Origin: Siphonodentalium dalli
Lineage: Eukaryota; Mollusca; Scaphopoda; Gadilida; Siphonodentaliidae
Assembly: GCA_032622095.1 (NCBI GenBank)
Contig: CP136061.1
Coordinates: forward strand, 249,559,582-249,623,581
Reading direction: 5' to 3'
Length of the DNA stretch: 64,000 nt
The translations under genes and the position numbers were made by a program. Each line of letters starts with the position of its first letter. Positions within the stretch are counted from its first letter, which is position 1. Below, one piece after another: positions 1-64,000 of this stretch. The notes under the pieces were generated by a model. It had not been told where the DNA came from. It worked only from the letters and a program-made list of their open reading frames with translations, and searched no databases.

Positions 1-272
1 AAAATTTTAGGTGGGAAAAATGGGGGATTTTTTGAAAAGTGATTTTCTAATGAAGGACAATTCTGGAACAGGTCGATTTAGACCCGTTTTGGACTTAGAT
101 TCCCCCAAAAGTCGACTCCGTTTCGTGTATAGCATAACGGGAAATTTATGAATCAGTATTTCAATAAGACGTGATGAAAGTTACGGCCGCGTCTTTGATA
201 CGGAGTATATATATAAAGGATTATTTTTGGAGAACTCTTTGGCTTGACTGAGAGAAAATTGCATTTCTAATC

Positions 273-351
273 AGGGGGGGGGGGGGGGTCACGCAAAAAA
301 ATTCCGACACAAGGCCGGGGGTGGGGGGGGGGAAGGGGGGGGGGGGGGGGT
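273..351 (+). repeat. Poly-G tracts
   Basis: Runs of 10-18 G with few interruptions. Similar runs occur at 1086-1098, 1144-1159, 1780-1799 and 2764-2776. The same tracts at 30273 onward have the same lengths. Such runs can form G-quadruplexes and usually change length quickly. They create proline-rich antisense frames that are not genes. Confidence 0.9.
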
Positions 352-743
352 CGCAGCTCCTGAAAACACGTTTTTTCCGGTGTTTGCTGGTGCTTGCAAA
401 GATAATTGTCGAACAGCAAATTAAATTCACGGAAATATTCTTGTGTTGCAGTGGTTTTGCTACATTGGAGCTATAGTTCCAGCAATCAATTAAGTCAAAA
501 CCAGATGCCCCAACGACAAGTATCAGAGCTATCATCATAAATAGTAAAGGCACATGCGTGTGTGTAGAAGAAAGATAATTATCTTGTGTTCAAAGCAGCT
601 CTGACCATTAACGGTATGCCAATCGGAAGTTATCCATCAATAGACATTGATGTGCTATATTTCAGTATTATGGGGGTATTAACAACTTGGAGAAGAATGC
701 CTACATTTGTGGTCATCGATAAGTTAATTCAGTCACACTTCAG

Positions 744-793
744 TTTGTAAGCAAATGGCATAACGGCACCGACATGTCATATTTGCTTACAAA
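744..793. repeat. Short perfect hairpin
   Basis: TTTGTAAGCAAAT at 744-756 is repeated as its exact reverse complement at 781-793, giving a 13-bp stem and 24-nt loop. The copy B equivalent is 30744-30793. Function unknown. Confidence 0.6.
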
Positions 794-832
794 ACGACGA
801 CGAATCTAGCCATACGGGCGAGTGAATTTTTT

Positions 833-1046
833 TTGCGGGGCTTGAGACTTTTTTTCCGATTAGTTTTGCGTGATATATTCATGGTTGTAACACTGTTTTT
901 TGTAGAATATACCTTGCATATCCACACAAATATAACAACATATATTCAAATTAAACTTAAATATGTATAATTCAGGCAGAAATTTGAAAATACTTTAATT
1001 TGCCACAAGTTCCCCCTGAAATAACATTCAATTTGCCCGAAAATTG
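833..1046 (+). repeat. Dispersed repeat related to 24858-25036
   Basis: The segment shares several blocks in the same order with 24858-25036: GAGACTTTTT, GATATATTCATGGTTGT, AATATACCTTG and CCCCTGAAATAACATTC. Both copies sit beside poly-G tracts, so the G run may be part of the element. No terminal repeats were found and the class is unknown. Copy B equivalents are near 30833 and 49400. Confidence 0.6.
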
Positions 1047-1406
1047 CCCGAATTTGACCAAAAATATCTCAAATTTGACTGGAAAGGGGGGGGGGGGGTC
1101 CCAAAACCATGAGTGGACAAAAACCTCTTTTTTTGCACAAAGAGGGGGGGGGGTGGGGGTCCAAAGTGCTGCATGAGGCGAACAGTGACGAATGAGTATT
1201 TGAGATGGTGAAAGAATTGTTTCGCCTCTCCTCGGAGTTTATCCCGAAAGTAATATATATTAAATATTGGGGTATGCGAGAATATATTATAGGTAGGGCC
1301 AACTTTCCAAATGTTTCTGTAAACAACAACCCATGTGCACGGAAAAGAGCGTTCCGTGTTTGTGTTTTCCGCATATGGCAGATATAAAGAGCGTATATGT
1401 TTTTCA

Positions 1407-3285
1407 CTTTAGGGTGGATACACACATGCATGTAATCTCTGTAAATATCGTGTATTTGGAGTTTTACATGGATCATACACACCGTGTAATATGTGTCCGC
1501 TGACAACCCAATCATTGCGACTGTGTTTGACCACAGTGAGTTAAACTCTGAACCGCTGAAGAGCCGTTGACTGGGACGAAGTCGTCAGGCCGCTTTAAAT
1601 AATTATTCGCGCGATAACTGAAATGGTTGACGTTCTGTTTAAATCATTGTCAGTATTCTATTGATGTTAATACCAGTGATGGCCTCTTCCACAACGCAGG
1701 GGGCTATGACCCCCAACATACACGGGGAGCTATATTAACCCAGAAGCTACCGAATTCACCATTGCATATTTCCTCGCCGGGGGGGGGGGGGGGGGGGGGT
1801 GTGCACGCAGCACACTGAGTCCTGACACCCTGCTTTATAAATATCGAAGTCATGTCTGTCGTGTCTGTTTTCTACGAGTGATTAATCTAATATGCAGCAA
1901 TTTATGCTATTCATATAATTATGAACATATTATACAGCTTTAAATTTGAATGCATGGTGTTGCTGTTCAGGCTATGGTCTTACAATCTCGTCCAAATACG
2001 GATACGATAGGCGAGAATCGCATGCGTTTTGATATGTCGATGCCGTCTGGAGAGTTTGGCGGGACCAGCATTCCGTCTCGATTTGCTCAGTCTACCCTTG
2101 ATGCTATAAAGTGGTAGCCGCGGGCGCTTATATATAGAGTTGTTTTTATGAGCCATCAGGCCCCCGCGGCAGCGGTCGCTGGCGCGACCTGACTGCCTCG
2201 ATATCAATTTGAAAAAGGGGTGACGTTGCTTAGAACGTGTCTCTTTGTGGTGTCATTCTTTTGGTATGATTTTTTACTAAATAACGGGTATGTTAGAGTT
2301 ACATTTCTTTGAATTTTACAATCGAAACATATTCGCATGCGATGCTGAGTCACGCGGGACACGGCAAACTAAATCGCGCGCAAATTGGCTTGCGATTTTT
2401 CAGCATCCCACCCCATTTGGCATGCGATAGCGTTTGTACTAGGTGTGCTGTTTGTCTTCATTCGGCGAAAGGGTTGCCTATAGCTACGAGTTCCCAACTA
2501 CGTCACCTTTCATCTCTTGTGTTATACAGTTATACATGTATACGCAAAATTTACAACTATGGAATATTTATGTAAAACATTATATTGTAATTCTTGCACA
2601 GATAATCCCGGCTGATACATTCAATTAACTCCCTTAGTTATTGGAAGCTTTCGAGAACCAGCCCCTCCCCCAATCATGGATTATGGTAGAAAATGTTATA
2701 ATTCAAGCTTGTGACAGGTAGGAGCTTGTTCAACATTTGGCTTGAGAAACATATATATAAATGGGGGGGGGGGGGGTGTCACTCTTTTTAATTTCAACGC
2801 TGTACCTGCATTATTTGTTGGCGCTAATGAATATTTGCAATCCCAATTGAATTAATGTTATCACATGAGCTCGCTCTCAAAATTATCAGAGAAATATGAA
2901 CAAGCCGGTATCATCCTATAAAAGAATTCTGCATATTTTATTTCTGTTTTGGATGACCCTGTTTCCAAGAAATGACAGACACAAATCAAGTATAAAATCG
3001 ACCGGCTCTAATCCACTTTTCGAAATGAATTATAACTCGTGAAAAACAGCAACATATATCAGACAAGAATTACTCATTTCGGCATCCATGAAAGAAGACA
3101 TGTTTATGACTGGCCTGAAATTTCTTGATGGCAGTTTGTTTGATAATGGCTTATAACTACTCACTGGTGAAATTGATCTCTCGCGCGCAGGTGATTAATT
3201 TTGTCAATTATTGGTGTGGCCATGTAAAATACATGTATTTTACATACAGACATTACATGCATGTGTGTATCCACCCTTAGTGTGC
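1407..3285. mobile_element. Possible DNA transposon with ~65-bp terminal inverted repeats
   Basis: GGGTGGATACACACATGCAT near 1412 recurs as its reverse complement near 3265, and the similarity extends inward for about 65 bp, including a perfect 22-bp palindrome at 3223-3244. This could be one ~1.9-kb non-autonomous element, or two small MITEs inserted in opposite directions. No clear target-site duplication and no transposase frame were seen. The interval contains the candidate exon at 1971-2117. Copy B equivalent 31407-33285. Confidence 0.4.
1971..2117 (+). CDS. Candidate short terminal exon, unknown protein
   Basis: After a possible acceptor (TGCTGTTCAG) an open frame runs 48 codons, with an ATG at 1974, to TAG at 2115-2117. 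The peptide is mixed and protein-like (contains RMRFDMSMPSGEFGG) and the DNA is unusually CpG-rich for this window. I do not recognise a family. The antisense frame is also open here, so coding is unproven; it may be a captured exon fragment inside the putative transposon 1407-3285. An 8-bp GC-rich inverted repeat (GCCGCGGG) lies just downstream. Confidence 0.28.
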   Translation, partial: AMVLQSRPNTDTIGENRMRFDMSMPSGEFGGTSIPSRFAQSTLDAIKW

Positions 3286-3610
3286 AAAATGCTTCTGACT
3301 GCGGCGATAGTTATTTCAAGTTGCTCAATATTTATAAGACACACTTTCAAGCATGACTGAAATATTTCATCTTGAAATGTTGGGAAATGAGAGTGATGAA
3401 ATGTTATATTTAACATGAGTGTTCATTGAACGAGTTCTCATTTCTTATCGAAATGCAGGCCGAAAATAGGGTCATATAGAACTTATTTCAAAAACACAAA
3501 TATATATATATGCACTGAAAAAAATTAAATAAAAAAACCCACCCAAAATAAGCTCACTGTGGGCCTATTTAAGAACCAAATAAATGTCAATATTTAAAAA
3601 ATGCAATAAA
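2118..3610. other. Non-coding, no gene seen
   Basis: AT-rich sequence with poly-G at 2764-2776, a right-hand inverted-repeat arm ending near 3285 and a (TA)n run near 3503. Frames of 61-88 codons at 2309-2628 look like chance. Copy B equivalent 32118-33610. Confidence 0.6.
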
Positions 3611-4160
3611 AGTGGGCGTGTCACATTTTCTAATGCAGCGTGTGTTATAAGTGGGCGTGGCATTTTTTCAGTGCAGCGTGTGTTATAAGTTGGCGTGTGT
3701 TATCAGTTCAGCGTGTGTTATTAGTGGGCGTGGCACATTTTCAGTGCAGCGTGTGTTATAAGTGGGCGTGGCACTTTTTCAGTACATAGTGTGTTATTGT
3801 TATAAGTGGGCGCGTGTTATAAGTGCAGCGTGTGTTATAAGTGCACATGGCACGTTTTCAGTGCAGCGTGTGTTATAAGTGGGCGTGTGTTATAAGTGCA
3901 GCGTGTGTTATAAGTGGGCGTGGCACTTTTCAGTGCAGCGTGTGTTATATGTGGGCGTGGCACATTTTCAATGCAGCGTGTTTTATAAGTGGGCGTGTCA
4001 CTGTTTTAGTGCAGCGTTTGTTATAAGTGGCGTGGCACTTTTTAGTGCAGGGTGTGTTATAAGTGGGCGAGGCACCTTTTCAGTGCACCATGTGTTATAA
4101 GTGGGCGTGGCACCATTTCAGTGCAGTGTGTGTTTTAATTGGGCGTGTGTTATAAGTGCA
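3611..4160 (+). repeat. Satellite array, forward arm (38-bp monomer)
   Basis: About 14 diverged monomers in the orientation GTGGGCGTGGCAC, then TTTTTCAGTGCAGCGTG and TGTTATAA. Short forms alternate GTGCAGCGTGTGTTATAA with GTGGGCGTGTGTTATAA. This arm is more diverged than the reverse arm, as is usual at array edges. At 4160/4161 the orientation flips. Translated frames here are repeat translation, not genes. Confidence 0.95.
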
Positions 4161-5661
4161 CGCCCACTTAAAACACACGCTGCACTGAAAAGTGCCACGC
4201 CCACTTATAACTCACGATGCCCTCAAAAGTGCCACGCCCACCTAAAACACACGCTGCACTGAAAAGTGCCACGCCCACTTATAACACAGGCTGCCCTGAA
4301 AAAGTGCCACGCCCACTTAAAACACACGCTGCACTGAAAAGTGCCACGCCCACTTATAACACACGGTGCATTGAAAAAGTGCCACGCCCACTTTTAACAC
4401 ACGCTGCACTTATAACACACGACTACTTATAACACACGCTGCACTGAAAAAGTGCCACGCACAATTATAACACACGCTGCACTGAAAGTGCCACGCCCAC
4501 TTAAAACACACGCTGCACTGAAAAGTGCCACGCCCACTTATAACACACGCTGCACTGAAAAAGTGCCATGCCCACTTATAACACGCTGCATTGTAAAAGT
4601 TCCACGTCCACTTATAACACACGCTGCACTTATAACACACTCACTTAAAACACACGCTGCTCTGAAAAAGTGCCACGCCCAATTATAACACACGCTGTAC
4701 TAAAAAAGTGCCACGCCCACTTATGACACACGCTGCACTTATAACACACGCCCACTTATAACACACGCTGCACTGAAAAAGTGCCACGCCCACATATAAC
4801 ACACGCTGCACTGAAAAAGTGCCACGCCCACTTATAACGCACGCTGCACTTATAACACACGCCCACTTATAACACACGCTGCATTGAAAAAGTGCAACGC
4901 CCACTTATAACACAGGCTGTCCTGAAAAAGTGCCACGCCCACTTATAACACACGCTGCACTGAAAAGTACCACGCCCACTTATAACACACGCTGCACTTA
5001 TAACACACGACTACTTATAACACACGCTGCACTGAAAAAGTGCCACGCACACTTATAACACACGCTGCACTGAAAAAGTGCCACGCCCAATTATAACACG
5101 CTGCATTATAAAAGTGACACGCCCACTTATAACACACGCTGCACTTATAACACACGCCCAATTATAACACACGCTGCACTGAAAAAGTGCCACGCACACT
5201 TATAACACGCTGCATTATAAAAGTGCCACGCCCACTTATAACGCACGCTGCACTTATAACACACGCCCACTTATAACACACGCTGCATAGAAAAAGTTCC
5301 ACGCCCACTTATAACACAGGCTGCACTGAAAAAGTGCCACGCCCACTTATAACACACGCTGCACTGAAAAGTACCACGCCCACTTATAACACACGCTGCA
5401 CTTATAACACACGACTACTTATAACACACGCTGCACTGAAAAAGTACCACGCACACTTATAACACACGCTGCCCTGAAAAAGTGCCACGCCTAATTATAA
5501 CACACGCTGCACTGAAAAAGTGCCACGCCCAATTATAACACGCTGCATTATAAAAGTGACACGCCCACTTATAACACACGCTGCACTTATAACACACGCC
5601 CACTTATAACACACGCTGCACTGAAAAAGTGCCACGCCCACTTATAACACAGGCTACACTG

Positions 5662-6660
5662 AAAAGTACCACGCCCACTTATAACACACGCTGCACTTAT
5701 AACACACGACTACTTATAACACACGCTGCACTGAAAAAGTGCCACGCACACTTATAACACACGCTGCACTGAAAAAGTGCCACGCCCAATTATAACACGC
5801 TGCATTATAAAAGTGACACGCCCACTTATAACACACGCTGCACTTATAACACACGCCCACTTATAACACACGCTGCACTGAAAAAGTGCCACGCACACTT
5901 ATAACACGCTGCATTGTAAAAGTGCCACGCCCACTTATAACGCACGCTGCACTTATATCACACGCCCACTTATAACACACGCTGCATTGAAAAAGTGCCA
6001 CGCCCACTTATACCACAGGCTGCACTGAAAAAGTGCCACGCCCACTTATAACACACGCTGCACTGAAAAGTACCACGCCCACTTATAACACACGCTGCAC
6101 TTATAACAAACGACTACTTATAACACACGCTGCACTGAAAAAGTGCCACGCACACTTATAACACACGCTGCACTGAAAAAGTGCCACGCCCAATTATAAC
6201 ACGCTGCATTATAAAAGTGACACGCCCACTTATAACACACGCTGCACTTATAACACACGCCCACTTATAACACACGCTGCACTGAAAAAGTGCCACGCAC
6301 ACTTATAACACGCTGCATTATAAAAGTGCCACGCCCACTTATAACGCACGCTGCACTTATAACACACGCCCACTTATAACACACGCTGCATAGAAAAAGT
6401 GCCACGCCCACTTATAACACAGGCTGCACTGAAAAAGTGCCACGCCCGCTTATAACACACGCTGCACTGAAAAGTACCACGCCCACTTATAACACACGCT
6501 GCACTTATAACACACGACTACTTATAACACACGCTGCACTGAAAAAGTGCCACGCACACTTATAACACACGCTGCACTGAAAAAGTGCCAGCAGTTATAA
6601 CACACGCCCACTTATAACACACGCTGCACTGAAAAAGTGCCACGCTGCATTATAAAAGTG
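5662..6660 (+). repeat. ~1-kb block in the satellite, duplicated at 9142-10140
   Basis: Offset 3480. Rare variants match in both, for example GCCAGCAGTTATAACAC at 6588 and 10068 and GCATTGTAAAAGTG at 5911 and 9391, with very few substitutions. Similarity ends near 6665 (CACGCCCAC versus CACGCACAC). It shows a second, larger amplification layer above the 404-bp period. Confidence 0.8.
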
Positions 6661-9141
6661 CCACGCCCACTTATAACGCACGCTGCACTTATAACACACG
6701 CCCACTTATAACACACGCTGCATTGAAAAAGTGCCACGCCCACTTATAACACAGGCTGCACTGAAAAAGTGCCACGCCCACTTATAACACACGCTGCACT
6801 GAAAAAGTGCCACGCCCACTTATAACACACGCTGCATTGAAAAAGTGCCACGCCCACTTATAACACACGCTGCACTGAAAAGTACCACGCCCACTTATAA
6901 CACACGCTGCACTTATAACACACGACTACTTATAACACACGCTGCACTGAAAAAGTGCCACGCACACTTATAACACGCTGCATTATAAAAGTGCCACGCC
7001 CACTTATAACGCACGCTGCACTTATAACACACGCCCACGTATAACACACGCTGCATTGAAAAAGTGCCACGCCCACTTATAACACACGCTGCACTGAAAA
7101 GTACCACGCCCACTTATAACACACGCTGCACTTATAACACACGACTACTTATAACACACGCTGCACTGAAAAAGTGCCACGCACACTTATAACACACGCT
7201 GCACTGAAAAAGTGCCACGCCCAATTATAATACGCTGCATTATAAAAGTGACACGCCCACTTATAACACACGCTGCACTTATAACACACGCTGCACTGAA
7301 AAAGTGCCACGCCCACTTATAACACAGGCTGCACTGAAAAAGTGCCACGCCCACTTATAACACACGCTGCACTGAAAAAGTGCCACGCCCACTTATAACA
7401 CACGATGCACTGAAAAGTACCACGCCCACTTATAACACACGCTGCACTTATAACACACGACTACTTATAACACACGCTGCACTGAAAAAGTGCCACGCAC
7501 ACTTATAACACACGCTGCACTGAAAAAGTGCCACGCCCACTTATAACACACGCTGCACTTATAACACACGACTACTTATAACACACGCTGCACTGAAAAA
7601 GTGCCACGCACACTTATAACACGCTGCATTATAAAAGTGCCACGCCCACTTATAACGCACGCTGCACTTACAACACACGCCCACTTATAACACACGCTGC
7701 ACTTATAACACACGCCCACTTATAACACACGCTGCACTGAAAAAGTGCCACGCACACTTATAACACGCTGCATTATAAAAGTGCCACGCCCATTTATAAC
7801 GCACGCTGCACTTATATCACACGCCCACTTATAACACACGCTGCATTGAAAAAGTGCCACGCCCACTTATAACACAGGCTGCACTGAAAAAGTGCCACGC
7901 CCACTTATAACACACGCTGCACTTATAACACACGACTACTTATAACACACGCTGCACTGAAAAAGTGCCACGCACACTTATAACACGCTGCATTATAAAA
8001 GTGCCACGCCCACTTATAACGCACGCTGCACTTACAACACACGCCCACTTATAACACACGCTGCACTGAAAAAGTGCCACGCACACTTATAACACGCTGC
8101 ATTGTAAAAGTGCCACGCCCACTTATAACGCACGCTGCACTTATAACACACGCCCACTTATAACACACGCTGCATAGAAAAAGTGCCACGCCCACTTATA
8201 ACACAGGCTGCACTGAAAAAGTGCCACGCCTACTTATAACACACGCTGCACTGAAAAGTACCACGCCCACTTATAACACACGCTGCACTTATAACACACG
8301 ACTACTTATAACACACGCTGCACTGAAAACGTGCCACGCACACTTATAACACACGCTGCACTGAAAAAGTGCCACGCCCAATTATAACACGCTGCATTAT
8401 AAAAGTGACACGCCCACTTATAACACACGCTGCACTTATAACACACGCCCACTTATAACACACGCTGCACTGAAAAGGTGCCACGCACACTTATAACACG
8501 CTGCATTATAAAAGTGCCACGCCCACTTATAACGCACGCTGCACTTATAACACACGCCCACTTATAACACACGCTGCATTGAAAAAGTGCCACGCCCACT
8601 TATAACACAGGCTGCACTGAAAAAGTGCCACGCCCACTTATAACACACGCTGCACTGAAAAGTACCACGCCCACTTATAACACACGCTGCACTTATAACA
8701 CACGACTACTTATAACACACGCTGCACTGAAAAAGTGCCACGCACACTTATAACACACGCTGCACTGAAAAAGTGCCACGCCCAATTATAACACACGCTG
8801 CACTGAAAAAGTGCCACGCCCAATTATAATACGCTGCATTATAAAAGTGACACGCCCACTTATAACACACGCTGCACTTATAACACACGCCCACTTATAA
8901 CACACGCTGCATTGAAAAAGTGCCACGCCCACTTATAACACAGGCTGCACTGAAAAAGTGCCACGCCCACTTATAACACACGCTGCACTGAAAAAGTGCC
9001 ACGCCCACTTATAACACACGCTGCACTGAAAAAGTGCCACGCCCAATTATAACACGCTGCATTATAAAAGTGACACGCCCACTTATAACACACGCTGCAC
9101 TGAAAAAGTGCCACGCCCACTTATAACACACGCTGCACTGA

Positions 9142-10140
9142 AAAAGTACCACGCCCACTTATAACACACGCTGCACTTATAACACACGACTACTTATAAC
9201 ACACGCTGCACTGAAAAAGTGCCACGCACACTTATAACACACGCTGCACTAAAAAAGTGCCACGCCCAATTATAACACGCTGCATTATAAAAGTGACACG
9301 CCCACTTATAACACACGCTGCACTTATAACACACGCCCACTTATAACACACGCTGCACTGAAAAAGTGCCACGCACACTTATAACACGCTGCATTGTAAA
9401 AGTGCCACGCCCACTTATAACGCACGCTGCACTTATAACACACGCCCACTTATAACACACGCTGCATAGAAAACGTGCCACGCCCACTTATAACACAGGC
9501 TGCACTGAAAAAGTGCCACGCCCATTTATAACACACGCTGCACTGAAAAGTACCACGCCCACTTATAACACACGCTCCACTTATAACACACGACTACTTA
9601 TAACACACGCTGCACTGAAAAAGTGCCACGCACACTTATAACACACGCTGCACTGAAAAAGTGCCACGCCCAATTATAACACGCTGCATTATAAAAGTGT
9701 CACGCCCACTTATAACACACGCTGCACTTATAACACACGCCCACTTATAACACACGCTGCACTGAAAAAGTGCCACGCACACTTATAACACGCTGCATTA
9801 TAAAAGTGCCACGCCCACTTATAACGCACGCTGCACTTATAACACACGCCCACTTATAACACACGCTGCATAGAAAAAGTGCCACGCCCACTTATAACAC
9901 AGGCTGCACTGAAAAAGTGCCACGCCCGCTTATAACACACGCTGCACTGAAAAGTACCACGCCCACTTATAACACACGCTGCACTTATAACACACGACTA
10001 CTTATAACACACGCTGCACTGAAAAAGTGCCACGCACACTTATAACACACGCTGCACTGAAAAAGTGCCAGCAGTTATAACACACGCCCACTTATAACAC
10101 ACGCTGCACTTAAAAAGTGCCACGCTGCATTATAAAAGTG
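9142..10140 (+). repeat. Partner of the 3480-bp-offset satellite block
   Basis: See 5662-6660. The block lies in the part of the array missing from copy B, so the array-length difference removes one full copy of it. Confidence 0.8.
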
Positions 10141-12354
10141 CCACGCACACTTATAACACGCTGCATTGTAAAAGTGCCACGCCCACTTATAACGCACGCT
10201 GCACTTATAACACACGCCCACTTATAACACACGCTGCATAGAAAAAGTGCCACGCCCACTTATAACACAGGCTGCACTGAAAAAGTGCCACGCCCACTTA
10301 TAACACACGCTGCACTGAAAAGTACCACGCCCACTTATAACACACGCTGCACTTATAACACACGACTATTTATAACACACGCTGCACTGAAAAAGTGCCA
10401 TGCACACTTATAACACACGCTGCACTGAAAAAGTGCCACGCCCAATTATAACACGCTGCATTATAAAAGTGACACGCCCACTTATAACACACGCTGCACT
10501 TATAACACACGCCCACTTATAACACACGCTGCACTGAAAAAGTGCCACGCACACTTATAACACGCTGCATTATAAAAGTGCCACGCCCACTTATAACGCA
10601 CGCTGCACTTATAACACACGCCCACTTATAACACACGCTGCATAGAAAAAGTGCCACGCCCACTTATAACACAGGCTGCACTGAAAAAGTGCCACGCCCA
10701 CTTATAACACACGCTGCACTGAAAAGTACCACGCCCACTTATAACACAGGCTGCACTGAAAAAGTGCCACGCCCAATTATAACACACGCTGCACTGAAAA
10801 AGTGCCACGCCCAATTATAATACGCTGCATTTTAAAAGTGACACGCCCACTTATAACACACGCTGCACTTATAACACACGCTGCACTGAAAAAGTGCCAC
10901 GCCCACTTATAAAACAGGCTGCACTGAAAAAGTGCCACGCCCACTTATAACACACGCTGCACTGAAAAAGTGCCACGCCCACTTATAACACACGCTGCAC
11001 TGAAAAGTACCACGCCCACTTATAACACACGCTGCACTTATAACACACGACTACTTATAACACACGCTGCACTGAAAAAGTGCCACGCACACTTATAACA
11101 CACGCTGCACTGAAAAAGTGCCACGCCCAATTATAACACGCTGCATTATAAAAGTGACACGCCCACTTATAACACACGCTGCACTTATAACACACGCCCA
11201 CTTATAACACACGCTGCACTGAAAAAGTGCCACGCACACTTATAACACGCTGCATTATAAAAGTGCCACGCCCATTTATAACGCACGCTGCACTTATATC
11301 ACACGCCCACTTATAACACACGCTGCATTGAAAAAGTGCCACGCCCACTTATAACACAGGCTGCACTGAAAAAGTGCCACGCCCACTTATAAAACACGCT
11401 GCACTTATAACACACGACTACTTATAACACACGCTGCACTGAAAAAGTGCCACGCACACTTATAACACGCTGCATTATAAAAGTGCCACGCCCACTTATA
11501 ACGCACGCTGCACTTACAACACACGCCCACTTATAACACACGCTGCATTGAAAAAGTGCCACGCCCACTTATAGCACACGCTGCACTGAAAAGTACCACG
11601 CCCACTTATAACACACGCTGCACTTATAACACACGACTACTTATAACACACGCTGCACTGAAAAAGTGCCACGCACACTTATAACACACGCTGCACTGAA
11701 AAAGTGCCACGCCCATTTATAACACGCTGCATTATAAAAGTGACACGCCCACTTATAACACACGCTGCACTGAAAAAGTGCCACGCCCACTTATAACACA
11801 CGCTGCACTGAAAAAGTACCACGCCCACTTATAACACACGCTGCACTTATAACACACGACTACTTATAACACACGCTGCACTGAAAAAGTGCCACGCCCA
11901 ATTATAACACGCTGCATTATAAAGTGACACGCCCACTTATAACACACGCTGCACTTATAACACACGCCCACTTATAACACACGCTGCACTGAAAACGTGC
12001 CACGCACACTTATAACACACGCTGCACTTATAACACACGCTGCACTGAAAAAGTGACACACCCACTTATAACACACGCTGCACTTATAACACACGCCCAC
12101 TTATAACACACGCTGCACTGAAAAAGTGCCACGCCCACTTATAACACACTCTGAACTTATAACACACGCTGCACTCATAAATAACACACGCCCACTTATA
12201 ACACACGCTGCACTGAAAAAGTGACACACCCACTTATAACACACGCTCACTTATAACACACGCTGCACTTATAAATAACACACGCCCACTTATAACACAC
12301 GCTGCACTGAAAAAGTGCCACGCCCACTTATAACACACGCTGCACTGAAAAAGG

Positions 12355-13115
12355 TAGGGTAGGGGGTTTAAAATAGGGTAGGCACGGAAACACAAACCAC
12401 AAGTATTATTTGCTTTGGCCTAACAAAAGTTTTGACATGGGAAATCTCTTTATTGGAGAGTAATAAATAATGATAAGTATAACAAAGTCAATCTATTTTT
12501 TTCATGTATTTGTTGATGATGGCTGTGTTACATACTTTTTATGTTATTTTGCACGAACCCACTTCAAAGGTCTTGAGCAACTTTAAAGATCTATGCTCCG
12601 ATTTGACACTAAATTACTAAACAATTCCTAAGCCTATTTTCAGCTTACCAGGTGACGATAATGGAAAATATTGGCAATCACCATCATCCGTATGACACAG
12701 GTATCGCGGAAATCCACCAAATAACCCATAAGTAATACATCGAAAATGATCACAAAAGCTCATATTGAGAACGCTCTTTATTATCTACCACTTTTTTAGT
12801 TATGGAAGCATCAGCGCTCTTTATAAAAGATGATCATTGGAACTTTTGCCAGGCTGACAATCATTCAAAACTAGTTAAAAACTTCCGCTTTTTGAGTCGA
12901 TATCTAGATAATAAAACCTCATATTAATGGACTCGTGGGTCCGATCTAATATCTAGATAATAAAACCTCTTATCTACAATTTCATGTGGAATTCCCTGAT
13001 AAAATTGGCGATAAAAACATCTGTATCATGATTGCATTTGCGGTACAAGGCGCGCATGACCTCATTGGCTGGTTCAAAATAATGAAAGTCTACCGAATGG
13101 TACATAAACGTTTGA
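12355..13115. other. Flank of the satellite, no confident gene
   Basis: Begins with a G-rich GGTAGGGTAGGGGG. Contains a 50-bp-spaced direct repeat of ATCTAGATAATAAAACCTC (about 12901 and 12951). Copy B equivalent is 36900-37675, which carries many 1-bp indels. Confidence 0.6.
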
Positions 13116-13252
13116 TATATACAATGTGTTTGTAACGATTCATGTATCGCGACTCGGTAGTTTTCGTGGCCACAAAGCGACTTGGAGCTATATGGCCACT
13201 AAAACTAGCTTCATCACGATACATGAATCGATACAAACACATTGTGTATATA
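13116..13252. mobile_element. 137-bp palindromic MITE
   Basis: TATATACAATGTGTTTGTA at the left is matched by the reverse complement of CAAACACATTGTGTATATA at the right, and pairing continues inward (GATTCATGTATCG with CGATACATGAATC; GTGGCCA with TGGCCAC). Target duplication unclear. Copy B: 37676-37812. Confidence 0.7.
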
Positions 13253-13580
13253 ACGTCAGGGCATGCATCTTATTATTTTCTTTCCTATTATAATTTCATT
13301 ACATTGGGTATATGATTAAGAAAACACATTATTTTCGTTCAATAAAAATGTAATTTTATTTTGGTATAAAAGTTAAAACGCACAAACATTCACACATAAA
13401 GAGTAGAGGATCGATATGATTAACATTAGCTGGACAGACTGGTGACTGGAACCACCACCACCCTGCAAACAGTGAAATGCATTCAGAAGCACAATAATAG
13501 TCCACATGAGTACCACGAGAATCTTTGGCAAAAAGTTAATTTATCCCTATGATGACTACATGGAGAGTAATCAATTAATT
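13253..13580. other. AT-rich spacer, no gene seen
   Basis: Holds the 28-bp stretch 13401-13428, of which 27 bp are missing in copy B at 37961. No frame or RNA gene was recognised. Confidence 0.6.
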
Positions 13581-13749
13581 GAACTGGTGACATGAAATAA
13601 TTCATGAGAGGCAGGTGCGTTGTACAAACGTGAGAGCGCTACAAAATAGTCAATTCAAATCAATTAGTTTATTCTCTTAAAACTCATATTCTACAATTTC
13701 ATGAGTATTGAGACCCTGCCTCGAATGAATTATTTCATGTCACCAGTTC
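13581..13749. mobile_element. 169-bp MITE with ~37-bp inverted ends
   Basis: GAACTGGTGACATGAAATAA at 13581 recurs inverted as TTATTTCATGTCACCAGTTC ending at 13749; pairing extends through ATTCATGAGAGGCAGG and CCTGCCTCGAATGAAT. No coding capacity. Copy B: 38114-38282. Confidence 0.75.
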
Positions 13750-14791
13750 AATCAGGTGATTTTATTCTGCTTATTATATTCCACTATAAACATCAGATTT
13801 ACCAGAAATACGAATAATACCGCCATTATATACCCATGATGCATCAATTTCTAAAGCGCGTATGTATATACATAACGGGCTAGTTAAAATGACATAATTC
13901 ACTAGTGAAAAATGAACAAGTTCAAAATATTTCACTTGAGTCATGTGGACTATGTTGCCTTTGAACATAGGGATTTTCATTCATATTCCCTACAAAAATG
14001 GGGGTGACTAGAGAGTGTTGATTTAACATAGACATAAAATAATTGGCCAATGATAAGGTCTAAAATCTAAAACGATTGACCTGTATACAGCAGAAATGGT
14101 TTCTCTGGTATAGGGGTGGAAAAAATTTCATACTTTGGGAGTACAAAATTGTTGTTCTTAAGCTTATATAGTAAGCACTTACGCATCTCCACCAGAGTTA
14201 TCTATCTTACCAATATTCACCGCTGCCACAGCAGTGATTAAAATGCTGTCTGCTTTTAAATTTTAATCTAATAATATCACCGAAACATGCAACTCGTATC
14301 ATATCAAATAATTTAATACACTTTTAATGTGGTGCATTAGTTGACTCTGTGAATATAGGCATTTAGATGTCAATGTAATATGAGATAAAATACCGCGGAA
14401 GACAAAAAGTCCCACGCAAATCTGGAAATTATTTTTGAAACTCATATTTTATGGACCAGTTTGAACACAATTTTTGTATTCTGTCAACAGTCTGTTTGCA
14501 GCTGTCAAAATCCTTGTTGTACGTGCATTTCTCTGAATTTACAAGAATCTGGTAAAAATGGGTGCTGTGATAGGGGTGAATATTGCAAAGTTAGACAACT
14601 CTTGTAGATTGAGGGGCCATGAGAGTGATAACTAGTTCGTTCTAATTTGCGTACATCATTATCAGTAATGGAACTAATTTAAATAAAAATTATCTTTCTA
14701 AATTAAGTTCCAATCTTAAAATTATATATTTGGCCGTCGATCGTGTTTAGTTCACAGTTTAAGAGCAAACATGGACAACAAATATAATCTG
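13750..14791. other. AT-rich, no confident gene
   Basis: A minus-strand frame (13774-13980) contains DASWVYNGG, similar to DAFWVDNGG in a minus frame near 15410 (see findings). Otherwise nothing recognised. Copy B: 38283-39324. Confidence 0.5.
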
Positions 14792-15205
14792 CAAGTCTGG
14801 ATATAGTGTGTCTGACATTTGCAGAATGAGGTCCGCAGAGGGTGAATTTAGTGATGCTATTCCGCACAGCAGGCTAGTTTCACCAAATTAACCCTCTGTG
14901 GACCTCATTCTGCTCAGGCCTCATCTTCTGGGATGTATCTAGTCTCAAATTAACATTGTTTTTTAGTTACTTTTCCCTTTTGTTCAGTTTCTATGAACCC
15001 TAATTTGCAGAAGATAAAATGCAAAATCAAGGTGACTAATGGGTTAACATCACCAACTTCCAACTGGGGAACTTCAATCTGATCGTAGGTCTCCCACAGC
15101 AGTTTAGGCCTAAGCAGAATGAGGATCAAAGATAGTGAATTTGGTGATGCTAGCCTTCTGTGGACCACAATATACAAATGTCAGGCACGCTATATCCAAC
15201 TCTTG
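14792..15205. mobile_element. Family C foldback element (~414 bp)
   Basis: Ends are CAAGTCTGGATATAGTGTG and the matching inverted CGCTATATCCAACTCTTG. Inside each end is a second hairpin formed by GAATGAGGTCC...AGAGGGTGAATTTAGTGA and its complement (ACCCTCTGTGGACCTCATTC). The element is therefore two self-complementary arms around a ~180-bp core containing TTAGTTACTTTTCCCTT. No transposase. Copy B: 39325-39738. Confidence 0.85.
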
Positions 15206-15290
15206 AACTTGAACATAATGGGGGGGGGGGTGTGTGAAAGTGAAGTCAAGGAGGTGGAGTTATAAAATATAAAGGCCAACTGCGTTTAAC

Positions 15291-15609
15291 CAACATATTC
15301 CATATTATATACCATTTGGAAGAGGAACAATATATATATTTTCCACCAGAATACTGAACAGCTGTGGCCAAGGAGTGTCCACCAAGTGACAGAGATTCTC
15401 AGATTCATTGTAAGACTTCCCCCATTGTCAACCCAGAATGCATCATAATTCAAACTAAGAGATATAGTTATTCCCCTTCCATTGAGAATAATAGTACAGT
15501 CCGGATCATGTTCCCAGTAACATGTTCCCAGTTTATTCGACCACATCAGTTGATAATACAATGTTTTGGAACTTCCTCTTTCAAATGGTATATAACATGG
15601 TATATGTTG
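15291..15609. mobile_element. ~319-bp element with ~40-bp inverted ends
   Basis: CAACATATTCCATATTATAT at 15291 pairs with the inverted ATATAACATGGTATATGTTG ending at 15609, continuing through ACCATTTGGAAGAGGA and TCCTCTTTCAAATGGT. The interior is open on both strands (91 and 85 codons). The minus frame contains GTCYWEHDPDC and DAFWVDNGG and looks more protein-like, but I recognise no domain. Copy B: 39824-40142. Confidence 0.6.
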
Positions 15610-17287
15610 TATATAATGTGATTAAATTAAATGAGCCTCTAATGTGTACAACCCCCCTACCAAACAGACGGTCTAGCTACATCTCTGTGTGAGAAGAAGA
15701 GGGCTCTCCAATGGTCTGTTGCAAATAACTGAATTGGCAGTTTCTTATAGAGAAAAATTGAAGGATAAGTTAACAAACTTAACTCTATAATGTTAACAAC
15801 CTCATCGGTAATGAAGGTGACAGTCATTTGATAACACGAAAGAAAATAAAAAAGGGACATAGAGATATATCACTAGGTTAGTATCTCTGAATCAACAAAC
15901 ATTTCAAACAGAAGTAGGGTTTTCTTAGAAAAATATGATATCACAACGATACATTAAACTTTGAAAGTTTCCAACAAATTTCATTTATACAATGTATTTT
16001 ACAGAATAAGAAAACAACCTCTTTTCCAATTCATACCCTCGCAATGTTCAATTGAAGTCTATAAATTAATGTGGTTGATTGATAGATACATAGCATTAGG
16101 GTTCAGAAGGCTTTTACCACAACCTTCAATCAATGACTCTATAAGGCTAATTATCAATAAAACAACTTGAATGATAAGGTAAATATTGAGGAATTAACCC
16201 AAATATTTTAAAACCTTTTACTTTTTAGGCAATCCTTGCACAGCATTGCATCTTGGGATAATTTTCCAGCAGAGATGGATCATAAAAGCTGTTACTGGGT
16301 TTGTTCATGTTGTATATCATTAAAATAAAATGACTTTCTGGCCAATTGTAGCCGTTGTTTTATAAATAAGTGCCCGCAATACATAATATGGTGTAGTAAA
16401 GACTGCAATCAGTTGAAGAAATATACATGTATATCAGTTAGACTAAATCAAAGTCATTCTTAGATTTAAATAATGGACAGTTGGGAAAACATAGGGTAGC
16501 CATATTCTCATAATAAAAAATAAAACAAAAGTCGAAATTTGTTACAAAGTAAAGAGGACTTGACCAAAAAAAAAAACTCAATAAAAATTCACATTGCACG
16601 CAATATGAGGCGGCAAATACATTGTTAGACAGGCAGGCATACAGTAATACTCTCAGTGAAATAAATACATATAAATATATCACATCCGCAGAAATAATAC
16701 CATTATAATTTTCAAATAAATTAGGGAAATATGACTAGTTTCGATAATATGTGGCAATACTTGTAAAATATAGGCATTTGTCAAAACATGAGATTCTTGA
16801 TTTGTGTAAACGATTCACAAAATGACATACAAATGTTGAACAAAAAAGATATATTCAGAATTCGAAACCTCTACGTACAACAGCAACATAATGTTTCCAC
16901 AAGGTTCCTACAGGTCAGATCTTATGAAATTTTGCAAAATTTTTCAAGTTTATTAAATTGCCGCTACTCAACAATTGCAAGTATTTTTAAACGTGAAAAA
17001 TGCGTTCAGTGAGAAGTGCATATTCTGCAGAACATTTAAGGCCTCCCACAACATCTCGAGCACATTTCAGGCCTTGAATGAATATTTGCGAGATTCAATT
17101 CTATTCCAGGTTTTCGTGACCCCAACCGAATCATGGTTGATAAAATCTATTTTGCCACACTTAAAAAAAATTAGAAACTACATGTGACATATTAACTAGG
17201 TTATAAATACTAAAATTTATTTTATTATTGAAAAATCAATGTCATAATTATGTCTCTAAAAATATTAGAAACTACATGTGTCATATT
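15610..17287. other. AT-rich, no gene seen
   Basis: Frames of 67-81 codons on both strands have no recognisable domain, and their composition follows the base composition. Copy B: 40143-41820. Confidence 0.6.
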
Positions 17288-17675
17288 AGCCAAGTTCAGC
17301 CACACGTATCTGTAACTTGTAACCTGTATAGTCATTGCCAACGACAGTCACCTGACTCGCGTGACCATTCCGCATACACGTACAATGTAAAACCTTTAGA
17401 AATTTTGTGTCAAATGTGTAGCATTACTAAACAAAAAGGAATAATTCAATTTATTACCAAGTGAGCCATCAATCAAGCATGTCGGCAGGGGTCGCATTGT
17501 GGACAGCTTGTCTCTACCATCGGATAATTGATTAAAGGTGCTCCACAAGTAAAGCCGATATCTCCAAACATGTAGCATTGGCGCCATAAATTCACATTGC
17601 TTGTCCCGCCAAGTGTATATTGATAGAAATACCATAGTAACACACGTTACAGGTACACGTGTGGCTGAACCTGGC
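17288..17675. mobile_element. ~388-bp element with ~34-bp inverted ends
   Basis: AGCCAAGTTCAGCCACACGT at the left is matched by the inverted ACGTGTGGCTGAACCTGGCT at the right, then TGTAAC with GTTACA. Direct repeats of about 65 bp flank it: TATTAACTAGGTTATAAATA near 17190 and TATTAACTAGGATATAAATA near 17677, both followed by TATTATTGAAAA and a CAATGnCATAATTAT block. Insertion next to, or duplication of, its own flank is likely. Copy B: 41821-42208. Confidence 0.65.
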
Positions 17676-18196
17676 TATTAACTAGGATATAAATACTTCA
17701 AATTTATTATATTATTGAAAATCAATGCCATAATTATTAGTGTTTCTTTAAATCATTTAAAAAATATGAAATAAATGAAACAAGGAAGAAAATCTCTTAC
17801 AGGTTTTATTTTATACTCAAAATCCAAATAAAAAGCGAAATAGTTTTCACCAAATAGACAGGACACAACGCACATCTTAATCGAGAATCTTTTATCGAAT
17901 GAGTGGTGGACGGCGTAAGGATATATTTCATGAAAGCGGAGCTTGGGTGAAATGTGACAAGGCGCCCTCCACGATTAGTTAGATAAAACATTCTAGATGA
18001 TGATTCGGGTTGTGTTCTCTATTTATTCCACACCCTTGAATCGGATAAGTTTAATGCATGATACTATAACTACCATTATCGTGATTTAAGTCTGATGATA
18101 AGTTTAATGCATGACTGTGACTACCGTTGATACTATAATAACTACATTTATTGTAGTTTTAAGTCTGAGGAAAAACGGTAATATGTGTTCCGTCAC
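17676..18196. other. No confident gene
   Basis: A minus frame at 17806-17991 has some CpG-rich, protein-like stretches but lacks good splice sites or a known domain. TAAGTTTAATGCATGA is repeated at about 18047 and 18099. Confidence 0.5.
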
Positions 18197-18391
18197 CTGA
18201 AGCAGATAACTGCCGTTATGTACGTCATCGTTCTTGGCAACAACATCATTTCGAAACAGTTCCGACTTGTATTCCACTTGTGGTATACAACAATATGTAT
18301 TCAATGGCTGGGATTCCGTTGAATACATGTGCCTCACGTCAATGGGTGTGGAAGAAAACATGGTCTGAAACCCTGACAGGTCTGAATACAT
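18197..18391 (-). CDS. Candidate 65-codon exon, unknown protein
   Basis: On the minus strand an ATG at 18391 opens 65 codons ending LLQ, followed at a codon boundary by a possible donor (CAG|GTGACG, intron from 18196). Charged and aromatic residues are well mixed (contains VEYKSELFRNDVVAKNDD), unlike the low-complexity frames nearby. Acceptor-like CAGs lie just inside the start, so the true 5' limit is uncertain. No partner exon and no family recognised. Confidence 0.28.
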
Positions 18392-18883
18392 CGTCGACAC
18401 AAACAATTACACTTAAATGGATGCAATAAATGAAGAATATATATGCTGTGGGTTTGTATCGAGGATCCTACTATCTAATGACTGGGAACTGACAAAAATG
18501 ATGTTATGAAAGAGGGTAACCAGGAGAAAATGTAACAAGAGCGTCGCTAGGGCGTGGCAATGTATTCATGCGATAATAACGCTTTATAATTTCTAAATTA
18601 TGCCGGGAAAATATAATAATTTCTAATAAAATCTAAATGAATCGCGAAACGTTCAAATTTAAAACTGAAATGTAGCAGTCATGACAATTTGGTTGTTTCG
18701 CTTGAAACTTATTAATGAAAGTTTGAACTTTAGCAGTAGCATTGAGATCGGTAGTGTAAAGGCACCAGCTTACGAATATCGGCATATACTTTATTGTAAC
18801 AAACTGCTAATTGCTTAATCAAGTTATAGACTTCACCAACTAAATATTGAAATGTTATATTTTAGTGCATTTTGGGGTGTATC

Positions 18884-18931
18884 GTTATAATTCTGCTGTG
18901 GTTAAGGAGCCGATTATTTAGGGCATTACTG
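18884..18931. mobile_element. Pogo-like MITE, end fragment
   Basis: ATAATTCTGCTGTGGTTAAG ... GGGCATTACTG followed by TA is one terminal arm of the family seen whole at 24341-24553. The other arm is missing. Copy B: 43417-43464. Confidence 0.75.
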
Positions 18932-19035
18932 TATCATAGAATCTCGCATCCTCTGAGGTGGTACATACATGTACACCCCTGATTAAGAGGTCCTGATAAT
19001 TTGCTATGAATGCAGAAAAGAGATCGTCACTATCC

Positions 19036-19219
19036 CATAGGGAGCCTCGCATATATAAGAGAATAAATCGGCCTAATAATATTATCTTGACCTTGCAATC
19101 CAGTGTATTTTCTTAAATATACGAGGCTCCCTATGGGAGACTCACATACATGTATATAAGTAAATGCACTGACAAAGGTTATTTAATGCTGCACCAGCGA
19201 AGCTCCTGTCATTAAAGGG
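19036..19219. mobile_element. TTAA-III element, 5'-truncated
   Basis: Contains CCCATAGGGAGCCTCGCATA, the matching ACGAGGCTCCCTATGGGAGA and the end ATTTAATGCTGCACCAGCG...ATTAAAGGG followed by TTAA. The first terminal CCCTT is lost. More diverged than the copies at 27398 and 28218. Copy B: 43569-43752. Confidence 0.7.
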
Positions 19220-20137
19220 TTAACTGGTATTTATGATTCAGGGTGGGGGGACACCCTTTATATACTATCTTGGTAGAACGATGAGATGAATGGTAAATCA
19301 AAGTAATACTGTGTGACTCCCTGGGGCCAGGTTGGTTATCTTTTTTCTGTGATCAGGGCCGTGAACCACAACATAATTTGCTCAAATCACTCCTGGCCAG
19401 ATAAACATCCGTTTTATTATCTATTTTTTCCGTTGATACCACAAGCTTTTAGAGTAATGAGCTTTCCCAAAAGCTCATGTCGGATACTGCAGGAAACGGA
19501 TATAGAACATATTTAAGGAGATTTTAGTGTTCAAATTTCACAACCTTGAAAAAATGGTGAACAAAGTCACTGGAACACTTGTATCTTGTCAATTCATATT
19601 TATATGGGGACGAGATTTATAGTGAGCTAGCAAGAACTAACACACAGCTCATAAGCTATCTGTTTTGGGTTGAGTTATTTATATAGGTGAAAAAAAGGAT
19701 GACTTCCCACTTCGATGTGAGACATATTGCCACGATTTTCGAGCAAATTATGACGTTGGATGCAGGTCCTGGTGATGGTACCTGTACCGGTAAATCAACT
19801 AAAAACTGATATGTATGTGTGTATAAATAATGAACAAATATATGATGACGATTAGGGTGATTGCATGACAGTTTAACATTGTGATGATTAGGGTGAACAA
19901 TAGCAAAATGAAAGGCAATGATGCAACAAGAAATCTCATGGTTTAACAATCTACTATTAATAAAGTTAAATTGATTCTCAATTTGACATGAGACACCTCT
20001 TCAAATTAACGGTACACCCAATGAACCTCGTTATAGTACATACCATCATAATAAGGTAACATTTACTCTAGATCAGCATTCAATCAGCGAATTTAAACAG
20101 ACATGACTCGTTCCAACCCCATAATTATGTATACATA
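19220..20137. other. AT-rich, no gene seen
   Basis: Contains a frame at 19656-19949 (minus) without a recognisable domain and a tandem-like GATTAGGGTGA repeat near 19850 and 19886. Copy B: 43753-44670. Confidence 0.6.
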
Positions 20138-20226
20138 ATGGCAACAAGCCATATTTCCAACTGAATCCTGAAAAATTACCCACAATTCTGCTGTGGTTAA
20201 GGAGTCGATTATTTAGGGCATTATTG
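20138..20226. mobile_element. Pogo-like MITE, half element
   Basis: Runs from ATGGCAACAAGCCATATTTC through GAATCCTGAAAAATTACCC to GGGCATTATTG plus TA. It is exactly one arm of the palindromic family, broken near the centre. Copy B: 44671-44759. Confidence 0.8.
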
Positions 20227-20526
20227 TAGTCGATCTAAAAATAGAAACTACCTTCTATTCAATCTTCTCAAAAACTTTACTGAACAGCAAACAATTACCA
20301 GTATACCATGGAAAGTATGGGAGACCACAATTTTTTTGCCCCGAAAAAAACGGAAAATTTACTTTGTATGGCCTATTAAATTAGTCATGAGGTGAGGGCA
20401 GAATCAGAAATCACACATCATGAGATTTCTACACATAATTAGCCAATCAATGTAGGGTGTTGGTCAACCAATTAATCTAACCAATCAAAATTGTCCAGTT
20501 GATGAATGACATCATGATTTGGAGGT

Positions 20527-20574
20527 GATGATGGCGACTCATCTCGGGTGCCATGGCGACTCATCTCGGGTGCC
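20527..20574 (+). repeat. 22-bp tandem duplication in a GC-richer patch
   Basis: ATGGCGACTCATCTCGGGTG (+CC) occurs twice in a row. The surrounding 20500-20750 is open on both strands (75 codons plus, 69 minus) and less AT-rich, but I recognise no protein. Copy B: 45060-45107. Confidence 0.6.
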
Positions 20575-20977
20575 ATGCTCCTGCAGCATCTGCATCGCAC
20601 AAGAAGCGCTAGTTGTCCGACAAACGAATGTAGATGCTGGCTCATCACAAATTGATCTGGCACCTTGGCACCATATTGCAAAGAAAGGTCTTTGCAGAGT
20701 TTTCAGCCATATGTCATCACTGACACGTCACTTCTTGGGTCGCTGATTCTTTCCCATCCCTCTATAAATATCCTAGAATTTGGCGAAAATAAATATATTT
20801 GAGACATATCTTTATAAAAAAAAATCAGAAAAATCATAAGAGCGAGCTTTCACCCATTCTTTACTATATACTCATTGACGAATAGTAGTAACCCGAGGAA
20901 ATGGTAAGAAATAATCAGTTAAAAAACTGTTAAACTTGTTATCTGAACATTTCCCTCCAACAAATAAGCACTTTACT

Positions 20978-21397
20978 CAAGCCTGAATTTAGTGTGTCTG
21001 CCTTTTGCAGAATGAGGTCCAGAGAGAGTGAATTTAGTGACGCCATCCCACAAAGCGGGCTAGCATCACCAAATTCACCCTCTCGGGACCTCATTCTGCT
21101 TGGTCCTCATCTTATGGGAAGTATCTATGGTTAAAATGAACATTGAATTTAGTTACTTTTTCCCCTTCTATATCCCATAAATTTGCATAATCAAGGTGAC
21201 TAATGGGTGAACATCACCAATTTCAACTGGGGAACTTCAATCTGATCCTAGGTCTCCCATAGCAGTTGAGGCCTAAGCAGAATGAGGTCCCCAGAAGTTG
21301 AATTTGGTGATGCTAGCCCACTGTGTGGGATAGCGTCACTAAATTTACCCTCTGGGGACCTCTTTTTCCAAATGTCAGACATACTAAATTGGGCTTG
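20978..21397. mobile_element. Family C foldback element (420 bp)
   Basis: Ends CAAGCCTGAATTTAGTGTG and inverted CATACTAAATTGGGCTTG. Both arms hold their own hairpin (GAATGAGGTCC... with ACCCTCTCGGGACCTCATTC). The core contains TTTAGTTACTTTTTCCCCTT. Copy B: 45511-45930. Confidence 0.85.
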
Positions 21398-21667
21398 CTT
21401 TTACTCGTCAATGAGTATTTAGTATAGAAAGTGATAATCATTCACATGACATGTGTGGCTAACATACCACATGTGTTGTATCGACAAAAATTACCTTCAT
21501 CATCATTCTTCATATGGCAAGTTATATGAAAGTGTCAATGACACTATAGCTCAACTTGGATGGGGGATAATTTCATGTTTTACAATCAATAGAGGTTATC
21601 AGGAATGCGGAAAGTTTAAATATCTAAGCAATACTAGATGTCAACATGAAGATATATATATATATAT

Positions 21668-22150
21668 ATATAAAGTAAAATCCAAGATGGCTGCTGGTGG
21701 TTATGTTTTCAAATTCTTAAAAATATGATGACTCACATCTAGAGGTCACCCAAAGATCCATTTGAAGTTTGGTGATGATCGGATGATGGTCTGTAGGGTG
21801 TGCCAAAGGATTTAGTCATGCAAAGAGTAAAATCAAAGATGGCTGCAGGTGGCTATGTTTTTAATAGAAAAATTTCCAAATAGCTCCCATTTAGATGTGA
21901 TCCTAAACATGCCTGTAAATTATCAACACAATTCTCCTATAAATGAGGGCTGTAGGGTGTGTCGATGGATTCAAATTTTAAATCCAAGATGGCTGCTGGC
22001 GGCCATGTTTTTCAACAAATTTCCATCAAAAAAGGAGGCTCCCATCTAGAGGTCACCTCAAAGATCCATATTGAGTTTGGTGACGATCGGATGAGAGCTG
22101 TAACCTGTAGGATGTGCTCACGGAAATTGTTGACGCACGCACGGACGCCA
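21668..22150 (+). repeat. Three diverged copies of an AAGATGGCTGC repeat
   Basis: CCAAGATGGCTGCTGG at about 21673 and 21984, and CAAAGATGGCTGCAGG at about 21836, each precede GT(G)GCTATGTTTTT-like and CTAGAGGTCACC-like blocks, then TTTGGTGATGATCGGATGA and TGTAGGGTGTG. The last copy ends in a CACGCACGGACGCC tail. This looks like an old dispersed element in tandem; class unknown. Frames of 66-91 codons here are repeat-derived. Copy B: 46201-46683. Confidence 0.65.
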
Positions 22151-22677
22151 ACCCATGGCAATAGCTCAAACATGACTTTGTCAAGTTCAGCTAATAATGG
22201 AAAGTCAAGAAGTTATTCATTATACTAGAAATATGTTTAGAATTTTAACCAATATTTTCAAATGTTTAAAAACAATGCCCCTGAGATTAATTTTAAACCA
22301 GTAAACACTGATAAATTAGTTTTGATCACTGAATATGACATCCATGGTGGATTCAAATACTGCGCCGCATGCAATGTCAGCAACACACACCATCTGAATG
22401 TGAACATTCAAGTTATAAAACTCCCTGTTCAACATAGCACATGCAATCCTTCATACCTGGCTAAACACAAAATATATGCAGATTCTTATCAAATAGAAGG
22501 CTGATACATTCATGTCCCCAACTCCAAGCTGTTCTACCAGTGGTTATAACATTAAAACAGTGGGTGGATAAAAAATATCCAATGTGAAGTGAAGTTGATT
22601 AATGCTAGTCGAGAATGAAATATGTCGTCTTTCAAAAGAAATTTGACTATGTGTAAATTAACCCATGTTAGACCCCT
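22151..22677. other. No confident gene
   Basis: A plus frame at 22262-22504 (80 codons, ending QIEG) has mixed composition but no recognised domain, and I see no convincing splice context. Copy B: 46684-47210. Confidence 0.45.
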
Positions 22678-22681
22678 TTAA

Positions 22682-23065
22682 CCCTTTACCCAACAAACCG
22701 GCCACAACCGGCCAAATAAAGCTTCAACAGCCTAAAATATCTTCGGTCTGTCTCAATAAAACCATACACATATGGATATCATTGGAACCGGCTCATTGAC
22801 CACATTGTGATAGTTACAGTTATACCCTGTGCCAATGCATTCTCTTATATATGCGAGTCGACCATAGGTCGCCTCGCATATATAAGAGAATGCATTGGCC
22901 TAAAAAAAATCGTTTTTTAACACTTTTTACCATTTTTTCTTACATTCTTTAACAATTTTAAATGTGTTAAGCCAATGCATTCTCTTATATATGCGAGGCG
23001 ACCTATGGTCGACTCGCATATATAAGAGAATGCATTGGCACAGGGCCCTCCTGTTGGGTAAAGGG
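22682..23065 (+). mobile_element. TTAA-I MITE (piggyBac-like), 384 bp
   Basis: Flanked by TTAA at 22678-22681 and 23066-23069. Ends CCCTTTACCCAACA and TGTTGGGTAAAGGG. Inside are two ~70-bp near-perfect hairpins (stem CCAATGCATTCTCTTATATA, then TGCGAG) separated by an AT-rich spacer. TTAA duplication and CCCTTT ends are typical of piggyBac-superfamily elements; there is no coding capacity. Copy B: 47215-47598. Confidence 0.9.
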
Positions 23066-23186
23066 TTAAATTCATGTAAGTTTTCAATATGAGCGGAGCA
23101 TTATGTTTCATGAGAGTTTTAGATTTTGATATGGTATGCAAGTCTGGATATAGTGTGTCTGTTATTTGCTAAAATTTGTTATTTAA

Positions 23187-23579
23187 CCCTTTACCCAACA
23201 GAAGGGCCCTGTGCCAATGCATTCTCTTATATATGCGAGTCGACCATAGGGAGCCTCGCATATATAAGAGAATGCATTGGCTTAACACATTAAAAATTAT
23301 AAAATTGTTAAAGAATGTAAGAAAAAATGGCAAAAAGTGTTAAAAAAAGGATTTTTTTTAGGCCAATGCATTCTCTTATATATGCGAGGCGACCTATGGT
23401 CGACTCGCATATATAAGAGAATGCATTGGCACAGGGCATAACTGTAACTATCACAATGTGGTCAAGGAGCCGGTTCCAATGATATCCATATTTGTATGGT
23501 TCTATTGAGACAGACCGAAGATATTTTAGGCTGTTGAAGCTTTATTTGGCCGGTTTTGGCCGTTTTGTTGGGTAAAGGG
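23187..23579 (-). mobile_element. TTAA-I MITE, inverted copy, 393 bp
   Basis: TTAA at 23183-23186 and 23580-23583. Same element as 22682-23065 in the opposite orientation, 117 bp away, so 22682-23579 forms a ~0.9-kb inverted repeat. The short spacer carries a solo family C end (CAAGTCTGGATATAGTGTG near 23139). Copy B: 47720-48112. Confidence 0.9.
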
Positions 23580-23668
23580 TTAAGGTGCTTTGAGTTCACA
23601 TTATTACTTTATACATTGAGCGATGTGGAATCTATTTAATGCTATGATTTTAGAGTCTCTATAATAGA

Positions 23669-24324
23669 CAAGCCTACAAATAGTGTGTCTGACATTTGCA
23701 GAATGAGGTCCCCCAAGGGTGAATTTAGTGACCCTATTCCGCACAGTGTGCTAGCATCACCAAAATCACCCTCTGGGGATCTCATTCTGCTTAGGCCTCA
23801 TATTCTTGGAAGTATATTTATTATCAAACTAACATTGACTATGGTTACTTTTTCCCTTCTGTTCCCATAATTTTCAGAAGATAAAATGCATAATCGAGGT
23901 GACTAACTTCAACTGGGAAACTTCAATCTGATCCTAAGTCTCATATAGCAGTTGAGGCCTGAGCAGAATGAGGTACCCAGAGGGTGAATTTAGTGATGTT
24001 ATCTCGCACAGCAGGCTAGCATCCCAAATTCACCCTCTGGGGATCTCATCTTCTGGGAAGTATATTTATTATCCAAGGAACAATTTGATTTTAGTTACTT
24101 TTTCCCTTCTGTTCCCATAATTTGCAGAAGATAAAATGCATAATCGAGGTGACTGACTTCAACTGGGGAACTTCAATCTGATCCTAGGTCGCACATAGCA
24201 GTTGAGGCCTAAGCAGAATGAGGTCCCAATACAGTGAATTTAGTTATGTTAGCCCGCTGTGCAGGATCGCGTCACTAAATTCACCCTCTGGGGACCTCAT
24301 TCAGACACACTATTTGAAGACTTG
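23669..24324. mobile_element. Family C element, long form (656 bp) with internal duplication
   Basis: Ends CAAGCCTACAAATAGTGTG and inverted CACTATTTGAAGACTTG. Compared with the ~415-bp form it has a second internal unit: TTTCCCTTCTGTTCCCATAA occurs at 23851 and 24101, a 250-bp period. Three hairpin arms are therefore present instead of two. Copy B: 48202-48857. Confidence 0.85.
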
Positions 24325-24340
24325 ATTTTTATATGATATA

Positions 24341-24553
24341 CAGTAATGCTCTAATTAATCGACCTCTTAACCAAAGCAGAATTATGGGTAACTTTTCAGG
24401 ATTTAGTCGGAAATATGGCTTGTTGCCATTCATCGGAAAGCTCTCCCCGAGAGCTTTCCGATGAATGGCAACAAGCCATATTTCCGACTAAATCCTGAAA
24501 AGTTACCCATAATTCTGCTTTGGTTAAGAGGTCGATTAATTAGAGCATTACTG
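24341..24553. mobile_element. Pogo/Tigger-like palindromic MITE, 213 bp, intact
   Basis: Flanked by TA on both sides (24339-24340, 24554-24555). Ends CAGTAATGCTCTAATTAATC and inverted GATTAATTAGAGCATTACTG. The whole element is one near-perfect palindrome centred on CTCTCCCCGAGAG. TA duplication, CAG termini and a CnTAATTAAnCGACC-type end resemble pogo/Tigger members of Tc1/mariner; that class call is by resemblance. Copy B: 48874-49086. Confidence 0.85.
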
Positions 24554-24610
24554 TAGCCTCATCAAAACTTCAGTGCTGGTTTTCGTTGGCCAACAATTTG
24601 TGAGAGATTT

Positions 24611-24694
24611 CATCAGCCTTGCTGTAACTCACAGCAAACCATTCCCAAAATGCATCAGCCCTCCAGTAACTCACAGCAAACCATTCCCAAGCGA
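24611..24694 (+). repeat. 42-bp direct duplication
   Basis: CATCAGCC ... GTAACTCACAGCAAACCATT starts at 24611 and again at 24653. Copy B near 49144-49227. Confidence 0.7.
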
Positions 24695-25153
24695 TAAACA
24701 ATATGAATACATATAACAACAAATGAGTAATTCAACCCCTCAGCTCTGTGCTAACTCATCTAAACCTCATTATAAGAGTTGGACTTTACTAACTGACACC
24801 CAGAGCATTACGGGCACCAGACGTTTTAAGGGGTGTGGGGGGGGGCTGAGACTTTTTAAGGGGTGGGGGGGGGGGCTGAGACTTTTTGACCATTGTTTTA
24901 CATGATATATTCATGGTTGTGACACAGTTGTTGTATAATATACCTTGTATATCAGTGTATAGACACATAATTATAACAAAATAGATTCAAATTAACCTTT
25001 AAAATTTTCCCCTGAAATAACATTCAATTTGCCAAACAAATAGTAACTTAGTGGCGTTAATTTGTATTATGTATCTTTAATTGAAAACTGAAAACTATTG
25101 AAACAATTTAAAAACAATTTCACTCTGAAATTTTGACCAAAGTTGCTTGTGCT

Positions 25154-25301
25154 GAGACACACCCCCTTGTTACTACGTCCCTGAGTCGGTGAGACACACC
25201 CCCTTGTTACTACGTCCCTGAGTCGGTGAGACACACCCCCTTGTTACTACGTCCCTGAGTCAGTGAGACACACCCCCTTGTTACTACGTCCCTGAGTCTA
25301 T
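25154..25301 (+). repeat. 37-bp minisatellite, 4 copies
   Basis: GAGACACACCCCCTTGTTAC then TACGTCCCTGAGTCGGT, repeated four times at a 37-bp period with one G/A change. Copy B: 49692-49839, also four copies. Confidence 0.9.
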
Positions 25302-25461
25302 GTTGCACAGAGCTATGAAGATTGACATGAATTATATTAATGTTATAAACACATTGAGTTATATTCACACACACATTCAGCCCAATAGCATAAGCAGTAA
25401 ACTTGTAGTTAATTAGTAGAAGCGAAGGATGTTGGAATGTTAAAACTGTGGAAGAAAGTAG

Positions 25462-25573
25462 GCGATTTGATTCGAGGTGTTATCCTACGAGAGATGATAC
25501 AAAATACAAGATCAAAAGCGATTTGAATCGAGGTGTTATCCTACGAGAGATGATACGAAATACAAGATCAAAA
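25462..25573 (+). repeat. 56-bp direct duplication
   Basis: GCGATTTGATTCGAGGTGTT... at 25462 recurs as GCGATTTGAATCGAGGTGTT at 25518. Copy B: 50000-50111, with a copy-specific A/G SNP. Confidence 0.85.
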
Positions 25574-27021
25574 TGTTTAGTGTGAGAAATTATTAACCGA
25601 TCATTTGGGTTAAAACCTTCGTGAAGAAACTTAAAACAAAAACTGCCTCCATATTCCGTGTAAAGAAATGTAAAATACAATCATAAAACCTTCAAAGCGA
25701 CTAAAATCATACCTGGCCACAAAAAAACATTCCGTTCATTACCGTTGCAAATTCACAAATTCACAACCAAATTGTTGTTGTTTTTCCATTTCCTGTTCAA
25801 CAATATGTAATATATAATTCCGCCCCTTAAAATATAACGAGACACACATAACAATCAACACAACTTTCAGTGCAAAAAAAAAATCCATCCAAGTGTAATT
25901 GTGGAAAAAACCCTTAGAAATAGCCAAACAGTTAGCTATTCAAAAGTGTAGGGAGAGCACCATTATATTGTATATAATGCCTTTTTTCATTGAGGTACAT
26001 GTATGTCCATATCTGCTCTAAACTGGGTGAAAAGTTAACCCTCGCTTTCCTAAATACTCAATGATGAGTAGTTCCCTTGGGAAATACATATGATCTCTAA
26101 TGAGTTGCAAAATTTAATAACCGGTTTAGTGAGGCTAGAATCAAATTTAGTGGTCGAGGTTAATAAATTTAGTGGTCGAGGTTAATAAATTTAGTGGTCG
26201 AGGTTAATAAATTATGTTTAGAAATGCGATGAATTTGAGATCCATTTGATCACATAAAAAAAAATAATCTTGAAATGGCTAAGGTTTACAAAAATTAATA
26301 TTGATTTTCTTATCACAACCAAAGAGGAAGTAAAGACAAAATATAGTTCCTTTATAAATGTGTCTGTTAATGTTGTTTAACCACCCTTGTCACCCATGTT
26401 TATCTAACAATCAACACTAAATAACCCCAAATTGAATAACATAATTATATTCTAATTAACATAATAAAAAAGTTCCGGCATTGACATTTGACATCAACAC
26501 GCTAAGATCTTAAGTCACTGTGTGTGTCGATAATACACGTGTGTCTAACTAAAAAATATTAGGCCCGATTTTCGGGGCTACTTATGTGATAAAATAAGTT
26601 TCATATTTCCTAAATATCCCTCTTGATGAATAATAGACCATTCCAACTTATACTTTTATAACTGGGTGGGAGAGTCCAATTAGTAAAGAAAGGGTTAATC
26701 TGCAGTGAGGAGAAATATGAGGGAGGAGTTATAAATATGAGGGAGGAGTTATAAATGGTGTGATTAGCGAGAGGGTCAGGGAGAGCGGTCGTCAGAATAT
26801 CAATCATATCAAACACAAGTTAGACAAACGTTCAACGATCTCAATAAATAGCTTGTATATACAATCTCTGTTATATACAATATCAACAAGGGTGCGTAAT
26901 AAAAATATTACAAAACAGGTTATATATATACAATTAATGAGCAAAAACACCAGGACCAGCTGGTTAAGATATAACCCGTATATGCACTGGCAATCACATC
27001 TTCAGGCTATTCTATGCGTTT
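25574..27021. other. AT-rich, no gene seen
   Basis: Contains a short dispersed repeat at about 26622-26698 (CTTTTATAACTGGGTGGGAG, TTAGTAAAGAAAGG) also present near 56401-56475, and a doubled GAGGGAGGAGTTATAAAT at 26717-26756. Copy B: 50112-51568, with several SNPs. Confidence 0.55.
26143..26214 (+). repeat. 22-bp minisatellite, 3 copies
   Basis: AAATTTAGTGGTCGAGGTTA (+AT) repeats three times. Copy B: 50690-50761. Confidence 0.85.
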
Positions 27022-27025
27022 TTAA

Positions 27026-27222
27026 CCCTTTCAGTGCCAAGTCCGATTTTTGTATCAACCCATATTTCCTTGATAATTTTTCAAATTTATTGATTATAAT
27101 AATGTGATGGAAAGCTCTAAGAGCTCTTTCCATCAATGTATCACATTATTATAATCAATAAATTTGAAAAATTATCAAGGAAATATGGGTTGATAAAAAA
27201 ATCGGACTTGGCACTGAAAGGG
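27026..27222. mobile_element. TTAA-II MITE, 197-bp near-perfect palindrome
   Basis: TTAA at 27022-27025 and 27223-27226. Ends CCCTTTCAGTGCCAAGTCCG and inverted CGGACTTGGCACTGAAAGGG; the arms pair almost to the centre (CTCTAAGAGCTC). piggyBac-like by TTAA and CCCTTT. A shortened relative is at 60997-61123. Copy B: 51573-51769. Confidence 0.9.
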
Positions 27223-27397
27223 TTAATGAATGGGGGGGACAAAATATCATTTTCAAAATCAATAGATTTGTTTCAAAAGAAGTATCTGAAACATTGAAAT
27301 ATATTTAAACATTCATCTGTTTTGCATACAATTTTAAAACCAACAAAACTGCGCCTGTCTTCATTTCTATATATAGCAACATTGGGTACTATATTAA

Positions 27398-27771
27398 CCC
27401 TTCCATGACTGGAGCTTCCTGAAATTTTGCGAAAAGTCTGTGCCAATGCATCCTCTTATATATGCCAGTCTCCCCTAGGGAGCCTCACATATATAAGAGA
27501 ATACATTGGCCTAACAATATTTACAATGACCGTGTAAGCCAGTGCATTCTCTTATTTATGTGAGACCCCCTATAGAAGACTCACATATATAAGAGAATGC
27601 ACTGACACATGATATTTAATGCTGCACCAGTGCATCTCTAGTCATGGAAATTGTAAGCCACTGCATTCTCTTATACATGCGAGGCTCCATATGGGAGACT
27701 CACATATATAAGAGAATGCACCGGTACATGATATTTAATGCTGCACCAGCACAGCCCCCGTCATGAAAGGG
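27398..27771. mobile_element. TTAA-III MITE, 374 bp
   Basis: TTAA at 27394-27397 and 27772-27775. Ends CCCTTCCATGACTGGAGC and GCCCCCGTCATGAAAGGG, imperfect inverted repeats. Holds three copies of the hairpin arm CATATATAAGAGAATGCA and repeats of ATTTAATGCTGCACCAGC. The hairpin is the same module as in TTAA-I. Copy B: 51959-52341. Confidence 0.85.
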
Positions 27772-28217
27772 TTAAAGAGAATTGATTTTGAATACCCAAA
27801 ACTATCTGGTCATCTGTTGGGGAACACTTTATATACTGTGTGACATTCTACGCTGTACCTGATTTTAAGTCTTGCCAGTGAAAATACAGGATAAGTTTGA
27901 GAATATCGATCATAAAAGGGCCCATTCACACAACATGATTATTTCTCACGTATAAACATACAAGGACTTTCCTGTAACAGAAAAACACTTGCTGTGTGAA
28001 GGGGCACTTTGTGAGGAGTGATATGATCTATGGTTGTCAATACAAACTTAATGTTTTGCCTCAAAGGTCTCTTTTTAAAAATAAAATTAATTTGTTGTTA
28101 AGAATCCATTTAGTATAGAAACAGTTAACAAATTTATTTTATTTTCGAGCTCTACCGACTGCGAACATTTTCTTTATCTTTAAAGGGACAGTTATAATTA
28201 TCTCATTGATATTTTAA

Positions 28218-28505
28218 CCCTTCCATGACTGGAGCCTCCTGACATTTTGCGAAAACCCGGTGGCAATGCATTCTCTTATATATATTGTAGGCCAAGGTAT
28301 TCTCTTATATATGCAAGGCCCCCTATGGGAGCCTCGCATTTATATAAGAGGATGCATTGGCCTTACAATATTTACGTTGACCGTGTAAGCCAGTGTATTC
28401 TCTTATATATTCGAGGCTCCCCGTGGGAGACTCGCATATATATGAGAGAATGCACTAGCACAGGATATTTAATGCTGCACCAGCATAGCTCTCATCATGA
28501 AAGTC
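28218..28505. mobile_element. TTAA-III MITE, 288 bp
   Basis: TTAA at 28214-28217 and 28506-28509. Left end CCCTTCCATGACTGGAGC; right end CATCATGAAAGTC, degraded. Two hairpin arms. The 117-codon frame over this region is repeat translation. Copy B: 52788-53073. Confidence 0.8.
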
Positions 28506-28509
28506 TTAA

Positions 28510-29335
28510 TAATGAAATAGTATTGTTTTGGTATTTACGAGTCTCATATGTGGATCACATTTTGTATGTTGTTGTTGTAAATAGAGGTCTGGGAGCATAA
28601 ATACATCATTAGTTCGTTGATAACCAAGTTAACATATCTCCACATGAAATACTGAGAAGTATGGCAAACGTTAATGAAAAAAAAAACTATTTGTGGCGCC
28701 AGCGCCAAGATGATCCTAATAATATGCTGAGAAGGATCAGGTCAAAGAGCAAAATAGAAACTTGCAAAGTTCAGATGGTGAAAATTTAGATTATTTACTA
28801 AATTCAATATTCAATAGTTTTTTCGAGAATTACTTTATATATTGTATTTATGGGATATGGGCTGAGAGGGTGACTGTTACCACACAAAAGTGTCCTGTTT
28901 ATTTAGTTTTAAAAAATGTAACATATTTTGGTCTGCAAACATAACCACTTGTATGTATGCATCAGGAAAAAATGAGTGTCGATAATTTACGAAACAAAGA
29001 AGTTTGTAAACTGTATTGGGTAAGTATAATTCTCTGGACCAATCAGCTTATCGTGGTTCAAATGCAGATGTTTCATAAGCTTTATGGGATAAAAAGACTT
29101 CTGTCACTTGGTAGACAAATTTAAGTCAATGAAAGTGCCGAATCTTTGTAAATTATTAATTTATTAGCCTCATGTCAGCAGATCATATCAAAACAGTCGT
29201 TAGGGTCATACATTTATATAGTAAATGTTCAAGCGTTATGTGTTGCTTAAAATATTTATACATGTTAATAAGTAAGGTAGGAAAGACACTGGGTCATAGC
29301 AAAAGTACCCTCTCCACAACAAAAGTAAGGCCGTT
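28510..29335. other. AT-rich, no gene seen; empty TTAA-I site at 28671-28674
   Basis: ACGTTAATG at 28668-28676 is the uninterrupted target of the insertion found in copy B at 53243-53634. Differences from copy B become denser toward 29335. Confidence 0.75.
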
Positions 29336-30000
29336 AATGATTTAATAAGGACGTGAAGATGCAAGAGAATTAAGTAAAAATGAACGAGCGCTCTTTATGC
29401 GTGTTGACTTACGTATGACGAAACGCGACACGAAGTGTGGTGTTTTAGTTGGTGAAACTAGAAAGTATGTGTGCATTTGTAATTTTGGGGACATGGAGAT
29501 CGAAAAAAGAGTATATGCAGGAAGAAAACTGTACTTTGTGCCGAGATATACGTTTTGTTATTAGCAAATGATGAAGGGAGGAATTTTGTACGTATATGCT
29601 ACGATAATTATAGGAAAGTGGAACGGACACGATTGAGGTTGACAATGATAATGTTGCAGACACCGCGTGATGTAAATTTTATGATTGTGGGCGTATTATA
29701 AACGGGACGAATTTATTTGTTGGTAACGGCTCCGATGGGCGCTAATAGATACCGATACCTCGTTGAATATGGAATATATTCGGGGACTGAGAATTAGCGT
29801 CTACCCCGCGGTAGGGTGTGTGTTCGATTGACGCATTCGGAGTAGGTTCGGCCGCGCGGAGCGGGCGAAGACCCAGGGGGTGGGGGAAGGGGAGTGACAA
29901 TTTTTTCGTATATTAGTAAACTAATATATTATATATATATGCGGGATTATTTTTGGAGAGCTCTTTCGCTTGACTGAGAGAAAATTGTTTTTCTAAGTGT
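29336..30000. other. Spacer at the A/B junction, no gene seen
   Basis: These 665 bp follow the end of A/B homology and precede the restart at 30001. They have no counterpart after 54290. The last ~70 bp (29931-30000) resemble 30205-30270: both carry GGATTATTTTTGGAGA, then a CTTTnGCTTGACTGAGAG motif. The middle (29800-29880) is CpG-rich with a CCGCGG site. An antisense frame of 72 codons has no recognisable domain. Confidence 0.7.
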
Positions 30001-31970
30001 AAAATTTTAGGTGGGAAAAATGGGGGATTTTTTGAAAAGTGATTTTCTAATGAAGGACAATTCTGGAACAGGTCGATTTAGACCCGTTTTGGACTTAGAT
30101 TCCCCCAAAAGTCGACTCCGTTTCGTGTATAGCATAACGGGAAATTTATGAATCAGTATTTCAATAAGACGTGATGAAAGTTACGGCCGCGTCTTTGATA
30201 CGGAGTATATATATAAAGGATTATTTTTGGAGAACTCTTTGGCTTGACTGAGAGAAAATTGCATTTCTAATCAGGGGGGGGGGGGGGGTCACGCAAAAAA
30301 ATTCCGACACAAGGCCGGGGGTGGGGGGGGGGAAGGGGGGGGGGGGGGGGTCGCAGCTCCTGAAAACACGTTTTTTCCGGTGTTTGCTGGTGCTTGCAAA
30401 GATAATTGTCGAACAGCAAATTAAATTCACGGAAATATTCTTGTGTTGCAGTGGTTTTGCTACATTGGAGCTATAGTTCCAGCAATCAATTAAGTCAAAA
30501 CCAGATGCCCCAACGACAAGTATCAGAGCTATCATCATAAATAGTAAAGGCACATGCGTGTGTGTAGAAGAAAGATAATTATCTTGTGTTCAAAGCAGCT
30601 CTGACCATTAACGGTATGCCAATCGGAAGTTATCCATCAATAGACATTGATGTGCTATATTTCAGTATTATGGGGGTATTAACAACTTGGAGAAGAATGC
30701 CTACATTTGTGGTCATCGATAAGTTAATTCAGTCACACTTCAGTTTGTAAGCAAATGGCATAACGGCACCGACATGTCATATTTGCTTACAAAACGACGA
30801 CGAATCTAGCCATACGGGCGAGTGAATTTTTTTTGCGGGGCTTGAGACTTTTTTTCCGATTAGTTTTGCGTGATATATTCATGGTTGTAACACTGTTTTT
30901 TGTAGAATATACCTTGCATATCCACACAAATATAACAACATATATTCAAATTAAACTTAAATATGTATAATTCAGGCAGAAATTTGAAAATACTTTAATT
31001 TGCCACAAGTTCCCCCTGAAATAACATTCAATTTGCCCGAAAATTGCCCGAATTTGACCAAAAATATCTCAAATTTGACTGGAAAGGGGGGGGGGGGGTC
31101 CCAAAACCATGAGTGGACAAAAACCTCTTTTTTTGCACAAAGAGGGGGGGGGGTGGGGGTCCAAAGTGCTGCATGAGGCGAACAGTGACGAATGAGTATT
31201 TGAGATGGTGAAAGAATTGTTTCGCCTCTCCTCGGAGTTTATCCCGAAAGTAATATATATTAAATATTGGGGTATGCGAGAATATATTATAGGTAGGGCC
31301 AACTTTCCAAATGTTTCTGTAAACAACAACCCATGTGCACGGAAAAGAGCGTTCCGTGTTTGTGTTTTCCGCATATGGCAGATATAAAGAGCGTATATGT
31401 TTTTCACTTTAGGGTGGATACACACATGCATGTAATCTCTGTAAATATCGTGTATTTGGAGTTTTACATGGATCATACACACCGTGTAATATGTGTCCGC
31501 TGACAACCCAATCATTGCGACTGTGTTTGACCACAGTGAGTTAAACTCTGAACCGCTGAAGAGCCGTTGACTGGGACGAAGTCGTCAGGCCGCTTTAAAT
31601 AATTATTCGCGCGATAACTGAAATGGTTGACGTTCTGTTTAAATCATTGTCAGTATTCTATTGATGTTAATACCAGTGATGGCCTCTTCCACAACGCAGG
31701 GGGCTATGACCCCCAACATACACGGGGAGCTATATTAACCCAGAAGCTACCGAATTCACCATTGCATATTTCCTCGCCGGGGGGGGGGGGGGGGGGGGGT
31801 GTGCACGCAGCACACTGAGTCCTGACACCCTGCTTTATAAATATCGAAGTCATGTCTGTCGTGTCTGTTTTCTACGAGTGATTAATCTAATATGCAGCAA
31901 TTTATGCTATTCATATAATTATGAACATATTATACAGCTTTAAATTTGAATGCATGGTGTTGCTGTTCAG

Positions 31971-32117
31971 GCTATGGTCTTACAATCTCGTCCAAATACG
32001 GATACGATAGGCGAGAATCGCATGCGTTTTGATATGTCGATGCCGTCTGGAGAGTTTGGCGGGACCAGCATTCCGTCTCGATTTGCTCAGTCTACCCTTG
32101 ATGCTATAAAGTGGTAG
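31971..32117 (+). CDS. Candidate short terminal exon, copy B
   Basis: Exact copy of 1971-2117 at offset 30000. Same reading and the same doubts; not independent evidence if the A/B duplication is an assembly artefact. Confidence 0.25.
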   Translation, partial: AMVLQSRPNTDTIGENRMRFDMSMPSGEFGGTSIPSRFAQSTLDAIKW

Positions 32118-33610
32118 CCGCGGGCGCTTATATATAGAGTTGTTTTTATGAGCCATCAGGCCCCCGCGGCAGCGGTCGCTGGCGCGACCTGACTGCCTCG
32201 ATATCAATTTGAAAAAGGGGTGACGTTGCTTAGAACGTGTCTCTTTGTGGTGTCATTCTTTTGGTATGATTTTTTACTAAATAACGGGTATGTTAGAGTT
32301 ACATTTCTTTGAATTTTACAATCGAAACATATTCGCATGCGATGCTGAGTCACGCGGGACACGGCAAACTAAATCGCGCGCAAATTGGCTTGCGATTTTT
32401 CAGCATCCCACCCCATTTGGCATGCGATAGCGTTTGTACTAGGTGTGCTGTTTGTCTTCATTCGGCGAAAGGGTTGCCTATAGCTACGAGTTCCCAACTA
32501 CGTCACCTTTCATCTCTTGTGTTATACAGTTATACATGTATACGCAAAATTTACAACTATGGAATATTTATGTAAAACATTATATTGTAATTCTTGCACA
32601 GATAATCCCGGCTGATACATTCAATTAACTCCCTTAGTTATTGGAAGCTTTCGAGAACCAGCCCCTCCCCCAATCATGGATTATGGTAGAAAATGTTATA
32701 ATTCAAGCTTGTGACAGGTAGGAGCTTGTTCAACATTTGGCTTGAGAAACATATATATAAATGGGGGGGGGGGGGGTGTCACTCTTTTTAATTTCAACGC
32801 TGTACCTGCATTATTTGTTGGCGCTAATGAATATTTGCAATCCCAATTGAATTAATGTTATCACATGAGCTCGCTCTCAAAATTATCAGAGAAATATGAA
32901 CAAGCCGGTATCATCCTATAAAAGAATTCTGCATATTTTATTTCTGTTTTGGATGACCCTGTTTCCAAGAAATGACAGACACAAATCAAGTATAAAATCG
33001 ACCGGCTCTAATCCACTTTTCGAAATGAATTATAACTCGTGAAAAACAGCAACATATATCAGACAAGAATTACTCATTTCGGCATCCATGAAAGAAGACA
33101 TGTTTATGACTGGCCTGAAATTTCTTGATGGCAGTTTGTTTGATAATGGCTTATAACTACTCACTGGTGAAATTGATCTCTCGCGCGCAGGTGATTAATT
33201 TTGTCAATTATTGGTGTGGCCATGTAAAATACATGTATTTTACATACAGACATTACATGCATGTGTGTATCCACCCTTAGTGTGCAAAATGCTTCTGACT
33301 GCGGCGATAGTTATTTCAAGTTGCTCAATATTTATAAGACACACTTTCAAGCATGACTGAAATATTTCATCTTGAAATGTTGGGAAATGAGAGTGATGAA
33401 ATGTTATATTTAACATGAGTGTTCATTGAACGAGTTCTCATTTCTTATCGAAATGCAGGCCGAAAATAGGGTCATATAGAACTTATTTCAAAAACACAAA
33501 TATATATATATGCACTGAAAAAAATTAAATAAAAAAACCCACCCAAAATAAGCTCACTGTGGGCCTATTTAAGAACCAAATAAATGTCAATATTTAAAAA
33601 ATGCAATAAA

Positions 33611-34160
33611 AGTGGGCGTGTCACATTTTCTAATGCAGCGTGTGTTATAAGTGGGCGTGGCATTTTTTCAGTGCAGCGTGTGTTATAAGTTGGCGTGTGT
33701 TATCAGTTCAGCGTGTGTTATTAGTGGGCGTGGCACATTTTCAGTGCAGCGTGTGTTATAAGTGGGCGTGGCACTTTTTCAGTACATAGTGTGTTATTGT
33801 TATAAGTGGGCGCGTGTTATAAGTGCAGCGTGTGTTATAAGTGCACATGGCACGTTTTCAGTGCAGCGTGTGTTATAAGTGGGCGTGTGTTATAAGTGCA
33901 GCGTGTGTTATAAGTGGGCGTGGCACTTTTCAGTGCAGCGTGTGTTATATGTGGGCGTGGCACATTTTCAATGCAGCGTGTTTTATAAGTGGGCGTGTCA
34001 CTGTTTTAGTGCAGCGTTTGTTATAAGTGGCGTGGCACTTTTTAGTGCAGGGTGTGTTATAAGTGGGCGAGGCACCTTTTCAGTGCACCATGTGTTATAA
34101 GTGGGCGTGGCACCATTTCAGTGCAGTGTGTGTTTTAATTGGGCGTGTGTTATAAGTGCA
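33611..34160 (+). repeat. Satellite array, forward arm, copy B
   Basis: Same as 3611-4160 at offset 30000, with no difference seen. The orientation switch is at 34160/34161. Confidence 0.95.
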
Positions 34161-36899
34161 CGCCCACTTAAAACACACGCTGCACTGAAAAGTGCCACGC
34201 CCACTTATAACTCACGATGCCCTCAAAAGTGCCACGCCCACCTAAAACACACGCTGCACTGAAAAGTGCCACGCCCACTTATAACACAGGCTGCCCTGAA
34301 AAAGTGCCACGCCCACTTAAAACACACGCTGCACTGAAAAGTGCCACGCCCACTTATAACACACGGTGCATTGAAAAAGTGCCACGCCCACTTTTAACAC
34401 ACGCTGCACTTATAACACACGACTACTTATAACACACGCTGCACTGAAAAAGTGCCACGCACAATTATAACACACGCTGCACTGAAAGTGCCACGCCCAC
34501 TTAAAACACACGCTGCACTGAAAAGTGCCACGCCCACTTATAACACACGCTGCACTGAAAAAGTGCCATGCCCACTTATAACACGCTGCATTGTAAAAGT
34601 TCCACGTCCACTTATAACACACGCTGCACTTATAACACACTCACTTAAAACACACGCTGCTCTGAAAAAGTGCCACGCCCAATTATAACACACGCTGTAC
34701 TAAAAAAGTGCCACGCCCACTTATGACACACGCTGCACTTATAACACACGCCCACTTATAACACACGCTGCACTGAAAAAGTGCCACGCCCACATATAAC
34801 ACACGCTGCACTGAAAAAGTGCCACGCCCACTTATAACGCACGCTGCACTTATAACACACGCCCACTTATAACACACGCTGCATTGAAAAAGTGCAACGC
34901 CCACTTATAACACAGGCTGTCCTGAAAAAGTGCCACGCCCACTTATAACACACGCTGCACTGAAAAGTACCACGCCCACTTATAACACACGCTGCACTTA
35001 TAACACACGACTACTTATAACACACGCTGCACTGAAAAAGTGCCACGCACACTTATAACACACGCTGCACTGAAAAAGTGCCACGCCCAATTATAACACG
35101 CTGCATTATAAAAGTGACACGCCCACTTATAACACACGCTGCACTTATAACACACGCCCAATTATAACACACGCTGCACTGAAAAAGTGCCACGCACACT
35201 TATAACACGCTGCATTATAAAAGTGCCACGCCCACTTATAACGCACGCTGCACTTATAACACACGCCCACTTATAACACACGCTGCATAGAAAAAGTTCC
35301 ACGCCCACTTATAACACAGGCTGCACTGAAAAAGTGCCACGCCCACTTATAACACACGCTGCACTGAAAAGTACCACGCCCACTTATAACACACGCTGCA
35401 CTTATAACACACGCTGCACTGAAAAAGTGCCACGCCCACTTATAAAACAGGCTGCACTGAAAAAGTGCCACGCCCACTTATAACACACGCTGCACTGAAA
35501 AAGTGCCACGCCCACTTATAACACACGCTGCACTGAAAAGTACCACGCCCACTTATAACACACGCTGCACTTATAACACACGACTACTTATAACACACGC
35601 TGCACTGAAAAAGTGCCACGCACACTTATAACACACGCTGCACTGAAAAAGTGCCACGCCCAATTATAACACGCTGCATTATAAAAAGTGACACGCCCAC
35701 TTATAACACACGCTGCACTTATAACACACGCCCACTTATAACACACGCTGCACTGAAAAAGTGCCACGCACACTTATAACACGCTTGCATTATAAAAGTG
35801 CCACGCCCATTTATAACGCACGCTGCACTTATATCACACGCCCACTTATAACACACGCTGCATTGAGAAAAGTGCCACGCCCACTTATAACACAGGCTGC
35901 ACTGAAAAAGTGCCACGCCCCCACTTATAAAACACGCTGCACTTATAACACACGACTACTTATAACACACGCTGCACTGAAAAAGTGCCACGCACACTTA
36001 TAACACGCTGCATTATAAAAGTGCCACGCCCACTTATAACGCACGCTGCACTTACAACACACGCCCACTTATAACACACGCTGCATTTGAAAAAGTGCCA
36101 CGCCCACTTATAGCACACGCTGCACTGAAAAGTACCACGCCCACTTATAACACACGCCTGCACTTATAACACACGACTACTTATAACACACCGTGCACTG
36201 AAAAAGTGCCACGCACACTTATAACACACGCTGCACTGAAAAAGTGCCACGCCCATTTATAACACGCTGCATTATAAAAGTGACACGCCCCACTTATAAC
36301 ACACGCTGCACTGAAAAAGTGCCACGCCCACTTATAACACACGCTGCCACTGAAAAAGTACCACGCCACTTATAACACACGCTGCACTTATAACACACGA
36401 CTACTTATAACACACGCTGCACTGAAAAAGTGCCACGCCCAATTATAACACGCTGCATTATAAAGTGACACGCCCACTTATAACACACGCTGCAACTTAT
36501 AACACACGCCCACTTATAACACCACGCTGCACTGAAAACGTGCCACGCACACTTATAACACACGCTGCACTTATAACACACGCTGCACTGAAAAAGTGAC
36601 ACACCCACTTATAACACACGCTGCACTTATAACACACCGCCCACTTATAACACACGCTGCACTGAAAAAGTGCCCACGCCCACTTATAACACACTCTGAA
36701 CTTATAACACACGCTGCACTCATAAATAACACACGCCCACTTATAACACACGCTGCACTGAGAAAAGTGACACACCCACTTATAACACACGCTCACTTAT
36801 AACACACGCTGCACTTATAAATAACACACGCCCACTTATAACACACGCTGCACTGAAAAGTGCCACGCCCACTTATAACACACGCTGCACTGAAAAAGG
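34161..36899 (-). repeat. Satellite array, reverse arm, copy B (5.5 kb shorter)
   Basis: Identical to copy A up to 35413, where it jumps to sequence matching 10880 onward; the rare variant AAAACAGGCTG (10911 and 35444) fixes the register. From about 35684 single-base insertions appear every 50-100 bp relative to copy A, for example an extra A at 35684 and an extra T at 35785. They are mostly homopolymer extensions, which looks like unpolished long-read sequence. Confidence 0.95.
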
Positions 36900-39324
36900 T
36901 AGGGTAGGGGGTTTAAAATAGGGGTAGGCACGGAAACACAAACCACAAGTATTATTTGCTTTGGCCTAACAAAAGTTTTGACATGGGAAAATCTCTTTAT
37001 TGGAGAGTAATAAAATAATGATAAGTATAACAAAGTCAATCTATTTTTTTCATGTATTTGTTGATGATGGGCTGTGTTACATACTTTTCTATGTTATTTT
37101 GGCACGAACCCACTTCAAAGGTCTTGAGCAACTTTAAAGATCTATGCTCCCGATTTGACCACTAAATTACTAAACAATTCCTAAGCCCATTTTCAGCTTA
37201 CCAGGTGACGATAAGGAAAATATTGGCAATCACCATCATCCGTATGACACAGGTATCGCGGAAATCCACCAAATAACCCATAAAGTAATTACATCGAAAA
37301 TGATCACAAAAGCTCATATTGAGAACGCTCTTTATTATCTACCACTTTTTTAGTTATGGAAGCATCAGCGCTCTTTATAAAAGATGATCATTGGAACTTT
37401 TGCCAGGCTGACAATCATTCAAAACTAGTTAAAAACTTCCGCTTTTTGAGTCGATATCTAGATAATAAAACCTCATATTAATGGACTCGTGGGTCCGATC
37501 TAATATCTAGATAATAAAACCTCTTATCTACATTTTCATGTGGAATTCCCTGATAAAAATTGGCGATAAAAAACATCTGTATCATGATTGCATTTGCGGT
37601 ACAAGGCGCGCATGACCTCATTGGCCTGGTTCCAAAATAATGAAAGTCTACCCCGAATGGTACATAAACGTTTGATATATACAATGTGTTTGTAACGATT
37701 CATGTATCGCGACTCGGTAGTTTTCGTGGCCACAAAGCGACTTGGAGCTATATGGCCACTAAAACTAGCTTCATCACGATACATGAATCGATACAAACAC
37801 ATTGTGTATATAACGTCAGGGCATGCATCTTATATTTTCTTTCCTATTATAATTCTCATTACATTGGGTATATGATTAAGAAAACACATTATTTTCGTTC
37901 AATAAAAATGTAATTTTATTTTGGTATAAAAGTTAAAACGCACAAACATTCACACATAAAGGCTGGACAGACTGGTGACTGGAACCACCACCACCCTGCA
38001 AACAGTGAAATGCATTCAGAAGCACAATAATAGTCCACATGAGTACCACGAGAATCTTTGGCAAAAAGTTAATTTATCCCTATGATGACTACATGGAGAG
38101 TAATCAATTAATTGAACTGGTGACATGAAATAATTCATGAGAGGCAGGTGCGTTGTACAAACGTGAGAGCGCTACAAAATAGTCAATTCAAATCAATTAG
38201 TTTATTCTCTTAAAACTCATATTCTACAATTTCATGAGTATTGAGACCCTGCCTCGAATGAATTATTTCATGTCACCAGTTCAATCAGGTGATTTTATTC
38301 TGCTTATTATATTCCACTATAAACATCAGATTTACCAGAAATACGAATAATACCGCCATTATATACCCATGATGCATCAATTTCTAAAGCGCGTATGTAT
38401 ATACATAACGGGCTAGTTAAAATGACATAATTCACTAGTGAAAAATGAACAAGTTCAAAATATTTCACTTGAGTCATGTGGACTATGTTGCCTTTGAACA
38501 TAGGGATTTTCATTCATATTCCCTACAAAAATGGGGGTGACTAGAGAGTGTTGATTTAACATAGACATAAAATAATTGGCCAATGATAAGGTCTAAAATC
38601 TAAAACGATTGACCTGTATACAGCAGAAATGGTTTCTCTGGTATAGGGGTGGAAAAAATTTCATACTTTGGGAGTACAAAATTGTTGTTCTTAAGCTTAT
38701 ATAGTAAGCACTTACGCATCTCCACCAGAGTTATCTATCTTACCAATATTCACCGCTGCCACAGCAGTGATTAAAATGCTGTCTGCTTTTAAATTTTAAT
38801 CTAATAATATCACCGAAACATGCAACTCGTATCATATCAAATAATTTAATACACTTTTAATGTGGTGCATTAGTTGACTCTGTGAATATAGGCATTTAGA
38901 TGTCAATGTAATATGAGATAAAATACCGCGGAAGACAAAAAGTCCCACGCAAATCTGGAAATTATTTTTGAAACTCATATTTTATGGACCAGTTTGAACA
39001 CAATTTTTGTATTCTGTCAACAGTCTGTTTGCAGCTGTCAAAATCCTTGTTGTACGTGCATTTCTCTGAATTTACAAGAATCTGGTAAAAATGGGTGCTG
39101 TGATAGGGGTGAATATTGCAAAGTTAGACAACTCTTGTAGATTGAGGGGCCATGAGAGTGATAACTAGTTCGTTCTAATTTGCGTACATCATTATCAGTA
39201 ATGGAACTAATTTAAATAAAAATTATCTTTCTAAATTAAGTTCCAATCTTAAAATTATATATTTGGCCGTCGATCGTGTTTAGTTCACAGTTTAAGAGCA
39301 AACATGGACAACAAATATAATCTG

Positions 39325-39738
39325 CAAGTCTGGATATAGTGTGTCTGACATTTGCAGAATGAGGTCCGCAGAGGGTGAATTTAGTGATGCTATTCCGCAC
39401 AGCAGGCTAGTTTCACCAAATTAACCCTCTGTGGACCTCATTCTGCTCAGGCCTCATCTTCTGGGATGTATCTAGTCTCAAATTAACATTGTTTTTTAGT
39501 TACTTTTCCCTTTTGTTCAGTTTCTATGAACCCTAATTTGCAGAAGATAAAATGCAAAATCAAGGTGACTAATGGGTTAACATCACCAACTTCCAACTGG
39601 GGAACTTCAATCTGATCGTAGGTCTCCCACAGCAGTTTAGGCCTAAGCAGAATGAGGATCAAAGATAGTGAATTTGGTGATGCTAGCCTTCTGTGGACCA
39701 CAATATACAAATGTCAGGCACGCTATATCCAACTCTTG
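39325..39738. mobile_element. Family C foldback element, copy B
   Basis: Same as 14792-15205, offset 24533, no difference seen. Confidence 0.85.
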
Positions 39739-42729
39739 AACTTGAACATAATGGGGGGGGGGGTGTGTGAAAGTGAAGTCAAGGAGGTGGAGTTATAAAA
39801 TATAAAGGCCAACTGCGTTTAACCAACATATTCCATATTATATACCATTTGGAAGAGGAACAATATATATATTTTCCACCAGAATACTGAACAGCTGTGG
39901 CCAAGGAGTGTCCACCAAGTGACAGAGATTCTCAGATTCATTGTAAGACTTCCCCCATTGTCAACCCAGAATGCATCATAATTCAAACTAAGAGATATAG
40001 TTATTCCCCTTCCATTGAGAATAATAGTACAGTCCGGATCATGTTCCCAGTAACATGTTCCCAGTTTATTCGACCACATCAGTTGATAATACAATGTTTT
40101 GGAACTTCCTCTTTCAAATGGTATATAACATGGTATATGTTGTATATAATGTGATTAAATTAAATGAGCCTCTAATGTGTACAACCCCCCTACCAAACAG
40201 ACGGTCTAGCTACATCTCTGTGTGAGAAGAAGAGGGCTCTCCAATGGTCTGTTGCAAATAACTGAATTGGCAGTTTCTTATAGAGAAAAATTGAAGGATA
40301 AGTTAACAAACTTAACTCTATAATGTTAACAACCTCATCGGTAATGAAGGTGACAGTCATTTGATAACACGAAAGAAAATAAAAAAGGGACATAGAGATA
40401 TATCACTAGGTTAGTATCTCTGAATCAACAAACATTTCAAACAGAAGTAGGGTTTTCTTAGAAAAATATGATATCACAACGATACATTAAACTTTGAAAG
40501 TTTCCAACAAATTTCATTTATACAATGTATTTTACAGAATAAGAAAACAACCTCTTTTCCAATTCATACCCTCGCAATGTTCAATTGAAGTCTATAAATT
40601 AATGTGGTTGATTGATAGATACATAGCATTAGGGTTCAGAAGGCTTTTACCACAACCTTCAATCAATGACTCTATAAGGCTAATTATCAATAAAACAACT
40701 TGAATGATAAGGTAAATATTGAGGAATTAACCCAAATATTTTAAAACCTTTTACTTTTTAGGCAATCCTTGCACAGCATTGCATCTTGGGATAATTTTCC
40801 AGCAGAGATGGATCATAAAAGCTGTTACTGGGTTTGTTCATGTTGTATATCATTAAAATAAAATGACTTTCTGGCCAATTGTAGCCGTTGTTTTATAAAT
40901 AAGTGCCCGCAATACATAATATGGTGTAGTAAAGACTGCAATCAGTTGAAGAAATATACATGTATATCAGTTAGACTAAATCAAAGTCATTCTTAGATTT
41001 AAATAATGGACAGTTGGGAAAACATAGGGTAGCCATATTCTCATAATAAAAAATAAAACAAAAGTCGAAATTTGTTACAAAGTAAAGAGGACTTGACCAA
41101 AAAAAAAAACTCAATAAAAATTCACATTGCACGCAATATGAGGCGGCAAATACATTGTTAGACAGGCAGGCATACAGTAATACTCTCAGTGAAATAAATA
41201 CATATAAATATATCACATCCGCAGAAATAATACCATTATAATTTTCAAATAAATTAGGGAAATATGACTAGTTTCGATAATATGTGGCAATACTTGTAAA
41301 ATATAGGCATTTGTCAAAACATGAGATTCTTGATTTGTGTAAACGATTCACAAAATGACATACAAATGTTGAACAAAAAAGATATATTCAGAATTCGAAA
41401 CCTCTACGTACAACAGCAACATAATGTTTCCACAAGGTTCCTACAGGTCAGATCTTATGAAATTTTGCAAAATTTTTCAAGTTTATTAAATTGCCGCTAC
41501 TCAACAATTGCAAGTATTTTTAAACGTGAAAAATGCGTTCAGTGAGAAGTGCATATTCTGCAGAACATTTAAGGCCTCCCACAACATCTCGAGCACATTT
41601 CAGGCCTTGAATGAATATTTGCGAGATTCAATTCTATTCCAGGTTTTCGTGACCCCAACCGAATCATGGTTGATAAAATCTATTTTGCCACACTTAAAAA
41701 AAATTAGAAACTACATGTGACATATTAACTAGGTTATAAATACTAAAATTTATTTTATTATTGAAAAATCAATGTCATAATTATGTCTCTAAAAATATTA
41801 GAAACTACATGTGTCATATTAGCCAAGTTCAGCCACACGTATCTGTAACTTGTAACCTGTATAGTCATTGCCAACGACAGTCACCTGACTCGCGTGACCA
41901 TTCCGCATACACGTACAATGTAAAACCTTTAGAAATTTTGTGTCAAATGTGTAGCATTACTAAACAAAAAGGAATAATTCAATTTATTACCAAGTGAGCC
42001 ATCAATCAAGCATGTCGGCAGGGGTCGCATTGTGGACAGCTTGTCTCTACCATCGGATAATTGATTAAAGGTGCTCCACAAGTAAAGCCGATATCTCCAA
42101 ACATGTAGCATTGGCGCCATAAATTCACATTGCTTGTCCCGCCAAGTGTATATTGATAGAAATACCATAGTAACACACGTTACAGGTACACGTGTGGCTG
42201 AACCTGGCTATTAACTAGGATATAAATACTTCAAATTTATTATATTATTGAAAATCAATGCCATAATTATTAGTGTTTCTTTAAATCATTTAAAAAATAT
42301 GAAATAAATGAAACAAGGAAGAAAATCTCTTACAGGTTTTATTTTATACTCAAAATCCAAATAAAAAGCGAAATAGTTTTCACCAAATAGACAGGACACA
42401 ACGCACATCTTAATCGAGAATCTTTTATCGAATGAGTGGTGGACGGCGTAAGGATATATTTCATGAAAGCGGAGCTTGGGTGAAATGTGACAAGGCGCCC
42501 TCCACGATTAGTTAGATAAAACATTCTAGATGATGATTCGGGTTGTGTTCTCTATTTATTCCACACCCTTGAATCGGATAAGTTTAATGCATGATACTAT
42601 AACTACCATTATCGTGATTTAAGTCTGATGATAAGTTTAATGCATGACTGTGACTACCGTTGATACTATAATAACTACATTTATTGTAGTTTTAAGTCTG
42701 AGGAAAAACGGTAATATGTGTTCCGTCAC

Positions 42730-42924
42730 CTGAAGCAGATAACTGCCGTTATGTACGTCATCGTTCTTGGCAACAACATCATTTCGAAACAGTTCCGACT
42801 TGTATTCCACTTGTGGTATACAACAATATGTATTCAATGGCTGGGATTCCGTTGAATACATGTGCCTCACGTCAATGGGTGTGGAAGAAAACATGGTCTG
42901 AAACCCTGACAGGTCTGAATACAT
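42730..42924 (-). CDS. Candidate 65-codon exon, copy B
   Basis: Same as 18197-18391, offset 24533, with identical translation. Not independent if the duplication is an artefact. Confidence 0.25.
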
Positions 42925-45510
42925 CGTCGACACAAACAATTACACTTAAATGGATGCAATAAATGAAGAATATATATGCTGTGGGTTTGTATCGAGGATC
43001 CTACTATCTAATGACTGGGAACTGACAAAAATGATGTTATGAAAGAGGGTAACCAGGAGAAAATGTAACAAGAGCGTCGCTAGGGCGTGGCAATGTATTC
43101 ATGCGATAATAACGCTTTATAATTTCTAAATTATGCCGGGAAAATATAATAATTTCTAATAAAATCTAAATGAATCGCGAAACGTTCAAATTTAAAACTG
43201 AAATGTAGCAGTCATGACAATTTGGTTGTTTCGCTTGAAACTTATTAATGAAAGTTTGAACTTTAGCAGTAGCATTGAGATCGGTAGTGTAAAGGCACCA
43301 GCTTACGAATATCGGCATATACTTTATTGTAACAAACTGCTAATTGCTTAATCAAGTTATAGACTTCACCAACTAAATATTGAAATGTTATATTTTAGTG
43401 CATTTTGGGGTGTATCGTTATAATTCTGCTGTGGTTAAGGAGCCGATTATTTAGGGCATTACTGTATCATAGAATCTCGCATCCTCTGAGGTGGTACATA
43501 CATGTACACCCCTGATTAAGAGGTCCTGATAATTTGCTATGAATGCAGAAAAGAGATCGTCACTATCCCATAGGGAGCCTCGCATATATAAGAGAATAAA
43601 TCGGCCTAATAATATTATCTTGACCTTGCAATCCAGTGTATTTTCTTAAATATACGAGGCTCCCTATGGGAGACTCACATACATGTATATAAGTAAATGC
43701 ACTGACAAAGGTTATTTAATGCTGCACCAGCGAAGCTCCTGTCATTAAAGGGTTAACTGGTATTTATGATTCAGGGTGGGGGGACACCCTTTATATACTA
43801 TCTTGGTAGAACGATGAGATGAATGGTAAATCAAAGTAATACTGTGTGACTCCCTGGGGCCAGGTTGGTTATCTTTTTTCTGTGATCAGGGCCGTGAACC
43901 ACAACATAATTTGCTCAAATCACTCCTGGCCAGATAAACATCCGTTTTATTATCTATTTTTTCCGTTGATACCACAAGCTTTTAGAGTAATGAGCTTTCC
44001 CAAAAGCTCATGTCGGATACTGCAGGAAACGGATATAGAACATATTTAAGGAGATTTTAGTGTTCAAATTTCACAACCTTGAAAAAATGGTGAACAAAGT
44101 CACTGGAACACTTGTATCTTGTCAATTCATATTTATATGGGGACGAGATTTATAGTGAGCTAGCAAGAACTAACACACAGCTCATAAGCTATCTGTTTTG
44201 GGTTGAGTTATTTATATAGGTGAAAAAAAGGATGACTTCCCACTTCGATGTGAGACATATTGCCACGATTTTCGAGCAAATTATGACGTTGGATGCAGGT
44301 CCTGGTGATGGTACCTGTACCGGTAAATCAACTAAAAACTGATATGTATGTGTGTATAAATAATGAACAAATATATGATGACGATTAGGGTGATTGCATG
44401 ACAGTTTAACATTGTGATGATTAGGGTGAACAATAGCAAAATGAAAGGCAATGATGCAACAAGAAATCTCATGGTTTAACAATCTACTATTAATAAAGTT
44501 AAATTGATTCTCAATTTGACATGAGACACCTCTTCAAATTAACGGTACACCCAATGAACCTCGTTATAGTACATACCATCATAATAAGGTAACATTTACT
44601 CTAGATCAGCATTCAATCAGCGAATTTAAACAGACATGACTCGTTCCAACCCCATAATTATGTATACATAATGGCAACAAGCCATATTTCCAACTGAATC
44701 CTGAAAAATTACCCACAATTCTGCTGTGGTTAAGGAGTCGATTATTTAGGGCATTATTGTAGTCGATCTAAAAATAGAAACTACCTTCTATTCAATCTTC
44801 TCAAAAACTTTACTGAACAGCAAACAATTACCAGTATACCATGGAAAGTATGGGAGACCACAATTTTTTTGCCCCGAAAAAAACGGAAAATTTACTTTGT
44901 ATGGCCTATTAAATTAGTCATGAGGTGAGGGCAGAATCAGAAATCACACATCATGAGATTTCTACACATAATTAGCCAATCAATGTAGGGTGTTGGTCAA
45001 CCAATTAATCTAACCAATCAAAATTGTCCAGTTGATGAATGACATCATGATTTGGAGGTGATGATGGCGACTCATCTCGGGTGCCATGGCGACTCATCTC
45101 GGGTGCCATGCTCCTGCAGCATCTGCATCGCACAAGAAGCGCTAGTTGTCCGACAAACGAATGTAGATGCTGGCTCATCACAAATTGATCTGGCACCTTG
45201 GCACCATATTGCAAAGAAAGGTCTTTGCAGAGTTTTCAGCCATATGTCATCACTGACACGTCACTTCTTGGGTCGCTGATTCTTTCCCATCCCTCTATAA
45301 ATATCCTAGAATTTGGCGAAAATAAATATATTTGAGACATATCTTTATAAAAAAAAATCAGAAAAATCATAAGAGCGAGCTTTCACCCATTCTTTACTAT
45401 ATACTCATTGACGAATAGTAGTAACCCGAGGAAATGGTAAGAAATAATCAGTTAAAAAACTGTTAAACTTGTTATCTGAACATTTCCCTCCAACAAATAA
45501 GCACTTTACT

Positions 45511-45930
45511 CAAGCCTGAATTTAGTGTGTCTGCCTTTTGCAGAATGAGGTCCAGAGAGAGTGAATTTAGTGACGCCATCCCACAAAGCGGGCTAGCATC
45601 ACCAAATTCACCCTCTCGGGACCTCATTCTGCTTGGTCCTCATCTTATGGGAAGTATCTATGGTTAAAATGAACATTGAATTTAGTTACTTTTTCCCCTT
45701 CTATATCCCATAAATTTGCATAATCAAGGTGACTAATGGGTGAACATCACCAATTTCAACTGGGGAACTTCAATCTGATCCTAGGTCTCCCATAGCAGTT
45801 GAGGCCTAAGCAGAATGAGGTCCCCAGAAGTTGAATTTGGTGATGCTAGCCCACTGTGTGGGATAGCGTCACTAAATTTACCCTCTGGGGACCTCTTTTT
45901 CCAAATGTCAGACATACTAAATTGGGCTTG
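45511..45930. mobile_element. Family C foldback element, copy B
   Basis: Same as 20978-21397, offset 24533. Confidence 0.85.
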
Positions 45931-47214
45931 CTTTTACTCGTCAATGAGTATTTAGTATAGAAAGTGATAATCATTCACATGACATGTGTGGCTAACATAC
46001 CACATGTGTTGTATCGACAAAAATTACCTTCATCATCATTCTTCATATGGCAAGTTATATGAAAGTGTCAATGACACTATAGCTCAACTTGGATGGGGGA
46101 TAATTTCATGTTTTACAATCAATAGAGGTTATCAGGAATGCGGAAAGTTTAAATATCTAAGCAATACTAGATGTCAACATGAAGATATATATATATATAT
46201 ATATAAAGTAAAATCCAAGATGGCTGCTGGTGGTTATGTTTTCAAATTCTTAAAAATATGATGACTCACATCTAGAGGTCACCCAAAGATCCATTTGAAG
46301 TTTGGTGATGATCGGATGATGGTCTGTAGGGTGTGCCAAAGGATTTAGTCATGCAAAGAGTAAAATCAAAGATGGCTGCAGGTGGCTATGTTTTTAATAG
46401 AAAAATTTCCAAATAGCTCCCATTTAGATGTGATCCTAAACATGCCTGTAAATTATCAACACAATTCTCCTATAAATGAGGGCTGTAGGGTGTGTCGATG
46501 GATTCAAATTTTAAATCCAAGATGGCTGCTGGCGGCCATGTTTTTCAACAAATTTCCATCAAAAAAGGAGGCTCCCATCTAGAGGTCACCTCAAAGATCC
46601 ATATTGAGTTTGGTGACGATCGGATGAGAGCTGTAACCTGTAGGATGTGCTCACGGAAATTGTTGACGCACGCACGGACGCCAACCCATGGCAATAGCTC
46701 AAACATGACTTTGTCAAGTTCAGCTAATAATGGAAAGTCAAGAAGTTATTCATTATACTAGAAATATGTTTAGAATTTTAACCAATATTTTCAAATGTTT
46801 AAAAACAATGCCCCTGAGATTAATTTTAAACCAGTAAACACTGATAAATTAGTTTTGATCACTGAATATGACATCCATGGTGGATTCAAATACTGCGCCG
46901 CATGCAATGTCAGCAACACACACCATCTGAATGTGAACATTCAAGTTATAAAACTCCCTGTTCAACATAGCACATGCAATCCTTCATACCTGGCTAAACA
47001 CAAAATATATGCAGATTCTTATCAAATAGAAGGCTGATACATTCATGTCCCCAACTCCAAGCTGTTCTACCAGTGGTTATAACATTAAAACAGTGGGTGG
47101 ATAAAAAATATCCAATGTGAAGTGAAGTTGATTAATGCTAGTCGAGAATGAAATATGTCGTCTTTCAAAAGAAATTTGACTATGTGTAAATTAACCCATG
47201 TTAGACCCCTTTAA

Positions 47215-47598
47215 CCCTTTACCCAACAAACCGGCCACAACCGGCCAAATAAAGCTTCAACAGCCTAAAATATCTTCGGTCTGTCTCAATAAAACCATAC
47301 ACATATGGATATCATTGGAACCGGCTCATTGACCACATTGTGATAGTTACAGTTATACCCTGTGCCAATGCATTCTCTTATATATGCGAGTCGACCATAG
47401 GTCGCCTCGCATATATAAGAGAATGCATTGGCCTAAAAAAAATCGTTTTTTAACACTTTTTACCATTTTTTCTTACATTCTTTAACAATTTTAAATGTGT
47501 TAAGCCAATGCATTCTCTTATATATGCGAGGCGACCTATGGTCGACTCGCATATATAAGAGAATGCATTGGCACAGGGCCCTCCTGTTGGGTAAAGGG
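47215..47598 (+). mobile_element. TTAA-I MITE, copy B
   Basis: Same as 22682-23065, offset 24533; TTAA at 47211-47214. Confidence 0.9.
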
Positions 47599-47719
47599 TT
47601 AAATTCATGTAAGTTTTCAATATGAGCGGAGCATTATGTTTCATGAGAGTTTTAGATTTTGATATGGTATGCAAGTCTGGATATAGTGTGTCTGTTATTT
47701 GCTAAAATTTGTTATTTAA

Positions 47720-48112
47720 CCCTTTACCCAACAGAAGGGCCCTGTGCCAATGCATTCTCTTATATATGCGAGTCGACCATAGGGAGCCTCGCATATATAA
47801 GAGAATGCATTGGCTTAACACATTAAAAATTATAAAATTGTTAAAGAATGTAAGAAAAAATGGCAAAAAGTGTTAAAAAAAGGATTTTTTTTAGGCCAAT
47901 GCATTCTCTTATATATGCGAGGCGACCTATGGTCGACTCGCATATATAAGAGAATGCATTGGCACAGGGCATAACTGTAACTATCACAATGTGGTCAAGG
48001 AGCCGGTTCCAATGATATCCATATTTGTATGGTTCTATTGAGACAGACCGAAGATATTTTAGGCTGTTGAAGCTTTATTTGGCCGGTTTTGGCCGTTTTG
48101 TTGGGTAAAGGG
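47720..48112 (-). mobile_element. TTAA-I MITE, inverted, copy B
   Basis: Same as 23187-23579, offset 24533. Confidence 0.9.
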
Positions 48113-48201
48113 TTAAGGTGCTTTGAGTTCACATTATTACTTTATACATTGAGCGATGTGGAATCTATTTAATGCTATGATTTTAGAGTCTCTATAATAG
48201 A

Positions 48202-48857
48202 CAAGCCTACAAATAGTGTGTCTGACATTTGCAGAATGAGGTCCCCCAAGGGTGAATTTAGTGACCCTATTCCGCACAGTGTGCTAGCATCACCAAAATC
48301 ACCCTCTGGGGATCTCATTCTGCTTAGGCCTCATATTCTTGGAAGTATATTTATTATCAAACTAACATTGACTATGGTTACTTTTTCCCTTCTGTTCCCA
48401 TAATTTTCAGAAGATAAAATGCATAATCGAGGTGACTAACTTCAACTGGGAAACTTCAATCTGATCCTAAGTCTCATATAGCAGTTGAGGCCTGAGCAGA
48501 ATGAGGTACCCAGAGGGTGAATTTAGTGATGTTATCTCGCACAGCAGGCTAGCATCCCAAATTCACCCTCTGGGGATCTCATCTTCTGGGAAGTATATTT
48601 ATTATCCAAGGAACAATTTGATTTTAGTTACTTTTTCCCTTCTGTTCCCATAATTTGCAGAAGATAAAATGCATAATCGAGGTGACTGACTTCAACTGGG
48701 GAACTTCAATCTGATCCTAGGTCGCACATAGCAGTTGAGGCCTAAGCAGAATGAGGTCCCAATACAGTGAATTTAGTTATGTTAGCCCGCTGTGCAGGAT
48801 CGCGTCACTAAATTCACCCTCTGGGGACCTCATTCAGACACACTATTTGAAGACTTG
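48202..48857. mobile_element. Family C long form, copy B
   Basis: Same as 23669-24324, offset 24533. Confidence 0.85.
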
Positions 48858-48873
48858 ATTTTTATATGATATA

Positions 48874-49086
48874 CAGTAATGCTCTAATTAATCGACCTCT
48901 TAACCAAAGCAGAATTATGGGTAACTTTTCAGGATTTAGTCGGAAATATGGCTTGTTGCCATTCATCGGAAAGCTCTCCCCGAGAGCTTTCCGATGAATG
49001 GCAACAAGCCATATTTCCGACTAAATCCTGAAAAGTTACCCATAATTCTGCTTTGGTTAAGAGGTCGATTAATTAGAGCATTACTG
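48874..49086. mobile_element. Pogo-like palindromic MITE, copy B
   Basis: Same as 24341-24553, offset 24533. Confidence 0.85.
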
Positions 49087-51572
49087 TAGCCTCATCAAAA
49101 CTTCAGTGCTGGTTTTCGTTGGCCAACAATTTGTGAGAGATTTCATCAGCCTTGCTGTAACTCACAGCAAACCATTCCCAAAATGCATCAGCCCTCCAGT
49201 AACTCACAGCAAACCATTCCCAAGCGATAAACAATATGAATACATATAACAACAAATGAGTAATTCAACCCCTCAGCTCTGTGCTAACTCATCTAAACCT
49301 CATTATAAGAGTTGGACTTTACTAACTGACACCCAGAGCATTACGGGCACCAGACGTTTTAAGGGGTGTGGGGGGGGGCTGAGACTTTTTAAGGGGTGGG
49401 GGGGGGGGGGGGGCTGAGACTTTTTGACCATTGTTTTACATGATATATTCATGGTTGTGACACAGTTGTTGTATAATATACCTTGTATATCAGTGTATAG
49501 ACACATAATTATAACAAAATAGATTCAAATTAACCTTTAAAATTTTCCCCTGAAATAACATTCAATTTGCCAAACAAATAGTAACTTAGTGGCGTTAATT
49601 TGTATTATGTATCTTTAATTGAAAACTGAAAACTATTGAAACAATTTAAAAACAATTTCACTCTGAAATTTTGACCAAAGTTGCTTGTGCTGAGACACAC
49701 CCCCTTGTTACTACGTCCCTGAGTCGGTGAGACACACCCCCTTGTTACTACGTCCCTGAGTCGGTGAGACACACCCCCTTGTTACTACGTCCCTGAGTCA
49801 GTGAGACACACCCCCTTGTTACTACGTCCCTGAGTCTATGTTGCACAGAGCTATGAAGATTGACATGAATTATATTAATGTTATAAACACATTGAGTTAT
49901 ATTCACACACACATTCAGCCCAATAGCATAAGCAGTAAACTTGTAGTTAATTAGTAGAAGCAAAGGATGTTGGAATGTTAAAACTGTGGAAGAAAGTAGG
50001 CGATTTGATTCGAGGTGTTATCCTACGAGAGATGATACAAAATACAAGATCAAAAGCGATTTGAATCGAGGTGTTATCCTACGAGAGATGATACGAAATG
50101 CAAGATCAAAATGTTTAGTGTGAGAAATTATTAACCGATCATTTGGGTTAAAACCTTCGTGAAGAAACTTAAAACAAAAACTGCCTCCATATTCCGTGTA
50201 AAGAAATGTAAAATACAATCATAAAACCTTCAAAGCGACTAAAATCATACCTGGCCACAAAAAAACATTCCGTTCATTACCGTTGCAAATTCACAAATTC
50301 ACAACCAAATTGTTGTTGTTTTTCCATTTCCTGTTCAACAATATGTAATATATAATTCCGCCCCTTAAAATATAACGAGACACACATAACAATCAACACA
50401 ACTTTCAGTGCAAAAATATAAAAAAAAAAATCCATCCAAGTGTAATTGTGGAAAAAACCCTTAGAAATAGCCAAACAGTTAGCTATTCAAAAGTGTAGGG
50501 AGAGCACCATTATATTGTATATAATGCCTTTTTTCATTGAGGTACATGTATGTCCATATCTGCTCTAAACTGGGTGAAAAGTTAACCCTCGCTTTCCTAA
50601 ATACTCAATGATGAGTAGTTCCCTTGGGAAATACATATGATCTCTAATGAGTTGCAAAATTTAATAACCGGTTTAGTGAGGCTAGAATCAAATTTAGTGG
50701 TCGAGGTTAATAAATTTAGTGGTCGAGGTTAATAAATTTAGTGGTCGAGGTTAATAAATTATGTTTAGAAATGCGATGAATTTGAGATCCATTTGATCAC
50801 ATAAAAAAAAAAAATCTTGAAATGGCTAAGGTTTACAAAAATTAATATTGATTTTCTTATCACAACCAAAGAGGAAGTAAAGACAAAATATAGTTCCTTT
50901 ATAAATGTGTCTGTTAATGTTGTTTAACCACCCTTGTCACCCATGTTTATCTATCAATCAACACTAAATAACCCCAAATTGAATAACATAATTATATTCT
51001 AATTAACATAATAAAAAAGTTCCGGCATTGACATTTGACATCAACACGCTAAGATCTTAAGTCACTGTGTGTGTCGATAATACACGTGTGTCTAACTAAA
51101 AAATATTAGGCCCGATTTTTGGGGCTACTTATGTGATAAAATAAGTTTCATATTTCCTAAATATCCCTCTTGATGAATAATAGACCATTCCAACTTATAC
51201 TTTTATAACTGGGTGGGAGAGTCCAATTAGTAAAGAAAGGGTTAATCTGCAGTGAGGAGAAATATGAGGGAGGAGTTATAAATATGAGGGAGGAGTTATA
51301 AATGGTGTGATTAGCGAGAGGGTCAGGGAGAGCGGTCGTCAGAATATCAATCATATCAAACACAAGTTAGACAAACGTTCAACTATCTCAATAAATAGCT
51401 TGTATATACAATCTCTGTTATATACAATATCAACAAGGGTGCGTAATAAAAATATTACAAAACAGGTTATATATATACAATTAATGAGCAAAAACACCAG
51501 GACCAGCTGGTTAAGATATAACCCGTATATGCACTGGCAATCACATCTTCAGGCTATTCTATGCGTTTTTAA

Positions 51573-51769
51573 CCCTTTCAGTGCCAAGTCCGATTTTTGT
51601 ATCAACCCATATTTCCTTGATAATTTTTCAAATTTATTGATTATAATAATGTGATGGAAAGCTCTAAGAGCTCTTTCCATCAATGTATCACATTATTATA
51701 ATCAATAAATTTGAAAAATGATCAAGGAAATATGGGTTGATAAAAAAATCGGACTTGGCACTGAAAGGG
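51573..51769. mobile_element. TTAA-II MITE, copy B
   Basis: TTAA at 51569-51572 and 51770-51773. Differs from copy A by a T/G change (ATTATCAAGG to ATGATCAAGG). It is followed by a poly-G of 21 where copy A has 7. Confidence 0.9.
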
Positions 51770-51958
51770 TTAATGAATGGGGGGGGGGGGGGGGGGGGGA
51801 CAAAATATCATTTTCAAAATCAATAGATTTGTTTCAAAAGAAGTATCTGAAACATTGAAATATATTTAAACATTCATCTGTTTTTCATACAATTTTAAAA
51901 TCAACAAAACTGCGCCTGTCTTCATTTCTATATATAGCAACATTGGGTACTATATTAA

Positions 51959-52341
51959 CCCTTCCATGACTGGAGCTTCCTGAAATTTTGCGAAAAGTCT
52001 GTGCCAATGCAATGAATGCATCCTCTTATATATGCCAGTCTCCCCTAGGGAGCCTCACATATATAAGAGAATACATTGGCCTAACAATATTTACCATGAC
52101 CGTGTAAGCCAGTGCATTCTCTTATTTATGTGAGACCCCCTATAGAAGACTCACATATATAAGAGAATGCACTGACACATGATATTTAATGCTGCACCAG
52201 TGCATCTCTAGTCATGGAAATTGTAAGCCACTGCATTCTCTTATACATGCGAGGCTCCATATGGGAGACTCACATATATAAGAGAATGCACCGGTACATG
52301 ATATTTAATGCTGCACCAGCACAGCCCCCGTCATGAAAGGG
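51959..52341. mobile_element. TTAA-III MITE, copy B (383 bp)
   Basis: As 27398-27771 but with a 9-bp insertion (CCAATGCAATGAATGCATCC) and an A/C change. TTAA at 51955-51958 and 52342-52345. Confidence 0.85.
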
Positions 52342-52787
52342 TTAAAGAGAATTGATTTTGAATACCCAAAACTATCTGGTCATCTGTTGGGGAACACTTT
52401 ATATACTGTGTGACATTCTACGCTGTACCTGATTTTAAGTCTTGCCAGTGAAAATACAGGATAAGTTTGAGAATATCGATCATAAAAGGGCCCATTCACA
52501 CAACATGATTATTTCTCACGTATAAACATACAAGGACTTTCCTGTAACAGAAAAACACTTGCTGTGTGAAGGGGCACTTTGTGAGGAGTGATATGATCTA
52601 TGGTTGTCAATACAAACTTAATGTTTTGCCTCAAAGGTCTCTTTTTTAAAATAAAATTAATTTGTTGTTAAGAATCCATTTAGTATAGAAACAGTTAACA
52701 AATTTATTTTATTTTCGAGCTCTACCGACTGCGAACATTTTCTTTATCTTTAAAGGGACAGTTATAATTATCTCATTGATATTTTAA

Positions 52788-53073
52788 CCCTTCCATGACT
52801 GGAGCCTCCTGACATTTTGCGAAAACCCGGTGGCAATGCATTCTCTTATATATATTGTAGGCCAAGGTATTCTCTTATATATGCAAGGCCCCCTATGGGA
52901 GCCTCGCATTTATATAAGAGGATGCATTGGCCTTACAATATTTACGTTGACCGTGTAAGCCAGTGTATTCTCTTATATATTCGAGGCTCCCTGTGGGAGA
53001 CTCGCATATATGAGAGAATGCACTAGCACAGGATATTTAATGCTGCACCAGCATAGCTCTCATCATGAAAGTC
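52788..53073. mobile_element. TTAA-III MITE, copy B (286 bp)
   Basis: As 28218-28505 with a C/T change and a 2-bp shorter TA run. Confidence 0.8.
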
Positions 53074-53242
53074 TTAATAATGAAATAGTATTGTTTTGGT
53101 ATTTACGAGTCTCATATATGGATCACATTTTTTATGTTGTTGTTGTAAATAGAGGTCTGGGAGCATAAATACATCATTAGTTCGTTGATAACCAAGTTAA
53201 CATATCTCCACATGAAATACTGAGAAGTATGGCAAACGTTAA

Positions 53243-53634
53243 CCCTTTACCCAACAAACCGGCCAAAACCGGCCAAATAAAGCTTCAACAGCCTAAAATA
53301 TCTTCGGTCTGTCTCAATAAAACCATACAAATATGGATATCATTGGAACCGGCTCCTTGACCACATTGTGATAGTTACAGTTATGCCCTGTGCCAATGCA
53401 TTCTCTTATATATGCGAGTCGACCATAGGTCGCCTCGCATATATAAGAGAATGCATTGGCCTAAAAAAAATCTGTTTTTAACACTTTTTACCATTTTTTC
53501 TTACATTCTTTAACAATTTTATAATTTTTAATGTGTTAAGCCAATGCATTCTCTTATATATGCGAGGCGACCTATGGTCGACTCGCATATATAAGAGAAT
53601 GCATTGGCACAGGGCCCTTCTGTTGGGTAAAGGG
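53243..53634 (+). mobile_element. TTAA-I MITE present only in copy B (392 bp)
   Basis: TTAA at 53239-53242 and 53635-53638. Copy A has a single TTAA at 28671-28674 with the same flanks, so this is a clean insertion with a 4-bp TTAA duplication. Ends CCCTTTACCCAACA and TGTTGGGTAAAGGG; two hairpins inside. It is the best evidence that the family moved by a TTAA-specific transposase. Confidence 0.96.
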
Positions 53635-54290
53635 TTAATGGAAAAAAAAACTATTTGTGGCGCCAGCGCCAAGATATCCTAATAATATGCTGAGAAGGAT
53701 CAGGTCAAAGAGCAAAATAGAAACTTGCAAAGTTCAGATGGTGAAAATTTAGATTATTTACTAAATTCAATATTCAATAGTTTTTTCGAGAATTACTTTA
53801 TATATTGTATTTATGGGATATGGGCTGAGAGGGTGACTGTTACCACACAAAAGTGTCCTGTTTATTTAGTTTTAAATAATGTAACATATTTTGGTCTGCA
53901 AACATAACCACTTGTATGTATGCATCAGGAAAAAGTGATTGTCGATAATTTACGAAACAAAGAAGTTTGTAAACTGTATTGGGTAAGTATAATTCACTTG
54001 ACCAATCAGCTTATCGTGGTTTAAATGCAGATGTTTCATAAGCTTTATGGGATAAAAAGACTTCTGTCACTTGGTAGAAAAATTTAGGTCAATAAAAGTG
54101 CCGAATCTTTGTAAATTATAAATTTATTAGCCTCATGTCAGCAGATCATATCATAACAGTCATAAATTAGTATAGTAAAGGTTCAAGCGTTATGTGTTGC
54201 TTAAAATATTTATACCTGTTAATAAGAAAGGTGGGAAAGACACTGGGTCATAGCAAAAGTACCCTCTCCACACCAAAAGTAAGGCCGTTG

Positions 54291-55672
54291 AAATAAAATA
54301 TCTGTTTTCTCAGGCAATTAGATCTAAATTTTGAGATTAGGGAGGAAGGATATTTATTATTATATTTTTATTAAAATATGGAAAGCAAACTCCAGAAACA
54401 AAAACATTCAATTTCGTTGTTTAAATCCAATATTTCTAACATAAAATATTGAGAGAAAAAAATTTGACAAGGCTTTTTTAAAGAACATTTGAGTGATAAG
54501 GGAGGTGCCTAAGAACACGGAATTTTGATTTATTTGACCTAACACTGGCGATGAACAGCCAAACCCCATGCATATTAGATAGAACAACCATGCAGAGAGT
54601 CGGTACACAGCAAGATGGTTATATAAATCCCAGGCAGAGTAGAGTCTCATACACAGCAAGTTGTTATAAAAATCAGAGGCAGTCAGGTGCCACTAAGAAC
54701 GTTGATAGCTGCTGAGCTTCGGATGGTTAAATATCCTCTATCTCTTTCCGACAACACTTCCAAAAAAACAACCATACGAAACTGTTTTTGAAGACATGTT
54801 TGCATTAATATTCCCAAATAAATTAGAAAAAGTTACACATATTTCTCTTTAAATATTTTAAACACATAGATTTTCGATTAAAATTGTGTTAATTTACAAA
54901 ATAGTAACAGTTCCTTCCAAATTTGTGGAAAATATTAGGAAAAAGTGAATTTGCAGCTGCTTTAGACGAGTCACCAATACTTATCATGATAGGGATCAAC
55001 AATTATCAACCTCTCAATGCAAATTGAGAGTAGCATCAAACAAGCTCTATATGGCACTCATAACATATAACAGAGAATATCTCATTTCATGGTTTGAATT
55101 TAGTTTCAAAGTAATTTTAAATCTTATTGAATACATGTCCCGTAATAATAGGAATCAATCTGCTTTTCTGACTGTTGTATGTTTTTATTTTTTTAGCATC
55201 TCTCCAAATGAATAATAGAATTTATGAAAATTAAAGCTGCTCATTAATTTTCATAAAACAGCTTCTTATATCTCTTTCTGAAATCTGTTCCAAACGTGTA
55301 AATTTATATGTACAAGCTAATTTCTCCTCTCAAACATCACATTCGATCTCTCTTACTTATAGAAATAAGTTTTTATGAGACCAGAAATATTTGAAAACAT
55401 AAGATAAAAATAAATTCAATCCAAAGTATTAACGCAGAGGAAAGTTGCTTCTCAAAGAAAAAATAAAAGTTTTGTGAGCCATGAAGTTGGGTTAGTTTTA
55501 ATAGAGTGGATTATCAGTCTGGCCTGCTATCACAGTATATAGGAATACATGGAGGCTAGCAGGATCAAGGATCATGTTACACTGCACCAGATGGCGAGGT
55601 GGTCAACTGTCGCCACATGCTAAGAATTTTGACAATATAACTAAGGCCATAAAACTTGTGGGTTCTCAGGTA
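54291..55672. other. Single-copy AT-rich DNA, no gene seen
   Basis: Begins where A/B homology ends. Holds a short repeat (ACACAGCAAG plus TTATA-AAATC) near 54604 and 54652 and a perfect hairpin at 55221-55257. Frames of 63-83 codons have no recognisable domain. Confidence 0.6.
55221..55257. repeat. 14-bp perfect hairpin
   Basis: TTTATGAAAATTAA at 55221-55234 and TTAATTTTCATAAA at 55244-55257, with a 9-nt loop. Function unknown. Confidence 0.6.
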
Positions 55673-55798
55673 CAGTAATGCCCTAAATAATCAACCCCTT
55701 AACCACAGCAGAATTATGGGTAACTTTTTAGAATTTTTCCTGAAAAGTTACCCATAATTCTGCTGTGGTTAAGGAGTCGATTACTTAGGGCATTACTG
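55673..55798. mobile_element. Pogo-like MITE, short palindromic form (126 bp)
   Basis: TA at 55671-55672 and 55799-55800. Ends CAGTAATGCCCTAAATAATC and inverted GGGCATTACTG; both arms present with the central ~90 bp deleted (TTTTTAGAATTTTTCCTGAAA at the middle). Confidence 0.85.
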
Positions 55799-56138
55799 TA
55801 ATTGTATATGGAAAATCGGATGAGTGAAGGGAGCTTATTAATTTTTTTTTATTCAAGAAAATTTAGAGAGTAGTTGGGAGCGAAGCACCCCGGATGGTCA
55901 AAAAGATCGAGTGATCATCTCCTTCACCCCACTTCAAGAAAACAATGAAGATAACATCCTTTTATGGAACAAAATCCATTAATATTCCATGCAATCCATA
56001 TATCTTATCTGCCAATAACTTTTAGCCATTAAATCTTTAACGAAATACTGTCAAATTGTCTAATTATGCATGGGAGAATTTGTTTAAATTTTTGGGTGAA
56101 TTTCAAATAATTTTTTTTATCAGCCCCTTTTCAGATGA

Positions 56139-56210
56139 GGAAGGGGCCCAAAGGAAGGGGCTCAAAGGAAGGGGCCCAAAGGAAGGGGCCCAAAGGAAGG
56201 GGCCCAAAGG
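56139..56210 (+). repeat. 14-bp minisatellite, ~5 copies
   Basis: GGAAGGGGCCCAAA repeated about five times, one copy with CTC. It makes a KGPKG-type frame that is not a gene. It lies ~400 bp downstream of the Cav1 stop codon. Confidence 0.9.
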
Positions 56211-56219
56211 CACAGTATT

Positions 56220-56225
56220 TTTATT
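56220..56225 (-). promoter_or_regulatory. Possible Cav1 polyadenylation signal
   Basis: TTTATT on the plus strand reads AATAAA on the minus strand, 385 bp after the stop codon. It is the nearest such hexamer I noticed. Hexamers like this are common in AT-rich DNA. Confidence 0.2.
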
Positions 56226-56609
56226 TACTTGGCCTCTATGTATCAAAATGTTTTAAAGTTATGGCTCATAGAACAGATCATTATTTACATAATAACAATG
56301 GCATAAAGATGTCATCATATCCAGACCTTCGACAGGATCACGCGATGTGTTAAATCTCACTACATGTGCCGTAACCCTGTCTTTCTGAACATCCCCGCCA
56401 GGTGAATAATATACCATTCCAATGTCTACTTTTATAACTGAATGGGAGAATCCATTCAGTAAAGAAAGGTGCCATCAGTTGTTTAATAATTAATACCCTG
56501 GTGATGTTCTGCATATAAAATGAACTCTGACCCTGCTAGCCACACCGAGATGTCTCATAAGATTTAAAACAGCATAAACAACGATGAATGAAAAAACATT
56601 TAGCCAATG

Positions 56610-56906
56610 CTATAAGGTCGTAACATATACCAGTTGTTCGTCGGTAGAATAGTCATAATCGTCCTGATAGTGATGGCCTTGAGGATTGGTAAAGTCATCT
56701 CTGGAAGAATACTGGTTGTAGTCTTTAAGTTCGTGAGCACTATATCCACCTAAGTGTTCATAATAAGGTCCTTTAGAATGACCGTGTTGTATAAACTCTC
56801 GGGCTGCCTTATCGATAGCATCCTGAGACAGATCATGTGCCTCGGCTATTTCTGTCTTTAACAACGAAGGGTCCACATATTTATTAAGTCCCTCTTCTTG
56901 TAGCAC
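56610..56906 (-). CDS. CACNA1-like (Cav1): Cav1 L-type calcium channel alpha-1, last coding exon
   Basis: After an acceptor (TTTTTAG|GTG at 56907/56906) 98 codons run to TAG at 56610-56612. The start VLQEEGL, then D-P, A-x-D and A-A spacing, fits the conserved segment near the C-terminus of vertebrate Cav1.2/Cav1.3 (pattern SLVE-x-VL-x-x-EGL ... A-x-D-M ... A-A). The peptide ends VYVTTL; VTTL is a class I PDZ ligand, as at the ends of L-type channels, where it binds scaffold proteins. The middle is rich in Tyr, His and Asp and is not conserved with vertebrates. The channel is a plasma-membrane pore; this is only its cytoplasmic tail. The family call rests on remembered conservation, not on an alignment. 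Confidence 0.78.
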   Translation of the reverse strand: MLQEEGLNKYVDPSLLKTEIAEAHDLSQDAIDKAAREFIQHGHSKGPYYEHLGGYSAHELKDYNQYSSRDDFTNPQGHHYQDDYDYSTDEQLVYVTTL

Positions 56907-57029
56907 CTAAAAATAGATAAATCTATATATATACAACCCGTCATCTGTCTGAGTGTATGTAACTCATCACGCTTTTGGCGCATTTATAACTTTTCAACCA
57001 TGCGTCTAATGTAGCCCAAATTTGGAGAA

Positions 57030-57129
57030 CTTTCTGATCAATGGCAACAAGCCATATTTTCGACTAAATCCTGAAAAGTTACCCATAATTCTGCTGTGGT
57101 TAGGGAGTTGATTAATTAGGGCATTGCTG
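57030..57129. mobile_element. Pogo-like MITE, half element, in Cav1 intron
   Basis: CTTTCTGATCAATGGCAACA through GAAAAGTTACCCATAATTCT to GGGCATTGCTG plus TA; one arm of the palindrome. Confidence 0.8.
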
Positions 57130-57148
57130 TAACTCTATAGTGATTTAT

Positions 57149-57230
57149 GTCCTGTATCGAGTGCATGATAGATATAATATGTTATGCCGTCCTGTATCGA
57201 GTGCATGATAGATATAAGATGTTATGCCGT
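57149..57230 (+). repeat. 40-bp tandem duplication
   Basis: CCTGTATCGAGTGCATGATA starts at 57151 and 57191; the copies differ by one base (ATAATATG versus ATAAGATG). Confidence 0.85.
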
Positions 57231-57249
57231 TTGCATCAGGCCTGAGAAT

Positions 57250-57720
57250 AAGGTGCTGTCATTTGCAGAATGAGGTCCCCAGAGGGTGAATTTAGAATAT
57301 ACAGCGTCTGGAGAAAGAAAAAACTATTGTTCGATTGGTCCAGAAACATGCCTCTATGAGCATATATGAGCAAGGTCAAGGACACGTTCGCATGTGAAAT
57401 TGGACCCACCCATATTGTTCCCGGGATCAAAGTAGGCCTATACATACCAATTTTGAGTCATAGATCGGTCGAGCAATTTTTGAGTCTATAACACACATAC
57501 ATACATACAGACAGAAGTTCCAAAATATATAATAGATTTCTTTTTTAGTTTAGTTTCTCTATATTCCCAAATTGGCAGACGACACATTGCATAATCGAGG
57601 TTCCCAAGGGGAGTACATCACAATATTCACCATTTGGGAACTTCAATCTGAGTCAATGTCTTCCACAGCAGATGAGGCCCTGCAAAATGATTTCCCCAGA
57701 GGGTGAATTTGGATGACAGT
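57250..57720. mobile_element. Family C fragments, interrupted
   Basis: An end piece (CATTTGCAGAATGAGGTCCC, 57260-57300) is followed by ~245 unrelated bases, then core and inner-arm sequence from about 57545 (TTTAGTTTAGTTTCTCTATA, GGGAACTTCAATCTGAGTC) to 57720. A broken or interrupted copy. Confidence 0.6.
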
Positions 57721-57840
57721 GGTTAGCATTATTTTGTTGTAATTAATCGATTCTAATAACTATTGCGTATTCTGAAGAAATGTTGTTGTTGTAACTTGAT
57801 GATGATATGGGGACAGTCTGATCGGAATGAGTGCCTTTAA

Positions 57841-58231
57841 CCCTTTACCCAACACATGGCCCTGTGCCAATGCATTCTCTTATATATGCGAGTCGACCAT
57901 AGGTCGCCTCGCATATATAAGAGAATGCATTGGCTTAACACATTAAAAATTATAAAATTGTTAAAGAATGTAAGAAAAAATGGTAAAAAGTGTTAAAAAA
58001 AGATTTTTTTTAGGCCAATGCATTCTCTTATATATGCGAGGCGACCTATGGTCGACTCGCATATATAAGAGAATGCATTGGCACAGGGCATAACTGTAAC
58101 TATCACAATGTGGTCAATGAGCCGGTTCCAATGATATCCATATTTGTATGGTTCTATTGAGACAGACCGAAGATATTTTAGGCTGTTGCAGCTTTATTTG
58201 GCCGGTTTTGGCCGGTTTGTTGGGTAAAGGG
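57841..58231 (-). mobile_element. TTAA-I MITE in Cav1 intron (391 bp)
   Basis: TTAA at 57837-57840 and 58232-58235; ends CCCTTTACCCAACA and TGTTGGGTAAAGGG. Same orientation as 23187 and 59073. It sits 70 bp from the splice donor (58301), and its tail extends a spurious frame from the exon. Confidence 0.92.
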
Positions 58232-58301
58232 TTAAATGTTTTGTTTTTTTCACAATAATTCTTTTTGGGTCAGTCGAAAAAATGACTAAATTTTTACTCA
58301 C

Positions 58302-58546
58302 CATTTCCATAAGACTATCTACACTACTCCTCCGTATATTACGGTTCAGCGCCCGCTGCGAAGCTATCACATGTTGGGGAATCATAAGAGGCGCCCTCTC
58401 ACCAGTTCTGGTGTGAGGTCTCGTGTCGTCGTACACGATCGCCTGTGAATCGTTGGCCATTTGTTGTCGCCGGTAATTTACTGCTGTTCTATCTATACCT
58501 ATAGGAGTCGGGGAATGGTTCATTTGTAGTCTGGATGGAGATGAAG
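58302..58546 (-). CDS. CACNA1-like (Cav1): Cav1 L-type calcium channel alpha-1, penultimate coding exon
   Basis: 245-bp exon between acceptor TTTTCAG|CTTCATC (58547/58546) and donor ATG|GTGAGT (58302/58301). It enters with 2 nt of a split codon and leaves at a codon boundary, so it joins in frame to 56906. It encodes about 81 residues: a basic, Gln/Arg-rich linker (NYRRQQMANDSQ) and then SSVDSLMEM, which continues as VLQEEGL in the next exon. That junction matches the SLVE-x-VL-x-x-EGL core of the distal C-terminal regulatory region of L-type channels. Upstream exons, including the pore, must lie beyond 64000. Confidence 0.75.
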
Positions 58547-58596
58547 CTGAAAATAAAATGATGACATATTTTATTGTAAATCCCGAGCAATGATAA

Positions 58597-58772
58597 ATAC
58601 AGAATGCGGTCCCCAGAGTTTAGTCGCTATCCTGCACGGCAGGCTAGCATCACAAAATTCACCCTCTGGGAACCTCATTCTGCTGAGGCCTCAACTGCTA
58701 TGGGAGACCTAGGATGAGATTGAAGTTCCCAGTGGAAGTTGGTGATGTTCATCCATTAGTCAATTAGCTCTA
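58597..58772. mobile_element. Family C element, truncated
   Basis: Starts in one arm (GCGGTCCCCAGAG), includes TCACCCTCTGGGAACCTCAT and the inner block CTGCTATGGGAGACCTAGGA, and stops in GTGATGTTCATCCATTAGTC. The second arm is missing. Confidence 0.75.
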
Positions 58773-59054
58773 AGTTACACATGGAATGTACCCAAATATT
58801 ATATCATCTGAAAAATATATCACACTTTATAGCATAAAATGTTGATAAAAATTGCTTTTCTGCTCCATCACAAACTGTTATCATGTCCGATTCAACTCAA
58901 CTGAGTACGTTTTATATAATGGACAGGAGTAAATACATTCATAATCAACCTTTCAACAGCTTCAAAGTAATTATTAGCAGATGTTTTCAACAACTGAGCT
59001 GGTCTCTTGCTGCATTCAGAATTCTTTGTTCACTTCTGTTGATATCCATGCATA

Positions 59055-59600
59055 CAGTAATGCCCTAATTAACCCTTTACCCAACAGAAGGGCCCTGTGC
59101 CAATGCATTCTCTTATATATGCGAGTCGACCATAGGTCGCCTCGCATATATAAGAGAATGCATTGGCTTAACACATTAAAAATTATAAAATTGTTAAAGA
59201 ATGTAAGAAAAAATGGTAAAAAGTGTTAAAAAAAGATTTTTTTAGGCCAATGCATTCTCTTATATATGCGAGGCGACCTATGGTCGACTCGCATATATAA
59301 GAGAATGCATTGGCACAGGGCATAACTGTAACTATCACAATGTGGTCAAGGAGCCGGTTCCAATGATATCCATATTTGTATGGTTCTATTGAGACAGACC
59401 GAAGATATTTTAGGCTGTTGAAGCTTTATTTGGCCGGTTTTGGCCGGTTTGTTGGGTAAAGGGTTAATCGACTTCTTAACCAAAGCAGAATTATGGGTAA
59501 CTTTTCAGGATTTAGTCGGAAATATGGCTTGTTGTCATTCATCGGAAAGTTACCCATAATTCTGCTGTGGTTAAGAAGTTGATTAATTAAGGCATTACTG
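59055..59600. mobile_element. Pogo-like MITE split by a TTAA-I insertion
   Basis: TA at 59053-59054 and 59601-59602; ends CAGTAATGCCC and GGCATTACTG. At its internal ATTAAT site the TTAA-I element 59073-59463 is inserted. The remaining ~150 bp has both arms, with an internal deletion at TCATCGGAAAGTTACCCA. Confidence 0.88.
59073..59463 (-). mobile_element. TTAA-I MITE nested in a pogo-like MITE (391 bp)
   Basis: TTAA at 59069-59072 and 59464-59467. The host MITE's uninterrupted form at 24341 reads CTCTAATTAATCGACC, so the empty site is known and only TTAA is duplicated. Ends CCCTTTACCCAACA and TGTTGGGTAAAGGG. Confidence 0.95.
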
Positions 59601-59937
59601 TACTCTCAGTGTTAAATTGCCTATTTTCAAACAACTATTTGTTGTCAAATCATAATGTACTGAAGTTTCAATTTGTAAAATGATGTTGGAAATTCAACCA
59701 TGAATAAAATTTATAACACTGTTTTTCATTTTGAGTGACAGTCTTCATATTTTTCACAATTAAAGATGAAATGAAGGTGTATTCTCACATGTAATTATAA
59801 CAATTATGTGTAAAAGTAATTAAAGATCGATTATCTCATTAAATCTGATTAAATAATTTTTTTTAGATAGTTTCCTGGGTATGAAATAATATGTATGAGT
59901 TGGAAATCCCTGCCTCAGAAACGATTCTATTAATTAA

Positions 59938-60519
59938 AGGTGGATTATCTCTTTGTAAACATGTATTATATAGTTACCGGGGTATAAAGGTGGATTATCT
60001 CTTTGTAAACATGTATTATATATATATATATATAGTTACCGGGGTATAAAATATTAGATCTGAATCGGAGACTCCTGTCCGGAAATGTTTCTATCGATTA
60101 ATATTAATTTTATTTCGAATATTTTCTGGTCCAAAAAGGTGTGTTTGTTCAGCTAACGAACAATATTGGTTACTGTTAACAGAGACCAGAAATTATATTG
60201 TGCAATTTTGTCACAAATAAACGTCAATTATACTCATTATCGCTTATATCTGTGGAATAAAACAGTACAAACAACCAATCTGTGACATTTGACATTCGTT
60301 GCGTAGCCGTAGGAACAGCCCAGTGCTCTATATCGCAATACGGTCTCATCCGAATGGTCGGTTCTAAAAATAGTAACATAAATGGGCCCGATTTAATATT
60401 CGAAATAAAATCAATATTAATTGATAGAAGCTTTTCCGGACATAGGTCTTCAGTTCATATCTATTATTTTATACCCACGCAACTATTTAAAATTTGTTAT
60501 TTAAAGAGATAATCCATCT
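59938..60519. mobile_element. ~582-bp foldback element with long inverted ends
   Basis: TTAA at 59934-59937 and 60520-60523. Left AGGTGGATTATCTCTTT pairs with right AAAGAGATAATCCATCT, and pairing continues for more than 90 bp (GGGTATAAAATATTAGAT; TGTCCGGAAA with TTTCCGGACA; TATTTCGAATATT with AATATTCGAAATA). The left arm has a local duplication of GGTGGATTATCTCTTTGTAA (59939 and 59989). No transposase frame. Whether the TTAA is a real target duplication is uncertain. Confidence 0.7.
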
Positions 60520-60897
60520 TTAATATTGATTTTATTTAGATATTATTTTATTCAATTAATGGGACACTTCTTTGTTCTATAAATATAACTTTTAGATACA
60601 GGCCTCCAGCGTGGTGCTCTGAACGAATGCGAGTCACAAAATGTCTCCGATTGATTGTATCTATTGTAATATTAAGTGCGAGTCAAGTAGATAAGACCTA
60701 GAGTGGACCATATACTTATTTTCAACGATTGAAATAACAAAAAAACACAAATTAAAAAAAGACGGTCGTGAATATCAGGGACAAATATGGAACGGCACAG
60801 AGATATTTTATATAAAAACAATTCCAAATAAAATAAACTAAAAATTGATAGACGCGTTTCACTAATCCAGGTGCAGGAAACTATATATATCATGTTA

Positions 60898-61145
60898 CGG
60901 AAGAGATAATCCACCATTAAAGAGATAATCCACCATTAAAGAGATAATCCACCATTAAAGAGATAATCCACCTTTAAAGAGGCAATCCACCTTTAACCCT
61001 TTCAGTGCCAAGTCTGATTTTTGTATCAACCCATATTTCCTTGATAATTATTTAATTTATTGATTATAATAATGTGATACATTGATGGAAAGCTCTTAAA
61101 AATCGGACTTTGCACTGAAAGGGTTAAAGAGGCAATCCACCTTTA
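60898..61145 (+). repeat. 19-bp minisatellite made of foldback ends, interrupted
   Basis: About five tandem copies of AGAGATAATCCACCATTAA or its CCTTTAA variant at 60901-60996, with another after 61124. The unit equals the terminal sequence of the element at 59938-60519. A TTAA-II element splits the array at 60997-61123. Confidence 0.85.
60997..61123. mobile_element. TTAA-II MITE, internally deleted (127 bp), inside a minisatellite
   Basis: TTAA at 60993-60996 and 61124-61127; ends CCCTTTCAGTGCCAAGTCTG and TTTGCACTGAAAGGG. The empty site CACCTTTAAAGAGGC is given by neighbouring minisatellite units. About 70 bp of the right arm is missing relative to 27026-27222. Confidence 0.92.
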
Positions 61146-61280
61146 AACTATTTATGCAGACACCTTGTCTCCTAGAACAGTAAGCTCTTCCCATGAATAT
61201 GTATGGGAACCTTCATCATCATGCTATCAGAGCATTCAGGTAAGAACGCATGCATGAGTAAGCTTGCCAGGCAACATAGG

Positions 61281-61714
61281 CAAACCTTGAAATAGTGTGT
61301 CTGTCATTTGTAGAATAAGGTCCCCAGAGGGTGAATTTAGAGACAATATCACACATATTGGGCTAGCATCACCAACTTCACCCTCTAGGAACCTCGCTCT
61401 GTGTAAGTAGGGAGAACTAGGATCAGATTGAAATTCCCTTGTTGAAGTTGGTGATGTTCACCCATTAGTCACCTCAATTATGCATTTTATCTTCTGCAAA
61501 TTAGAGGATATAGAAACTGAATAGAAGGGAAATAGTAACTAAAAACAATGTTAATTTGAGACTATAGATACTTCCCAGAAGATGAGGCCTATAAGCAGAA
61601 ATAGGTCCCCAAAGGGTGAGTTTGGTGTTGCTAGCACTGTGCAGGGAAGCAATACTAAATTCACCCTCTGGGGACATCATTCCGCAAATGACAGACACAT
61701 TACTTCAAGGCTTC
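61281..61714. mobile_element. Family C foldback element
   Basis: Ends AACCTTGAAATAGTGTG and inverted ACATTACTTCAAGG; two hairpin arms (CCCCAGAGGGTGAATTTAG) around a core containing TTTTATCTTCTGCAAATTAG, here in reverse orientation relative to 20978. Confidence 0.82.
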
Positions 61715-62222
61715 AACATAGGGACGTGATGATTGAATACTTTTAAATACATCAGATATAAAATTTCAACAAATTTAGTTCAGGACTGTTTGAATGTTGG
61801 TATAATTCATTTTGCAAAGTTAAATAGTAGGTCGTTCGGTATCTGACACTTCTATATGCATCAATAATGACATTTGTTGTATATGCCAATGGTCATGAAG
61901 ATTTCAGGAAAATAACTGAGATCGCTCATCGATACAAGACATTGCTGAAATAATTTTGTGAGATTTAAATTTGCATACCAGATGCACTAGTTTAAATGGA
62001 GAGAAATACTATAACACAAATTTAATAAAAGTAAGTGCTGTATTAACCACTGTCCAGGCATAGAGCTTATAACTTCAGTAAAATCATGCGCTGAATATAG
62101 ATCAAATTCCAATATAAAGAATTAATTGTTATTTACAATATTTAAACTCGTTTGAAGATATCTGAATATCACTAAACATTGTACTCTGGCTCTGAGCGGA
62201 TATTCTTACCAGGAAGATATAC
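61715..62222. other. AT-rich, nothing recognised
   Basis: No open frame of note, no repeat family recognised. Confidence 0.6.
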
Positions 62223-62383
62223 AGAATACCTACAGTTTTTGTTTGAATACCAAAATATCTCATGATTGTCTGTATAGAAATATCAAATTTTCGCAAGCAG
62301 TTGCAATCCTTTGAAAATTTGATATTTCTTTCCAGACACTCATGAGATGTTTCAGGTAATCAAACAAAAACCGCAGGTATTCT
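62223..62383. mobile_element. ~161-bp palindromic MITE
   Basis: AGAATACCTACAGTTTTTGT at the left pairs with ACAAAAACCGCAGGTATTCT at the right, and again GAAATATCAAATTTTC with GAAAATTTGATATTTC near the centre. Confidence 0.75.
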
Positions 62384-62624
62384 TTTTATTATATGCCCCT
62401 TATTAATGTTCAAAGTTGCTAAATTAAGAGCTTGTGTCAGTGTTTACAAACAGGAAAGAGCCTAGGCCTAAAGTTGAAATTAACACATTGTAGAATTATC
62501 GATTGATCAAGTGGCATCATAAATATGTTGCTTTTTATTGGCTAATGGACAATGTATATGCACTGATCACTTGGTGCACCTTGGCGGCATGTGTGTTCCT
62601 GGGAGTAGTCAGTTCCATGTCAGT

Positions 62625-62685
62625 GAGCTACAGTGAAATATAGGAACCTACCGTGAAATAACAAAACGCGATTTCACTGTAGCTC
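62625..62685. repeat. 15-bp inverted repeat
   Basis: GAGCTACAGTGAAAT at 62625 and ATTTCACTGTAGCTC ending at 62685, a perfect 15-bp stem with a ~31-nt loop that has its own TACCGTGAAATA variant. Confidence 0.65.
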
Positions 62686-62728
62686 TCAAGGGATAGATAC
62701 GACGATCTACTTTACGGTAATTTATGTC

Positions 62729-62889
62729 AAGCATATAATAAATAGAGGATACCTATGGTTTTTGAGTCAAAACCATAATTATTTCATGACTGGAAGTGAA
62801 AAGATCAATTTTCAATGAGCGACCGCATACGAATGAATTAAAATGGGATTCATTCAAATCACCATAGGCATTCTATTTATTATATGCTT
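62729..62889. mobile_element. ~161-bp MITE with ~29-bp inverted ends
   Basis: AAGCATATAATAAATAGAGG with ACCTATGGT pairs with ACCATAGG and CATTCTATTTATTATATGCTT. Its right end resembles the sequence after 62379 (TTCTTTTTATTATATGCCCC), so the two may be related. Confidence 0.7.
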
Positions 62890-63499
62890 AAACCATGTCG
62901 ATAATTATTATTTTAATGCTTAAAGTTGCTAAATTATGCAGCATTTCACTTATAATAGCACAACAAATTAAACAATACACGGAACCAATCAGCTGATAGG
63001 TAGCAAACCGCTTTCAAGTGATGACATCATTTGGCAACCTACAGTTCAGCTGATTTTACCAGAAGTAAGCTGCAGTGAAGATATCAATTTTGAATAACAA
63101 CATGATATTTTTACTGTCGGTCTAGACATTAAATACAATATTTACGTTGCGGCAATGTCCCACTATTTAATGGGGAAACACATAATAATTTTTTTTATTT
63201 ATGCTCCCATAATTTTTGTTTCAAATATTTGGCATTAAATTATTTTTTATCTACGATGTATTTCTTGTTGATGTAGATATACATTTTATATCAAATATGT
63301 AATGAAGTCAACATCATTTAACTCAAATTTAACTAGGTATGATTTGACTGGGTGTTATTCGGTATGGATATCAAAAGACCTTCACCCATATCAAAGAGAA
63401 AAACAAATTTAAATACACAAAATTGATGAACAGATAAGGATACAGAAGCTAATCCCTCCACCAGAAACATTAAATTCTATCGACACAGAGGCCTTAAAT
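62890..63499. other. AT-rich, nothing recognised
   Basis: No coding frame, RNA gene or known repeat seen. Confidence 0.6.
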
Positions 63500-64000
63500 A
63501 TGGTGCCGAACATTTACAGAATGAGGTCTCCAAAAGGTGAATTCAGTATGCGACATTGCACAGTGGGCTAGCATCAATAAATTCATGCTCTGGGACCTCA
63601 AATCTGCTTAGGCCTCATCTTCTCATGAAAGTATCTTAATTATCAAATTAACATGTTTTTTAGTTTCTTTAGAAACTTCTTTAGAAAGTTTCTTTTTCTT
63701 TTATAGTTTAATTTCTCTATATCCCCAAATTGGCAGACAACACAATGCATAATCGAGGTGCTTAATGGGTGCACATCACCATCCTCACCATCTGGGAACT
63801 TAAATCTGTGTCTAGGCTTCCCATAGAGGTCATGAGATCATGCAGAATGAGGTCCCCAGAGTATGAATTTTGGTGATGCTAGCCCACTCAACTGCTATGA
63901 GAGACCTAGGACCAGATTGAAGTTCCCCAGTTGAAGTTGGTAATGTTCACCCATTAAGTCACCTTGATTATGAATTTTATCTTCTGCAAATTAGGGGATA
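63500..64000. mobile_element. Family C element, cut by the window end
   Basis: Begins near CATTTACAGAATGAGGTCTC and includes the core (TTTAATTTCTCTATATCCCC, CATAATCGAGGTG) and a second arm, ending in TTATCTTCTGCAAATTAGGG at the edge. It appears to be the long form with an extra internal unit. Confidence 0.75.

Follow-up and report, generated by a model that had tools for sequence, protein, structure and literature searches.

Based on the analysis of the window, as we call the whole stretch of 64,000 nucleotides under study (C1:249559582-249623581), we propose, with slightly better than even confidence, that a real duplication of the form U-R-L-S-R-D, with at least two R units, has acquired an extra lap in the assembly, its middle unit R3 having been made by the assembler. 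That at least two tandem units of this stretch of ~17,000 bases without recognisable genes are real can be held with high confidence; for the third unit, an assembly error is more likely than very recent natural copying. The original prediction had seen in the repeat either two haplotypes in series or a misassembly. The second suspicion is likely to hold for one unit, but the first does not fit the pair in the window.

The assembled order is U-R2-L2-S-R3-L3-S-R4-D. It runs without N gaps, and the 94 kb around the array (C1:249539582 to 249633581), window included, contain no N bases. The first unit, R2 (C1:249541936-249558916), lies in the fetched flank directly upstream of the window; it is preceded by flank U, which showed no satellite array, and is followed by segment L2. 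The latter starts 665 bp before the window, which opens with its remainder (1-3609, forward strand, identical to 30001-33609). Then come the long form of a 38-bp satellite (S2, 3610-12353, given no strand, with an orientation flip at 4147/4154), the hybrid unit R3 (12354-29335, forward), a second L segment (L3, 29336-33609, forward) identical to L2, the short form of the satellite (S3, 33610-36898, again without a strand, flipping at 34147/34154), the last unit R4 (36899-54289, forward) and the right flank D (54290-64000, forward). The first ~930 bp of L3 belong to a dispersed repeat family.

The genome assembly searched comprises 2.23 Gb in nine contigs, and all counts from these searches are lower bounds (40 candidates were scored per query). 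A query from R (16000-18000) was matched almost in full at least four times, each time on C1 (249.35-249.61 Mb), besides short matches elsewhere in the genome. The start of L had at least three matches of 100% in the same C1 region and longer matches of ~79-87% elsewhere. For D, the segment 54290-56100 was matched over its whole length only once, while two parts of it, the first ~255 bp and ~130 bp near 55700, are repeated elsewhere. The right end of the array coincides with the start of this ~255-bp dispersed repeat (54290-54545), which has at least 39 relatives at 81-85% among the matches listed. Eight of the 16 window ORFs of at least 100 aa were scanned against Pfam, and no family was found at E 0.01; six of the other eight are duplicates from the other copy, and the remaining two (1028-1408 and 31028-31408) are one ORF in two copies. 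Rfam gave no match at the gathering score over the window and ARAGORN found no tRNA in it, for which reason ribosomal DNA was dropped as a reading.

Self-comparison of the window confirmed the identity blocks that had been predicted: 1-5413 equals 30001-35413 exactly, and 13429-24875 equals 37962-49408 exactly (the latter had been put at about 13429-24870). Bounded by the nearest differences on each side, the two laps have 0 substitutions and 0 indels in 11,435 + 10,538 bp (21,973 bp in total). None of the 18 homopolymer runs of eight or more bases in these blocks differs, G21, G16 and G15 among them; when the G-run that separates the blocks is counted in, 1 of 19 does. This run, at 24864/24865, has lengths of 13, 11 and 16 in R2, R3 and R4, respectively. 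Between the exact blocks lie a 5,467-bp difference in satellite length, single- and double-base indels, two substitutions and a 27-bp deletion. The last part of the copies, which end at 29335 and 54289, had been described as differing at 25 or more sites and by a MITE, and here R3 and R4 are indeed separated by 40 variant events (24,871 to 29,335), including a 396-bp insertion; a MITE-like element lies in this part of R4.

This element (53239-53638, forward) ends in terminal inverted repeats and is flanked by TTAA on either side, and its site is empty in R1, R2 and R3. The position of the R4 copy between two TTAA is what we take to be a piggyBac-type insertion pattern. Elements of the same kind, ~400 bp long and 95-99% alike, also occur at 22678-23071, 23181-23583, 57836-58235 and 59067-59467; two of the five have counterparts in R4 as well.

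The offset of exactly 30,000 bp had been regarded as suspiciously round. It is exact over 1-5413, but over R the offset between R2 and R3 ranges from 29,993 to 30,008 and equals 30,000 at only 28% of the aligned positions, and that between R3 and R4 is 24,533-24,964. A coordinate-based artefact was rejected, because the type switch in R3 joins homologous positions and the offset wanders; the round value of the left part looks like a coincidence.

In the alignment of R2, R3 and R4, the middle unit proved to be a mosaic. It agrees with R4 at all 40 variant events in 13403-22200 and with R2 at all 40 in 24871-29335, with 0 events among the three in 22201-24863. In 12354-13402, R3 agrees with R4 at 18 events and with R2 at 22, and these 22 are R4-specific, mostly single-base indels, and lie in the region of a patch described below. 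R3 is thus of R4 type up to 22142 and of R2 type from 25424, and the switch falls in, or just beyond, the longest marker-free tract (22143-24863, forward; 2,722 bp, the next longest being 647), where R2, R3 and R4 are identical. A switch at this place would be favoured both by crossing over and by an assembler. The bases at 21896 and 25424 illustrate the pattern: R1 has G and A, R2 has G and G, R4 has T and A, and only R3 among the four assembled copies combines T with G.

A comparison of all four copies (substitution columns only, gapped columns dropped) included R1, a copy situated farther upstream. In the left part, 27 sites (12 + 15) set R1 and R2 apart from R3 and R4, and 21 sites are private to R2. 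In 22201-24863, R1 alone departs from the other three at 32 sites; in 24864-28600, nine sites group R2 and R3 against R1 and R4; and in 28601-29335, R4 is distinct from R1, R2 and R3 at 20 of 725 columns. Given the private and cross-grouped sites, a simple allele picture fits only some of the sites. Two unit types can nevertheless be recognised, X on the U...L side and Y on the S...D side, which differ by 1.7% at the left edge (for R2/R3 and excluding the patch), by 2.8% at the right edge (R2/R4) and by 0-0.4% between. The fixed differences that each unit has of its own (27 left, 20 right) and the distinct outer flanks U and D are features of a real tandem duplication. It had been argued beforehand that a true old duplication would diverge evenly; this does not hold for tandem units, which exchange sequence.

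A single exchange between homologous positions of Y and X turns X-L-S-Y into X-L-S-(Y left, X right)-L-S-Y, and the single switch in R3, with its left part like the last unit and its right part like the first, is the pattern of unequal crossing over. However, a hybrid R3 is expected alike from one unequal exchange and from one extra lap of an assembly loop. Nor would single reads crossing 28-32 kb, proposed earlier as a test, discriminate, since R2-L2 yields the same reads. As sequence alone cannot part the chromosome from the assembler on this point, we weighed secondary signs.

R1 may serve as a measure of allelic divergence. The arrangement U'-R1-L1 lies ~196 kb upstream (C1:249319096-249365745, sampled) and is cut inside L by a 100-N gap at 249365746. 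In five of six zones, 0.26-1.49% of the columns are different between R1 and R2 (28/8,723 and 32/2,147 among them); in the sixth, 0/725 are. In an outbred organism, alleles ordinarily diverge to this degree. A collinear alignment of 12,053 bp that spans the boundary of U and R is 99.0% identical. Collinearity at 97-99%, with structural differences, was also found in the stretches sampled as far as ~27 kb upstream of R1. Part of the U flank consists of a dispersed repeat, many relatives of which occur elsewhere at 94-98%, so it is the collinearity, and not the identity, that carries the argument for an allele. With allele-level divergence, a gap between the copies and a shared, partly repetitive flank, U'-R1-L1 is probably a second haplotype of the left edge of the array that was retained in the scaffold, and it supports the existence of two ancestral unit types. 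It is unlikely that U'-R1-L1 is instead another copy on the same chromosome, a reading compatible with the others considered here: both copies do lie on one scaffold, the upstream stretches sampled are collinear but show structural differences, and likeness within a dispersed repeat proves little, but the R1 copy ends at a gap inside L, shares the 27 left states with R2 against R3 and R4, and keeps its collinearity across the boundary of U and R. If R1 were a paralogue, the allele yardstick would be weaker, and the argument on X and Y would be unaffected. Beyond the gap (C1:249365846-249396190) lies another tandem array, with a 48-bp step inside higher-order units of ~3.2 kb, many of which are more than 99% alike; it contains a second 100-N gap at 249388483.

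Measured against this probable allele, the idea that a single locus is represented twice in a row, with its two haplotypes as R3 and R4 (or as R2 and R3), has become very improbable. Such an arrangement is probably present in this same scaffold, as U'-R1-L1 and its gap show; within the window, however, the copies have no gap between them, do not differ at all in the very blocks where R1 and R2 do, and R3 and R4 have in common the 27 left states absent from R1 and R2.

Among the secondary signs, one is found in the satellite. S3 equals S2 with 5414-10880 (5,467 bp) removed, and 39 bp are common on the left side of the deletion junction. At this junction begins the patch mentioned above (35414-37961, forward), which in comparison with 10881-13429 has 28 one-base and two two-base insertions, five one-base deletions and two substitutions, and which ends on the right in a 27-bp deletion. 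Its opening 269 bp are error-free, and the first error is at 35683. Among the 28 inserted bases, 24 repeat a neighbour. Two substitutions to 33 one-base indels, as against 98 to 11 between R1 and R2 (Fisher p = 1e-20), make this a spectrum unlike that of the probable alleles. A spectrum of errors dominated by insertions is typical of single-pass PacBio reads. Both edges of the patch are deletions (5,467 and 27 bp), with no N gap there, and this suggests a forced join.

An explanation has accordingly to account for four observations: R3 is a mosaic, long blocks of the copies are exactly identical, a deletion marks the junction in the satellite, and the patch resembles raw reads. In the reading that we prefer, type X would be joined to U and L and type Y to S and D, leaving R3 with a Y left part and an X right part. 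X and Y are the same over ~2.7 kb and only 0.3-0.4% apart on either side of it, and noisy reads may have let the layout switch there from Y to X; having switched, it would have gone round the loop again and produced R3 as an extra lap. The contig would thereby have ended in the satellite, and an unpolished stretch with thin support, presumably out of register by 5,467 bp, would have linked this end to R4. The assembler is favoured by the 0 differences in 21,973 bp, while three other near-identical arrays are non-zero, and by the unpolished, insertion-rich patch that starts at the satellite deletion. Several points weigh on the other side: the surroundings of the array are free of N; the satellite should recur in full in a further lap, yet the second one is 5,467 bp shorter, so that a separate join error is needed; the G-run at 24865 has three lengths, as if the copies had been called apart; and the patch begins without errors.

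Comparisons with other arrays bear on the first of these arguments. Neighbouring units in three other arrays are 0.04-0.11% apart. The neighbours on C6 have four substitutions, four indels and 3/10 differing homopolymer runs in 10,001 bp, the pair on C2 has five substitutions, three indels and 1/4 differing runs in 6,850 bp, and the neighbours at C1:226.45 have ten mismatches and two gaps in 8,748 aligned bp; between R1 and R2 in L (2,715 bp), there are seven substitutions, five indels and 7/8 differing runs. The contrast in runs between the two array controls and the window (4/14 against 0/18) is modest, and could also stem from youth or from shared polishing of truly identical copies. Given such near-identical neighbours, a very young real unit is not far-fetched. 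All three units may be real, Y having recombined with X in a very recent unequal crossing over between sister or homologous chromatids, after which the satellite lost 5,467 bp by exchange among its own repeats, only the short patch being technical; we consider this possible, at a probability clearly below even. The switch is exactly the product that such an exchange predicts, the 39 bp common at the satellite junction accord with it, and the core of X and Y has been homogenised, their edges having diverged. Such a distribution is the usual sign of exchange between tandem units. Nevertheless, the event would have to be so young that only one G-run has changed in 22 kb, the patch of raw quality sits at the very join that creates the extra unit, and other array neighbours are far less alike (~91% in the C8 pair; in another C6 unit, 93.8% across 5.3 kb).

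The sequences that accompany R recur outside this locus. A query from the end of L (33277-33609) had at least 16 matches at ≥90% over at least its first 137 bases, and 13 of these 16 lie in clusters with a spacing of 17.5-38 kb on C1, C2, C6 and C8. In the stretches sampled from the clusters on these four contigs, the 38-bp satellite stands beside L in two opposite arms; it was not found in the single stretches sampled on C7 and on C9, where the first L segment is clustered. The units measure 24.5-30 kb in the window, 8.7 kb at C1:226.45, 22.1 kb at C2:1.33, 20-38 kb at C6:218.4 and 17.5 kb at C8:158.7. A 29-base pattern of the satellite has 3,614 exact matches in the genome (its backwards control has 0), and the 100 matches listed are all in two further C1 clusters, in blocks ~9-15 kb apart; two neighbouring units in one of these clusters are 99.8-99.9% alike. 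The satellite, two-armed in the L-linked loci, is thus a repeatedly used spacer in several tandem arrays of large units on C1, C2, C6 and C8. It is conceivable, although we consider it decidedly doubtful, that it actively promotes the amplification and homogenisation of such arrays, and that the window holds a freshly made hybrid unit. Inspected by eye, C6 and the dispersed copies continue with related sequence on the upstream side of 29336, which suggests that L is truncated where it meets R.

False duplications of a heterotype and a homotype class have been defined in work in which read depth is the main evidence for them (PMC8081667; PMC9516828). If R3 is an extra lap, it would count as a homotype false duplication in the usage of the Vertebrate Genomes Project. 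The pair in the window shows neither of the two heterotype features tested, having 0 difference where R1 and R2 differ by 0.3-1.5% in most zones, and no gap, and it shows the homotype features only in part. The description of the heterotype class suits U'-R1-L1 against U-R2-L2 (mostly 0.3-1.5% per zone, a 100-N gap, the same scaffold) and does not suit the window pair, which has neither haplotype-level differences nor a gap. With the homotype class, the window shares a sequence repeated without haplotype-specific variants (0 in 11,435 + 10,538 bp, although one G-run between differs). The unpolished patch with its two edge deletions may mark a contig boundary at which the copies would be of unequal consensus quality. 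Yet the contig-boundary cases described in this work leave a gap and are often as long as one corrected read, whereas the window has no gap and its repeat of 24.5-30 kb follows a repeat unit that is very probably real.

Overall, this locus warns against counting three units. It also shows that genuine tandem units, a second haplotype and a superfluous lap of the assembler, however similar they look, can partly be distinguished from sequence alone, if a probable allele is used to calibrate divergence, if the markers specific to each unit are read in order and if the join is inspected for the error spectrum of raw reads. A hybrid middle unit, a homogenised core and diverged edges are produced by unequal crossing over and concerted evolution in tandem arrays. 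The window shares all of these features, but it differs from such arrays in that its extra unit is almost devoid of private differences and that unit's second junction has the quality of raw reads.
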